Origin: Sipunculus nudus
Lineage: Eukaryota > Annelida > Sipuncula > Golfingiida > Sipunculidae
Direction: 5' to 3'
Length of the DNA stretch: 64,000 nt
Assembly (NCBI GenBank): GCA_026874595.1
Contig: CM049315.1
Location: 66,783,916-66,847,915 of the forward strand
Of this stretch, positions 1 through 64,000 are shown piece by piece (positions within the stretch are counted from its first letter, which is position 1; each line of letters begins with the position of its first letter). The translations under genes were made by a program, and so were the position numbers. Below the pieces are notes generated by a model. That model was not told the DNA's origin, ran no database searches, and saw only the letters and a program-made list of their open reading frames with translations.

Positions 1-1889
1 GCAGATCCATCCTTCCTCCTCACAACTTTGATGTATGTAAAGACATCTCCTCCTGGTTTGGCCTCACTCTCGCACAGGGGCTCCCAACTTTGCTTCACCA
101 TGTCAAAAACATGAACACGGATAAACCACATTTTGGTAGCCTCCTCAGTGCTTGTACATCCCCTACTTTCTCTCTGTTTCTTCCTTTTCTTTTGCTTGGT
201 GCGCCCATCCTTTTTCAGATTAACATCTTTGTATAACACGTTTAATATGTAAACGCCATCACTTAGGCAGATCAGGTTGTATAACCTTCCATAATCCCCA
301 ACCAGCGAATTGGCTGCCCCGCACGGCAGTGCGACCTCTATCGCTTTCTTATCCAACATATTGAATAACTGGACCGTATGTGGCTCAGAATTAAATCCGA
401 CATAGTCTGCGGCATGTCCCACTCCAAATAAATTCAATGTTATGTCTCCATACAGCGCGACGTAGTCGTCAGGAATTCTCACTTTTAGCCACACTTTCTG
501 TGCCGGTCGGTAGATCAGATGAACACCTTTAAAACAGTTACAGTAGTAAATCACTTCTTCATGTTTTCCATCGGTTATGTCTTCTCTGCGCGAGTCCCCG
601 GTGCCATCCTCTCCTTCGTACTCAGCAGATTTGGCCACGGAGGCTCGCACTCCTTCCTTCGTTACACCTGCAGGTTTACACACCGGGGCTTGCGTTTCTT
701 CCTTCGTTACACCTGCAGGTTTACACACCGGGGCTTGCGTTTCTTCCTTCGTTACACCTGCAGGTTTAGACACCGGGGCTTGCGTTTCTTCCTTCAATAC
801 ACCTGCAGGTTTAGACACCGGGGCTTGCGTTTCTTCCTTCGTTACACCTGCAGGTTTAGACACCGGGGCTTGCGTTTCTTCCTTCGTTACACCTGCAGGT
901 TTAGACACCGGGGCTTGCGTTTCTTCCTTCAATACACCTGCAGGTTTAGACACCGGGGCTTGCGTTTCTTCCTTCGTTACACCTGCAGGTTTAGACACCG
1001 GGGCTTGCGTTTCTTCCTTCAGTACACCTGCAGGTTTGGACACCGGGGCTCGCGTTTCTTCCATGGTTACACCTGCAGGTTTAGACACCGGGGCTTTCGT
1101 TTCTTCCTTCGTTACACCTGCAGGTTTAGACACCGGGGCTTGCGTTTCTTCCTTCGTTACACCTGCAGGTTTAGAAACTTGGGTTTGCGATACTTCCTTC
1201 AACAGACCTGCAGCTTTTTTAATTTCTAGAAGAAATTGTTCTCGATCTCCTTTATCCCTCTCACTCCAACGATGTAGGAACTCCATTAGCTCGGCTTGAG
1301 TACAGAATTTCCCAAGACCTTGTTTTATGAAATGTAACAGGTGACTTGGTTGTACATTGTGTGCTTCCTCGAACTTCATAAGGGTATCTTTGAATCTGCT
1401 GATCGCTACGTCCCTCGCTACTTCTTGGACTTCACATATGGATAGTTCAAAGCTAACTCCCCATGTCCAGAGGCAGGTTTCCAATTTAAGTTTCTGCAGC
1501 AAAAACGTAACGCACAGTTCCTCCAAACGCTTCATTCTGAAGAGTTGAGCAGCATGTATAACTTCATTAAAGTTGTCTTTTACAATCTGGATCTCACCGT
1601 AGTAGATGAATCCCAACAGTGCGATGACCGGTCGGATGGACTGAAACTTCCCCGACAGGTTGATTTCTTGTTGAGGACGCTTGCTATTTGTTGAGAAAAT
1701 TTTCCGAAAATATGGGCTAATTGCGGCCAAGACACAACGATGTGCCATCACAATTTCATCGCCGACTATGAGAGTGACGTCACAGTATTTAGATCTCTCA
1801 TACTGCTGACAAAGCAACTCCTGCAGACCATGACGCTTTCTTGCTCGTCCAATAAAGGGTTGTGAATGTTGATCCCACTTTCCGGTCTC
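1..1889 (-). CDS. Gene 1 exon 2 (partial): BTB-BACK protein with kelch-like C-terminal half and a 15-aa repeat linker
   Basis: An open minus-strand frame runs from a good acceptor (pyrimidine-rich tract, TTCAG, AG at 1890-1891) off the left edge with no stop. In order it encodes a basic FIGRARK segment, a BTB domain (from about YERSKYCDVTLIVGDE, about 1810 to 1500), a BACK domain containing TCLWTWG and FCTQAELMEFLHRW (about 1480 to 1270), a linker of 15-residue repeats (about 1215-625), and the start of the C-terminal half (HLIYRPAQKVWLKVRIP near 500). It matches gene 2 almost segment for segment, so about 250 C-terminal residues lie outside the window. By family knowledge BTB-BACK-kelch proteins are usually CUL3 ubiquitin-ligase substrate adaptors, with BTB binding CUL3 and the propeller binding substrate. 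The propeller assignment rests only on spaced W/Y strand patterns and is weaker. The repeat linker is absent from the three paralogues. Confidence 0.88.
625..1215 (-). repeat. 45-bp coding minisatellite (15 aa x about 13) in gene 1
   Basis: Thirteen units of exactly 45 bp, each marked by an ACCTGCAG block at 664, 709, 754 and so on every 45 bp to 1204. On the coding strand each unit reads GVTKEETQAPVSKPA, with variants at Thr/Leu (GVLKEE) and one TMEETRA unit. The last unit is degenerate. Being a multiple of three, the array never breaks the frame. It lies in the flexible linker between BACK and the kelch-like half. The near-identity of units implies recent expansion or homogenisation, so allele length may vary. 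Confidence 0.95.
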
Positions 1890-2248
1890 CTGAATCAAAG
1901 AATACATTATCATTCTACTGTCACAGTATCAGTATTTATTATATGTTCACATATTATAAACATAAACCCTGAATTCCATTAACTTCAAAATTCGCAAAAA
2001 TACATAGCAATAAATATTATATGATATAAAGCGCAAATTTACAATTATGATCGGAGAGATCCATGAATGCTTATAATTTCAAGTAGATCATTCATTCTGG
2101 TTAAAATCTCTAACTATGTATCAAGCTTAATCTGTACTAAGGGCAAGAGATTTCTTTCAAATTTACAATACAAAACATATGTGGGTGTTTGGTACGTCTT
2201 CATTTTCGTCGAGAAAAATCGAAATAGAATTTATATACATGTATTGTT

Positions 2249-2400
2249 ACAGGGTTCACATAAAAGCGGACTGAACTGTCTCGCGAGTTTCTAGCGTAGC
2301 GGTTGTAACGCCGGACACCTACATGGGTTTGAACCCGGGATCGGACCAATATTCTCTCGTGAGCAAAATGTTTCCTTAACATATGTGGGCTCGACCAAAA
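2249..2400 (+). repeat. tRNA-derived SINE, copy 1
   Basis: A segment beginning with ACAAGGG-like text (CAGGGTTCACATAAAAGCGG) contains a polymerase III A-box-like TAGCGTAGCGGTTGTAACGC and, about 25 bp on, a B-box GGTTTGAACCC. It ends in an AAAATGTTTCCTTAACAT tail shared with a second copy 280 bp away. It lies in the intron of gene 1. It does not fold as a clean cloverleaf with an acceptor stem, so it is called a SINE and not a tRNA gene. Confidence 0.6.
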
Positions 2401-2526
2401 TTACACCCAACATCGTGGACCGGGGAATTTGACGTAATTGAGTATAATACCGCCATCAAGCTTACCAAAAGTGTGAGTTGTTGATCTTGTTCTGATAGCA
2501 AAACGCCCTTAATATAAGAGGGTGTG

Positions 2527-2700
2527 TGTTACAGGGTGCACATAAAAGCGGACTGAACTGTTTTGCTAGTGAAGCTTTTCTTTCGAAGCGGTTGGAACGC
2601 CGGACATGTGCCCCCCGGACATGGGTTAGAACCCGAGATAGGCCCAATTTTTTGCCCTTGGCAAAATGTTTCCGTAACATTATATTAATATTGTGTGTGT
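2527..2700 (+). repeat. tRNA-derived SINE, copy 2
   Basis: Second copy of the same unit: CAGGGTGCACATAAAAGCGG head, A-box-like GAAGCGGTTGGAACGCCGGA, B-box variant GGTTAGAACCC, and the same AAAATGTTTCCGTAACAT end. It has a short extra C-rich segment between the boxes and is followed by TG and GA microsatellites. Confidence 0.6.
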
Positions 2701-2702
2701 GT

Positions 2703-2736
<34 letters not shown>
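2703..2736. repeat. (GA)n microsatellite
   Basis: Uninterrupted GA dinucleotides directly after the second SINE, in the intron of gene 1. Confidence 0.95.
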
Positions 2737-2739
<3 letters not shown>

Positions 2740-2811
2740 TACCGCACATCTACAATATAACTAAACAATTGCCAAAGATATAAAAATCAATAAATAAAAA
2801 AATCAATTTAC

Positions 2812-2889
2812 CTCTGTTGGCACTCCTTTATATACACGGAATGGCGAAAACACTTTTTCCATTTCAAAAGGCAAGCGTGCCTCAGACAT
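2812..2889 (-). CDS. Gene 1 exon 1 (26 codons, start codon to donor)
   Basis: Minus-strand ATG at 2889-2887 opens a 26-codon frame starting MSEARLPFEMEK and ending at PTE. There a GAG|GTAAAT donor (GT at 2811-2810) stops it in phase 0, matching the phase of the exon 2 acceptor at 1890. The same arrangement (short coding exon ending in GAG, phase-0 intron) is found in genes 3 and 4, which is the main support. The 922-bp intron holds two SINE copies and a GA microsatellite. About 60 bp upstream is a TATATA-rich stretch, and 96 bp upstream is the shared dyad/GAS module. Transcript evidence is lacking, so the start is an inference. Confidence 0.6.
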
Positions 2890-2984
2890 AGACGTCCACC
2901 TACAAACAGTGCGAATTGGTGACTAAGGCAGCAGGCAAGTGAAAATTCATATATAAAGACAGTTCATGATAAAATCCTGCAAAT

Positions 2985-3010
2985 TTGGCATTCAGCCAAG
3001 TTTCCCAGAA
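2985..3010 (-). promoter_or_regulatory. Gene 1 promoter module: NF1-like dyad plus STAT/GAS-like site
   Basis: On the + strand this reads TTGGC-N5-GCCAA (2985-2999, a perfect NF1-type dyad), 2 bp, then TTCCCAGAA (3002-3010, the TTCN3GAA form typical of STAT/GAS sites). It sits 96 bp upstream of the proposed gene 1 start codon. The same geometry precedes genes 2, 3 and 4. Factor identities are inferred from consensus only; TTCTGGGAA could also be read as a BCL6- or CSL-related site. Confidence 0.6.
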
Positions 3011-3019
3011 ACACAAGTC

Positions 3020-4250
3020 ATAGGACCACCAATCATCCCGACCCCCCTCTGCCCTGTCACGAAATAAGTGCATTTACATATACTTGGCGTTGGTATGGAT
3101 GACATGTGCACTAACGGATCGATATGTCTACATTTTGGTTTTAAATCACAAACTGCCTCCTACTGATAAAAAAAGACTGTAACGTCATAGTGGACAACAA
3201 AAAGCTAAGTCAGCCATCCGTGTCAAAAGCGCTCCAGGAAAGCTTGCTTTATTTATTGATGAACTGCAGAATGCTGGACCCGAGTGTCGATCCTGCCAAT
3301 CAGTCACATAGACAAGCCCTACATATATACAGCTAATAAGTTTAGTCCAATGTATGAGAATCGGAGGCTGCACTCATTCAATTAATAAAATCTCGACATC
3401 CCCGCTTTCAGCCACGGCAGCCGTTTAAAGGGGTTCGAACCAGTTTCTGTGGTCTAGACCCCATAAGTGTCCCTGATATGAGGATCTAATTGAGGTTTTC
3501 TCATAAGCAGTAAGTTGAAGAATATAGATCAAACTGACCAAGTATTTAAAATTAGGAGTACTTTTGAGGACCTCCAAAACATGTCATGATCAACAAGCAT
3601 ACGAGGTTCAAGACCCAAGAAGAAACAACAGCTGAGAAACTAATACAATTGCTGTCATTTGTCGGTCTCGGAAATAGAATAAACTAACAGACAGAGAGAC
3701 AGAGAAACCTAGAGAAACAGGAAGACAGGGGAACATGTGAAAACAGTATTTTGAATGAGCAGTGTCTGGAAGAGCAGAAACAATAACACTTTAATGTATA
3801 AATGTCGATTCTGAAACGTCGCGCACGAATAAACAGACAGACACACACACAGAACATGTTTCCTGACTTTATTTAAACCGTATGGCTTTCAGAAGCATTG
3901 CTAAATCAATGTGGAATCCAGAATTACACGTCGGACCAAAACAACAAGCAGGCAGGAAAGTTGACAACAGCAGATGAACAGATGAAATATTCTGGCCAAC
4001 AGACTTTGTGAGTAAATAACGCAGGCGCACATGAACTAAAATAATGTCCACCATTGTACTCAAGGCCTGGGCGACTACATGAACGAAGATCTGAGCTATC
4101 CTGATCAAAGCTGAGCCGTGGACTACACGGAACGCCGAGTCTGAGTTTATCACACCAACAAGCTGCGGTCGGCTTCTCAGTTACAGTCTGTTGTAACATG
4201 TTAATTACCCCGGCCGGCGTGGCGGTGTTTTCACATATAAACACACAAAC
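3020..4250. other. Intergenic sequence, no gene recognised
   Basis: No ORF with family features. Short overlapping ORFs at 3869-4322 are low-complexity or chance. The stretch ends in a TA microsatellite. Confidence 0.6.
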
Positions 4251-4255
4251 ACACA

Positions 4256-4257
<2 letters not shown>

Positions 4258-4293
<36 letters not shown>
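4258..4293. repeat. (TA)n microsatellite
   Basis: Uninterrupted TA dinucleotides. They create spurious Tyr-Ile repeat ORFs on both strands. Confidence 0.95.
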
Positions 4294-4297
<4 letters not shown>

Positions 4298-4494
4298 TTT
4301 TATTATTGTCAGCGTGAAACATTTAAATATATTACAATTAAGTATAAGGTTTTAGAAAATAAGGTATTCTGTTTCCAGTATATGTTTTCCAGCCTACGCT
4401 CGGGTGCACTAATCAGTCGGCAATATGGTTACTTTTGTTATGAATCAGACAATCTTTTATACAAATTTATTCTGGATTTTTTGTCATTGTTCAG

Positions 4495-4604
4495 GTTTCG
4501 GATAAATGGTCGAAATTCCGGTTCTCCGTTTTTTTTATTTGGAATGACCGATTTTTCGGATAAGTGATGTTCGGATATTCGTCGTTCTACTGTACCTGCA
4601 AGCG
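4495..4604 (-). mobile_element. pogo/Tigger-like terminal fragment
   Basis: Read on the minus strand, the right edge is TACAGTAGAACGACGAATA followed by TCCGAACATCACTTATCCGA, resembling the CAGTA...TTATCCG ends of pogo/Tigger (Tc1-mariner superfamily) elements. A related end lies at 61745. No transposase and no partner TIR were seen nearby, so this is a solo or truncated end. Confidence 0.4.
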
Positions 4605-4629
4605 CTAACCTATGGTCGTTTAGTTTTTT

Positions 4630-5620
4630 TTTTTTTAGCTCAGCTGACTGACACTCTTTGTCCGTTGTCCGTGCTGTCGTTCGGCCCTCCGGCCGTCTGT
4701 CCGTTAACAGGGCACCAATCGTAACCGCTGGACCTGGAATCTTCTAACTTGACATCCAGAGAGGTTCATAAAAGAACTCATTGGAAACCTGAAATTAGGT
4801 CTCTGATACCTATATTCATTAAGCTATGGGGCTCCGAACACCCCCCCCCCCCCCAGAATAATGATAATTTGAAACAAATGCTCAAATATCTGAACAACTA
4901 ATCAGTTTCTGCAGACTGGTGGCGCCATCTGTATTTGTCGACTTTTTACGATTTTTTTTTTTATTTTCGAGACCTTGAATTATGCGGTCATCTGTTAACA
5001 GGGCACAAATCGTAACGACTGGGCCTAGAATCTTGTATCATGACATGCTGGAAGGCCCATATCAAGTCTCCTAGGAAACCTAAAATTAGGTCTCTGTTAC
5101 CCAAATCCTTTGTAGAATCTTGTATCTTGACATGCCGGGTTGAGGGGGGGGGGCATAAAAAGTCTCCTTGGAAACCTGATATTGGTCCCTGTTAACCATA
5201 TTGTCCGAGCTATGGTGTTCAGAATAACACCATCTGACTCACGGGGCTTCCAAGAATCCTCTTTGAATAATGGATAATCTGATGTATACAAAAGCTCAAG
5301 TATCTGAACAACTAATGCATTGATCACTATGATTGTTTGTATGATATTGATCAAGGAGTGCTTCATCAGTTTCTGCAGGCTGGTGGTGCCACCTGTATTT
5401 TTATATTTTTTACGATTTTTTTTTCTCTATTCTTTAAAAACCTTAAAGATGCGGTCATCTGTTAACAGAGCACAAAAATCCTTAAACCTTAAATTAGCTC
5501 TCTGTTTCCCATATTCTCTGAGCTATGGGGCTTATAAGCACCCCCTAGAATAATTGAAAATTTTATACCAAAGTAGAGCACAAATCATAACCATTAGACC
5601 ATATTTAGTGAGTAAATATT
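4630..5620 (-). repeat. Tandem repeat array, about 3 units, inverted relative to the array at 42.4-44.6 kb
   Basis: Starts TTTAGCTCAGCTGACTGACACT and carries GTCTGTCCGTTAACAGGGCA, a run of ACCTGAAATTAGGTCTCTG phrases, a GGGGCTCCGAACACCCC block and CTGGTGGCGCCATCTG. These are the reverse complements, in order, of the units in the intron of gene 3. Units are diverged and the last is incomplete. It carries only near-matches to the 12-bp palindrome discussed in the findings. Confidence 0.8.
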
Positions 5621-5639
5621 TTTCCTGTTTTTTTTTACA

Positions 5640-7055
5640 AAGTCCATTATGTTCGGGCCTATAACTTAAAGAAATAACACTTAACAGACTTAATTTCTTG
5701 CATGTATATAGGAAGTATATAGAATAATACTTCTTGTAAATATCAAGAAAAAAAATTAAGTGGTTTTGATATTAGGCAGTCCTGAAGTGTGATAATAGGT
5801 GTTTAAAAGAAATTAGATGTTTTCCTTAATTTCTTGATTAAAAAGAACCAGTTTGGTCTATCACAGGCATGTTTCCATTTTTGTTAGGATGCTAGATGGC
5901 AATTTAGAATTAAACTAAAAAAAGGGCAGTTGAGAGAAATTTGAAAAAAAAATTATGATCAGTCACACTAACTGAACTTGGGTATTAAACAGAATTACAG
6001 TCGGACTAATGAACAAAAAGGCAGGAGAAGTTGACACCAGCAGACGAACAGACAGACATACTGACAGAACCTGGATAACAGGTAAACAGACTTTAAATTG
6101 AGGAATAAAATGAGCTATCGTTCGTGTAGATAGGAAAATATTTGACGAAGTTATGAGCAAAAATGAAAAGATTTAAATAAGTTTTTGATGACCTTGACCC
6201 TTGACCTTTCTTTATTAAAATCAAAAGGCTTATGGGAGTTTTATTTTTCTATCAACTGTACAACTGAGAAGCTAATAAAAGCTGAATGCTTAATTATCAT
6301 GATAAATAGGTTATCTTTGAAATCTTCTTTGAAAACCAAGTTGGCTGCCATTATTTAATTTTGAAATTATCAAATTTAAAGTCCTTGAACCCAAAAATGG
6401 CTATTTAGAATGGTTCTAGCATGATTAAGTGCCGAGATGTTGACAAATTACGTTTCTTATGGCGGCCATTTTGAAATCCAAGATGTCTGCCATACTTCCA
6501 AATGTAAGAATGGAAACAGCATCTTCTTCTCCACGTCTTAAATTAGTAAATTATACCTTTTTCCTATTCTACTTTAACATTTAGCAAAAGTTATATTTTT
6601 AGGTTCTGCCTCCTGACTACTAACCCTTAATCGACATATTATCTACAGTAATAGAAAATGGTTCACGGCGGGTCCATTTTGCGTCGTAAACTGCGATGCG
6701 ATATTGCTTATTTCGAGCCTTGCTTAATTCGTCCTAATCCACAAGAAAGCTAGTCATTTCAGGGATACTAGACCGGAGCTTCTGCCGCTGACACTTGAAC
6801 AGTGACCAGCGCCCGCACGACTGAGTGACCGTGTTTGTCTGGTCTGACGTCACACGTCGTGCCAGCCCAGCTGCTGGGTTCGGCGGCACTGAGCTCGGCA
6901 GATTCCGTAAACAGCGTGATCTCTCCAATATATTTTGGTTTTATCATTAGTTTTCTAATAAATATGGTCGAACATCATTTATCAAAAGTAAATTTAAGAT
7001 ATATACTACTGGAAAAGCTACTTTTTGTGATTTTTGGCCTAATCGTTTCATTTGA
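5640..7055. other. Intergenic AT-rich sequence, no gene recognised
   Basis: Homopolymer-rich, with one TGACC(C)TTGACC phrase near 6190 and a short GC-richer patch near 6790-6910. No supported ORF. Confidence 0.5.
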
Positions 7056-7058
7056 GCT

Positions 7059-9015
7059 TTAAGGTCTAATCATCGTCAACCAACCTTGGTTTAATTTAGC
7101 TTTAGAATTCATATTAATAATAATTTTAGACACAGTGATGTATATATATATAGAATCCTTAGAATATTCTCTATCAGATGAGATATATTTAAAAAGTGTA
7201 ACAGTGTCCACTTTGAAAATTTAAAACTTGAAATGATTTAAAATTATTTTTTTTTAATTGGATATATCTCAAAATTGGCATAGGTTATGTATGTGGAAAT
7301 AGTATCATTTTAAACTACATACAAATATCTCCAGGCGTTTGTTTTTTGTTATATATTTATTCTCTTTTTTCATAATGAATTTTTAATTTTAAAAAAATGT
7401 GTGATGTTAACAATACTTATTTCGTTTAAATAACGTATTTCTACTGCACTAAAAACGATATAGGAAAAAGAAAAAACGCATTTTAAAATACTTGTTGATT
7501 TACCTATATGCAAAATTTGAAGACCCTATACTGGATGGTTTTTGAGAAATATCGCTCTGAAGACTGTACAGTCTCCTGAAATACTGTTTTGAGAAAACGG
7601 CCAAAAACTGTTTGGGAAGAGAAATTTCGTTTTGAGTGGAAAACAGGGATATAAGCGCAAGTGGATATAAGCGCAAGTGACAGTTGCATTTTTTCACTAA
7701 ATGTTCCGATGAGAATCAGTATCAATGTATAAATTATAAAATTTAATAGTTTATCAATGTTAAAAAAAAAAGGATTTTATTAGGCATCATGACAACTGGA
7801 GAACTGTCAAACTAAAGTAGGCGGAGCTTACTGGTCCGAGGGGTCGGTCATCGGTAACCAGGTCATGGGCTGCCGCGCCGGGGCACGCGTCAGGTGTGAA
7901 GTGACTGATAAGAACGATCACTCTGTTTACTCTGCGCTCTCATTCAGACCACCGTACACCCTAATCAAATTAACAGCTTGTCTCTCCCTCTCACAATTAT
8001 ATATGAGACACTACATAGCTAGCAGCAACACATATCTCTCTCTCTCATTAGATTTATTTACACCAGTCATATACGCGCAAAATCGTGCTGCGGCCGCTCT
8101 TCCTTTACCGAACGCTCTCATAGAGCTCCAAGACTCCGGCGCGGTTCACTTCGCAAAATTTGTTAGCAGGCGACGTGGTGGTGTAACTTGGTGCCGCGTT
8201 CCTCTCACAAAATTCATTCGTGCAACGCATTCTGCCATATTGCTGCACCACCCTCGACGTTTATCTACATCCTCCACTAACGATACGGGAACCTTGTGAT
8301 CATCAGTATGTGACTGTCTCTCGTTCAAATAGCGAATTTTATCTTCGCTCATTCTACTCTATTTTCTTCGACCCATGCAGTCAGTTTGAAGATAGTGTAT
8401 ATTTTAGAAGAAGGAACGATGTATTCGGTAATGGTTTTGGCGATGTAATGATGGAATCTGGGAGAAAATGTTATAGTGAATAACAGGGTCAATATTACAG
8501 AAATAACAATCGGTAAATTCATATTTCTGGGTATATTCTTAGTGCCAGGACCATTATTGGGTGACACTAAAATATATTAGGGCAGTGACATAGACATTAT
8601 TCGGCGACTGGAGGAATACGATGTACAGTTTACTTCTGGGTTAGGCGTATAGGGGGACGTGTTTGTATTAATTAGTGCCAATTAGTAAGTGCCGGTAATA
8701 TAGATAAGCTCTTTCCCGGCTGATTGACCGCGGCTTCCCTACGCCTGTCAATCAACCATTTGCCTAATACCGCGAGCGCATGGTTAACCAATAAGCAGCT
8801 TACACGCTGCTAACTCTGGCCGAGCTGACAGTTGGTCCTGTTTGCACCCCACGTGGGGTTGACATCTGAATTAAAATACTTATATATTCTAATTGATACA
8901 ATATAACCCCAGGAACGTGTTTTTGTGAAAAGATAGATATAGCAAACATCTATAAAACCAGATGTTTTTCAGAAAAATGTAATTTTCATGATTTTTGACG
9001 ATGATTAGACCTTAA
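7059..9015. mobile_element. TTAA-flanked DNA transposon with terminal inverted repeats, non-autonomous
   Basis: The 23 bp at 7057-7079 recur exactly, inverted, at 8995-9017. Each copy contains TTAA on the outer side followed inward by GGTCTAATCATCGTCAA. TTAA target duplication is characteristic of piggyBac and Kolobok elements, and the ends are 1.96 kb apart. The interior has a GC-richer block (7790-8360) with a 144-codon ORF lacking recognisable transposase motifs, so it is likely a non-autonomous or decayed copy. The first interior bases do not match the classic piggyBac CCYT end, so the superfamily is open. Confidence 0.5.
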
Positions 9016-9497
9016 AGGCAGGAATGCATTTTAAATAATATGTTAATTTATCTCGAGCTACTAGTTAAATTTGCCTGAATAAAAAAGTTTCCCTTCAAAG
9101 CTATCCTAATGTATAGAATGCAGGTTACCCCCGGTTATCTGAAATCACTTTCAAGTTATTCCTGGGGGTAGCCTGAACCTAATTTTTGGTGTATCCTACA
9201 CTGTTTAGATTACCGTCTTGCTGAATTAAATCAATGATAAATTTTAATGCTTTTACCAATGATATATTATTTCAATACACTCGGGGAAAGACACAAGAAC
9301 TTAAAGTTTGAAACAGTCTAACAAAAGCTGTCGCATATTGTTAACATTATTATAAAGTGTATTTACTTTACCCGCACACTTCGCAAAAGCGCAGGAAAAA
9401 TTACTTGCAAACAAAGGATATGAAAAGATTCAAACTAATTTTGGAAAACAAGAAGACGTTTATGAATTTTATGTAAATAAACATACAGAAGCAGCTG

Positions 9498-9790
9498 TTT
9501 TGAAATGTCACGGTTTCTATCCGTTTGGTGGTAACCAAAAGCCACATACCCAATCTTTAGTTTTATAAAAATGATTAACTAGCTTTTATTCCTTAGTTAC
9601 CACACTTTCATTGAAATGGCCTGGTTTATATCCGTTAAGTGGCAACCCAAAGCCAAATACACACGTTTGTGTCTTTATAATAATGTTTAGTTGTTTGTTT
9701 GCTTTTTTTACCACAAGCTTCATTGACATACCACAATCTGGATCCGTTTTGTGGCGATTATGAAATGTTTAATTTAATATGACATTACCA
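9498..9790. repeat. Degenerate tandem repeat, about 112 bp x 3
   Basis: Phrases of the type TTGAAATG..C..GGTTTATATCCGTT..GTGG..ACC recur at about 9499, 9611 and 9722 with decreasing similarity. Confidence 0.65.
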
Positions 9791-9954
9791 CTTAACAATG
9801 ACTCTTTGTACGGATCCTACTGCGATTCATTTTGTACCATAGTTTGTGTAGGTTGTCCCTATATTAAATTTATAACGACTGTTAAAGGAATTTAAAAGCT
9901 CAAACCAATCTCTAACCCAGTTGCTGTTCTCGCATGAGGTAAATGGTCGTAAAC

Positions 9955-10095
9955 CACAAAAGTAATTGCAAAAGTGATTGCGATTACTTTAAGAAGTAAT
10001 TGTTATTGTAATCGATTACTTTTCTGAAAACAAAAAAGTAATTGTAATTGTAATCAATTAAAAGTAATTGTATTTGTAATCGATTACTTATTGGA
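9955..10095. repeat. AGTAATTG/AATCGATTAC repeat cluster
   Basis: Dense direct and inverted copies of AAGTAATTGTAATTGTAATC and GTAATCGATTACTT. This motif is widespread in animal genomes as part of dispersed DNA-transposon-like repeats. No coding potential. Confidence 0.6.
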
Positions 10096-10099
10096 CCCA

Positions 10100-11630
10100 G
10101 GTCTGGTATGTTGGTAGCTAAAAGCAAACTTAACACTAGGTTATATGCATTCATATAAAAGTATATTATATGTAATTTCAAATTGCTGTAAACAGAATGT
10201 TGTAAACGGTTTCAATTGATATTTTAAAATTACATCTCCATGTCTGTCAAATAACAATGGAGATTAAAATTAAAGTTGTTGCTTTTTTTAGCCCGTATAA
10301 TTATAAGATGTGTTGATGTTTGTGTGGCTTTGTGCATGCAGTGCTCTTAAGAGCTCCACATAGTTATATGGGGGTACTTCCAAAGTCGTATCTTTTACAA
10401 ATCATTTTCAGTGAATCATCATAACAGATTGATCGTGTACCAAAAATTATTCTTACACACTAGACAATTTAACCAATGACGGTGGGTACTTTAAATGTTG
10501 CTGTGTTATCTAATACATGAAGAGTATGTTACCTTGTGGCTTTTACAAATAAAGTAAGTTGCCATCTAAAGAAATATGGGAAATCGGCTGTAATATTTAA
10601 CACTGGTATTTGCTCTATGACGTGAGAAGTTGAACATTAATTCTTTCGTATTCCAATCTTATTCAGTTCTTTCAGCTCAGTTGATCTTTTAAACGTTGAT
10701 CTATTCATTATTTGACAGTGACAAATCAATCTAGACATAAGGTGTAATTATGTGGAAAACACCTTTGCCAGGGTTCTTACCTAAGGGGAATAATTCGAAC
10801 AACTTGAAAAGCCTTTATCAAAAGCAATACGTGAAGCCCAAATACTGTGGTCACATTAAATGACCCTTAACCATACGCCGGCATGCGATACATGCTGACA
10901 AGTCAACTGTTTTAATAACATATCATGCCACCATATTATTTTATGTCAAAATCAAATATGTAAATGACAGGTTTTGCAGTGCGCCTGATTAATCACAATT
11001 CCAAAGGTCTTCCACTGTACCATCAAAGACAAACAAAAAAATATGCTATTTATATACATTAAGAACTACAACAACAAAAATATGCTTTATATATATATTA
11101 AGAGCTATACATTACATCCTGAACAATTCATATTGGTAAAAGTAGACATTTGTATTCGAATGAATGCATTTCTCCGCCCTTTACTTATTCAGCCCATATT
11201 CCCAGCATAATTCTTGCATAAGTGACTCTACATTTGTAAATAGTCCATCATGACGTTCCTGGATCCGACTCATGTAACGGTTACCATCAATATATGATCG
11301 ATTCTTCATTAGGCTATTCCCGAAATGCCCTGGCGTAGGCACCAATGTCCAATGTCTAATGCATAATGTATATTTAGGGAGTACCTTTTTATGGCACATG
11401 TAGTACATATGACACAGATCTCTAATTTTTATTTTAACCCTGCAATCGCGCTAACCCAGCATCTATTTAAGCTACCGTAGAGCTGACAGCGTTTAACCTG
11501 AGTACTTGGTTGGAAATAAAGGCTGCTTTTTGCCTTTACCAACTGAACCATTATGGACCTTCGCCCAGGCTTATGTGACACGTTATTATGCTCCTCGTGG
11601 CCGAAACATAACGCGGGAACTGCTGCTGTA
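10100..11630. other. Intergenic, no gene recognised
   Basis: AT-rich unique-looking sequence. The 75-codon ORF at 11181-11408 has no recognisable features. Confidence 0.5.
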
Positions 11631-11639
11631 CTCAGTCAG

Positions 11640-11890
11640 GTGGGATGTGATCCAGCTGGCTACAACTTGACTCAGCAGACGGGGTAATACCCTGCCAGCT
11701 TACGACTCAGCAGCTTTCTTTATTCCCCTGAAAGAACAAGACTAAGCAGCTTTTGTTATACCTCAACCAGAACATGACTCTGCATGCAGCTGTCGTTATA
11801 CCTCTGAAAGAACAAGATTTAGCAGCTGTCGTTAAACCCCTGCCAATACATAGATCGGCAGCTGTCTTTACCCCCCTGCCAGAACACGAC
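11640..11890. repeat. Degenerate CAGCTG minisatellite
   Basis: Five or six units with a CAGCTGTCGTTATACCCCTG core followed by CCAGAACAAGACT-like text, spaced roughly 40-48 bp. Unit length varies, so the array is old or length-unstable. Confidence 0.7.
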
Positions 11891-12499
11891 ATCAACGTTT
11901 CAACCTATTAACTATGTCTAATTATGTCATTATTTTGAATCAACATGCAGTTAATCTTATTGCCCATCTGATTGGAACGTTGGAATGTGAGTCAGCTGCA
12001 GGAAGGAAGGCTCGAAACTGCATGTTCTTGTAGATCAGTAATGCACGTCAGATTTTGAATGTTGCATCCAAAGAAAAGTGACGCTTAGCACGCTCATATG
12101 ACTACCTCGATAAGATGACCTCTAATTTTTGTCCAAGTCTATGTACCATATGTATATACGATGGTTTAAGATAGTTTCATTGAGAGAGAGTGACCAATGT
12201 AATAAAGAGATAATCGTGATTTAGAAAATGTATATATAGAAACGAACCGGTGACGTTTGCGATTTCATTAAATTATTGCAATGCACATTATTTTGCTTCC
12301 ATTGGCCTATTACGGCTTACTCCGACATGAAAATCGGCGAGTTCATTGTATCCCCAAACAAAGTCGGGATACCATGGTTTAGGCATGGTCCCGCCGACGC
12401 CGCAGAGACTTATTTCAAGCGAGATAACTCGAACAATATTTCACGGATCTTTACAAACTTGATATGTGGATAAATATGGGAAAGAGGATGACGTCTTTA

Positions 12500-13500
12500 A
12501 AAATGGGACCATGACTTTTTTTATGGAAAGCGACCTTGACCTTAAATAAGTCACTTTTGGGGATAAATCACATAAATTCTTAAAATATCTAAAGAAATCT
12601 TGCATTGATTGATCCAAAAATCAACTTGAATGAAGATCTTTGATAGTGTTGTCATTTGACGGAAACTGGTGGCGCCACCTATTATCCTTTTCTTGTTAAC
12701 GTGCCGTTTAATACCCCCAGCATTGCCACCCTACGGTACTATAAGCATTATAAGTTAAAAACTAATGAATAGATTTCTTTTACATTATGCATATACATAG
12801 GTATGGTTTATATAATTTATAATTTATTTAAATTGGGGTCATGACCTTTCTTGTGAGAGTGGTTTTGACCTTGAATATTGTCATATATGGTGAAAATCAC
12901 ACAAAATCATAAATATCTTCATAAGTGATGCATGAATCGGTCCAAAAATCAAGATGACCGATGATCCTGAATAGTGTTCTCTTCTGCGAAAGACAGGTGG
13001 CGCCACCTTTAACAATTGTTAAAAACACTAATTAACAATTGGGCAGAAATTGTGCATGTCCATTGAAACTGGATAACTCCTTCTTGTATTCAAGACTGGT
13101 GGCGCCATCAGCAATAGTTTTTCTGTGGCGTCCATCCGTACATTTGCTTTAGGTGATCATTGCTCATATCCCAGGAGTGGTTCGATGTATTTGTCTGAAA
13201 TTTGGCTCGTACATACATCTTGGAGAGTTTTCTCGTAGACCAGACAGGTCGCGCCTCCAACCTTCCCTTTTTCATCGAATAAATAATCGATATATCTCAG
13301 TATTGGCCTTAAACTGTACATGTCCATCGATCTTGGGTACCACCATCTTGTATTCAAGACTGGGGCGCCATCTGCAGTTGTCTTTGGGGGCGTCCGTCCG
13401 TCTGTTTGGTTAAATCTTTCATCAGCCTGAAATTTTGGCATGTTTATCCGTCTTAAGTAGCTTTGTGAGAGTGGCCTTGACCTTGAATATTCACATTTGA
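12500..13500. repeat. Tandem repeat array with GGTGGCGCCACC cores and CTTGACCTTGA phrases
   Basis: Units of about 330 bp, each with GACCTTGACCTT-like text, an AAATCACA..AAAT block, a CCAAAAATCAA block and then the palindrome. Exact GGTGGCGCCACC at 12668-12679 and 12996-13007, near-matches at about 13098 and 13360. A 150-codon minus ORF across 13157-13609 is a by-product of these repeats. Confidence 0.75.
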
Positions 13501-13614
13501 ATATTCCAATATTTGTTGAAAAATATTGTTTCTGATGTTGATTTATGGAAGAAACCGTGGTCGCTTGCCAAGTGTGAGTATATGCTGCTGAAGATGAGAG
13601 CATATTCATAAAGG

Positions 13615-14310
13615 GGGATTTACTGTCTGGGGATACTATGGCTTCTGCGGTGCAAAGAAATTCTGGTTGTCTCTAACGTTTTTCGTTTTGTTTTAAGCAA
13701 AAATTAATCGGTAAACAAAGAGGTAAAACACATGGTAAATAATTGCGAATAGTAATCAATGTATGTTCCAAGGCTCCTGATGAATACTTGGAGGCTCAAA
13801 GATCTGTAAAAGTCTGACTGGAAGGAGCCTGTACTATATCAAACGGTCATTACGCATATCCTTCCTTGATACATTATAGACAATGATGTTTAAAGGGAAA
13901 TTTGTAAAAACCAAAAACCCTCTGAGAGACTTGGTCATACTTTAGCAATTTACAACCAAATAAAAATCCACCTTGAACAAATGTTTTTAAACATCCACCT
14001 TTAATCTCCTTTAAAATCCACGGTTACCAACCTTCTAAACTGACAGTGTTTTAAACTAAATGAGGCACCATGAAAGAACACCTTTTTTCTCTGAACAGAA
14101 TTATCACTTTATTATGATTTGGTATTTAAGTACTAAACGTGCACATAATTCATAACTCGGATCAGCCGAACAACCTAGATACAAGAACAAGTCATCCAAG
14201 AACATGTACGTAGACAAATGTAAGCGAGTGTTCCCAACACAGAAGATCAGCAATTAGTCCTACTCTTTGCGGCAACAGGTTTCTCTGCCTTTTTACAGTT
14301 ACGAGGTCCA

Positions 14311-14361
<51 letters not shown>

Positions 14362-15215
14362 AAATACCACCTATTAATGTGGGTGCAAATTAATTAATTT
14401 CTGTGCAAATAATGTTCATTCCACCGAACTGTACCATTTAATATGTTTGTGCTCGTTTGCAAAGGAGAGTACTATTTAAACCACGTTTCTCCGGGCAAAG
14501 AATATTCCGTAACCCAAATGCTTCCTTTCAAATCCCATCATATACAAAACTGAAACAAAAATTGGCTGAAAACATCAAATAACTTGTGTTTTTCTGTACA
14601 TTACATTAACTAGGAAAATAGTAAACAATAAAACGGCTTTACACTATTCATTGGTATTATCAAATAAATGGGAAAAATAACTGGCTTAAGGATACATACT
14701 TCATTTTCTAAACTAACACTTCATTATGTCATCCAGTTATTAACAACAATGTCGTCACATTCGAACCTGAACTGAACGACTAAGTTGTTTGTAAACCAAA
14801 GGCGTCATTACATAGAAACTATTAAACCTGATATTTTTCATCAACCGGGCAAAATGCATTTTACAATATTTAGATATTTCGACCTCTCTAATCTAAGGAA
14901 AAATGTTTATTGTTTACATACCTCAATTTTCTGAAAATTATCAATGAGAAAAAATATAAGGCCTTCAAGAAGATTGTATGCATTAGTATGTTAATAATAT
15001 TAAGCTATGTGGATAAATATTTTGAAAATTACATATAAAAACCACAGAGGGTATCGCAATATAATTAATATTGGTAAGTTTAGAATAAATTGATACCATT
15101 AACAATGCGCAATTAAAAGTAAAACCTGACACGTCAACCACCATTTTAAAAAGATAAAAAAAATATCTTCAAAGTTAGTATTCTTGAATAACAATATAAA
15201 AAAATTCTTAAATAT
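13615..15215. other. Intergenic and 3' flank of gene 2
   Basis: No gene recognised. It includes a TA microsatellite at 14313-14357 and a minus-strand AATAAA (14906-14911), about 310 bp beyond the gene 2 stop, which is a candidate polyadenylation signal. Confidence 0.5.
14313..14357. repeat. (TA)n microsatellite
   Basis: Uninterrupted TA dinucleotides. Confidence 0.95.
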
Positions 15216-15220
15216 TTTTT

Positions 15221-17248
15221 TCACAAAAATTGGGGAACAGCAGAAGGACACTGCATCCATTGCCTGACGATGGTGTCCGTGAAGACGGCGTCAGAGTCGT
15301 CTTCTTCCTGTTCGTCCGCATCCGCTCCATCACTTACACGTGCCACCGCCGTGCCATCCTCGTGAGACATTGATCCCTCCCTCCTTCGGTTCCTGATTTC
15401 CGTTAAGGTCTTTCGGATGTCACTTGGACTAAGTAAGCATTCATCCATGTTTTCGTCGCAGGAAACCTCATCCAAATGGTCCAGGAAGGTGGACTTCACC
15501 ATTGTAATATGTATTCTTGATGGTGGATGTTTTGATGGCACGGGCGGGATCTCTGCATAACGCTCGCTGAAGGGATTGTAGATACCCATTTTCATGTAAA
15601 TGGACTTGTTTTGTTTGAAGGACAAGTAAAAGACCCCTTCATCTTCACCAGGTAGCGCCGCCATCACCTCATGGGTATTTCTGATTGGACGGTCTTTCGG
15701 AAAAGGTTTTATCTTCCATGCGTTTTTAGGTATGTCGTAAACCAGAGTTTTTTTACCACGCTTAATGAACAGTTCCCTCTCTGTACCTAAGACATCAAAC
15801 ACTTCGTCTAGCTTTAGTTTAGCCAGGAATGCTCTCAGTGGAATATTTCCATCAGGGCATGCCAGCTCTCGTAATTGGCCTAATTGTGGTATCAAATGCC
15901 AGATGAAGAGCTTTGATGAATTCCGCACACAAATAATGTACGCCGTGCCGTCTTTCCTCCTCACAACTTTAACGTTCAAGCAGGCACCTCCAGGCTTACT
16001 CCTTCCCTCACACAGGGGCTGCCACGTTAACGTCTCCAGGTCAAAATACTGAATCCGCAGTCTCCATGTCAGCATGTTCTCACTTATACACAGAACGATA
16101 TCTTCCATAAAAACATCTGCAGAAACATCCTCCTCAAGTATCTCCTCCTTAACACAGTAAAGACTATCACTGAGACACAGGAAGTAGTATCGTTGCCCGA
16201 GATGCCCCATCCGAGACTTGGTTTCAGGATACGCCGGAGGGATCTGAATCACGGTCTTAGTTAATATATTCAATAAATTGAACCTCTCTTGTGCAGACCG
16301 AAAACCTACAAAATCTGCACCGGGTCCAGCTCCAAACAAATGCAGGGTAATGTTCCCGTACAGCTCGGTGCAGTTCTCAGGGATCTTCACCGTCAGCCAT
16401 TTCTTCTTTTCGGGTCTGTAGATCAGGTGTATACCCTCACTGTAATTACGGTAATAAATTACTTCTTCCAGTTTTTCAGTGTTGTCTGTTGCGGGCTGCC
16501 AGTGACAACCCTTTTCTGCTTTGGCAGTCTTACACTCTGCACTAGTTGTTACTGACTTCTTCAAGTAGCTTGCAGCTTCTTCAAGATCTCCTATGATGCC
16601 CTCCCTTCCCGGTTTATCTAATTCCTGCCATCTTTGTAGAAAGTCCTTCATCATGTGGTAGGTACAAAACTTACCAATCCCTTCTTTTATGAAATGCAGC
16701 AAGTGACGCAGCTGTACATTGAGTGTTTCTTTTGACTTAATGAGGGTATCATGAAACCGACTGACTGCCACTTCCTTGGCAAAGACTTCAACATCCCCCA
16801 TCAACAACTTATGGCTTAATGCCCAGGTCCAAAAACAGGTTCTCAAACTAAGTGTCTTCAGCAGAAACTCCACGCAGAGTTCCTCTAAACCTTTCATTTC
16901 AAATATTCGAGAAGCAGATATAATCTCTTCTATGTTGTCCCTCTCAATATTGAGTTTACGTTGATAGATAAAAACCAAGACCAGATTGACTGGTCGGATG
17001 GAATCGAACTTATTTGATAGGTTTACCTCTTCTTTCCGAGAACTGTCATAATTTGGGAACTTCCTCCTAAAATAAGGACTGTTGCCGGCCAGAACACATT
17101 GATGTGCAACTCTCTGTTCATTTCCAACCGTGATTCTGACATCACCGTACTCGGACATTTGACATTTCTGACACAGCTGCACCTGTTGACCTTCAAACTT
17201 TCTTGCCCTACCGATGAATGTGGGCTGGTCACTCTGTAGTCTTCTGTC
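15221..17248 (-). CDS. Gene 2 exon 2: BTB-BACK protein with kelch-like C-terminal half
   Basis: A 2028-bp exon, 675 codons plus stop, following an acceptor GCTTCCAG (AG at 17250-17249). After a FIGRARKFEG segment comes BTB (about residues 33-133: EYGDVRITVGNEQRVAHQCV, then NSPYFRRKF), BACK (about 137-210: TCFWTWALS ... ELCVEFLLK just before it), and a 350-residue half with kelch-blade-like strands (YRPEKKKWLTVKIP, YDIPKNAWKIKPFP, YNPFSERYAEIPPVP). The acidic C-terminal tail contains EQEEDDSDAVFTD. By family it is a likely CUL3 adaptor; this is not shown by the sequence. The longest simple ORF begins at a GTG (17182), but homology with the paralogues continues upstream to the acceptor, so the true start lies on another exon. 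Confidence 0.88.
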   Translation of the reverse strand, partial: DRRLQSDQPTFIGRARKFEGQQVQLCQKCQMSEYGDVRITVGNEQRVAHQCVLAGNSPYFRRKFPNYDSSRKEEVNLSNKFDSIRPVNLVLVFIYQRKLNIERDNIEEIISASRIFEMKGLEELCVEFLLKTLSLRTCFWTWALSHKLLMGDVEVFAKEVAVSRFHDTLIKSKETLNVQLRHLLHFIKEGIGKFCTYHMMKDFLQRWQELDKPGREGIIGDLEEAASYLKKSVTTSAECKTAKAEKGCHWQPATDNTEKLEEVIYYRNYSEGIHLIYRPEKKKWLTVKIPENCTELYGNITLHLFGAGPGADFVGFRSAQERFNLLNILTKTVIQIPPAYPETKSRMGHLGQRYYFLCLSDSLYCVKEEILEEDVSADVFMEDIVLCISENMLTWRLRIQYFDLETLTWQPLCEGRSKPGGACLNVKVVRRKDGTAYIICVRNSSKLFIWHLIPQLGQLRELACPDGNIPLRAFLAKLKLDEVFDVLGTERELFIKRGKKTLVYDIPKNAWKIKPFPKDRPIRNTHEVMAALPGEDEGVFYLSFKQNKSIYMKMGIYNPFSERYAEIPPVPSKHPPSRIHITMVKSTFLDHLDEVSCDENMDECLLSPSDIRKTLTEIRNRRREGSMSHEDGTAVARVSDGADADEQEEDDSDAVFTDTIVRQWMQCPSAVPQFL

Positions 17249-17954
17249 CTGGAAGCAAAATCATAGTAAAGATTGTTAGCTTTCGCTAAATACAACATTT
17301 TATTTTAATAGACAGTAGTGTTTAGTCAAGAAGGATGTCCATTTAATACTTTAGCCACTGATACAGGAATTTGCAGATTTTCCGCTTTGTCATTGATACT
17401 TTAATAACAAATATATGGTGAGTATATCATTATTCTGGAACATAAACATAAAAAGTAGTAATGACATTTGTCACATGATTATATTCATATTGGCTCAAAT
17501 AAATGTACTGCAGTAATCTCATCTTATTTAAATTTAGAGTAAATTATTTATTTCATACATTAAGGTATATACTATATAAATACCCATATTAAATTAAACG
17601 TAAATTATATGTCAGATTATTTACCAAAACAATACAAGACAAAGCGAAATACAGAAATAAATCCATATCAGGTAACATATTAGATATAAAAAATCTTTTA
17701 AAGAGAATTTACGTAATTCTAATAAATATGTTTGTACTCAAAAAATCAAACTGAAGCAGCAAAACTAATCTTTATGTGTTTATACACGCGTGTAGTATTA
17801 TGTCAGTTTTAATCCAACTATGGACAATTATCTTAACTTTTGTAGGTCTCGACAGGGATTTTTTATATTTTGAAATTAACCCAAAAGGGTACAAATGGCA
17901 TACTCTATTTTTCGAAATCAGGCGTTCAAAATGGGTGAACACCTTTCATCTTAC

Positions 17955-17957
17955 CAT
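17955..17957 (-). CDS. Gene 2 exon 1 candidate: start codon alone at the exon end
   Basis: The minus strand reads AAAATATG|GTAAGATG, a near-consensus donor immediately after an ATG with A at -3. Splicing to the acceptor at 17249 gives ATG|GAC in phase 0, in frame with exon 2, and supplies G at +4. There is an in-frame TAG upstream and no other in-frame ATG between. The 706-bp intron and the position 193 bp downstream of the promoter module match the layout of the other three genes. It is the least certain of the four first exons. Confidence 0.45.
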
Positions 17958-18149
17958 ATTTTCCTGAGCGGGAAAGCGGGAACTTCGTTCCAGTCGAATA
18001 GATTTAGCCTACGTCTGTAAAACTGAACTCCACCAGACACAGATTCACTTAGGCACCCTATGTGAGCTGGGGACGGGTGGTAAATGGAGAGAACCCGGTA
18101 GTATACAGTATGACCGCTGTTGGTGGATTGCAAAACAAACATTTCCAAA

Positions 18150-18175
18150 CTGGCTATGGGCCAATATTCCCAGAA
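18150..18175 (-). promoter_or_regulatory. Gene 2 promoter module: NF1-like dyad plus STAT/GAS-like site
   Basis: On + : CTGGC-N5-GCCAA (18150-18164), 2 bp, TTCCCAGAA (18167-18175). The geometry is identical to gene 1, including the 2-bp gap. On the gene strand the site is embedded in GGTATTTCTGGGAATATTGG. Confidence 0.6.
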
Positions 18176-18259
18176 ATACCTTTTATCCACCGTAGCACAG
18201 GTACTAGGTAGATCAGGTAAACATACCATAAACAGACCTGTAGCCGAGTTAACGACCAC

Positions 18260-18770
18260 GTGAGAACCATAGAATACTGTTTTTTGTTGAATGTGTACAT
18301 TTGCCTGCTGGGAACACAGAATGAATGCCTAAATCGTTATGATCAAATCATGACAGGAGTACATTTTATGACCGGAATATGTGTTAAGTCTGGCTCTAAG
18401 TTGTATACTAGAATTTAATAATCAAAATACTAATTCAGTGCTACAATACCATATTACCGATTTTGCTTCGGGCTTATTTACAAATATCAAGTGATTTTTA
18501 AGGGGATTTATTTTCTAGTTTATATTAATTTATATCGCCAAACATATACAATTTTTTAAATAAAACATATTATCTGGATCAGCAAGCTGGGAAGGCTTCA
18601 GATCAAGTACAAAGATTTAATACAGATTTAATTTGTTTTCCAGCATATATGTCCCTATCGCTGTGCGCGTCAATAATTCTAAATGGACATGTTACTTCCC
18701 AGTCGTTTCCAATACGTATTGCACTAGATGGAATGTTGGCTCTTTGCCCTTAGGCATGTAAACACAGACC
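18260..18770. other. Upstream flank of gene 2, no gene recognised
   Basis: AT-rich, with no repeat or ORF that I can support. Confidence 0.5.
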
Positions 18771-18774
18771 TTAA

Positions 18775-19055
18775 GCCCCTTTCACACATTCACGGATAGC
18801 ATCACGGATCATCCCGGATAATCGTTCCGGGATCGTCCGTGTTAATTTCGGCATCATCCGTGTTAACTCCGGCATCATCCGTGTTAACTCCGGCATCATC
18901 CGTGTTAACTCCGGCATTACCATGTAGGCATCCGGGGTGATCCTTGGTGCACCGGCATGTTCGGAGAAAAAATTAAACCTGCGGAATTTTTCGTTCCGGA
19001 GTACACGGATTTAAAATTGCCCGTATCACTCCTTGTTGGCACCGTGCACCTCCGT
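18775..19055. repeat. CACGGAT/CATCCGTG-rich element with a 21-bp tandem core
   Basis: Begins CCCCTTTCACACATTCACGG, which looks like a DNA-transposon terminus. Then come three to four tandem 21-bp units, GGCATCATCCGTGTTAACTC plus C, at about 18852-18920. The CR1-like retrotransposon abuts its right side, so the far end may be displaced; I did not find it. Confidence 0.45.
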
Positions 19056-19391
19056 ATATTTATTTATTTATTTATTTATTATAATATTGTGAAGGGTGGC
19101 CTGTACCAGAATAAGAATTCTGTTATAAGCAGGGCCCTCTTCCAAGATATACAAGATATTATAAACAATGGAACATGATAATAAAAATACATAAAAGTAC
19201 ATGTACAATGCGAAATATAAAAGACATAATGCGACTGTAAAATCATTACAAAGGAATGATAATATCATAAAATTAATAAAAGGGACGGTACTAACAGCGG
19301 TAAGAGCAACGATTACATCTAGAACAATTTCGTGCTGTGATAAGATTATGACATCATTGTAAAATCGGAGAAGTACGAACGTGATAATTTT

Positions 19392-22330
19392 TTAAAAATG
19401 CTGCAAATTAGAAGCAAACTTCATGTGTCGAGGAAGGGAGTTCCATAGAGTACTGCCTGCATAAAAAGAGGTAGCCTTGAAGGCTTCAATACGCGGTTTC
19501 GGAAGGATACAGTTTTTGTTTTCGGTTAACCGCGTCGAATAATTATGAATGCCCTTCGCCATATGAAAATTCTTACATAAATATGAAGGGGCTAAATCAT
19601 TTATGCATTTATAGGTTAAAATAGATAGGAGGTACAAATATCACTGTTCAATTGTCATTAGGCCTATTTCTTTCACTAAATCTAAACTTCTTTGAGTTGG
19701 GTCGTAATTTTTTGTTATTATCCTAGCCACACGACACTGCATTCGTTGGATTGCGGCACGGAATGTGCTGGGACAGCTGCCCCATACTGTTAGACTATAA
19801 TCTATTGAGGGTTGAACAAAGGCGTGATATAAAGTGACTAAAAACTTCTGTGGTAGAAATTTGCTGAGCCAATGTAAAAGTCCAATTTTGCAACATAGCT
19901 TTTTAAAAACGGTAGAAGTGTGAGATTTCCATGTGAGATGGGCGTCAATGATCAAGCCAAGATGAGAAAATTCATCGACATTCGGGACAATATCTTTATC
20001 GATAATTATTTGTAATGAATTTGATTGTTTGCGTTGCTTGGAACTCACAAGCATAGTAGCTGATTTTTTGGCGTTTGCAATTAGTTTGTTTTTATTAAGC
20101 CATTTAGTAACTTGGTCTACAGCAGCCTGTAACTTATGTTGTGCTGATTCGCGATCGATGCCGTCTGCGTATAGCGTGATGTCGTCAGCATAAATCGGGC
20201 ATTTTGCGTTTGTTACATTATCGGGCAAGTCATTAAGATATAGTAGGAAAAGAATGGGTCCAAGTACAGTGCCTTGTGGTACACCTGTATCGATGGTTTT
20301 CACCTCAGAATTATAGTTATTGAAGCAGACAAACTGCTTTCGGTCGTATAAATAATTATAAAACCAGGTGTGCGAGTTTCCATTTACGCCATACTGTTTT
20401 AATTTACCCAATAATATATCGTGATTTAGGTAATCAAAACCTTTTTTAAGGTCGAGAAAGCATATGGAGTTTACACGTCCGCAGTTCATAACTGTCAGCC
20501 AATTATCAACTATTCTATGTAATGCAATTTGGGTAGAGTTGTTTGCAAGAAAGGCAGTTTGTTCAGGAGATATCAAGCGTTTGTGGTTTAAGTAATTAAG
20601 GAGATGACGTTTAATGTGCTTCTCTTAGATTTTAATCACATGGCTGGTGATCGAAATTGGCCGGTAATTGTTAGTATCAGAAAGTTTCCCCTTACCCTTA
20701 TAAATGGGTACCACCCTTGCACACTTCCAGTCAGGAAGAACTATTCCTGTACTGAGTGATAAGTTAAGAATATGTGTCAGCGATGGCGCTAAGATGACCG
20801 CGGCCTCTCCAAGTAAGAACCCCGGCATATTAAGGACATCAATTCCATGTTTATTCTTAAATGCGACTAGAAGTTTCACGACATCCTGTTGGCTCATTTG
20901 AGGGATTGAAAACCAAGAATCAGTAAAATCAGGTTGGTCCTGCACAACATCTTTGGTAAATGCTTTGGTTAAGGTTTTTCCAACTGAGGCAAAGAAGTCA
21001 TTCAGGTCATCCGCAGTTAGATCTGGACTATCTTGACCCCGGCTAACTGGATTGATCACGTGTTTTAAAGACTGCCAAATCTCCTTGGGAGATTTTGATG
21101 ACTGTGCCTTGTGTCTATAAAAGGAACGTTTCAGTTGACGGATCATGCAAGTGACCCGATTACGTAACCGCCTGAACTGTGCCCACAGCTGTGGATCATT
21201 ATTTGACACAGCAGATTTACGAATGCGTTCTCGGTTATATATTAGACGCTGGATATCAGGTGACATCCAGGGATTGTGTCTATTATTTCTAACTCTAAAC
21301 GTTCTAAAAGGTGCGTGTTTATTACATATGGTCAGAAATTCATCACGCCATAGATTCCAGGCTGAGATGACATCATTTACATCAGGAAGACAGTGAAATG
21401 TTAATGATGACTGAATGGACCGCTTGAAGGCAAGGGGATCAAATTTCTTAAAGGACTGAATGGACCGCTTGAAGGCAAGGGGATCAAATTTCTTAAAGGA
21501 CCTAACTCTCACAAATTTGGTTCCTTTTTGGCAACTGCCTCCTGAGAGCCGGGTAAAAATAATATAATGATCGCTAAGTGACCATGGAATAACGCCGGAT
21601 GATGAGTGAATACTGGGTGTATTTGTAAAAATCAAATCTATCGTACTGGATGAGGTTGCGGTGACTCGAGTTGGGGAGGTTATAAGTTGATGAAGGTTGT
21701 ATGATGTGGCCATATTCACCAACTCAACATTTATAGACGCTTTGGGGTTATTGAAATCAATATTAAAATCGCCTATGATCACTGTATGAACATGTTTAGC
21801 CATAGCAAGGCTAATGTTATCGAAGAGAAGTTGTAAATAACTTTTGTCAGAGTGAGGCGGTCTATATATACACCCGATCAGAGAGTTACGTCTGTTCCAT
21901 TGAATTTGGACCCAGATTATTTCTAGATGATCATTAGAAATAAAAGGACATACGATAGATTGCAAGGAACTTTGTACATAAATGGCAAACCTCCACCATG
22001 TCTAGTTCGGTCTTTTCGGTAGAGAGTATACCCCGGGATTTCGATTTCATGGGTTGCGATACTATCGTCCAACCGAGTCTCAGTGAGACATACTACATGG
22101 ACCGAACCAACCTTTAGGAGGAGCACTAATTCGTCGAACTTGGGAGGAAGACTTCTTACATTTAAGTGGATTATAGTTAGGCCATTCTTCTTTCGGATAC
22201 ACTGTAGGAGTGTTTCAATTGAGGTACCATTATCATGCGTGTTTGAGGAAGGCACGTTTTGATAATCGGGAATGAACCCGTCATTGTTGTGACCAGGTAA
22301 GTAACTCTCGTTGTAAGGGGTACTGTTCAT
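19392..22330 (-). pseudogene. CR1-like ORF2 (APE endonuclease and reverse transcriptase), disrupted
   Basis: Endonuclease blocks: HLNVRSLPPKFDEL, TETRLDD, IGCIYRPP, VIIGDFNIDF, STIDLIFTN, LSDHYIIF. RT blocks: VPIYKGKGK..NNYRPISI, FLDLKKGFDYLNHDILL, GVPQGTVLGPILFLLYLNDL, and the catalytic IYADDITLY. The C-terminal region carries WNSLPRHMKF. The frame is broken by a 1-nt shift near 21990 and two in-frame stop codons (20625-20627 TAA, 19641-19643 TGA). A 45-bp tandem duplication near 21410-21500 repeats FKKFDPLAFKRSIQS in frame. The enzyme would not be made from this copy as it stands. Confidence 0.9.
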
Positions 22331-24486
22331 GTTTATTCTATTACTGCTTGCTTGTGAAAATTTTTTTGAGAGGTTGCGATTTTGATTACATCACATATAT
22401 TTGAACGGAATGCCTTTGAGCCTTTCTTGTTTAGATGGAGGTTGTCAGATTTTAGTGTAAATGGACCAAGGTTATCATTCATTAGCAGAGTCCATCCGTT
22501 TTTTTCAGCGTAGATTTCTAGTGCGGCAATCAGAAGTCTTATTCTTTTAGAGTATATCTTAGAGGGTCTGCTAATCACTGTGCTAAATGTGTGGTGCTTA
22601 ATACTAGGATTCTGTTTTATAATTGGCACAATCTTACGGAACTTACGAATGCTAGTGTCTGCATTTTCTTTGCTTACATGATTTGTACCGATGTGTATGA
22701 GAAGATGGTCAGATTTGACTTGCTTGATCCTATCAATAGCATGATCAAAAGTAAACACACTTGAGTCCACATGCACATTGACTTTGGTTTCATCGGAGAG
22801 GTCAGAAGAGTTCAAGTTCTTTGTCATTGAGTCCCCCAGGACAGTTACGTAAGAGGATTGGCAGGGCCTTGTTTTGTGTTGTTGTGTTCGTGTGAAGGCT
22901 TGGGCGTAGAGTTCCCTGATTTCTTCTGAGCTCTATTTACATGGCATGTTGCTGGGTTTACATTGGAGTCGTTGTGTACTTCTGAGGAAGCGTCTGTGCT
23001 AGGACACGCGTTTACGTCTCGGAAGCTGATAGTTGAGGCTGTTATCTTCACTCGTTGGATTTGATAGTGTGGAGTTTAGAAGAGTAATGGGTGTACTGGT
23101 ATTCAGCGTAGTCTGTGTTGCAGTGGTCTTGATTTTTGGAGTTGAGGGTGGATCATTTACTGGTGATGACGAAAGGCAGTTTGTTGTTACGTTACATTTG
23201 CATTGACAGCATCGTGTTGAGTTCGATGGAGTGATACGTTCCATGAAGGCATTAATCTGGGTTTGAAGGGCTATGTTTATCTCAATTAGCGACTCAAGGC
23301 GGGTAGCAAGGAGGTTGATTTTGTGTGGATAGTTTCTGCACGTTATACACGTCCAGATGCCAAGAGTTCCACTATCCTCTCCTACACATACTGGATGGAA
23401 CCAGCTCATACAGATGCAGCATCGAACCATAGATTCATCAGCATACTTGCGATCATATACACAGTCCTTAGAGCAATATGATTCTTCTTGATCTTTGGTT
23501 TCAAGGTTGCGTTTTGATTGCACTTTAAATGATGTTCTTTTTTTTTTGTATTACGTGTATGACGTTCACATGTAGCTTTATCAGGTGTTAGTTTATCACA
23601 GTTTGATTTTTTGTTCACCTCATTGTATGAATTAGGAGAGCAATGGGTGTTATCATTCAGCTCAGCGTTTGAAATAGGGGAGCAATGGATGTTATCATTC
23701 AGCTCAGCGTGTAACATTACACTAATATCCAGAGGTGATGGAGGCGACGTAAAGGCTGGCGATAATGGAGAGTCTTGAGGTATTGATGAGTTTATTTCAG
23801 GTAATGGACTCATTGAGTTGGAATTTTGAGGGGTCTTCTGGAAAAGATCCCCCAGGATGTTGTCTGTTGTTGTTGACCCTTTGTTCTCAATTGGGGATAA
23901 AGCGATGACCGCAACACTGGTTTCACTCAATCTGGTTTGTACTCTGTTGTTTATACCATTAGATATGAATAACGCTTTGCATGAAAGTACAGGTTTTGGT
24001 ATTGACGGGATTATATTGGCAAGTTCTGCCTGGATTGCTGACTTGCATTTTGTTTTCCTGAATTTGTTTAGGTCACACTTCTTCATATTATCACAGGCGC
24101 TTGAATCGCTATTTGTGTTGATATTGGCTTAAATAGTGTTCAATTTACCTTAACAACAATCCCCTACCGTTTAATGAGCTGTAAACCATGTTATATTGTT
24201 TGCCGGTACTTGTTTATATAATAGATACTTCTTAAATAAACAAGTACCGGCAAGCGATATATCATGGTTTAAAGCTCATTAAACGGCAGGGGATTGCTGT
24301 TAAGGTAAATTGAACACTATTTAAGCCAATATCAACACAAATAGCGATTCAAGCGCCTGTGATATTATGAACAGTGGTAATCCAGTTATTTGTGACGTCA
24401 CTGATGGCTTGCTCGAGTTTTTCTTTTGTCGGCACAGACAAGCTATCGAGCAGCATGTTAGATTGTTGAATCAGTTTGTCAGACAT
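22328..24486 (-). pseudogene. CR1-like ORF1 (PHD finger and SGNH esterase), disrupted
   Basis: The N-terminus starts at ATG 24486 (MSDKLIQQSNMLLDSL...) and is cut after 45 codons by a TGA at 24349 inside the palindrome. The frame resumes at about 24086 (MKKCDLNKFRKTK). Around 23470-23340 a PHD finger is visible: CSKDC, RCCICMSWFHPVCV, IWTCITC, i.e. a Cys4-His-Cys3 pattern. A 1-nt shift at a poly-T run near 23540 separates this from the upstream part. Further on the SGNH hydrolase shows GDS (22828-22836, catalytic Ser), IGTN and DNLH (Asp-His). Such esterase domains in CR1-group ORF1 are thought to act in membrane or RNP handling; the role is unproven. Confidence 0.8.
24082..24371. repeat. 290-bp near-perfect palindrome (135-bp arms, 20-nt loop) inside ORF1
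   Basis: Left arm 24082-24216 and right arm 24237-24371 are reverse complements with a few mismatches, from TTCATATTATCACAGGCG at the outside to TGCCGGTACTTGTTTA at the loop. It interrupts the ORF1 reading frame. Either a foldback MITE inserted here or a local inverted duplication occurred; no clear target duplication is seen. Confidence 0.9.
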
Positions 24487-24839
24487 GATTTCTTTTGCGT
24501 ATACACTAATATGAGTTCGATAAAACGTCTTAGTGACTGTTTATAGGAAGATGAGAGAACAGGACGCGGGGTTTGTTTAGTTTCCAGGGGCGACGTCTTG
24601 AATGTTATGATAGATAAACTTACTTTTCCGTCGTTGAAATATCACTCAAACATCCCCACAACACAGTGTAGGGGAATGCATGGAATATCACAGTTTGTCT
24701 TCTAAAACATGTGCTTGTAAAATCTGTTTTAGAGCGTAAAATCCATTAAAATCCAAGTAAAAATGTGAGCACTGAGAAGTTCGTTCTCGTACACCCGAGT
24801 TGTGCGCAGTCCTTGCATAGCCACCGCATACATCCTGTT

Positions 24840-25224
24840 ACATCAAGTTATGGCACCAAGCTAAAAATATAATTATTATCAACAAGTGAGATATTTAAAA
24901 GGAAAGTCTCTGAAATGTGCATAGTTTTGTTCACCTGCCCACTCAATTAAGCCCTCATCTGACTGTTACCACAAGAAGAGGCCAGAGGTACCCAAGGGAC
25001 ACACACCCTGACATACGCAGGCAGCCAAGCATGACTTTTCCTGAAAACATACCTAAACACACCAGGAAACCACACCCACTCAAATTATGCCACGCCCATG
25101 CACAGTCACGCAACCTGGAACTTTTGGAAGAACAAAATGAACTTTGAATATTTTTATTTACATATAAAATACATTTCATGTGAACTTTCGGCTGCATGTT
25201 ATCATTTGTTTGCATTATTTTTAA

Positions 25225-25274
<50 letters not shown>

Positions 25275-25430
25275 TAGGTCCATATGTATGATGGAATAAT
25301 AAAGGAATAGATGAATAATTATATTAATACTGATTTTCAACTCTTCATAAATGAATGTTGGAATGTAAAAACATTTGTGTATCATAGTAAAAAAACATAC
25401 ACAATGTTTCCATGTTCAATAAATTAATAC
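24840..25430. other. Intergenic with (TA)n microsatellite, no gene recognised
   Basis: TA run at 25227-25271. The short ORFs at 24917-25215 show no features. Confidence 0.5.
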
Positions 25431-25434
25431 ATAT

Positions 25435-26010
25435 ATAGCCGTGACAACCCGACTCAGTAGGCAATCGGATAATTGGGCTGGTAAGCCTACTCGAGTCGTG
25501 ATACAAGTTATATCTAGGAACGTATCGCAGTGGTCTTGCATCAGGTTGCATTCATATCGTGGTAAACGGCCCATAATCTCAATATTATGCTAAAAATAAT
25601 GAATTACACAATAGTATACATGTGAGCTCACAACCCAAACGGAAACACCGTCTCCATGGACACGGGTCATTTCCTGTATCGCCTGCAAGCTGCCTGTGTC
25701 CTGTAACCCGTCCGAGCCATGCTTGTGTTCATGCGGTCATAAATTCAACAAACACGCCAAAGGGTTTACCAATGTGCTGGGTTAAAACAGAACTTTTCTC
25801 GCTCATGTTTGGTATTATTAGTAAGTACACAAAAATGCTAACGATTGGTCTGGTTTATGTTGATTGACAGTTTACCTGTAGGCCATGAAGCATTGTCAGA
25901 AATGACGAAAATATTTGCATCTTCATTAATGCGTTCCTCAGACATAGATGAAATGACACTCTGGCGCTAGTAATCTGGTCGTAATGCCAGAGAGTCGATA
26001 TGACGCTAAT
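25435..26010 (+). repeat. Dispersed repeat, copy A of an inverted pair
   Basis: About 580 bp containing GGGCTGGTAAG, CGCAGTGGTCTTGCATCA, CATTCATATCGTGGTAAAC, GAGCCATGCTTGTGTTCATG, TTTACCAATGTGCTGGGTTA and GACACTCTGGCGC. All recur in reverse complement and in the same order at 35985-36580. No coding capacity recognised; class unknown. Confidence 0.8.
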
Positions 26011-26730
26011 ACATATACAGCTACACATATTCAGACAATGTGGACCTTTCATTTTTTTTTTAATACCAACAATACATCACACAATATTACCTTTTATTGT
26101 TGTACGTTATTTCATGGGCTGAACAGGCCGTACCTATCTTCTGATGTACCTGAAATAAAATACAGATAATTTAATTAAAAAACAAGTATACAGGTAATAC
26201 AATATCTTTCAGTGTGTTAATTATATTTGTTAACCAAGCTTAAACTTAACCAGTTAACTGAAGCCGTGGAGGTATTTTAAACTTATTAACAACAGCTACG
26301 TTGTATGTACAGAAAGTGTTATAAAAATAAAACAATAATATCAGGAATATTTACCATAAACAAATTACTTTTAGAAACAGAGTAATAACAAATACTCGCA
26401 TGATCAACCATGGCATTATTATTATTTTTGTCCACTGACACTGTGAAATACATGAAGTTAAGCGTCCCGCAGACATCGTGACACGATCAATCACAGAACT
26501 GTCAAACACCGGGTTGTTACGTAATAATCAGCTGTCATTCTGACGGGTGACAGCAGATGAAAACACATCCTGACAGTTACAAGAGAGTGAGATCATACTG
26601 ACCAAAAACATCAATTTTAAGTATAATATATATTTACCAAGGAAAGTGCCCCAAATGCTTCATTTTGACTACATATTTCATATTTTCTCACAATGTCGAA
26701 GGGGGGAGTCCCAATGAAGGGACATTGGTC

Positions 26731-26733
26731 TTC

Positions 26734-26788
<55 letters not shown>

Positions 26789-26791
26789 GTA

Positions 26792-26862
<71 letters not shown>
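26731..26862. repeat. Compound (CT)n(TA)n microsatellite
   Basis: CT run followed by a long TA run with a few interruptions. The Leu/Ser and Tyr/Ile ORFs here are artefacts. Confidence 0.95.
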
Positions 26863-26864
<2 letters not shown>

Positions 26865-26869
26865 CGGGT

Positions 26870-27380
26870 TTTTTTCTCAGTTAGTGCACCCCTTGGAATT
26901 TCTTTCAGCGTACGGTTCTGACATAATGCCGAAAGCCCGTGTCAGACCGAATAACGAACCAAAAACATTAATTTATGAAAAATGGACGTCGAAAGCGAAA
27001 TTTTTAAGCACCTATCACTTCGGGAAAGCGAATAATAAAAAGTGGATCACTAGCTTAAATCCGTTTTTCTGTCACTTTCTATGCGCCCATGTCAGAATCG
27101 ATTCGCTGACTTCGGTTCACAATCAGCCAAAGACAAAAACGAACAAATACCGACACGGTGAATGAAAACCGACACAACAACGACATGACCGAATGAATAC
27201 CGAAACCATACTGCACTGAGCAAACTAAAAACGAAGTTTTTATTTCTGAAGGTTTGGGCGACTCAAAAGCGTCATTATTCCCTCGACTGAATAATATCGC
27301 TTTTTGTTTCGGGCAATTTGGCGAATGAAAACCGAGAAATCGATTGAGACATCATTGAGACCCACAATGGTATAGAGAGG
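26870..27380. other. No gene recognised
   Basis: A 93-codon ORF (26884-27165) has no recognisable features. Short ACCGA-rich phrases such as GAATGAATACCGAAAC and GAATGAAAACCGA recur. Possibly the flank or 5' part of the gene-like region that follows. Confidence 0.35.
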
Positions 27381-27385
27381 GAGAT

Positions 27386-27643
27386 ATGTATTTATTTTTG
27401 CACCAAAAAAATTGCTTTTCTGCAGGGGGATTTACAACCCTTTCAATGGTAAGTACGTGGACGTTCCATCTGTCTCCTCACAAACCTGTTTCCTACCGAC
27501 AAAATAACGGAATACGTGAGAAGCAGCTTTTTGAAGCCTACTGTGAGATTCCCTTGATGGAAGAATGCCTTCTTGGCAATGTTTGGATCAATACGACGTG
27601 AAAAGCTGTCAGACGCCGATGGCAAAAGCAAGAACGAGAAGCC
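27386..27643 (+). other. Possible upstream exon region of the Asp-rich ORF
   Basis: A 71-codon ORF (27386-27601) ends in TGA and is in the same frame as the Asp-rich ORF, with 14 open codons (KAVRRRWQKQEREA) between the TGA and its ATG. Within it are a good acceptor-like tract (CTTTTCTGCAG ending at 27425) and a perfect donor GTAAGT (from about 27449). Splicing could therefore bypass the stop. I cannot tell whether this is one gene; the evidence is only signal-level. Confidence 0.3.
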
Positions 27644-28945
27644 ATGTCTCATTGTGAGAATCTTGATGACACTGAAGATATGACGGTGAAATTAGATGAT
27701 GACGATGACGTAGATCTGACGGTGAAATCAGATGATGACGACGACGTAGATCTGACGGTGAAATCAGATGTTGACGATGACGTAGATATGACTGTGAACC
27801 CAGATGTTGACGATGACGTAGATATGACTGTGAAACCAGATGATGACGATGACGTAGATATGACGATGGAATCAGATGATGACGATGACTTAGATATGAC
27901 GATGAAATCAGATGTTGACGATGACGTAGATATGACTGTGAACCCAGATGTTGACGATGACGTAGATATTACTGTGAAACCAGATGATGATGATGGCGTG
28001 GATATGACGATGGAATCAGATAATGACGATGACTTAGATATGACGATGAAATCAGATGTTGACGATGACGTAGATATGACGGTGAAACCAGATGTTGACG
28101 ATCACGTAGATCTGACGGTGAAATTAGATGATGACGATGACGTAGATATGACAATGAAATCAGATGATGATGATGGCGTGGATATGACGGTGAAATTAGA
28201 TGATGACGATGACGTAGATCTGACGGTGAAATCAGATGATGACGACGACGTAGATCTGACGGTGAAACCAGATGTTGACGATGACGTAGATATGACGGTG
28301 AAACCAGATGATGACGATGACGTAGATATGACGGTGAAATCAGATGATGACGATGGCGTAGATATGACTGTGAAATCAGATGTTGACGATGACGTAGATA
28401 TAACTGTGAAATTAGATGTTGACGATGACGTAGATATGACGGTGAAACCAGATGGTGACGATGACGTAGATATGACGGTGAAATCAGATGTTGACGATGG
28501 CGTAGATCTGACTGTGAAATCAGATGTTGACGACGACGTAGATCTGACGGTGAAACGAGATGTTGACGATGGCGTAGAAATGACGGTGAAACCAGATGTT
28601 GACGATGGCGTAGAAATGATGGTGAAACCAGATGTTGACGATGGCGTAGATATGACGGTGAAATCAGATGATGACGATGGCGTAGATATGACGTTGAAAT
28701 CAGATGATGACGATGGCGTAGATATGACGGTGAAATCAGATGATGACGATGGCGTAGATATGACTGTGAAATCAGATGTTGACGATGGCGTAGATATGAC
28801 TGTGAAATTAGATGTTGACGACGACGTAGATCTGACGGTGAAACCAGATGTTGACGATGACGTAGATATGACGGTGAAACCAGATGATGACGATGGCGTA
28901 GATATGACCAGGTTTGGCTACTGCTTGTGCAGTAATGTGGATTGA
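27644..28945 (+). CDS. Asp-rich repeat protein ORF (12-aa repeat), unknown function
   Basis: 433 codons, uninterrupted: a short head (MSHCENLDDTED), about 34 units of a 36-bp/12-aa repeat of the form DVDDDVDMTVKS/KP, and a short unique tail (RFGYCLCSNVD). Nearly half the residues are Asp, so the product would be extremely acidic, with regularly spaced Lys and Thr/Met-Val. No signal peptide and no membrane segment at this ATG. Acidic Asp-rich repeat proteins occur among mollusc biomineral and calcium-binding proteins, but this similarity is compositional only. Because the unit is a multiple of three, tandem duplication keeps any frame open, so an open frame alone does not prove coding. A non-coding minisatellite is the main alternative. 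Confidence 0.4.
   Translation: MSHCENLDDTEDMTVKLDDDDDVDLTVKSDDDDDVDLTVKSDVDDDVDMTVNPDVDDDVDMTVKPDDDDDVDMTMESDDDDDLDMTMKSDVDDDVDMTVNPDVDDDVDITVKPDDDDGVDMTMESDNDDDLDMTMKSDVDDDVDMTVKPDVDDHVDLTVKLDDDDDVDMTMKSDDDDGVDMTVKLDDDDDVDLTVKSDDDDDVDLTVKPDVDDDVDMTVKPDDDDDVDMTVKSDDDDGVDMTVKSDVDDDVDITVKLDVDDDVDMTVKPDGDDDVDMTVKSDVDDGVDLTVKSDVDDDVDLTVKRDVDDGVEMTVKPDVDDGVEMMVKPDVDDGVDMTVKSDDDDGVDMTLKSDDDDGVDMTVKSDDDDGVDMTVKSDVDDGVDMTVKLDVDDDVDLTVKPDVDDDVDMTVKPDDDDGVDMTRFGYCLCSNVD
27680..28905. repeat. 36-bp minisatellite, about 34 copies
   Basis: Units of the type GATGTTGACGATGACGTAGA plus TATGACTGTGAAATCA. Variation is concentrated at a few positions: GAT/GTT, GATGAC/GATGGC, ATG/CTG and TCA/CCA/TTA. Blocks of two or three units recur together, indicating higher-order duplication. 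Confidence 0.95.
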
Positions 28946-28949
28946 GCTC

Positions 28950-30170
28950 ATTTTCCAGAGTATTAAAGAGTGTAAATCATATTTCATATTTTAAAGTACA
29001 AAAGTAGATCAACTGACATTGTACTTTTCAAGCTTGAGCTAATTATCTCTTCTTTATATAAACTCAAATTGATATAATAGTTAAAACAAATTTATATAAT
29101 ATTTAAAACGGAGTTCTTCGGTCTGACTTCCGGTATAGCGTATTCAACCTGCTTCGTCGACGAGGGTCTGGCCTCCAGGGTAGTGTTCTTGGCCTGCATG
29201 ACTTAACGCTACCACAAACATAGAGGCCGTCATATCGGCCATGCTTTAGGCCGCTGAATTTTGAAGATACCCACAACAGCAGTTGCAAATGTTCGTACAG
29301 CTACCGAGGCTGCTTCTATGTACATGTTAAGAGCACACGTGACAGAATTAAGACCATTGCGTAGCAACTGCATTCGCATACTTTCGTTACAAAACATCAA
29401 CAATGTGTGCACATATATGCTTACAGAAAATATGTTTGGATTAAACTGCATGGCGTTTTCATGGATCAGTTGAATTACCAAGTTATGAAACCAGACTTAT
29501 AAGTATTATACATCATAATCACTCTGCTCTTTCCTAATCTCTATGATCTGTGCATAGTGATTAGTGTTAAATATCAACGATCCTGGACCCCCATTTCCAC
29601 GAAGAAGGTCCTTTCCTGTGACTAAGTGCAGGTACCCAGCTATAGCGTGACTGGTCACGTGGGCGGGGGGGGGGGGTCTGCAGGAAGGACGGCCTGTTTA
29701 AAAACATACAAGTACATTACCAGTGTAATCAGCTGCTAATTGAGATATGTCATATAAATATCATATTTATTCTATAAGTCCGTGTGCAGCTTCGTGGTAT
29801 CTAAAGTTACTATTCATAAATCATATTCACATTTGTGCAGTCACTTTGAATTTTGTTGCTGAACTCATGACCTGATATTCTACTGATTATTATTATCGTT
29901 TTAATCATCATAGTTTCACAGAACAAACATCTTTTTTAATCTGGTGGCTGGAGCTGAATATGAAACATCTTCCTGGTATCAGTCATATTTACACCAAAAA
30001 ATTAAACGATATTGCTGATTTATCACTGTCATATTGGCTTACCATATTTTGTAAATATATTTTATATTTTAAATCACATATTAAAATATAATACATACAT
30101 TATGCCATTAATATTCTACAGAAAGCTTGCTAGACTTGCATTATATTTGCAATATTTTGTATTGCGGATA
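28950..30170. other. Intergenic, no gene recognised
   Basis: A GC-richer patch at 29100-29240, G-run at about 29663-29676, otherwise AT-rich. No supported ORF. Confidence 0.5.
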
Positions 30171-31594
30171 AATAATAGTCTAGTCAATGAACGATTCTTA
30201 TCAATTGAGGTTGGACAAAAATGTTATCAAAGGTTTCTCACCTGAAATGGATTCATTGATAATGTCTTAGTGCACAAATAAAACCTCACCCGATTCCACC
30301 CATGGCAAAGTGTCATTTTCACCCCAATTCCAAGATGGCCGCCATTATAAGGGGTGAAATATTTGAAAAGCCATAATTCCATAACTAAATGACATAGAAA
30401 CACATTTAACGTGTCATTTCTATCTAACATTAGGATGCCCGTTCATTTTGTGACACTTCTGAGGTCATATAAGGTACACTTCTGGTATAAGGTCAAGGTC
30501 AATGTCAAATTTTGCAGATAAAAAGCCAAAATGTTTCAACCAAATGTTATAAAAACATACCTCAAGTATAATTTCCCTTCGACATTAAGCTGCCCATTCA
30601 TTTGGTGATACGTTTTAAGTCAAAATGATATATAAAATGCTGTAAGGTTAAGGTCAAACTTGGAAGAGAAAAAGCATCAATCGCCATGAGATGGCATGTT
30701 TTTGCATGAAAATGACATTAAAATGCATTTTTAGTTTTCAATTCTGACTAACTGTGGATTGCCCATGCATTTGGTGGTACGGTACTTCTAAAGTCAGGAA
30801 AGGTACATACCATGCATGTAGGTCAAGGTCAAAGTCAAATCTGGAAGAAAAAAGTAATAATCGTCATGATATATAGCATGTGTTTTGCAGGAACGTAACA
30901 TAGAAGCACTTTCAAAGGGTCATTTCATCTAAATTTAGATTGCTAATTCTTTTGGTGATAGTTTTAAGGCCAGGAAAGGATTATATCATGCATCAAGGTC
31001 AAGGTCAAGTTTTATTGAAAAACACCAGTACTGTCCATGATATCGCAAGTATTTGCAACAAAGTGACATTTAAGGTGCAACTTCTAGCTAACATCAGAAT
31101 GCTAATTGATTCGGTGGTCCTCCTGGGGTCAAAAAAGATACAAACCATGCATCAAGGCCAACTTGATAGGAATATGCTCATCCCCATGATTTGGTTAACA
31201 TGGCACTAATCATAGAAAACAAACTTGATACGTGCTTGTAACAATACATGTGATTAATAATTTGATATGAGTCTATCATTCCATATACATGTATATCTAC
31301 AACCCATGAAGTTGTGAACCTATTCTTCGTTTAAAATATCATCATTATCTTGTTCATCATCATGATCCCTATTAGTAACATACTGGTGAAGTATGTACAG
31401 CTCCTCCTTACGATAAGCACATGTTTATTTTCTCATATAACCCCAACAGTTGCACTTAATTATTTTGAAATAATCAGGTGCTGCTTGTTGTGTAACCCTG
31501 AGAGACAAAGGGAAGATGGAAACCGTTCCCCCGAAGCATACATGATAAGCTTAAAAACCCTAGCGTCTATATAAGCGGCTGATTCTGACAGGTT

Positions 31595-31770
31595 GAGTGA
31601 GATCCTTTGCAGAAGAGATGGTCAAAACAAGTATCTCTGTTGAGCATGTAGAAAGAGATGCCGACTGCTAAATTGGAAGGGATATTTCTTGACTAAAATT
31701 CCAAAAGTTCTTGCAGATTGTTCTGATTTATTTAAGTTACGCACATACCATGCTGACATCACAGGTAATA
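31595..31770 (+). pseudogene. Exon-like remnant in the left arm of the inverted duplication
   Basis: Reads FAEEMVKTSISVEHVE in one frame and ends at a donor-like ACATCACAG|GTAATA. The mirror copy on the minus strand (about 32550-32390) reads FAEEKVRVNISDEHAE and ends at ACCACAG|GTAAAAC. Conservation of residues and of the donor between the two arms suggests a decayed coding exon. Stops follow in both, and the family is not recognised. Confidence 0.35.
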
Positions 31771-31999
31771 GTTTCAACCTATTCATGGTAACAGCAAAAC
31801 AGTCAGTTTGTATAACTACACTAAAGAAGCCTCCACAAAATATCTAATTTATGTGCTTGTAAGTGGATGTGATACCCGCTCAAGGACACACAGTATTCAG
31901 CACACAAAAAAGCCAGCTGCTAACTCCATGTCTCCAACTTATCTAAAATGTTAGAATGGCAAGCATGTAGATCAAGAAAGCTCTAATTATGATGTAGGA

Positions 32000-32028
32000 C
32001 CCCCCCCCCCCCCCAAAAAAAAAAAAAA
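32000..32028. repeat. Poly-C/poly-A tract
   Basis: About 15 C followed by about 14 A near the centre of the inverted duplication. Confidence 0.9.
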
Positions 32029-32389
32029 CTCTCATCTGATCGAGTTGTAAAATTTCAACCCAGAGTCTCAACTTCTACTGGGTATGTTCTTCCACTGCCA
32101 CCAACACAAAACCCAGAGTGTCAACTTTTATAGGTAAAGTTCTTCGACTTCCACCAACACAAAATGTGCATCACGATGCTTAGGCCTGATGATATATGCG
32201 ATGACTATGGGAGACTGAACTTTGTCAATGCCACATGGGCATCAGGTGGTATCGCATCTACCTAAAGAATGCAGACGGAGAAGTCATTTCATGTAGTCAA
32301 AATCTGATTACTCTTCCATGTAGTCATACAAATAGTCCGTTTTAATGTTATCATAAAAAGGTTTAAACTACATCGTTTTACCTGTGGTA

Positions 32390-32820
32390 TCAGCATAGTG
32401 TCTGTGTGGCATAAATGCATCAGCAACCTCTGCAACAACAGATTGGCTTTTAAGTAGCAGAAATAAAGTTTTTTTAAGCTGTCGTGCAGATTCGGCATTC
32501 TGCATGCTCATCAGAAATGTTAACTCTGACCTTCTCTTCTGCAAAGCATATCACTGATACCTATCATAATCTGCCATTGACAATGATTTTTTTAACCGCG
32601 TCAAGAATGCATCCGGGGTAAGAATTCAGATGGATTTCCAGAGTCCTTATCAGCGGTTTATCCTGACATATGTCAAATAGATCCTTCTCCTGGATTTCCT
32701 TACAAATATCATCAGGTCCAAGCATTGTGTGACGATAACATCCCCCGGAGGTGTGGGGTTTGAAATTATCTCCCATTGCTCCTTTGCCTTTCAGGGTTAC
32801 ACAACCAGCAGCACCTGAAC
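32390..32820 (-). pseudogene. Exon-like remnants in the right arm of the inverted duplication
   Basis: Contains the mirror of the FAEE remnant (32550-32390) and a 92-codon minus ORF (32564-32842) beginning MHFTILICSGAAGCV with GCYRHTMLGPDDICKEIQEK further on. Its TGTGTAACCCTGA segment is shared with the left arm, where the frame is lost. No domain recognised. Confidence 0.3.
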
Positions 32821-34479
32821 ATATCAAAATAGTAAAGTGCAACTGTAGTGGGAACCTGATCTCATAAGCGTTTACCTGATGAACTGCTGTGTAAAACAGT
32901 ATGTGGCTAATGCCAAGAAATTGCTTGCATGAATGTTACACAAATTAAGAGTAGGGATACGCTTGAAGAAGATAATGCTGAAGGTTCCAAACTTCATGGA
33001 ATGTACATGAACAATGCATATTTATGGTAAGATACATTCATATTAATCTTGTTATTCAAACGTATCATAACATGCACATGTGAAATTTGTTTTCCTTTTC
33101 GATGATAAGGCATAATCAAAATAGTCACAGTGACAAGTTAATAGATCTACCTACATCTCATTACTGTCATTTTTTCCAAATGACCTAAGCAATATCACCA
33201 AATGAGGGGGTATTCCATTGTTAGCTGGAAGTGGTGCCCTTAATGTTTTTTTTTTCCTTGCAAAAAAATGCCACATCGTCGACAGTTAGCAGTTCTCCTA
33301 AGAACTTGACCTAACCCTAAATGCATGATATGAAACTTTCCTGCCCTCAGAACTATCACCATATGAAAGTCCATTCTAAATTTAGATGGAAAACTTTGAA
33401 TGTTTCTATGTCATTACCTTGCAAAAACATTTCATATCATAGACAGTTTGCCTGTTATCCTTAGAATTTGAATTTGAACTTAATGCATGATAGGAACTTT
33501 ATAATTTTCTGGCCTCAGAACTGTCATCACATGAAAGTCCATTCTGAAGTTAGAAAGAAATGACACTGAGAATGTTTTCTAGGTCACTTTCATGCAAAAA
33601 CATGCCATATCATGGACAGTTTGCAGTTTTCCTAAAAACTTGACCTTGACCTTAATGCATGATATGAATCTTTCCTGGCCTTTAAACTATCACCAAATGA
33701 ATATGTGCGTTTTAAATTTAGATGAAAATGACCCTTTGCATGTGTATAACAATAACACTCTCCTGCAAAAACATGCTTTATATATACTGGCGATTGTTAC
33801 TATTTCTCATCCAAGTTTGGCTTTGACCTTGACCTTATTGCTCGATAGAAACCTTTTTTGACCTTATAGTTTTTACAAATAAAATGGGCATCCTCAGCAT
33901 CCTCAAGTCAAGTGGAAATGACACTTAAAATATGTTTCTGTAACACGTTAGAAAAAGTAACATACCATTACGAGTGTTGCTTTTTGCTCCCAAATTTGTC
34001 TTTGACCATGACCTTGATGCATTGTATATGCATTTTCAGACCTCAGAAGTGCCACCAAATGAATGGGCATTCTAAAGTAAGTTAGAAATGACAACTTTAA
34101 TGCATTTCTATGCCACTTCCTGGCGATTTTGGTTTTTTTTTCTGCGAAATTTAACCTTGACCTTGACCTTATACCGGAAGTGTACCGTTTTTGACCTCAG
34201 AAGTGTCATAAAACGAACGGGCATCCTAATGTTGGATGGAAATGACACGTTAAATGTGTTTCTCTGTCAGTTAGATATGGAATTATGGCCATTCAAATAT
34301 TTCACCCCTTATAATTGCGTTCATCTTGGATTTGGGGTGAAAATGACACTTTGCCATGGGTGGAATCTGGTGGGGTTTTATTTGTGCACTGAGACACAAT
34401 CAGTGAATCTATTTCAGGTGAGAAACCTTTGATAACATTTTTGTCCAACCTAAGTCATTCGTTGACTGGACTAATACAG

Positions 34480-35980
34480 ATTCCACTATTGGTGGCCTGA
34501 GATAAGACAGATGGTTTACTTAGAGTTCTCCATGGTAACAGGTAAAATAAGAAGCAGGATACAAAATTTGATTTTAATTTTTCTCACTACAGGCTGCGCC
34601 TTTAAAAATCATTATAGACTACCTATCATTTCAACAATATCATTGGACACAGCATGATGTTAATGTTTAATATATAAGTGTATATATATAATATATGATA
34701 TATAATATACATGTATATATAATAAGTGTATTTAAGAGGCCTGAGTGGAGGTATTATACTGTTTTCTTTGACCCATTTAGTGTCAACCTATTAAATATTA
34801 AATAAGCATTGTAACTGAAATCGTTATAAATACTGGAATTCTTGTCGCAGATACAGTAATAACAAAGTTCATCGGAACCTGAATGTATGTCTTAGTTGAA
34901 AGCTGTTTCAAAGAAGTTTACACTGTAGACATGATATTTCTCTGGGACAGGAAACCGTATACCAATCTTGATCTATACGCTGTAGAATTGTTATATGAAT
35001 TGTCAATGAAACATACTGGTTTACATTTATTTTTACTTGATTTTTACTCACGTTTTCCTCATGTGGTTCACAGTTACTGTAAAGGGCACAGGTTTGCCCT
35101 TAATTGACATATACTTATATATTATGAGAACTTACATGAGTTAATCAAAATAAAATCACATTTCGAACAAATTAAATCAAATTGATACGTATACATTCGT
35201 TTTTCCTTGTCAAATCAAGATTTAACAGAAAAATATATAAAACGTTCTGTGTTTGTTGAGGTGAAGTAAAATTTCAGAAATGGCTCCCTCACTATTGTCA
35301 CAAGGTTTGGTATTTGTGCGGGACATTAAATGAAATCGACAAGCAGCACTAGACGTGTGACGTCATTTCTTTCAGTGACTCACCGCCCCGGAACGAAACT
35401 GACAACACAGTAGGATGTGTGAAGGTGCCGTTGAAGTGTTTCATATCAGTACTGCATGAAATAGGGTATATGCATTGACAGTGTAGCTAGATTGCGTGGC
35501 CGTTTAATAAACAATATTATGAATAAGCGACTTGGGTATTGCCTTTCTGTTTGCCTATGGGAAACCGTATCGGCCGGAACAAGCCGGTAAGTATTGTGTA
35601 AGTATTCGACATGTACGTCATAGGAAACACACATTCTCTGATACTGCATACAAAGAGATATGTCATACCATACATATTAATATTACTAATGAAAGACTTA
35701 ACACCCGACATCAAAAGAGAAGTGTGTCTGCATGTGTGTGTTATTTGGAGAAGAGATAGTGGTCGTTGGTTTGTAGATTTTAACCTAATTTATAAGCAAT
35801 GTAGCCTAATAAAGTAGCCGTTTTAGCACTTGTTTTGATGTTGCTTGGAAAAAGGAAACTGCTGCACACAGTCAAACCCTTTGCATTGCAAATTAATTTT
35901 ACTAGGATACTGAATAATAGTATATCACACTGATATTTATTGTTTTTACTTGAAGTTTTGCCTGTTTTTCGTAGTTGTTT
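34480..35980. other. Intergenic, no gene recognised
   Basis: AT-rich. ORFs up to 78 codons show no features. Confidence 0.5.
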
Positions 35981-35984
35981 AGGA

Positions 35985-36580
35985 ATAAAGGCACTTACTC
36001 TAGCGCACTCTAACATTAGAAAGACAAGCGTACTGGGTGTCAGAGTGCCATTCCATCCTTCAGCGAGGAGCGCACTTTATGCTTCTATGAGGATGCAGAT
36101 ACTTTCATTTTTTTACAACGCCTAATGGCTTACAAGTCCGCCGTCACATCACATAAAATATACCAATCATTAGACTTTTTAGTATACTTTCTACCAAAAC
36201 CTAGCATGAGCGAGAAAAATTCCGTTTTAACCCAGCATATTGGTAAATCCCTCCGTATGTTTGTGAATTTATGACCGCATGAATACAAGCATGGCTCATA
36301 CGGGTAACTGCACGTAGCCAACTTGTATGTGTTACAGGAAATGACGCGTTACCATAGAGACGGGATTTCAGTTTGGCCTGTGAGTTCACATGTACTCTTT
36401 TTTGTTAATTCATCATTCGTACCCCAATGTTAAGATTATGGGCTGTTTACCACGATATGAATGCAGCATGATGGAAGACCACTGCGATGCATTCCTCGAT
36501 ATTGCTTGTATCAGGACTCAAGTTAGACTTACCAGCCCAATATGACCGTCTACCGAGTCGTGTATTCACGGCTATACCTA
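35985..36580 (-). repeat. Dispersed repeat, copy B of an inverted pair
   Basis: Reverse-complement counterpart of 25435-26010, with the same blocks in the same order (for example GAGCCATGCTTGTATTCATG, TTTACCAATATGCTGGGTTA, GGCACTCTGACACC on the minus strand). The copies are clearly diverged, so they are independent old insertions or an old inversion-linked duplication. Confidence 0.8.
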
Positions 36581-36584
36581 TAGA

Positions 36585-39500
36585 CGATGAGAGCATATAT
36601 GAGTAGATCCAAGTGAAGATATATCATTCCACCAATAAAATATTTCAAACAAATCAAATTTGTAAATATGCCTAGAGTTTTGCCGGTTCCATCAACCTTA
36701 AACAGACAAATATCTCGAATGCTCCTGTTTTGTTTGAATGTCGCAAAACCAGGGACATGCCCCATTTACCACTGTTAAAGGTCCCATGTTTGTCGGGACG
36801 GGGGAGGGAGGGGGTGGGTGCATTACTAGTCTTCCCGTCTCAAGGTGACCTAGTCCGCCACGTACGGACTCCATTTATCTGTGAGATGGAGTCCGACCGT
36901 CTAGCGGTGAGAGTTCACCCTGCCGTACATGGAGGGACCTGTAACATAAATTATCACTGCTTGTTGTGTGTAGAGAAACAATCTTGTATTTATATATAGA
37001 AATAAACTTTTTATGTATCAAATTAAATCGATATATCACCTTTATGTGCGCCTGTAAATGTTTTTTATCCTTTGAACTGCCGGGGTTCAGTTGTTGCATG
37101 CCAACTGGACACCGCCGGAAAAGGAATCCCATGCAAATTAGGTGGGCAATCTATGCAAAAGATGAATTCGGGGGGGGGGGGGGCTTTTCCCAGGAATGCC
37201 AGTGCCGGGCACTAGGATAGACCATATTTTCATAAGCATCCTTCCCATCATACATCGCTTGTTGTCAATGATGCTAATTTCCTATTGGTTGTTCCAACCG
37301 GAAAGCGCTATCGGCCAGACGGAGACGAAGCAATTTTTGACTTCATCCAGAGTAAGTGCTCATACTTTATTAATGCTGATCATCCAGCAAAAGTTTTGGT
37401 CCCAACGGAGTCTAAGCATCTGTAACAATTATAATATGTGGGGTTTGTTTGGTGTCCTCACGCTTCACAAGGCATATACGTGTCTGAGGGTCTGTACGGA
37501 TCCGTACAAACTTAGATAGTATACTCTCCCCGCCAGAGGCTGCAGCGCTTGTATTGTTTACTATATGTATGTCAGCGCTGCAAGACTGCAGCAAAAGGTG
37601 ACCATGAAGGCGTTTGAAAATACTACCCGTTTAGGGGCATCCGAACGCCAGTGAATTTCCTTGTTAATAGCTGTTTCTGGGAAGACTTGGTCGCAGCAAA
37701 GTAAATCATGTCGGCGTCGTCTCTCCATTCAACTTGTGCATGCATGTATGTGCCTATTGATCTTGTGTGTGCCTATAACTTGTTCTAATTTATAAAGCTA
37801 TTATTTACTTGATTGATTTTACGCAGGTTTTCATCACTATGATTGCAGGTTCAATATATAGGTCTAACGCACGGATGGATCGGGGGGGGGGGGACTAAGG
37901 CGGTAACAACCCCCCCCCCCCCTTTCCCCGCCTATACCTGGGAAATCATTTTTTATGGAGTTATTTTCTATGTGTGTGGATTGGCTGGGTTGTGGGTGCA
38001 TGCCCTCTCTCAATGTGACCATGTTGATAATGATTAAAGCTGCTCCTAAGTGGATTCAGTGACAGCTACGTCTGAAGTTTGTTTACCGTTTCAGCAAAAC
38101 TACACCTCTGTGGAGAAATCGTATACAAGCACACCAAGTTACTGTCACTTTAAATTGGTGGTACCTCCTTGTGGCATCTGATTTTTTTTTAAAGAAATTC
38201 CTGTTGCACTGTTGATAAGTATATCTGGTAAGTTCCCCAACTTTCCATTGAATTTCTTTCAGATGCAGGGTTATCCCACTCCCGTTCTTTTAATCAGTCC
38301 ATTATTTCAATCAGTCCTCATGCACTCTAGCAGTTTTTTCTTGAGAAAGAATTCCCAATGGACCTCTAAGGAGACGGGATGTTACTGCTGTTCATAATCT
38401 GTTTAGTTACATGTAAATATCAGTGAGGCTATATTTATTCTGTGTTAGAGGCTGTTTTGGACTCTCGCCATATGATGAACAAAGCATATCATATATAATA
38501 TGGTAAAATAGTCACGTATTTGTTTATAAACTTACGTGAAATACGATTAGAACAAGCAACTTAATATACCCAGCTCGTCTCTCATGGTTGACACAGTATC
38601 GACTGTCTATTCATTTAAAGGTAATTAACCTTGGTGATGGCAAGTGATAAGCATAGTTAGCATAAATATAATTCAATAAATCCTGTCGGTCTTTGGGCTA
38701 TGAATATGAGAATTATAATGATGTCATTGATATAGAATTAGGATATTTAAAAATATCGGCTTAGTTAGTGTTGTGTTAATGACCATTTTTAAATAACAAA
38801 GAAAAAAATATTGTTTGTGTTTATGGAAGTGTCAAAGTATCCCCTTGATGTCCCTGAATGATTCGAACAGTCATGCCACCAAAACCTACACAAGAAGCAT
38901 ATTTCTTCGTGTAGTTGACTATTGAATGTACAACCTATATATCTATTTTATATGTATTCTTCTGATTAAATAAATTAACCAATATATAACCCCCTATATA
39001 TTTGTCAAGTATATAGGTATGTATATAAAAGACACTGTAATACAAGATTATATCCGTTATGTATATAACAGACACAGTTCTACAATATTATTTCTATTAT
39101 GAATCATACATATAATATACAGAAACAATGAAAACTAGTTGACAATTTTGATCTATTAACCATCATGCTAGACCATCTCTATACACTTAATCATCATGTC
39201 CTTCAGAATTAAATTCGTATTTAGACTTTGGGAATATTAAGCCTGGAGCATTACCTACCATACCTGGGTTAGCCAATGTAACCAGAAAAATAATCAATTT
39301 AGCCTTTTTGTCTGCATGTATATTTATTTTTTTAGATTAAAAATGATTTGTACATACATAAATCAATAAGACCCACTGTAAAGCATGCCGGGCAAAATCA
39401 CATAAACCAGGAATCCATTCTTTTTACGTGAGTCGGCTGCACATCGTCAGTGCTGGAAAATGGTAGGCGTTGATCGCTTATCGGGGTTATGTGATCTCCC

Positions 39501-39900
39501 GCATATTCAATTTGACAGATTTAAGTCGAGGGTTACCCCAGAAGATATATATATCTACTACTTTTTAAGGGCATTTATTTAATTTCACATGACTACAGTA
39601 TAGGGTACACTTGACTGACAGCAAATGTTGAAACACTGACTGGAAAAAGGGTGTCCTTCTGGTTATCCTCCAAAACGGCCAGAGTGACTTGTAGGTTATT
39701 TTGCACTCTTTGATATCACTAATCTGAAATACAACATGAATAAGCTTTTTTATTGTCGTTTTAATTATGCCACGTTTATCCTTTTAACATTAAATCAATT
39801 AATCTGACATACTTTGTATGTAAATCATAAAAAATAAACATGTCAATAATAATATCTCTGAGAGACCATGGGTCACTCATAACCAGGTAACACATTTAAA
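36585..39900. other. Intergenic and 3' flank of gene 3, no gene recognised
   Basis: G-runs and C-runs at 37171-37183, 37880-37893 and 37909-37922. A minus-strand AATAAA at 39749-39754, about 165 bp past the gene 3 stop, is a candidate polyadenylation signal. No supported ORF. Confidence 0.5.
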
Positions 39901-39915
39901 CTCACTGACATGGTC

Positions 39916-41964
39916 TCAGAAAAGATTTGGACGAATTGCAGGCCTTTGAAACCAGTCTCTTCTCATAACGTCACTCAGCCAGGGATCACGTTCAAGAAGA
40001 TGGAGAATATCCTCCTGATCCCTTCCCGACATTCCCTCAGCGTCTTCCCCTTCCAGGTTTTGTTCATTCCATCTGCTTCTGACTTTCTTCAGTATCCTTC
40101 GGATTCCACGCTGATCAAAGAAACATTCATCCATGTTGTCCTCCAAAGACGCTTCCTCAAGACGGTCCAAAAAGCGGCATTTTACAAGTGAGGTAAGTCC
40201 ATCGGTTGGCATGTAATAAGAAGGTGCCGGTGGAACATCAATGTACCGGTCTTGGAACGGACTGTAGATGCCCATTCCGAAAAATACCGATCTGATTGGT
40301 TTAAAAGACAAGTAGATGTCACCATCTCTTCCATAGTGGCTCCCTAAAATATCTGTTTCTGATATTGTGCACGGACGTTCTTTGGGGAACTTCTGTACCT
40401 CCCATGTATTTTCTTGAATCTTGTATACCAGTGCATTGTTCTTCAGCTTAACGAACAGTTGATCAGCGGTCCCGAATAAATATATATACTCCAAGTACTG
40501 GACATCATCTAGGCATTCTCTTGAGACGACGTGCGCAGCTAGACTGGCTAATTGCTTTAATTGTCCATCAGGTGTGAGATGGTACAACAGGAGTTGTAAT
40601 GGTTCCCTCACACAGACAATGTATACAGACCCATCCTTTCTGACTGAAGTCCTGACTTTCAGAGAGGCACCTCCGGGTAGAGCTTTATCCTCACACAGAA
40701 CCTCCCACTTTAATTTCTTGATATTGAGCCAATCAATGCACAACTTGCACATCTTTTTGTTAGCTGTGACGTACATACCACGCAGCCCTTCGTACCATGG
40801 AGCCTTTGTTTTGCTTGTCTTGGTTTTTGCTGTTCCTTTCTTTTCCAGGTAGACTAGTTCTCTTCCGACGTAAAGAACCCCCGAACATTCAACATGAAAT
40901 GATACACAACATTGTAATGATTCTCCCAATCCAACGTGAAAATCATTGTTCGAATAAGGAATGTCATTTATTTGTTTTGTTGAAATATTGAACAACCTTA
41001 ACCTTTCTTTGATCTTGAAGCCAACTATGTCCGCCGAAGGTCCAAGCCCAATTGAAGGGGGGTAGTCTTCATCCAAATAAATACGCTTTTTTGGTATCAC
41101 AACTTTCAACCAAATCTGCTTTTCTGGTCGATAGATTAAAAGGTTGTTCGTTATAGAGTTTAAATGGACAAAAACCTCTTCAAATCTTTCTAGTTCGGTT
41201 TCTTTACTCTCTGTATTCTTCTCCTTTGGTAGAGTCTCAATATTTTCTGCATCTTGTACTTGTGAATCTTTCTTGAACAGATCTATTAATTGCTCAAACT
41301 GATTGATGTACTTCTCTCTTTCACATTTATGTTTCTCACACCAGCTCTGTATGAATGCTTTCATTTTCTCTTTCGAGCAGAACTTCCCCAGACCTCCTGT
41401 CATGAAATGCAGGATATGAGTCGGTTTAATATTTAGTGCCTCGGTGTGGTTGATGAGGGTATCGTGAAATCGACTAACAGCTACGTTTTGTGCAATATCT
41501 TCTACTTCGCCAATGGAGAAGTCAAAGCTGATTGCCCATGTCCACAAACATGTACTCAGACACAGATTCTTCAACAAATACCGTATACACAGTTCCTCTA
41601 CACGTTTGATGCTGAACAGCCGTGCTACCTGGAGAAGTCCTTCAACTTCATCTTTTTCAATCTGGATATGTCCAGTGTACAGGAACTCCAACACAGTAAC
41701 GACTGGCCTGATGGACTGAATCTTGTCTGACATGTCAAACTCTTCTGGTCCAGGGCTCTCATCGCGTGGGGCCATGTTCCTAAAGTAAGCACTGTTGCCA
41801 GCAAGGATACACCAATGAGCAGCTACTTTGCCATTATTGGCTTTCAAAGTGACATCACAGTGCTCGGATCTTTCAAACTGTTGACGTAGCAACATCTGAA
41901 GGTCCTTCCGATTCCTTGCTCGACTGTCATGGCTTGTAAATTTCTCATGTTCTCGCCTCCTCTC
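39916..41964 (-). CDS. Gene 3 exon 2: BTB-BACK protein with kelch-like C-terminal half
   Basis: A 2049-bp exon, 682 codons plus stop, after acceptor TATTTCTTTTTAG (AG at 41966-41965). With exon 1 the protein is 692 residues. A basic leader (ERRREHEKFTSHDSRARNRK) precedes BTB (about 42-143: RSEHCDVTLKANNGKVAAHW, NSAYFRNM), BACK (about 148-223: TCLWTWAISFDFSIGEVED, KFCSKEKMKAFIQSW), a Glu/Lys-rich linker, and the kelch-like half (YRPEKQIWLKVVIP, YKIQENTWEVQKFPKERP, YSPFQDRYIDVPPAPS). The ending WFQRPAIRPNLF resembles the WMQCPSAVPQF ending of gene 2. The role is inferred as CUL3-type adaptor from the family, with substrate unknown. The gene has the largest intron of the four because of an inserted repeat array. 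Confidence 0.9.
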   Translation of the reverse strand, partial: ERRREHEKFTSHDSRARNRKDLQMLLRQQFERSEHCDVTLKANNGKVAAHWCILAGNSAYFRNMAPRDESPGPEEFDMSDKIQSIRPVVTVLEFLYTGHIQIEKDEVEGLLQVARLFSIKRVEELCIRYLLKNLCLSTCLWTWAISFDFSIGEVEDIAQNVAVSRFHDTLINHTEALNIKPTHILHFMTGGLGKFCSKEKMKAFIQSWCEKHKCEREKYINQFEQLIDLFKKDSQVQDAENIETLPKEKNTESKETELERFEEVFVHLNSITNNLLIYRPEKQIWLKVVIPKKRIYLDEDYPPSIGLGPSADIVGFKIKERLRLFNISTKQINDIPYSNNDFHVGLGESLQCCVSFHVECSGVLYVGRELVYLEKKGTAKTKTSKTKAPWYEGLRGMYVTANKKMCKLCIDWLNIKKLKWEVLCEDKALPGGASLKVRTSVRKDGSVYIVCVREPLQLLLYHLTPDGQLKQLASLAAHVVSRECLDDVQYLEYIYLFGTADQLFVKLKNNALVYKIQENTWEVQKFPKERPCTISETDILGSHYGRDGDIYLSFKPIRSVFFGMGIYSPFQDRYIDVPPAPSYYMPTDGLTSLVKCRFLDRLEEASLEDNMDECFFDQRGIRRILKKVRSRWNEQNLEGEDAEGMSGRDQEDILHLLERDPWLSDVMRRDWFQRPAIRPNLF

Positions 41965-42404
41965 CTAAAAAGAAATACAGATGTAAATAAAATGAAGCTT
42001 AATTGAAATTATTTAGGGAATACCTAATCTCTATGTTAGTAGGGGTGCACGTGTTACTAAAATATAGATTTCCAGATGCACCCTGTGGCAGCTCAGACCA
42101 GTGATGCAGTCGAGTGCACACGATCCGAGTTCCATCCCGAGTCCAGACCACTCGAGTCTAAGTCCTTGGGGTTCTAATGCAAGTCCACCTAATTCGAGTC
42201 CGAGTACAAATATTCTTGCTAAAACAAATGCAAACCATGTGCATTACCATGTGACCCCTCGAGTCCTTCCCTCCTACTACAAAAAAAAAAATGCCCCACG
42301 TCACTGAATCATACAGGTGAGGTGGTAATGGCTATTTTAACAAGTGACCCATGGGTCATGACGCTCAGCTGACTGGGAAGAGATTTGCAAAAGGAAATTT
42401 TATC

Positions 42405-44640
42405 ATCTGAATGGTAGTATATACCCATTCAACTGAAGCATCAAACAGATTAACCAACAGGCTGAGATTGTGTCTGTATTAATATATCTAAAAAATAGAA
42501 AAAAAAATTAAAAAAAATACAGGTGGCTCTACCAGTCTGCAGAAACTAATAAAAACACTTAATGTTCAATATCCATGCAAAGAAGCATGGTGGTCTCTGG
42601 ATTAGTTGTTCAGATATTTCAGCTTTCGTATCAATTTTTCCATTATTCTGAGGGATACTTTGCAGTCCTATAGCTTGGAGGATATGGGTAACAGAGACCT
42701 AATTTCAGGTTTCCACAGACACTTTTCATGGGCCTCCTTGCATGACAAGAATGAAGATTCTAGGTCCAGTTGTTACAATTTGTACCCCGTTGACAGATAA
42801 CCACATCTTTAAAGGTCTCAAAAATAAAGAAAAAAATTGGTAAAAATTTGAAAAAAAAATAGAGGTGGCGCACCCAGTCTGCTGAAATTGATGGAACATG
42901 TCATGATCAATATGTATGCCAAAAATCTCATGATCAATATGCATGCCAAAAATCATGACCATCAGTGATGTAGTTAATGAGATACTGAAGTTTTTGTATG
43001 AAATTTTTCACTATTCTGGGGGGGGGGGGTACTTTGGGGCCCCATAGCTAAAAGGATATGGGTAACAGAGACCTAATTTCTGGTTTCCATGGAGACTTTT
43101 CATAGGTCTCTCAGAATGTCAAGAATGAAGATTTTAAATCCAGTCTTTACGATTTGTGCCCTGTTAACAGAGGTCCACATTTTTAAAAGTCTCAGAAATA
43201 GAGAAAAAAATCGTAAAAAATCGAAAAATACAGGTGGCGCCACCAGTCTGCAGGACCTGATGGAACACTCCATGATCAATATGTATGCCAAAAATCATGA
43301 CCATCAGTGATGTAGTTAATGAGATATTGAAGTTTTTGTATGAATTTTTTTAATATTCTGGGGGGTACTTTGGGCCCGATAGCTCACAGGATATGGGTAA
43401 CAGAGACCTAATTTCTGGTTTCCAAGGAGATTTTTCATGGACCTTTCAGAAAGTCAAGTTACAAGATTCTAGGTCCAACGGTTACGATTTGTGCCTGGTT
43501 AACGGACAGACAGACGGACAGACAGACAGACAGACAACAGACAAAGAGTGATCGCTATAGCTCAGCATGACTGAAAGTCAGCTGAGCTAAAAAATACAGG
43601 TGGCGCCACCAGAATGCAGAAACTGATGAAACACTCCATGATCAATATGTATGCCAAAAATCATGACCATCAGTGATGTAGTTAATGAGATATTGAAGTT
43701 TTTGTATGAATTTTTTTAATATTCTGGGGGGTACTTTGGGCCCGATAGCTCACAGGATATGGGTAACATAGACCTAATTTCAAGTGTTTAAGGAGACTTT
43801 TCATGGGCCTCTCAGCATGTCAAGAGAGAAGATTTTAGGTCCAGTTGTTACGATTTGTGCCATGTTAACAGATGACCACATCTTATGAGGTCTCAAAAAT
43901 AGAGAAAAAAATTTGTAAAAATAAAAAAATAAAGGTGGCGCCACCAGACTGCAGAAACTGATGAAACATTCCATGATCAATATCCATGCAAAGAATCATG
44001 GTGATCAATGCAATAGTTGTTCAGATACTGGAGCTTTTGAATCAAATTTTCCATTATTCTGGGGGGTATTTCGGAGCCCCATAGCTCAGAGGTTATGGGT
44101 AACAGAGACTTAATTTCAGGTTTCCAAAGAGACTTTTAATGGGCCTCCCGGAATTTCAAGAGAGAAGATTCTAGGTCCAGTCATTACAATTTGTGCCCTG
44201 TTAACAGATGACCACATCTCAAGAGGTCTCAAAAATAAAGAAAAAAATTCGTAAAAATCGAAAAAATATAGGTGGCGCCACCAGACTGCAGAAACTGATG
44301 AAACATTCCATGATCAATATCCATGCACAGAATCATGGTGATCAATGCAATAGTTGTTCAGATACTTGAGCTTTTGTATCAAATTTTCCATTTTTCTGGG
44401 GGGTACTTCGGAGCCCCATAGCTCAGAGGTTATGGGTAACAGAGACCTAATTTCAGGTTTCCAAGGAGATTTTTCATGGTACTCCCTGGATGTCAAGTTA
44501 GAAGATTCCAGGTCCAGTGGTTACGATTTGTGCCTGGTTAACGGACAGACAGACGGACAGACAGACAGACAGACGGACGACGGACAAAGAGTGATCGCTA
44601 TAGCTCAGATGACTTTCAGTCAGCTGAGCTAAAAATTCAA
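42405..44640 (+). repeat. Tandem array of six units of about 335-370 bp in the intron of gene 3
   Basis: Each unit has the 12-bp palindrome or a variant, a CAGTCTGCAGAAACTGATG block, CCATGATCAATATGTATGCC, ATTCTGGGGGGTACTT, a GGATATGGGTAACAGAGACC block and TAGGTCCAG..TTACGATTTG. Palindrome positions are 42532 (variant), 42864 (variant), 43233, 43599, 43934 and 44271, spaced 332-369 bp. Two units carry a (GACA/GACG)n tract followed by GAGTGATCGCTATAGCTCA and GTCAGCTGAGCTAAAAA. Confidence 0.92.
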
Positions 44641-44912
44641 TCATAATAACTTCCAGATTTTATTAATCACATGATAATGCTACACTTTTACGCAGGTAAA
44701 TGTGGAATATAAAAATGTCATCATTACACTATGACATGTATTGAGAGTCATCAGTAATCTGACAATAAAATAGTGTCACATGTTCTAAATGCTTATAAGC
44801 TCATACATTAACCGTCACCACTTGCAGCCCTGTCTGAGCAGGTACAACATATTGCAGATCTGCGGCTAATTTGATATTTAAATTCTTACATAAATAAATA
44901 AGAATTCCGTAC

Positions 44913-44942
44913 CTCTTTTGACACATCATCCTTGGTAGACAT
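44913..44942 (-). CDS. Gene 3 exon 1 (10 codons)
   Basis: Minus ATG at 44942-44940 gives MSTKDDVSKE, then donor GAG|GTACGG (GT at 44912-44911), phase 0. Joined to the acceptor at 41965 the frame continues as ERRREHEKF into the BTB domain. AACAATG gives a fair Kozak context (A at -3). The promoter module lies 150 bp upstream. Confidence 0.65.
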
Positions 44943-45091
44943 TGTTCAAATTTAAATCAGATTGGCTAAGGTTTGGCTATACATGTGACTTCCATGAAAA
45001 CCGTTTTAACATATGCATTTTCTCAGCCCATGTACCAGTCGGCTGGTAACTGCAAAAGGTTTGTGCCTGACAACGTCAATATTCCCGACTC

Positions 45092-45117
45092 TTGGATCTC
45101 GTCCAATCTTCCCAGAA
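45092..45117 (-). promoter_or_regulatory. Gene 3 promoter module: NF1-like dyad plus STAT/GAS-like site
   Basis: On + : TTGGA-N5-TCCAA (45092-45106), 2 bp, TTCCCAGAA (45109-45117). 150 bp upstream of the proposed start. It is part of a longer segment (about 45040-45250) that recurs at 47.3 and 48.2 kb. Confidence 0.6.
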
Positions 45118-45249
45118 ATACGTTGGTAGTGTATTCACTATACTCAGTGGGTACAACGTATTGAGCCGCTCCTGGTGGAGTTATTTGCAGAGAGCTTTAC
45201 GACAGACTACAAGCCTGTAATAAACGAAGTAGGCCATATAAACATATAA

Positions 45250-47255
45250 ATATAAAAGGTCTTATTATTCATGAATATGTAGTTTGTCAGTAGCGGGCAT
45301 CGTCATTTTTTAAATAAATATACCACATAAAAACATGTGCTAACATCCAATAACTATTATTAGTAAGAAAGCGTAGTCCTTGTGTATAGGAACGCACCGA
45401 AACACATAAAAGCAAGGATCCACAAACTGAAATGTTTAAAATGGACCAAACGTTTTATTGTATTTGTGTCCCGGCTATTCGTGTTCAAGGGGACTCATGT
45501 CTTATGTTTATTAGTATTTCCTCACATCGTAAATATTTGATGATATATCTGTAGACAGAAGGTCTAGGCTATTGCATTAAGATGTTTACCATAAGACGGT
45601 GATATATTTCTATTAAAACTCCAGAATAATACCGGTAATAATAACATATGGTGATATTCCATACATATAAACTGTGATTTCGGTACATCATTAATTATTA
45701 TTATCAATCATCTTTCGGTAGGGTAATCTGTCTCCATAAATTTTTAGGCGCGGATCAACGAGGTCGGGGTCGAGACTCGCCCCGCTCCCGACCAATTTTT
45801 TTTCCAGGAGACCTGTAAATTATGTGACAAAAATTTGCCTCAGAATACTCTTACATTTACTATTTACCATAAATATTCTCCTATATATTCCTATAGACGG
45901 ACTTTTTTCAGGTATACAACTTCGTTTAATCAAGATTCAATTGTATACCCAAAATTACATCTGAATTTTCTAAATTTTTCAAGTTATTAGTATAAAAATA
46001 AACTCAGTACTCAAATTTTGCCGAACTTTGACCATATTGCAAATGTACACAATTTATAAACCTTTTGATTTAATAAAAAAATTAAGATCTAAATGGAACT
46101 TCATATATTATTTTCCTGCAGAACGGGAGATAAAGTGATCAGCTTTGTATGTCTACGAGTCTGTCTATTTTCAATATTCAGTAATTGTGAATGAACTTTG
46201 AATAGGTCTATTGCAAGTGTGTACATTTTATAAAATAAGAAATATATATTTTTAATGATATATTATAAAAAATAGATCTAATTGAACAAATATGTAAACT
46301 GCTGAACTCTCAACAGTTATTAAAAAGCCAACCAATGATCATTCATGGTCATAGTATATATCTTATATTCACAAACCGCTCGCATGCTTCAGTTTTAACA
46401 TAATTAAACACATGGTCAGGTCACAACATCTTATTCGCAACAATTTCTTGCTCATCAATACAAATCAATCATATAAACCAACCATGACCTATGTATTACC
46501 TCTTCCTCTCAGACGTAATCTCCATTTGATATTATTTTAGATTTTTACCTTCAAGGTCAAATTCAGCTGAGTATACAGTGACCCATTGGTCCCTTTTTTA
46601 TGTTAGGCAATAATTACAAATAACATACCAGATACAAAAATCCTGAAAGAAAGATCATCAAAATATCGCTGTACTACTTAAAGCCTTATAATAGTTTATA
46701 GTGCATGTATGTGATGATCCTGCATAAACATAAATATTTTAACATTTTTGCTAATTATCTGATTTGTTAAAATAAAAATTAATGCTAAAAAATAAAAACT
46801 TGGTTAAAATTCAGAGGAAAAATTGAAGGATAGTTATTTGTGAGTAATTTCCTCGTTATACGTCTTCTTAGATGAAAAGTTTTATTCTATTTATTAATGT
46901 TTTAGATTTTAAATTGAAATTGCACATTTGGGTACTATATTGGCCCGATTTGTTCACCAGTTACATCTGTTTGGGTCCGTTGGGTTCTGTTTTATGTCCG
47001 TTGTGGTCCGTTTGGGTCCGTTAGGGTAATTAGTCAGACCCTACATTTATAATATATAGTATTTTAATTTATATACAGATCATATATGTACATTTATATA
47101 TATGGTCTGGGGCCAGACATCCTCTGAAAAAAATTCTGGATCAGCGTTTGATTTGTATTAATATGACTTATCTGACGGATTAAAACAGAGAGGGAAATGT
47201 AGTGCTACAGACAGTTTCAGAATAATAGGTTAAAAACATACACTGCTTACATAAA
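45250..47255. other. Region between duplicated promoter segments, no gene recognised
   Basis: AT-rich. Near 45745-45800 there is a GC-rich GGTCGGGGTCGAGACTCGCC patch, and at 46970-47035 a degenerate TTGGGTCCGTT repeat. No ORF of note. Confidence 0.5.
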
Positions 47256-47259
47256 CCCA

Positions 47260-47500
47260 TGAATAAATAATAGCCTGTCGTAGGTACAAAGAGATCTGCG
47301 CTTGACTATGTCAACGTCCCTAAAACTTGGCACGTGTCCAATCTTGACAGAAATACGTCCTCAGCAAAATCACGACGCTGTATGTGGACATATTAACGTT
47401 ACTGAGCCGAACGTGGTGATCTGCTTAGCAGAGAGGTATACAACAGACCACGCAAGCATGTAGTCAGTCAAGCGGGAAATGTAAAAAATCGTATCACATG
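47260..47500 (-). promoter_or_regulatory. Orphan promoter-segment copy with module at 47327-47352
   Basis: Module on + : TTGGC-N5-TCCAA (47327-47341), 2 bp, TTGACAGAA (47344-47352, one change from TTCCCAGAA in the left half-site). It shares GTCCAATCT..ACAGAAATACG and, further out, ACTGAGCC, GCAGAGAG and CAGACCACGCAAGC with the 48.2-kb copy and, less exactly, with the gene 3 promoter. No exon 1-like ATG and donor were found downstream. Confidence 0.5.
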
Positions 47501-48109
47501 GATAAGCAGGGCTTTCTATTATTTTGAAAAACTAGATGAAAAAGCATGCATGCAAGTATATACCACAAAAAGACGAAACCCTTCTGGCGTTATTTGCGTA
47601 AAAGAAAACACTGGACACATTAAATCAATTTTTATACCATACAACATTTTGTGACAAATTATGTTTCCTGTGTATGGTAAAGAATACCTTACGTAATTAC
47701 ATTCATTGATATTTTATGTCGTATTCAGTTTATGACAGATCTGTCATAACATTTTTGGAATCTCCCATGTCCTTGGGGTTATGGTGATATGCCAAAACGT
47801 GCTGCTAGAAATCAAAACTGAAATCTGACCAAATTTTAATGTCTCAAAACTGAACAATCTCTGAATTTAATAGCTGATCCTTTCTGTTAATTAAAACATA
47901 ATTAAATTATATCTTTTAAAATGTATAGGCAATCTGTCCTCATAAAACTCGCTTTTTATAAACGATATTCCCTTGCATATGTTTATATGACTAATATGGC
48001 AAAATAATGCTTAGAAGGATATGTGAATATTATACTGCTAAGCACGCTTTCACTCAAATTAAACATATATATATAGGCCTACGCATTAAAAACATATACA
48101 ACAACGCAT

Positions 48110-48350
48110 CTATACCAGCCTTTAGGTAATCGAAAAAAAGGTCCGCGGTTGACAGTAGCAGTTGTCCTCAAATTTGGCTCTAGTCCAATCTCCCCAGAAA
48201 TACGCCGGTAGAGAATTGACTGCGCGTAATGATGACAAAAACTACTGAGCTATACGGGGTGATGTTATTTGCCGAGAGTTGTTCAAGACCACGCAAGCGT
48301 ATAATCAGCCGTGCAAGATATGCAAATAATCATATCACACATGAATGCTG
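48110..48350 (-). promoter_or_regulatory. Orphan promoter-segment copy with module at 48174-48199
   Basis: Module on + : TTGGC-N5-TCCAA (48174-48188), 2 bp, TCCCCAGAA (48191-48199, one change). The outer blocks ACTGAGC, TTATTTGCCGAGAG and AGACCACGCAAGC match the other two copies in order. No attached coding exon recognised. Confidence 0.5.
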
Positions 48351-48599
48351 TTCGTCTATATAAATACCCTAAGAATACGCATGCGCACTAAACCAATATG
48401 TATTACCAATATTAATAATAATAGACAGAACCCCTGGCAGCAAAGTGAAACATTCAAAACAACTAGATACGGGTAGTCGACAAGCGACAACTTGTATCCG
48501 CCAAAATCAGAGAGCTAGGTACCGGTGAAGTGAGGAATGGATTGAGTGGTTTGTTGCACCACTCCTGAATGAAGTCCACTAAAACTCTTAGAAAAGGGC

Positions 48600-50710
48600 A
48601 TTAATTTATTCAACAAAAGCAGAGAAGAAGGTGGCACCACCTATCTGGTTATGCAAAAAAATCCAACACTTTGAACCATTCCTGAGATATGAGCAATTTT
48701 GACCCAAAGCAAATGTATGAATGGAGGCCAAGCAAAAATGACTGCATGTGGCGCCACCAGTCTTCAGTTCAAGATGGAGAGATCCAAGATCTATAGACAT
48801 GCAAAATTTCAGCTTAATACATTGTACCACTCCTGAGATATGGGCTAAAAGACACCCAGATGAGTACTGCACAGAAAGGATTGCAGGTGAAACCACCTGT
48901 CTTTGTTATGCACAACTACAGAGGTGAGGGAACAACTATGCCAGGTTTCGGAAAGATCGGGCCAAGGGTCTCAGAGGAGTTTTCTGTAAACGAATGCCAC
49001 AGCCACGTCGGAACCCGCGCAAAAACATAGTATCTGCAAAACTCTCTTTTGGCGGATACAAAAACAGATCCCAAGAACACCATGGTTTATACTATACTTA
49101 TATCATATATTATATTATTATTTGAGTAGATAAATAATGATCATTGTCTGTGATAAAATGTAAACAATAGGGCCCTGTTGCAATAAGAATGTAAAGACTT
49201 AAGCCCCACACCAGAGATAGGCCCCAAAACCCTGACTTAGGCAAGCCCAATATTTAAGTCTGTTGCAATAACCTAGGTTTTGCAAAGACCAGCTTAAGTC
49301 CTAGAAATCCCCTTTTTTAATGCCACCTACGGATGAGTGACACCTGTCAAATTTTTATTGTCAAAGATCTTATTATTTTCTTTCAGAGTATATACAATTA
49401 TTATTTTATTCATTCAACTGCTTTATAAATTTCATCTATCAATGGAAAAATGGTCATTAATTGTGCCAACATCTTGTTTTGAAATGAGACAGAAAGATAT
49501 GCTGCTAGAACGCATCTGATACATCTGATCTGATATAGCCATTGGATATACTCTCAACATAGCCATTAAAATAGCCCATACGAAAAAATAAGTGAAGTAA
49601 CGGACATTTTAGTCATACTACATAAATTTTAACATGACATGGTCACATAAATTTTTTAATGTCACTGCAAAGATATGAGTGATTTTATCCCACAGCAGAC
49701 AAACAGATGGACGCTGTGCAAAAATTGCTGCAGGTAGCGCCACCATTTTTGTGTATGTTATAAAACTATCCAAGGGCTACATTTGCGTAAAAAAATTTTC
49801 CTGATTGGTCAAACGAGTCTAAGGAGATATAAGCATGGATGTCTACAGCGTGAACGTGAATGTAGGTGGCGCCACCTGTCATAAAATAAAGAAAGCTATG
49901 CGGGATATATACGCACGCCGAATTTCAGGTAATTTGGTCAAACCACTGCAGAGATATGAGTGATTTTAACCCAAGGCAGATGAACAGATGGACACTGTGA
50001 AAAAATGGCTGCAGGTGGCGCCACCATTTTTTGTGTATGTTATAAAGCTATCCAAGGGCTACATTTGTACAAAAATTTTTTTCCTGATCGGTCAAACGGT
50101 TCCGAGATATGTGGGTTTATGTGTGGAAACAGACGCACAAATAAACGCTGGGCAGAGAGGAAAGGTCAGTGAGTTATTTTAACCCAAGGCAGACAAACAG
50201 ATGGACGCTATGCAAAAATTGCTACAGGTAGCGCCACCATTTTTGTGTATGTTATAAAACTATCCAAGGGCTACATTTGCGTAAAAAATTTTTCCTGATT
50301 GGTCAAACGAGTCCGGAGATATAAGCATGGATGTCTACAGCATGAACGTGAATGTAGGTGGCGCCACCTGTCATAAAATCAAGAAAGCTACCCAGGATGC
50401 ATACGCACGCCGAATTTCAGGTAATTTGGTCAAACCACTGCAGAGATATGAGTGATTTTAACCCAAGGCAGATGAACAGATGGACACTGTGAAAAAATGT
50501 CTGCAGGTGGCGCCACCATTTTTTGTGTATGTTATAAAGCTATCCAAGGGCTACATTTGTACAAAAAATTTTCCTGATCGGTCAAACGGTTCCCGAGATA
50601 TGTGGGTTTATGAGTGGAAACAGACGCACAAATGGACGCTGGGCAGAGAGGAAAGGTCAGAGGTCAAGGCCAATTGGTTAGGCACCAGTTCACATGTGAC
50701 CCGATAATTT
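48600..50710. repeat. Tandem array with higher-order unit of about 492 bp
   Basis: AACAGATGGACGCTGTGCAA recurs at 49701 and 50195 (494 bp). GAACAGATGGACACTGTGAA recurs at 49982 and 50474 (492 bp). Each long unit holds two related subunits of about 210-280 bp with the palindrome: exact GGTGGCGCCACC at 49865, 50014, 50357 and 50506. Diverged relatives occupy 48600-48990. Short ORFs here are repeat artefacts. Confidence 0.9.
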
Positions 50711-51239
50711 GTGTAAGTTTCGGAAAATTCCGTCCAGTAGTCTCAGAGGAGTTCTCTGGAAACGATTGCGGCGGCGGCGGAACCCGGTCAGAAACTTTTT
50801 TATGATAATTACAATTATTAACGCTGTTTTCTTGGAATACAGTCTGTTTCACCACCCATGTCCAACTGTGTTTTCTTAGACGATTTTTAGATGCATTTCA
50901 GAGGAGAAAAAATGTAATTTAGGGTGGGCTTATTTTCAACCAGGGAAATCAACACCTACCTTACCCATCATTTAAGAAACATAATTATTTAAAAAAATAA
51001 AGAAAAAAACAGTCTTAAACTTACAACACATCAGCCCCTCTTATCGCGATCAATATCATCGGTCACATGCCAAGTTAGCCCCACTTAGCAGCTGCTGTTT
51101 GGATGATGTCATGTAAACTGTCTAAAATATGACCAGCTGATGCAAAGATGGCTGATCATGAATGAACACATCTGATACTGTAAGCGAGTTGGGATAGGTA
51201 GGGGAATGTTAGTGAGTAGGTACCAGGATGTCTAATTTT

Positions 51240-52700
51240 GAAATACGCAGATGATACCGAAGTTGTTGGATTAATTTCCAGTTGTGATGAAAATAAATAT
51301 CGGAAGGAATAGGGACTAGTAGTTACTTGGTGCAAGAATAATCATTTGTTACTAAATCCTTCAAAAACAAAGGAATTGAAAATTGATTTTAGACAAAGAC
51401 CAACCTGTCAATATCCGGTATCTATTGGTATAACAGAAGTAGAAATTGCACAAGAGTATAAATACTTGGGGGTAGTATCAGATGACAGACTTAAATGGGA
51501 TAAAAATGTAAACATACTGTACCTTTAAGGGCAGCAGCATTTATACTTTATACTTCCTAAGGAAACTGAAATCGTTTAATATTGATAGTGAACTGTTTGG
51601 TTTATTCTATTCTTCGATGATCCAGAGTGTCATATCATATGCTTTGATATGCTGGTGGGGAAATCTGACCATTAAGAACAAAAAGAAAATTGAACAGATA
51701 GGAAAAATAGCAGAAAAAGTTATTGATTTTAATATAGAGGACATAAATATTATTTGTGAAAAAAATGTTATGAAAATGATGAAAAAATGTTTGAAGGTAA
51801 AAGCTTGCTTAGTGATTACTATAGTCCGTTCCACACCCCCTGTCCACCTGATTTTTCGCGATTATCTCTACATATGACAGACTTGTCAAACAAATTTGCA
51901 CCAATGGCATAAAGAGGCAAAGCGTAATTTTTGGTACCTTTCCTACTCACGATATAAATATTATTTACTTTACGGCCTGGTTGACATGCTTCATATAAAC
52001 CAGTGGTTCATGGCGTCCCTGATAAGTGGCCATTGTCAATCCTCCTTGGATATGGATATAAAGTAATGTGACGTAACAGTGAAGCGCGTGCACGCGGAGA
52101 ATACAAGTCTCGCTGTAAACAGGAGTAGGCAGCTCTTGATTATTGGTCCCGTGAATGTAGGTGCCTCGTTAGTACGTCACGTCTATTATGACGTCATCAC
52201 TATTTCCTGAAATGGCCATTTCACAGATTAGTGGCAAGATGTCGCTATTGAATAGACTAGATACTCATAAAATGGTTTAAAATTGTTTACAGGAAAAATG
52301 ATAAAAGGTAGGCTTTTATTTCCATAATAGTTAATTACGCTTTTTCCTCTTTCTGCCCTTAGGTCAAAAAGTGTTGGCGTTCTTTGATTCGCAAAAAAAT
52401 AATTGCGAAAAAACAGGTGGACAGGGGTACTGGAACGGATTATAGTATATTGTCTGGCTAAAATCAGGCCGAAGGCTGCAGTCTCTGAAATGCAGAACAA
52501 ACCGGTATTCCAATTCATTTGTACCGAAGGCGATTAGATTGTTTAATGCATAAATAAATCAAAACACAATATTACTACTTTTTTAATAATATACTACTAT
52601 GTCTTTGTTTTTCACTCAGCTCTATGTCTTACATATCACCCGCAAAGCAAATTATTGTATTGGTATGGAATAAATCTTGTATCTTGTATCTTGTCTACTT
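51240..52700 (+). mobile_element. Rex1-like non-LTR retrotransposon fragment, 5'-truncated
   Basis: Starts at the RT catalytic block YADD (51244-51255) and continues with WCKNNHLLLNPSKTKELKI, YKYLGVVSDDRLKWD, ISYALICWWGN and, after an insertion, the C-terminal FVPKAIRLFNA and stop (52551-52553). This block order and spelling match the Rex1/Babar group. The 3' UTR ends in AATAAATC and a (TCTTGTA)n tail near 52670-52695. It carries a TAG at 51310-51312, further frame shifts and a nested MITE. It is inactive and clearly distinct from the CR1-like copy at 19-24.8 kb. Confidence 0.75.
51818..52446. mobile_element. MITE nested in the Rex1-like fragment (629 bp, about 42-bp TIRs)
   Basis: Left end ACTATAGTCCGTTCCACACC then CCCTGTCCACCTG and TTTTTCGC; right end, reverse-complemented, ACTATAATCCGTTCCAGTAC then CCCTGTCCACCTG and TTTTTTCGC. 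The RT reading frame is interrupted at the left end and its C-terminus resumes shortly after the right end. TA-rich termini suggest a TA-target (Tc1-mariner-like) element; the precise target duplication is ambiguous. Confidence 0.85.
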
Positions 52701-52709
52701 TGCTGGGAG

Positions 52710-55700
52710 TTGGAGCCTGTCCAGCGGAAGCCGTCAGCATGACCGTCTGTGGAGAAATAGAAGGTGTTTCCTTGAAATGTATCAAATTTATATTTTGAAG
52801 TATGACATTTGAGACAATTCCTAACTGGAAGGGTTCGTTAAGAGTTGAAGTGACCTATTGGCCGAGCCGTTTAGCACTTGTTGTTGAAATTGACAATGAA
52901 ATCGACAAACACTGAACTCGTGCGCCAGGAGCAAAACATGTTACCATTGTGACGTCATAGATCCCCAACTGGCTATTTGCACGTTACGATTGGGAACAAC
53001 TTAAGCACTCAAAGGAAAAATATCTAGAGTGAGTGAAAACGGTTTATTGTGTTTGTGAATATGCGTGAACATGTAATAAACATATTGTGTTGGGTAAGCC
53101 CAGGTAAGCAATGGTGCAATTTTCCGTTGCTTAATATTTAAAAAATTCTATGCTTACACATGAATCGATGTTTAGCTCAGTGGAATTTTTCTATCGAAAG
53201 CACAAATAAACTTGGTCACATAGTTATGGCTACTCTGGTGTTATTTGAACTTGAAAAATAGTATTTGATCACTACATTGAAGACAGCAATGTGTTTACAT
53301 ATATATTCCAAGCAAGTCTTTAAATATGTCACATGCAAACCTGAAGCGGTTTGTAAAAGGTGTACCAACACAGTGTTACACGTATGCCCTACTCCTGGTA
53401 TCACCGGGGGAACACCCTATGACGTCATGCAACCAGGGGAGGTTCCCTTGGCAATGATGCCATAGATGCTGCTCTTGATTGACCACAGAGCTGGTGATGT
53501 AATCCGTAATCCATCGCTTATGCTACTAACAGATATACTGCTGGGGGGGGGGGGGGTTATTTCAGTATCACACACGTAATACACGTATCACCCCATACCT
53601 AGGCGTATAAATATTCATGTCTGAGTATAATAAATACTAATTAACCGACTTGGTAACTTCCCAAAGTCAAAAGACTAGGTTAGTCTGATGGCACGTTTTT
53701 TTAGATTTGTGTATATATATATTAATTTATATTGTATAACCCCCCCCCCCCCGTTTTGTTAACAGATATCACCTGAAATATTGATCAAAACAATGCAATT
53801 AATGTTATGTAATATATGCCATACCTTATTAAAACATGGACAACGTATAAACATTTCTTTATAAACACCGCGGTCGAGGGCTCAGTACCCCATTCACATG
53901 CACGCAGACACTCCAGTGAGTATATATACACACAAGTATCTAACACCTCACAATAATAATTCCATACATCAACATAATGTTTTCATTCCCATAAGAAATA
54001 TCAGTTACACAAGATGTATGAATAATAAAAAATACCATATTTGCAGGATCAAAGCTAATGAAATGTAGAAACAAGTCTCAATCTGCGGACACCAGTGACA
54101 GGAATTCCATGACTGTGTTTTAAAAAATTTGATCATGATTAGACTAACTAAAATTTCGGGAGGACGGGGTGTAGTTGATGCGTCTATGACCCTTTGTATG
54201 GCTGCTGCAGAAGATTTACTTAATATAATACTTCATATGCTAGATGTTAATGTAACTTTATATATAGGACCTCTTTGGCCTAATTCACATGCAGACATTT
54301 ACTTATGTGAGTATAAATACAGACATAAGTAAATTTACTTATGTAAGTATACTGTGTCATGTGAACAGATTTGCATATATGAGTATAAATACTACTTGAG
54401 TAAACTTTCATGAGTAAAGTTATATTTGCACGATCTCAGGAGGTTGAGCAAAAGTATATTTGCATGCACGTGACTTTAGGTGTTTGAACAGATTTTTTTT
54501 TTGCATGTAGGAGCAACTTGAAATTGCAAACGAAAGTATTTGTCTACTTCTGTTGTTACACCTACCATGGAAGAACATCTAATAAGGCTTGTTTATGCAG
54601 GGATCGACAATAATTTCATTCTTTATATCTGGTTATTTAATATTTATAATTAATTATGTATTTTATTAAGTATTTCTTAAACGAGATATTAAAAATCCCA
54701 TTTGAAATATTGCCCTTATGAACATGCTTCAAAACACATTTTATTTAAAGTCCGAATGATGCCCATGGATCGATACACTGATCAACCGATATGTTGAATT
54801 TGGTCTATTTTCCAGCTCAACAAAGTCATTAAAGTGGGTTCAGCGTACCACCAGACAAGTGAATATATATTATCAGTCATTTGAACTATTTTTTCAAAAC
54901 TTTAAGGATAAATTTGTGAATCCTCGGCATAGCAGAGCAGTTATAGCAGCCATCGCGAAACAGGAAACTGTATAAAAGCATAGGAGGTTTATGCCTTAGA
55001 GCAGGCATTTCAAATTTACAAAATGTTTAACATTGTTGGAAATTCATGTCTGCCTGAAGTTCTCATATCCTAAACGGATTCTCTGTAGATTCGAAATGGG
55101 ACATGTCATGTTTCGTGTATGAAATAATTCTTGATTTTACAGTGTCACCCTATAGAAAATGTCAAATGTGAGCTTTGGGTCCTTGGGCCCTTATTTGCTT
55201 CATATAGTGTGTTAAATGTCAATTTGCATACAGGACATTAGCGACATGTGAACACAGAGAACATTTACTCAAAGAAGATGTTTACTGACAGGTGTAGATT
55301 TACTCCTATACATGTCTGTATGTGAATCTTTACTAAAAATGTTACATGCAAGTTTGATGTTTCTGTTACAAAACGCATAACTGGTAAGTCTCACTGTTGG
55401 GGTCAAGGGAAAAAGATATTATATTTAAATATGCATATGAAGAGCATTGTTTCTCAAATGCCCTGTTTGTTTTTCTTATATTTTAGTAAAATCTATGTTT
55501 AATCTTTTAAATATACAATGTGTAAATTGTGTCACTGCGCTTGACAAGTGACCTTTCAAGGTCATTTGAGGTTATTCCTGAGATGCCTCCCGATCTTAAC
55601 ATAACACTTACATTTTAATCTTATATTTCTAAATGTTTCATGCTTTTATCATAAAATGCATACTTGGTTAGGTTATCTGCTCCACTTTATGACATGTGTG

Positions 55701-56620
55701 TGCAAAGTTCACATACTACTAGTATGGTTTTACTTAAAAGCATAAATATACTCTTTATGCAAAAAAAAAAGATTATATGAGTAAAAGTTAGTTCTGCTAA
55801 CAAGAGGCTGCCAGTGTTAAAATCAACGTTACACGCCACAAAAAGCGGACACAGAGTAATCTCGAGTCTAATATCAGTTGGGTATATATTTATACGTGTG
55901 TCTGTGTGTGTTATAAAACCAATGAAATGGAGGAGATTTTTCTATCACCAAGATTGCCAATAATCATACAAAGCACCCAGGGAAGAAATGTAAAGGAGAC
56001 ATCAGTCACATCGAGAAGATTTATTCCCACCATAAAAAAAATTACACAACATTGGAGGTTGACTGACCTTGATGATCGGACATCACCATTATTGTAACGT
56101 GATTGTCATACATAAGAAATATTATCTGTACCAGCATCACTCGAAAATATATATTCAAAGTCAGTTATCAGTGTGTTAAAAATAGCTGAAAGGGGAGGAA
56201 AACCACAACAGATTAATTAATTTAACCTCTCTTTTTTATTTAAAGTTACACTTAGTTGGAATAACTTTTTGTCTTACTGAATAATTATTGAACTTTTCTG
56301 TACCTCACAGGGTTTATTTAAGAGGTTAAGTCTGAAGTATGTCCAGTTGACACCCTCTGAAAATAAAGTAAAAAGGTGATTTTTGATGAATAAAATGGCA
56401 ACCATCCTGCCAATTTGCATGCTTAATAAACTCTGATATAACAACAAGTTCCATGCGCTGAAACCCTGTAATCCCTTATGACTAAAAAATACTATTTTTG
56501 TCCAGCAATCATTATACCAATCAATGATACAAAAATGTCAATCAATGATACCTTTTTATCCAGAACATACGAAGATTATAAGATTTTTTCACAAAAAGTT
56601 TATCTCAGTGTAAACTGAAA
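52710..56620. other. Intergenic, no gene recognised
   Basis: AT-rich with G- and C-runs near 53546 and 53742, and a small ACTTATGT repeat/palindrome cluster near 54290-54410. No ORF with recognisable features. A minus-strand AATAAA at 56631-56636, about 330 bp past the gene 4 stop, is a candidate polyadenylation signal. Confidence 0.5.
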
Positions 56621-56962
56621 TCTTAATATATTTATTTAAAAAAAACTAAAGTACACACTATTCTGCATCGATGCCCGGCTTTAGTGACAATTGTGCAGAA
56701 AAAAATGAAATTGATGACAGAAAGATTCTCCATAATATTTGAAATTAAATTACAGAACTCTGGCAGAATTACAAATAAAAGTGGAAGATATATGATAATT
56801 TCAGAAAATAACGCTGAATGTCTCAAGCTACATGATTACTTGCTTAAATTGTCTGAATATTAGAAAGCGTCTTTAAAACAAAATGATATAACATGACCTC
56901 TCTAAGTACATAAACAAAAACACATGAAGCCGTTCTGTTGCGAGGCTTCTGTCTCGAGCGCC

Positions 56963-59041
56963 TCAGTAGGAGTCGTATTCGTCATCCACCAGGGACTGGT
57001 GTATCAGCTGCCTCATCGCGATGTCCTGCAACACGGCAGCAGCAACCTTCTTCCTCTCCTCCTCTTCCTCTGGATCTTCTCCATCGCTGTTCCACATCAT
57101 TTCGTCAGCTTCATCCAAACTCTCCCCGTGGGACATGGCATCCAACGCCTCCTCCCTCCATCTACTTCTGACCGTCTTCAGGATCTTCAGTATCTCAGCT
57201 GATTCTAACAAACCCTTCTCAATGTTGGTCTCACAGGTGGCTTCTCCTAAGCGATCCAAGAAGCAGCGCCTTACCAGACCAATACGAATATTGATTGGTT
57301 GATAGCATGATGGAACTGTAGGCACCTCAGTCAGACACTCTTTGAAAGGGTTGTATATTCCAGCCTCCATATATGAAGAGCGGATCTTCTTGTAGAGCAA
57401 GTAGATGTTGCCTTCATTCTCACTATTGAGCGACATCTTTACCTCTCGTGTTGATCTGATGGGACGGTCCTTTGGAAACTGCTTCACTTCCCATGCATTC
57501 TTTTGTATCTTGTACACCAGGGCATTTCTGCCTAGTTTGATAAGCAGTTGATCATCTGTGCCCAGGATGTCAAAAGGATCATTGGTCTTAAGATCAGCCA
57601 GCAGTGATCTCAGAGGAATGTTAGCAGCGGGACTTGCCAACCGCTGTAACTCTCCACTAGATGGCGTCAGATGCCAGATGAGAATCTTCGATGGCTCTCT
57701 CATACAAATAATGTATCCCGCTCCATCCTTCCTGATTACGACTCTCACTTTTAGACAAAAACCTCCTTGCTCACTCTCGCTCACACAGACAGGCTCCCAT
57801 TTGCGTGTTTCCATGTTGTACCGTTCAAATATGAACTTCCACGTCTTCTTGCTGTCGGCACAATAGGCGCCTCGCATTCTCTCATACCATACGCCCGTCT
57901 TTTCTTGATCTTTCTTGGACTTTGCCGAGTCGTTCTTTTCAGTTGACACCTCCTCCTTAAACGAGTACAGGTTACCATCGTTGAAGGATAACACTTGAGA
58001 TTTGTTTGTTCGTCCAGATCCATATTCTCTGTCCTCGGTGTCCATATGTATGTACTTCGTTTCCTTGGAATCCATGTTGAGTAGCCTGAACTCACGGTAA
58101 CCGTATGGAATGCAGGCGAATTCTCCTAATGATCCAATGCCATACAAAGAATGGTTTCCATCGCCATGGACTGTTCCTGAAGCAAGATGACGTGGGATTC
58201 CTACAGTAAACCAAGTCTTCTTCTGCGGCCGGTATATCAACTGTACGCCTTGGTTCCCATTCTCATAAAAAAGCACCTCTTCTACGTGGTTACCATTCGT
58301 TTCCTTGTCATCCTTCTCATCCCCGTCAGCACCCGAGGCCTGGATATCTTCCGTTGACAAACCAGCTGCTTCCTTCAGCTCCAGGAGTTTGGGGCCCCTG
58401 CCTGGATTATCTTTCTCACACCACTGCTTTAAAAAGTCCTCCAGCTTTTGCTCAGAACAAAACTTAGCAAGTCCTTGTTTCAGGAAATGCAGCAGATGAG
58501 TTGCCCGCATTTCCATTGCCTCATTGCTTTTGATGAGAGTATCATAGAAACGGCTTAGGGCAACATCCTTGGACACCTCCTCAATTTCCCTTATTGAGAG
58601 GTCAACACTGACGGCCCAGGTCCACAAGCACGTGGACACGCTGAGGTTCTTCAGAAGAAAGTGGACGCACAACTCTTCTAAATCCTTCATCTTGAATAAC
58701 TGAGCTACCTGGAAAAGTCCCTCGACGTCTGACTTTTCGATCTGGATCTCGCCATGGTAGATGAATTCCAGCACTGATGTGACCGGCTGGATGGTTTCCA
58801 GCTGGTTAGAGAGGTCGACCTCTTTCGGTCCCGATGTACCATCGGTGGAAAACATCTTGCGGATGTAGGGGCTGATGCCCGCCATAACACAATGATGTGC
58901 AAGAGCCTTGTCATCACCAACCTTAAGGGATAGGTCACAGTACTCAGACCGGTCGTATTGCTGACACAGCAACACCTGCAGACCCTTTCTTTTCCTAGCT
59001 CTACCAACAAATGATGCTGATTGTTCATTCTTTCTTCTTGC
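56963..59041 (-). CDS. Gene 4 exon 2: BTB-BACK protein with kelch-like C-terminal half
   Basis: A 2079-bp exon, 692 codons plus stop, after acceptor TTCTTTTTCAG (AG at 59043-59042). With exon 1 the protein is 704 residues. FVGRARKRKG leader, BTB (about 44-145: RSEYCDLSLKVGDDKALAHH, SPYIRKMF), BACK (about 150-235: TCLWTWAVSVDLSIREIEE, KFCSEQKLEDFLKQW), linker, then the kelch-like half (YRPQKKTWFTVGIP, YNMETRKWEPVCV, YKIQKNAWEVKQFPKDRP, YNPFKECLTEVPTVPS). The C-terminus is strongly acidic (DGEDPEEEEERKK) and ends DDEYDSY. An extended ORF reading adds 14 hydrophobic residues upstream, but these are intron sequence before the acceptor. Inferred CUL3-type adaptor. Confidence 0.9.
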   Translation of the reverse strand, partial: ARRKNEQSASFVGRARKRKGLQVLLCQQYDRSEYCDLSLKVGDDKALAHHCVMAGISPYIRKMFSTDGTSGPKEVDLSNQLETIQPVTSVLEFIYHGEIQIEKSDVEGLFQVAQLFKMKDLEELCVHFLLKNLSVSTCLWTWAVSVDLSIREIEEVSKDVALSRFYDTLIKSNEAMEMRATHLLHFLKQGLAKFCSEQKLEDFLKQWCEKDNPGRGPKLLELKEAAGLSTEDIQASGADGDEKDDKETNGNHVEEVLFYENGNQGVQLIYRPQKKTWFTVGIPRHLASGTVHGDGNHSLYGIGSLGEFACIPYGYREFRLLNMDSKETKYIHMDTEDREYGSGRTNKSQVLSFNDGNLYSFKEEVSTEKNDSAKSKKDQEKTGVWYERMRGAYCADSKKTWKFIFERYNMETRKWEPVCVSESEQGGFCLKVRVVIRKDGAGYIICMREPSKILIWHLTPSSGELQRLASPAANIPLRSLLADLKTNDPFDILGTDDQLLIKLGRNALVYKIQKNAWEVKQFPKDRPIRSTREVKMSLNSENEGNIYLLYKKIRSSYMEAGIYNPFKECLTEVPTVPSCYQPINIRIGLVRRCFLDRLGEATCETNIEKGLLESAEILKILKTVRSRWREEALDAMSHGESLDEADEMMWNSDGEDPEEEEERKKVAAAVLQDIAMRQLIHQSLVDDEYDSY

Positions 59042-60579
59042 CTGAAAAAGAATGAAAAAAATGACAGAATCCTGACGTTTCATTGGATGATAACATAACT
59101 GCTTTGATTAACGTAAGGAGAACCAAATTCAATTATTTACAAATAAAAGGCTCTGACTGCTTCGGTGGAGGAGTAATGTATAAACCAGTATACCTTTGAA
59201 CATTTTCGCATGTAAAGATATTTTGAGAATAATTTGACTACAGCCATGCAAGGCTGGAGGGAGATCATTGTCGGTCCTCACTCCACCCGCCTTTTTATAA
59301 GTCATTAGGGCTGACATGATCATCATTAAACCAAGAAAGTTCTCTTAGGAAACCCAAAGTTAGGTCACAGTGACTTATCATTTGACTTGACGGATTTCAA
59401 AGGGTCCTATTCTGATATCTGAGGTCTATTAACTACAGATAATCCCTTGAACCTTTTATATAGACCAGAAAATGCCAGTCCTATGGCACACAGGCATCTT
59501 TTCTTGTCTCCACGTGCTGATAGCATGTGAGGGCCTGCATGCCTACATTATCCAAACACAAACAACGAGGACATTTGGCGGTAAGTCAGACGATCCAGAG
59601 TTTTGCAACGGGCGTTTTGCAACTGGTGACCTTCAAACCTCTGGACATATGCTACCAATCACCTTAGAATACGTTTTCTCCCCGTTTACCAGCATTGCTG
59701 TGTTAATAACAGTTTATATATAATCATGCACATACATCCGTCATGAGAACTTTTTTTAACAGGAATTATAAAGAGTCCATTATCATATATGAAGAGTAAG
59801 TCAGAAAACACATTCTTTCTACAGAAAAAAGTAAGACAACAGCTTGCTTTAAGCACTTAAAAAATAAACCCTTTTAAACCGCACTTTTGGAAATATTTTG
59901 ACTGAGTAAAATATTTGAGAAATGATGCCTCATTTCATCCCAGTCATCATAATGTATAAAAGAAATGGCCGTAACGCTAATATTCATGCAAACAATCCAT
60001 TATTATTATACGGAAACAAGTTCACGCACACATACAAACCCTGAATGTCATTTTACATCTATTTTTCATGTTAACGATAAAAAAAGGAGAAATTGATCTG
60101 ATACTGACAGCTCAATATTCAAATTTAGTTATCATTACTTAAACACATACTAACCGGAAGTCTCCAAAAGCCACCAAAACAATTAAATGACAATGTATGG
60201 GTGCAATAAACTAAAAAAAATTAAACAATAACTCATTATTCCGTCTGTTTTTATTTGTTCAATCCTTTTACATACACACATGCGCACACACCTGGGTGCA
60301 TGCTTCTGTACTAATGTTCAGCGCACTGTCATGGCCCATGGACAGTCAGTTAAAAAAAGGAGGGCGATGGAACCCGATGAGGAGCTGGTCCTCAAATTGA
60401 TATTTTTTCACTAACACTGAAGAAAAGCAGATGGGCCCAGGGGTTTATAAACCCAGACATGTTTTTTGTGGCCATTCTTAATTAGTACGGGGAAAATGGC
60501 GGCAATTTATGCTTAAAACCATGTAAATCCTGTTCAAGCTGTCCTGAAATATCACCAGTCTGGTATTAAGGAAGCTTAC

Positions 60580-60615
60580 CTCTCTGAGCACCTGGTGCTG
60601 GACAAATGGGAACAT
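60580..60615 (-). CDS. Gene 4 exon 1 (12 codons)
   Basis: The minus strand has a perfect Kozak start, GCCACCATG (ATG at 60615-60613), giving MFPFVQHQVLRE, followed by donor GAG|GTAAGC (GT at 60579-60578) in phase 0. It joins to ARRKNEQSAS at 59041. This is the best supported of the four first exons. The intron is 1538 bp and the promoter module is 126 bp upstream. Confidence 0.72.
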
Positions 60616-60740
60616 GGTGGCGTCTCCGGAGAGTGTAATTTTGTGTCGACCGAGGTACCCGCTGAAGGACTGTCAAAATTGTCTCGCCCACTCAGCCGGG
60701 GATGTGGGTGCTGAATGCTTGGTAACGACTAAAATGAAGC

Positions 60741-60766
60741 CTGGCTGGAAGCCAAGTTTCCCAGAA
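60741..60766 (-). promoter_or_regulatory. Gene 4 promoter module: NF1-like dyad plus STAT/GAS-like site
   Basis: On + : CTGGC-N5-GCCAA (60741-60755), 2 bp, TTCCCAGAA (60758-60766). Same geometry as the other copies; surrounding sequence is otherwise not similar, which points to constraint on the module itself. Confidence 0.6.
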
Positions 60767-60960
60767 TCTTCCCATTCGTGCTTCTGCGCAGTGCAGCAAA
60801 TATCTCTTGTTTTGAAGCTAAGATGACACGGCAAACAAGTCGGCCTAAGTTCACTCATCTGTAACGGGCAACAGGAATTTAACAAAAAAAACGGCCAGGG
60901 ATATTCAGGCGATCTTGGCACCAATCCATATGTGTTTACTTCTCAGTCGCAAAACCCTAC

Positions 60961-60961
<1 letters not shown>

Positions 60962-61026
<65 letters not shown>
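60962..61026. repeat. (GA)n microsatellite
   Basis: About 30 uninterrupted GA dinucleotides upstream of gene 4. Glu/Arg ORFs here are artefacts. Confidence 0.95.
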
Positions 61027-61028
<2 letters not shown>

Positions 61029-61744
61029 TCACCTTGTTCACGATTCACTTTTCAATCACTATTTTCGGATTTGTTTCTTTCGCTTTCCACAAGGTCATGG
61101 ACGCATTTTTTTCAACCAGAGGGGAAATACTATAATATATCTCCAACATTAAACGAGTGTCCCCCCCCCCCCCCCAATAAACAGTGTTCTGATTTTGATA
61201 TATAATAAATACGAGATATTAATAAAAAATGTGTCCCAGTGGTTTATCGATGTCTTTCATCAACCAATAAAATACCAAAAGGGCCTAAAACATGACATGA
61301 CTCACCCGTTTCTACAACAATGTGGAACCTAGACATTAAAGACACAAATTATATTAAATGATTAATGTAGTTTTTTAAGAATAAAATTACGATATTGCGA
61401 AAATTATTCTATCGGAACTAAGGTTTCACTTGCCGTTGGTTTCTGGAACGAGAATATTCTGTTATTTCATACCTAAAAAATGGTAAAAAAAATTGGTACA
61501 AAGTGTAAACTATTCTGCAACCCCACCCCTCCCACACCAAACCCGCTCGGCTGATACACCCCCTCAACAGTTGCGCTTCCATGAAAAAACTTGCCCCTCA
61601 AGCCTCCCCCACCAGTATTAGCAATATTATATTGAGAAATATGTGTTTGGTGAGCTATATATTGTATTCCTCGTTGCAAAGGCCTTTGAAATGAAATTAT
61701 ATAAACTTAATAATATTATTATTATTTATTTTATAATATCACAT

Positions 61745-61860
61745 ACAGTAGAGCGTCGTTTATCCGAGAGCCTCCGGGGACAGGCATTTTGTTGGGATGA
61801 ACGATGGTTCGTATGAAAGATTTCGCATGAAATTGCTCTGTGATTAGGCCTACCTCCGAG
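61745..61860 (+). mobile_element. pogo/Tigger-like terminal fragment
   Basis: TACAGTAGAGCGTCG followed by TTTATCCGAGAGCCTCCGGG resembles pogo/Tigger termini and the end at 4604 in inverse orientation. No partner end or transposase seen. Confidence 0.4.
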
Positions 61861-62327
61861 TTCGGGACATAACCAGATACTGACCGACCAAAATTGATTA
61901 AGATATCCCCTGATAAACGTGTGACAATATATTAGAACATTTTCGATCGATGGAGAAGGCGGATCCCCTGGACCCCCCCCCCCCCCCTCCTTTGGATCCG
62001 CTTCTGCTACTGACAATGTATGTATTTTTCCCTTTTTTTCTTTTAGCTTCCTTGCCTTAAAACACATTTAATTCATCTTTCATATCGATCTATCATATAT
62101 ACGTCTAACAATAATTATATATGTAACCACAATATAAATGTAAAAACATATTTGTACATATCTTATTGAGACAGCATCCCACTGAAAATCAATATTTTAT
62201 TTTAACTTTATGAATAAAAAAAATAGCCACATTCCTCATCTTTTTTCCTCATCTCTTTTTATTCCTCATCTGATACATACCCCCTAACCCCGATACAAAG
62301 CCCGGTTACCGGGTTTATCAGCTAGTA

Positions 62328-62331
<4 letters not shown>

Positions 62332-62377
<46 letters not shown>
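62332..62377. repeat. (TA)n microsatellite
   Basis: Uninterrupted TA dinucleotides followed by a short AC run. Confidence 0.95.
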
Positions 62378-62379
<2 letters not shown>

Positions 62380-62399
62380 CACACACACACCCCAATCGC

Positions 62400-64000
62400 A
62401 AAACTCAGTTTCGCCCCTATTTATATGCTTCGTAACACATCGAACAAGCCAAGAAACAGGATCACCTATCCTTCAGTGAATCGATACATAATTATGTACA
62501 TTCATTAGTATATAACATATTAGCTCTGGAACAGGTTTTTTTATATTCTGATATCGAGCAGGGACATGTTGATGGCAACGTAGGTCATAATATCATTAGT
62601 TGGGCTGATTCTCGTTCCAAATCGAGAGACGCAAGTAAATTTGATATGATTGTCTATTTTTATATGTGTTTGTGGTGCGTCTCAAAAGTTGAGTTCCAAG
62701 AAACCAATTTTTGTTGCTGTCAGTTAGAGGATCCCAAAAAGCCTGAGAGCAGAAACACAATCTTGAACTTACAAAAACGTGAGCCTTGATCTCGATTACT
62801 GTAATAATCCTGAGGTCCAAGACATAATGAGCTATCATTTAGAAATTTAGCATGGGTTCCGACAGAGAGGTCTTATATCACCCGAAAAGAAAGAAACGGA
62901 GACCTAGGCAAAATAGCCTTTTTTATTTCACTGAATACAAAATGTCTTACGCATAACTTACCTAATCTGGAGCTTAATTCAATGTACATCAACCGTTTTT
63001 ATTTAATATTTCAACTTCAGTTCCTGTTCTTTGGTTGACATTTTGATGTCTTCGGTGATTTATCAAGCTAAAATGCATTTAATATTATAAAATAGCAAGA
63101 GGACTGACAGCACAGTCGGTCGTGTCATTTCTTAAGGTTATCCCAAATAATGGTTGTATAAACTAGGGATATTTGCAACCACTGATGTATTTTAACCATA
63201 AATGTGCGAATAGTTGTGAAATTTCACAACTCAAGTTATAGTTCCAAGAACTTGTGATAACTTCTGAATTACGACAGTAATATCATATAGATGCACAGTA
63301 TTTCAGATTAGAAACGATACACCGTGACATGAATGTTTAACATGTAGTACCAATGAAGAAAATGGTGGCGCCAATGATTTTGCACAATAATGGACATTTA
63401 CTCAGACCAACGGACACGCCACATTTTAGGACAAGCCACAAGGTTTACTTAAGTTTTAGTACCTTAAATTGAATACTACATGTTGTCAATATTCATATTT
63501 TTTGATAATTTTGAAGAACTGGATTTGTCACTAAAATTTCTGAGAAATTACAGGATTCATGCTTAAATGAGGCTCGTTCCTTTGAACTTAAATAATTTAT
63601 TCGGCAACCTTGAAAACCTTTCTTCTTCTTGAATATTATAAGAATAGTATGGGTTTCCGTGACCTAATTGTACATTTCAGCACCTGTCTGATTATGAAAT
63701 TGATATTTATGATTTATGCCCTGCCGATGAGAGAGACATAATAACCAGACCTTCTATAACACTAGTTGCCTTTGAGTAACCTTTCTTGGCCTTTATCTCC
63801 AAACAGAAAACTTAACTAACATATAATATACCTATATCCCCATTCAGCTAACAGGAATGCCACCACAGGCTGTGGACATCTACTGTAAATACCATGATCG
63901 AGTAACACAAATATTCCAATGCTAGCTTGGTTCACAAGGTCGAATTCTTGCAGACAAAATACAACTAATTAAATCACATCAATGACCCAGAAAACAATGC
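62400..64000. other. Intergenic, no gene recognised
   Basis: AT-rich. One GGTGGCGCCA near-match to the dispersed palindrome at about 63364. No ORF with recognisable features up to the right edge. Confidence 0.5.

Follow-up and report, generated by a model that had tools for sequence, protein, structure and literature searches.

An expanding family of BTB-BACK genes in Sipunculus nudus carries, ahead of a predicted short first exon, a bipartite module of 26 bp in which two half-sites keep the same order, orientation and distance. Because it is fixed, stands before the first exons of most family members and is found almost nowhere else in its exact form, the module is very probably a selected control switch. 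We propose that it is a composite promoter element of the family, at which STAT and NFI dimers would bind in a fixed geometry and through which the genes would respond jointly; we give this reading about an even chance of being right, since the factors, their cooperativity, the signal and the induction are all things that we infer.

Results

Copies of the module in the window

The window, meaning the whole stretch of 64,000 nucleotides that was analysed, corresponds to C10:66783916-66847915 of the S. nudus genome (1,426,538,692 bases in 153 contigs). A scan with YTGGM-N5-KCCAA-N2-TTCYCAGAA at up to three mismatches gave six matches, at the six positions where a preliminary description had placed the module and nowhere else in the window; four were exact, the copy at 48174 had one mismatch and that at 47327 had two. 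When the window was shuffled with dinucleotide content preserved, the mean number of matches at the same threshold was 0.22 and the largest two, and none of 100 shuffles attained six.

All six copies read in gene orientation on the minus strand. The exact ones are those of gene 1 (2985..3010, reading TTCTGGGAA-AC-TTGGC-N5-GCCAA), gene 2 (18150..18175), gene 3 (45092..45117, with the dyad TTGGA-N5-TCCAA) and gene 4 (60741..60766). The two orphan copies, neither followed by an exon 1, lie at 47327..47352, where the STAT-like half is damaged (TTCTGTCAA), and at 48174..48199, where it is one base off (TTCTGGGGA). As had been claimed, the 2-bp and 5-bp spacings are identical in the six copies. The description of each copy as exact or a one-base variant holds for five of them and fails for 47327, which reads TTGACAGAA and so carries two substitutions relative to TTCCCAGAA; similarly, TTCN3GAA, attributed to every copy, is present at genes 1-4, and in both orphans the palindrome is broken.

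The gene family

Searching the genome with the gene 4 protein returned 68 matches, pieces and distant BTB proteins included. We defined the close family as 11 copies whose main exon has no stop, hereafter intact, and four broken copies, one on C10 and three on C16. The intact members are genes 1-4 and a further gene at 66881831 on C10 (the sixth C10 copy), a divergent pair on C15 and four genes on C16. Two long frames on C11, more distant and 37-38% identical over the BTB part, were excluded, and no exact or one-mismatch module copy was found on that contig. An additional 3' family fragment lies at C16:25836473-25836631.

The main exons of the window genes, all on the minus strand, lie at 1..1889 (gene 1, continuing beyond the window; BTB E 3.6e-25), 15221..17248 (gene 2; BTB E 4.2e-16), 39916..41964 (gene 3; BTB E 6.3e-19) and 56963..59041 (gene 4; BTB E 4.9e-19, BACK E 4.6e-5). 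Pfam thus recognises a BTB domain in all four; BACK is above the cut-off in gene 4 only, yet with no single stretch passing alone, and no kelch repeats were found by Pfam in the window genes. The family profile matches the BTB-BACK part of KBTBD4 and KLHL11. For a weak structural model (mean pLDDT 54) the closest fold match was KBTBD2, with low TM-scores of 0.2-0.26 and kelch domains matching too. We take these to be BTB-BACK genes of the KBTBD/KLHL type, for which a Cul3-adaptor function, and so a role as ubiquitin-ligase adaptors, is probable; unlike the Cul3 adaptors KBTBD2, KBTBD4 and KLHL, they have no kelch that Pfam recognises. A search of protein databases gave a single weak match, in Pomacea canaliculata.

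Several other features of the window were recorded. Within the gene 1 frame, the BTB part is separated from the C-terminal part by about a dozen 45-bp repeats (535-1299), which encode a 15-residue unit, TQAPVSKPAGVTKEE. A 433-aa frame at 27552-28945 consists of some 34 36-bp repeats that encode an acidic 12-residue unit (such as VDMTVKSDDDDG). On the plus strand, tblastn with the low-complexity filter off weakly matched 27427-27682 to the C-terminal part of gene 4 (E 5e-6); this is perhaps a decayed family fragment. Retrotransposon frames with reverse transcriptase and endonuclease occupy 19641-21965, flanked by genes 2 and 3.

Position of the module before a predicted first exon

In eight of the 11 intact genes, on three contigs, the module stands ahead of a predicted short first exon. 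It is exact in genes 1-4, in the C16 gene at 25862156 and in one member of the C15 pair, the other member having a single mismatch. In the 66881831 gene both halves deviate, to CTCTGGGAA and TTGGG, and its STAT half is not intact because it reads CTCTGGGAA. Among the four broken copies one has a module, an exact one, in the C10 copy at about 66849900.

An in-frame ATG followed by a phase-0 donor could be drawn after the module in all eight promoters. Five of these predicted exons have 12 residues (MFPFVQHQVLRE, MFPPFHAQVLRE, MFSPFHPEVQIE, MFPFFHQGLQRE and MFPPFPSNVRNT), and it is this likeness across five genes that supports the predictions; the C16 exon fell outside our first search pattern and was spotted by eye, then checked. 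The remaining ones are of 17 residues in gene 1, ten in gene 3 and the ATG alone in gene 2. In the window, drawn from pattern and frame only, the predicted coding exons 1 on the minus strand are 2812..2862 for gene 1 (MEKVFSPFRVYKGVPTE, donor gtaaat, phase 0), 17955..17957 for the part assigned to gene 2 (ATG, then gtaaga), 44913..44942 for gene 3 (MSTKDDVSKE, donor gtacgg, phase 0) and 60580..60615 for gene 4 (MFPFVQHQVLRE, donor gtaagc, phase 0). The distance from the module end to the predicted ATG is 122 bp in gene 1 (an in-frame ATG also lies at 95), 192 in gene 2, 149 in gene 3 and 125 in gene 4. Over the eight promoters it spans 122-192 bp, near the 96-193 bp first given. It therefore varies by 70 bp, and the 2-bp and 5-bp spacers are constant among the same copies. 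Downstream of the orphans, of the broken C10 copy and of the C7 copy described below, we found no exon 1 of the family type.

The orphans lie 2.2 and 3.1 kb upstream of the gene 3 module and their left halves are decaying. The region of that module aligns with the 47327 copy over 174 columns at 66% and with the 48174 copy over 48 bp at 83%, and the two orphans align with each other over 180 columns at 70%. They look like partial duplicates of the gene 3 promoter that lack exon 1, and may be upstream enhancers retaining putative NFI binding, or relics. The idea of a functional family promoter module with fixed geometry is supported, and that of the orphans as independent full modules was revised to likely partial duplications.

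C16 genes and repeat arrays

Scans of 6, 12 and 23 kb for the other three intact C16 genes revealed no module that has an exon 1 after it. The gene at 25810437 has no module copy at all within 12 kb. Upstream of the other two, in the orientation of the gene, are exact or near-exact copies that belong to repeat arrays 3' of neighbouring family remnants, 4.4 kb away (25778747) for the gene at 25783152 and from 1.2 kb (25836864) for that at 25835676. There are four such arrays on C16 (25778747-25778819, 25836864-25836889, 25839910-25839935 and 25864416-25864579), antisense to family copies and about 230-350 bp 3' of these or of remnants. They are built of TTCTGGGAAAACYGGAGTTAAGCCAG-like units with a period of 44-47 and have the composite core in common with the module. 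The exact matches at 25778747, 25836864 and 25864416 were rejected as promoter modules, being array members in a 3' and antisense position. Those at 25778747 and 25836864 may nevertheless have a promoter role for the C16 gene downstream, with no exon 1 recognised after either; the arrays themselves may have arisen by chance as a minisatellite, or may represent a remnant of the module or an enhancer.

Genome-wide distribution and spacing

In the whole genome the exact pattern with KCCAA occurs seven times (none for the reversed-pattern control), and with the wider right half KCCAR 11 times. Ten of the 11 exact composites fall in the three BTB-family clusters on C10, C15 and C16, which total 199,429 bp or 0.014% of the genome, the C16 span having been drawn to take in its outermost match; the remaining one is on C7. 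Equal frequency away from the family, which the preliminary description had set as the observation that would speak against the module, is not what was found for the exact motif. The enrichment has a binomial probability of 3e-38, assuming uniform placement of copies that are kin by descent; because of this kinship it proves restriction to the family only. Seven of the ten cluster copies are promoter copies (genes 1-4, the broken fifth C10 copy, one C15 gene and one C16 gene) and three lie in the C16 arrays.

Copies with one mismatch number 35. The clusters contain four of them, namely 48174, a C15 promoter copy and two copies in C16 arrays, and the 31 outside the clusters include several repeat families; near the one-mismatch copies on C2 and C3 no recognisable gene was found within 4-5 kb. 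At up to two mismatches the pattern occurred 1006 times and the reversed pattern 108 times, a level that is uninformative because many among the matches listed are repeats. A repeat of the form TTGGCAGACTGCCAACTTTRTCAGAT, frequent genome-wide (e.g., C1:11993630), contains a perfect NFI-like dyad and is a look-alike of the module.

When TTCTGGGAA followed by the dyad at any gap of 0-30 bp was counted, 18 places were found genome-wide (one in the reversed control), 11 of them at gap 2; the seven others have gaps of 20, 21, 30, 27, 6, 23 and 8, all different. The opposite order of the halves occurs at nine places (control, one), with gaps of 5, 6, 1, 16, 12, 30, 19, 21 and 12, none at gap 2, and one of the nine sits within a C16 array. 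Across 264 kb surrounding the sites, regions picked for carrying the module, all eight pairings within 40 bp are at gap 2. A single gap and a single order are therefore favoured above chance.

The lone exact C7 copy has a DEAH-type gene on either side; it is 7 kb upstream of one of the two and reversed. It may be a chance occurrence, with 0.23 expected per gap (p 0.21). The two flanking genes, both stop-to-stop frames on the minus strand, measure 2139 aa (C7:43966922-43973338) and 2097 aa (43992870-43999160). In the second, a domain scan recognised a DEAH helicase together with IBR and KH_DEAH11 domains; by eye the first appears similar, and both end in CaaX-like tails (CRIL, CIIL).

Conservation against the surroundings

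Six paralogues, the C15 genes excluded, have amino-acid identities of 37-48% and fourfold-site identities of 28-45%, near and partly above the random level. The flanks compared in register are at about chance identity for most promoter pairs, and the divergence noted earlier for genes 1, 2 and 4 was reproduced in ungapped register. Across the eight promoters the module holds 32.6 bits, and all other 26-bp stretches in register within 100 bp stay at or below 11.3. A Gibbs search that was blind to the module recovered it, in 20 restarts, in all eight promoters; 280 shuffled sets with eight restarts each gave a mean of 19.4 and a maximum of 20.6 bits. The shuffles, the genome counts, the Gibbs search and the gap test together rule out a chance origin of the module.

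Discussion

The natural reading of these comparisons is purifying selection on the module, which very probably accounts for its conservation better than recent duplication does. That the module is mere residue of gene duplication, alike because recently copied, would agree with every promoter copy coming from one family, with the longer flanks, 66-83% identical over 48-180 columns, that gene 3 and both orphans have in common, and with short matches of 22 bp between genes 2 and 3 and of 42 bp (76%) between genes 1 and 4, the latter at a distance from the module. It does not agree with flanks at chance level in most promoters, nor with the low fourfold-site identity, nor with the spread of the copies over three contigs; in its simple form it is contradicted for genes 1, 2 and 4, the sixth C10 gene and the C16 gene, and we regard it as very improbable. 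An accidental insertion of a repeat or transposon near family genes is somewhat less so, and still improbable. In its favour are the excess over the reversed control at two mismatches, where many of the matches listed are repeats with a similar dyad (e.g., TTGGCAGACTGCCAACTTTATCAGAT), and the arrays on C16, which carry the core of the module 3' of family copies; the promoter copies, however, hold their position before exon 1, and no common repeat-like sequence surrounds the eight of them in this assembly, which is not repeat-masked.

Regarding the factors, the right half is probably an NFI site. NFI dimers bind TTGGC(N)5GCCAA (PMC3610271), which agrees with the NF1-type reading first proposed, and the YTGGM-N5-KCCAR dyad has a 5-bp spacer in all copies. 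It departs from the consensus in the TTGGG left half of the sixth C10 gene and in a final T in one C15 gene, and in gene 3 the symmetry is kept (TTGGA/TCCAA). One NFI locus was found in the genome, recognised by the pre-N domain PF10524 (C4:71788614-71788730, E 4.7e-25); a genome search with PF00859 (NFI) gave no match, and none in any control either. For the left half a STAT site is plausible. TTCTGGGAA is identical to a STAT3 GAS site reported in the human PXN promoter (PMC5454848), and TTCN3GAA is found in seven of the eight intact-gene promoters and the broken C10 copy, being absent from the sixth C10 gene and the two orphans. A STAT locus at C12:15276158-15277050 has two STAT_bind pieces above the cut-off (positions 1-84 of 133), one of them with an internal TAG stop. 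The STAT reading of the preliminary description thus stands as to the 9-mer and is weakened by the TGG centre, which is invariant in all eight promoters and stricter than TTCN3GAA demands.

That centre can also be explained if, next to the same NFI dyad, the left half is instead CTGGGAA, a site for RBPJ/CSL, the Notch effector, or for another zinc-finger protein; CTGGGAA resembles the ZNF143 core. TCTGGGAA, centre included, is invariant in eight of eight promoters, the sixth C10 gene lacks the first T of TTC and still has CTGGGAA, and a probe containing it, CACTGGGAACCTACCC, was used for RBPJ (PMC3945225). The TTC half is nearly invariant too (T in seven of eight, T in eight, C in eight), and TTCN3GAA is kept in seven promoters, so that we consider RBPJ unlikely, if the strongest of the alternatives. 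A little less likely again is a functional composite read by other factors, e.g., one long zinc-finger protein covering all 26 bp. A block fixed throughout in spacing and orientation is what one protein would need. Against it, conservation is poor in the five-base spacer, and the dyad form of the right half, seen in gene 3 too as TTGGA-N5-TCCAA, suggests a dimer.

For STAT together with NFI, the closest known arrangement is the E1 enhancer of mouse Wap, which contains STAT5A and NFIB sites in one control region, much as the module would combine STAT and NFI sites (PMC9569684); there, loss of the STAT5 and NFIB sites was reported to be insufficient to disrupt the super-enhancer. It differs in that ELF5 and GR participate, and the available part of that account describes no family-wide fixed 2-bp geometry. 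The PXN element has the identical 9-mer as a single site, with no adjacent NFI dyad reported in the portion available (PMC5454848). NFI/CTF sites, as presented in the accessible text of PMC3610271, have the same dyad and 5-bp spacer, whereas in the module a second site stands 2 bp from the dyad and the exact composite is confined almost wholly to one family. In a literature search covering titles and the beginnings of abstracts, no element like this module was described.

For the STAT-NFI element proposed here, direct support comes from the sequence, the geometry, the confinement of exact copies to the family, the conservation relative to silent sites and the presence of STAT and NFI loci. The module would have been kept by purifying selection just upstream of the predicted short first coding exon during the spread to three contigs. 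Its YTGGM-N5-KCCAR half would most likely be bound by an NFI dimer and the TTCTGGGAA half, exactly 2 bp away and in one orientation, most likely by a STAT dimer. The half-site centres are 14 bp apart, about 1.3 turns, which would not bring the dimers onto the same face of the DNA. The dimers would touch each other or a common coactivator, so that spacing and order could not drift, and the family promoters would respond together. The three intact genes without a module followed by exon 1, out of 11 and all on C16, count against this explanation, and so do this centre distance, the disrupted STAT half of the sixth C10 gene, the strict TGG centre, the stop within one STAT piece and the Wap result.

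Promoter sequence usually decays fast; here, the two halves kept order, orientation and spacing despite drifted flanks and diverged silent sites. It is conceivable, if rather doubtful at present, that a lineage-expanded family of Cul3-type adaptors forms one inducible regulon with a private STAT-NFI address label; the module would then predict the promoters of the family, and its loss or duplication, as in the C16 genes and the gene 3 orphans, would mean leaving the regulon or a change of dose. If the factors are indeed STAT and NFI, rigid cooperative control could be studied at the module in an invertebrate, and a named signal would be linked to an expanding gene family that probably encodes ubiquitin-ligase adaptors.
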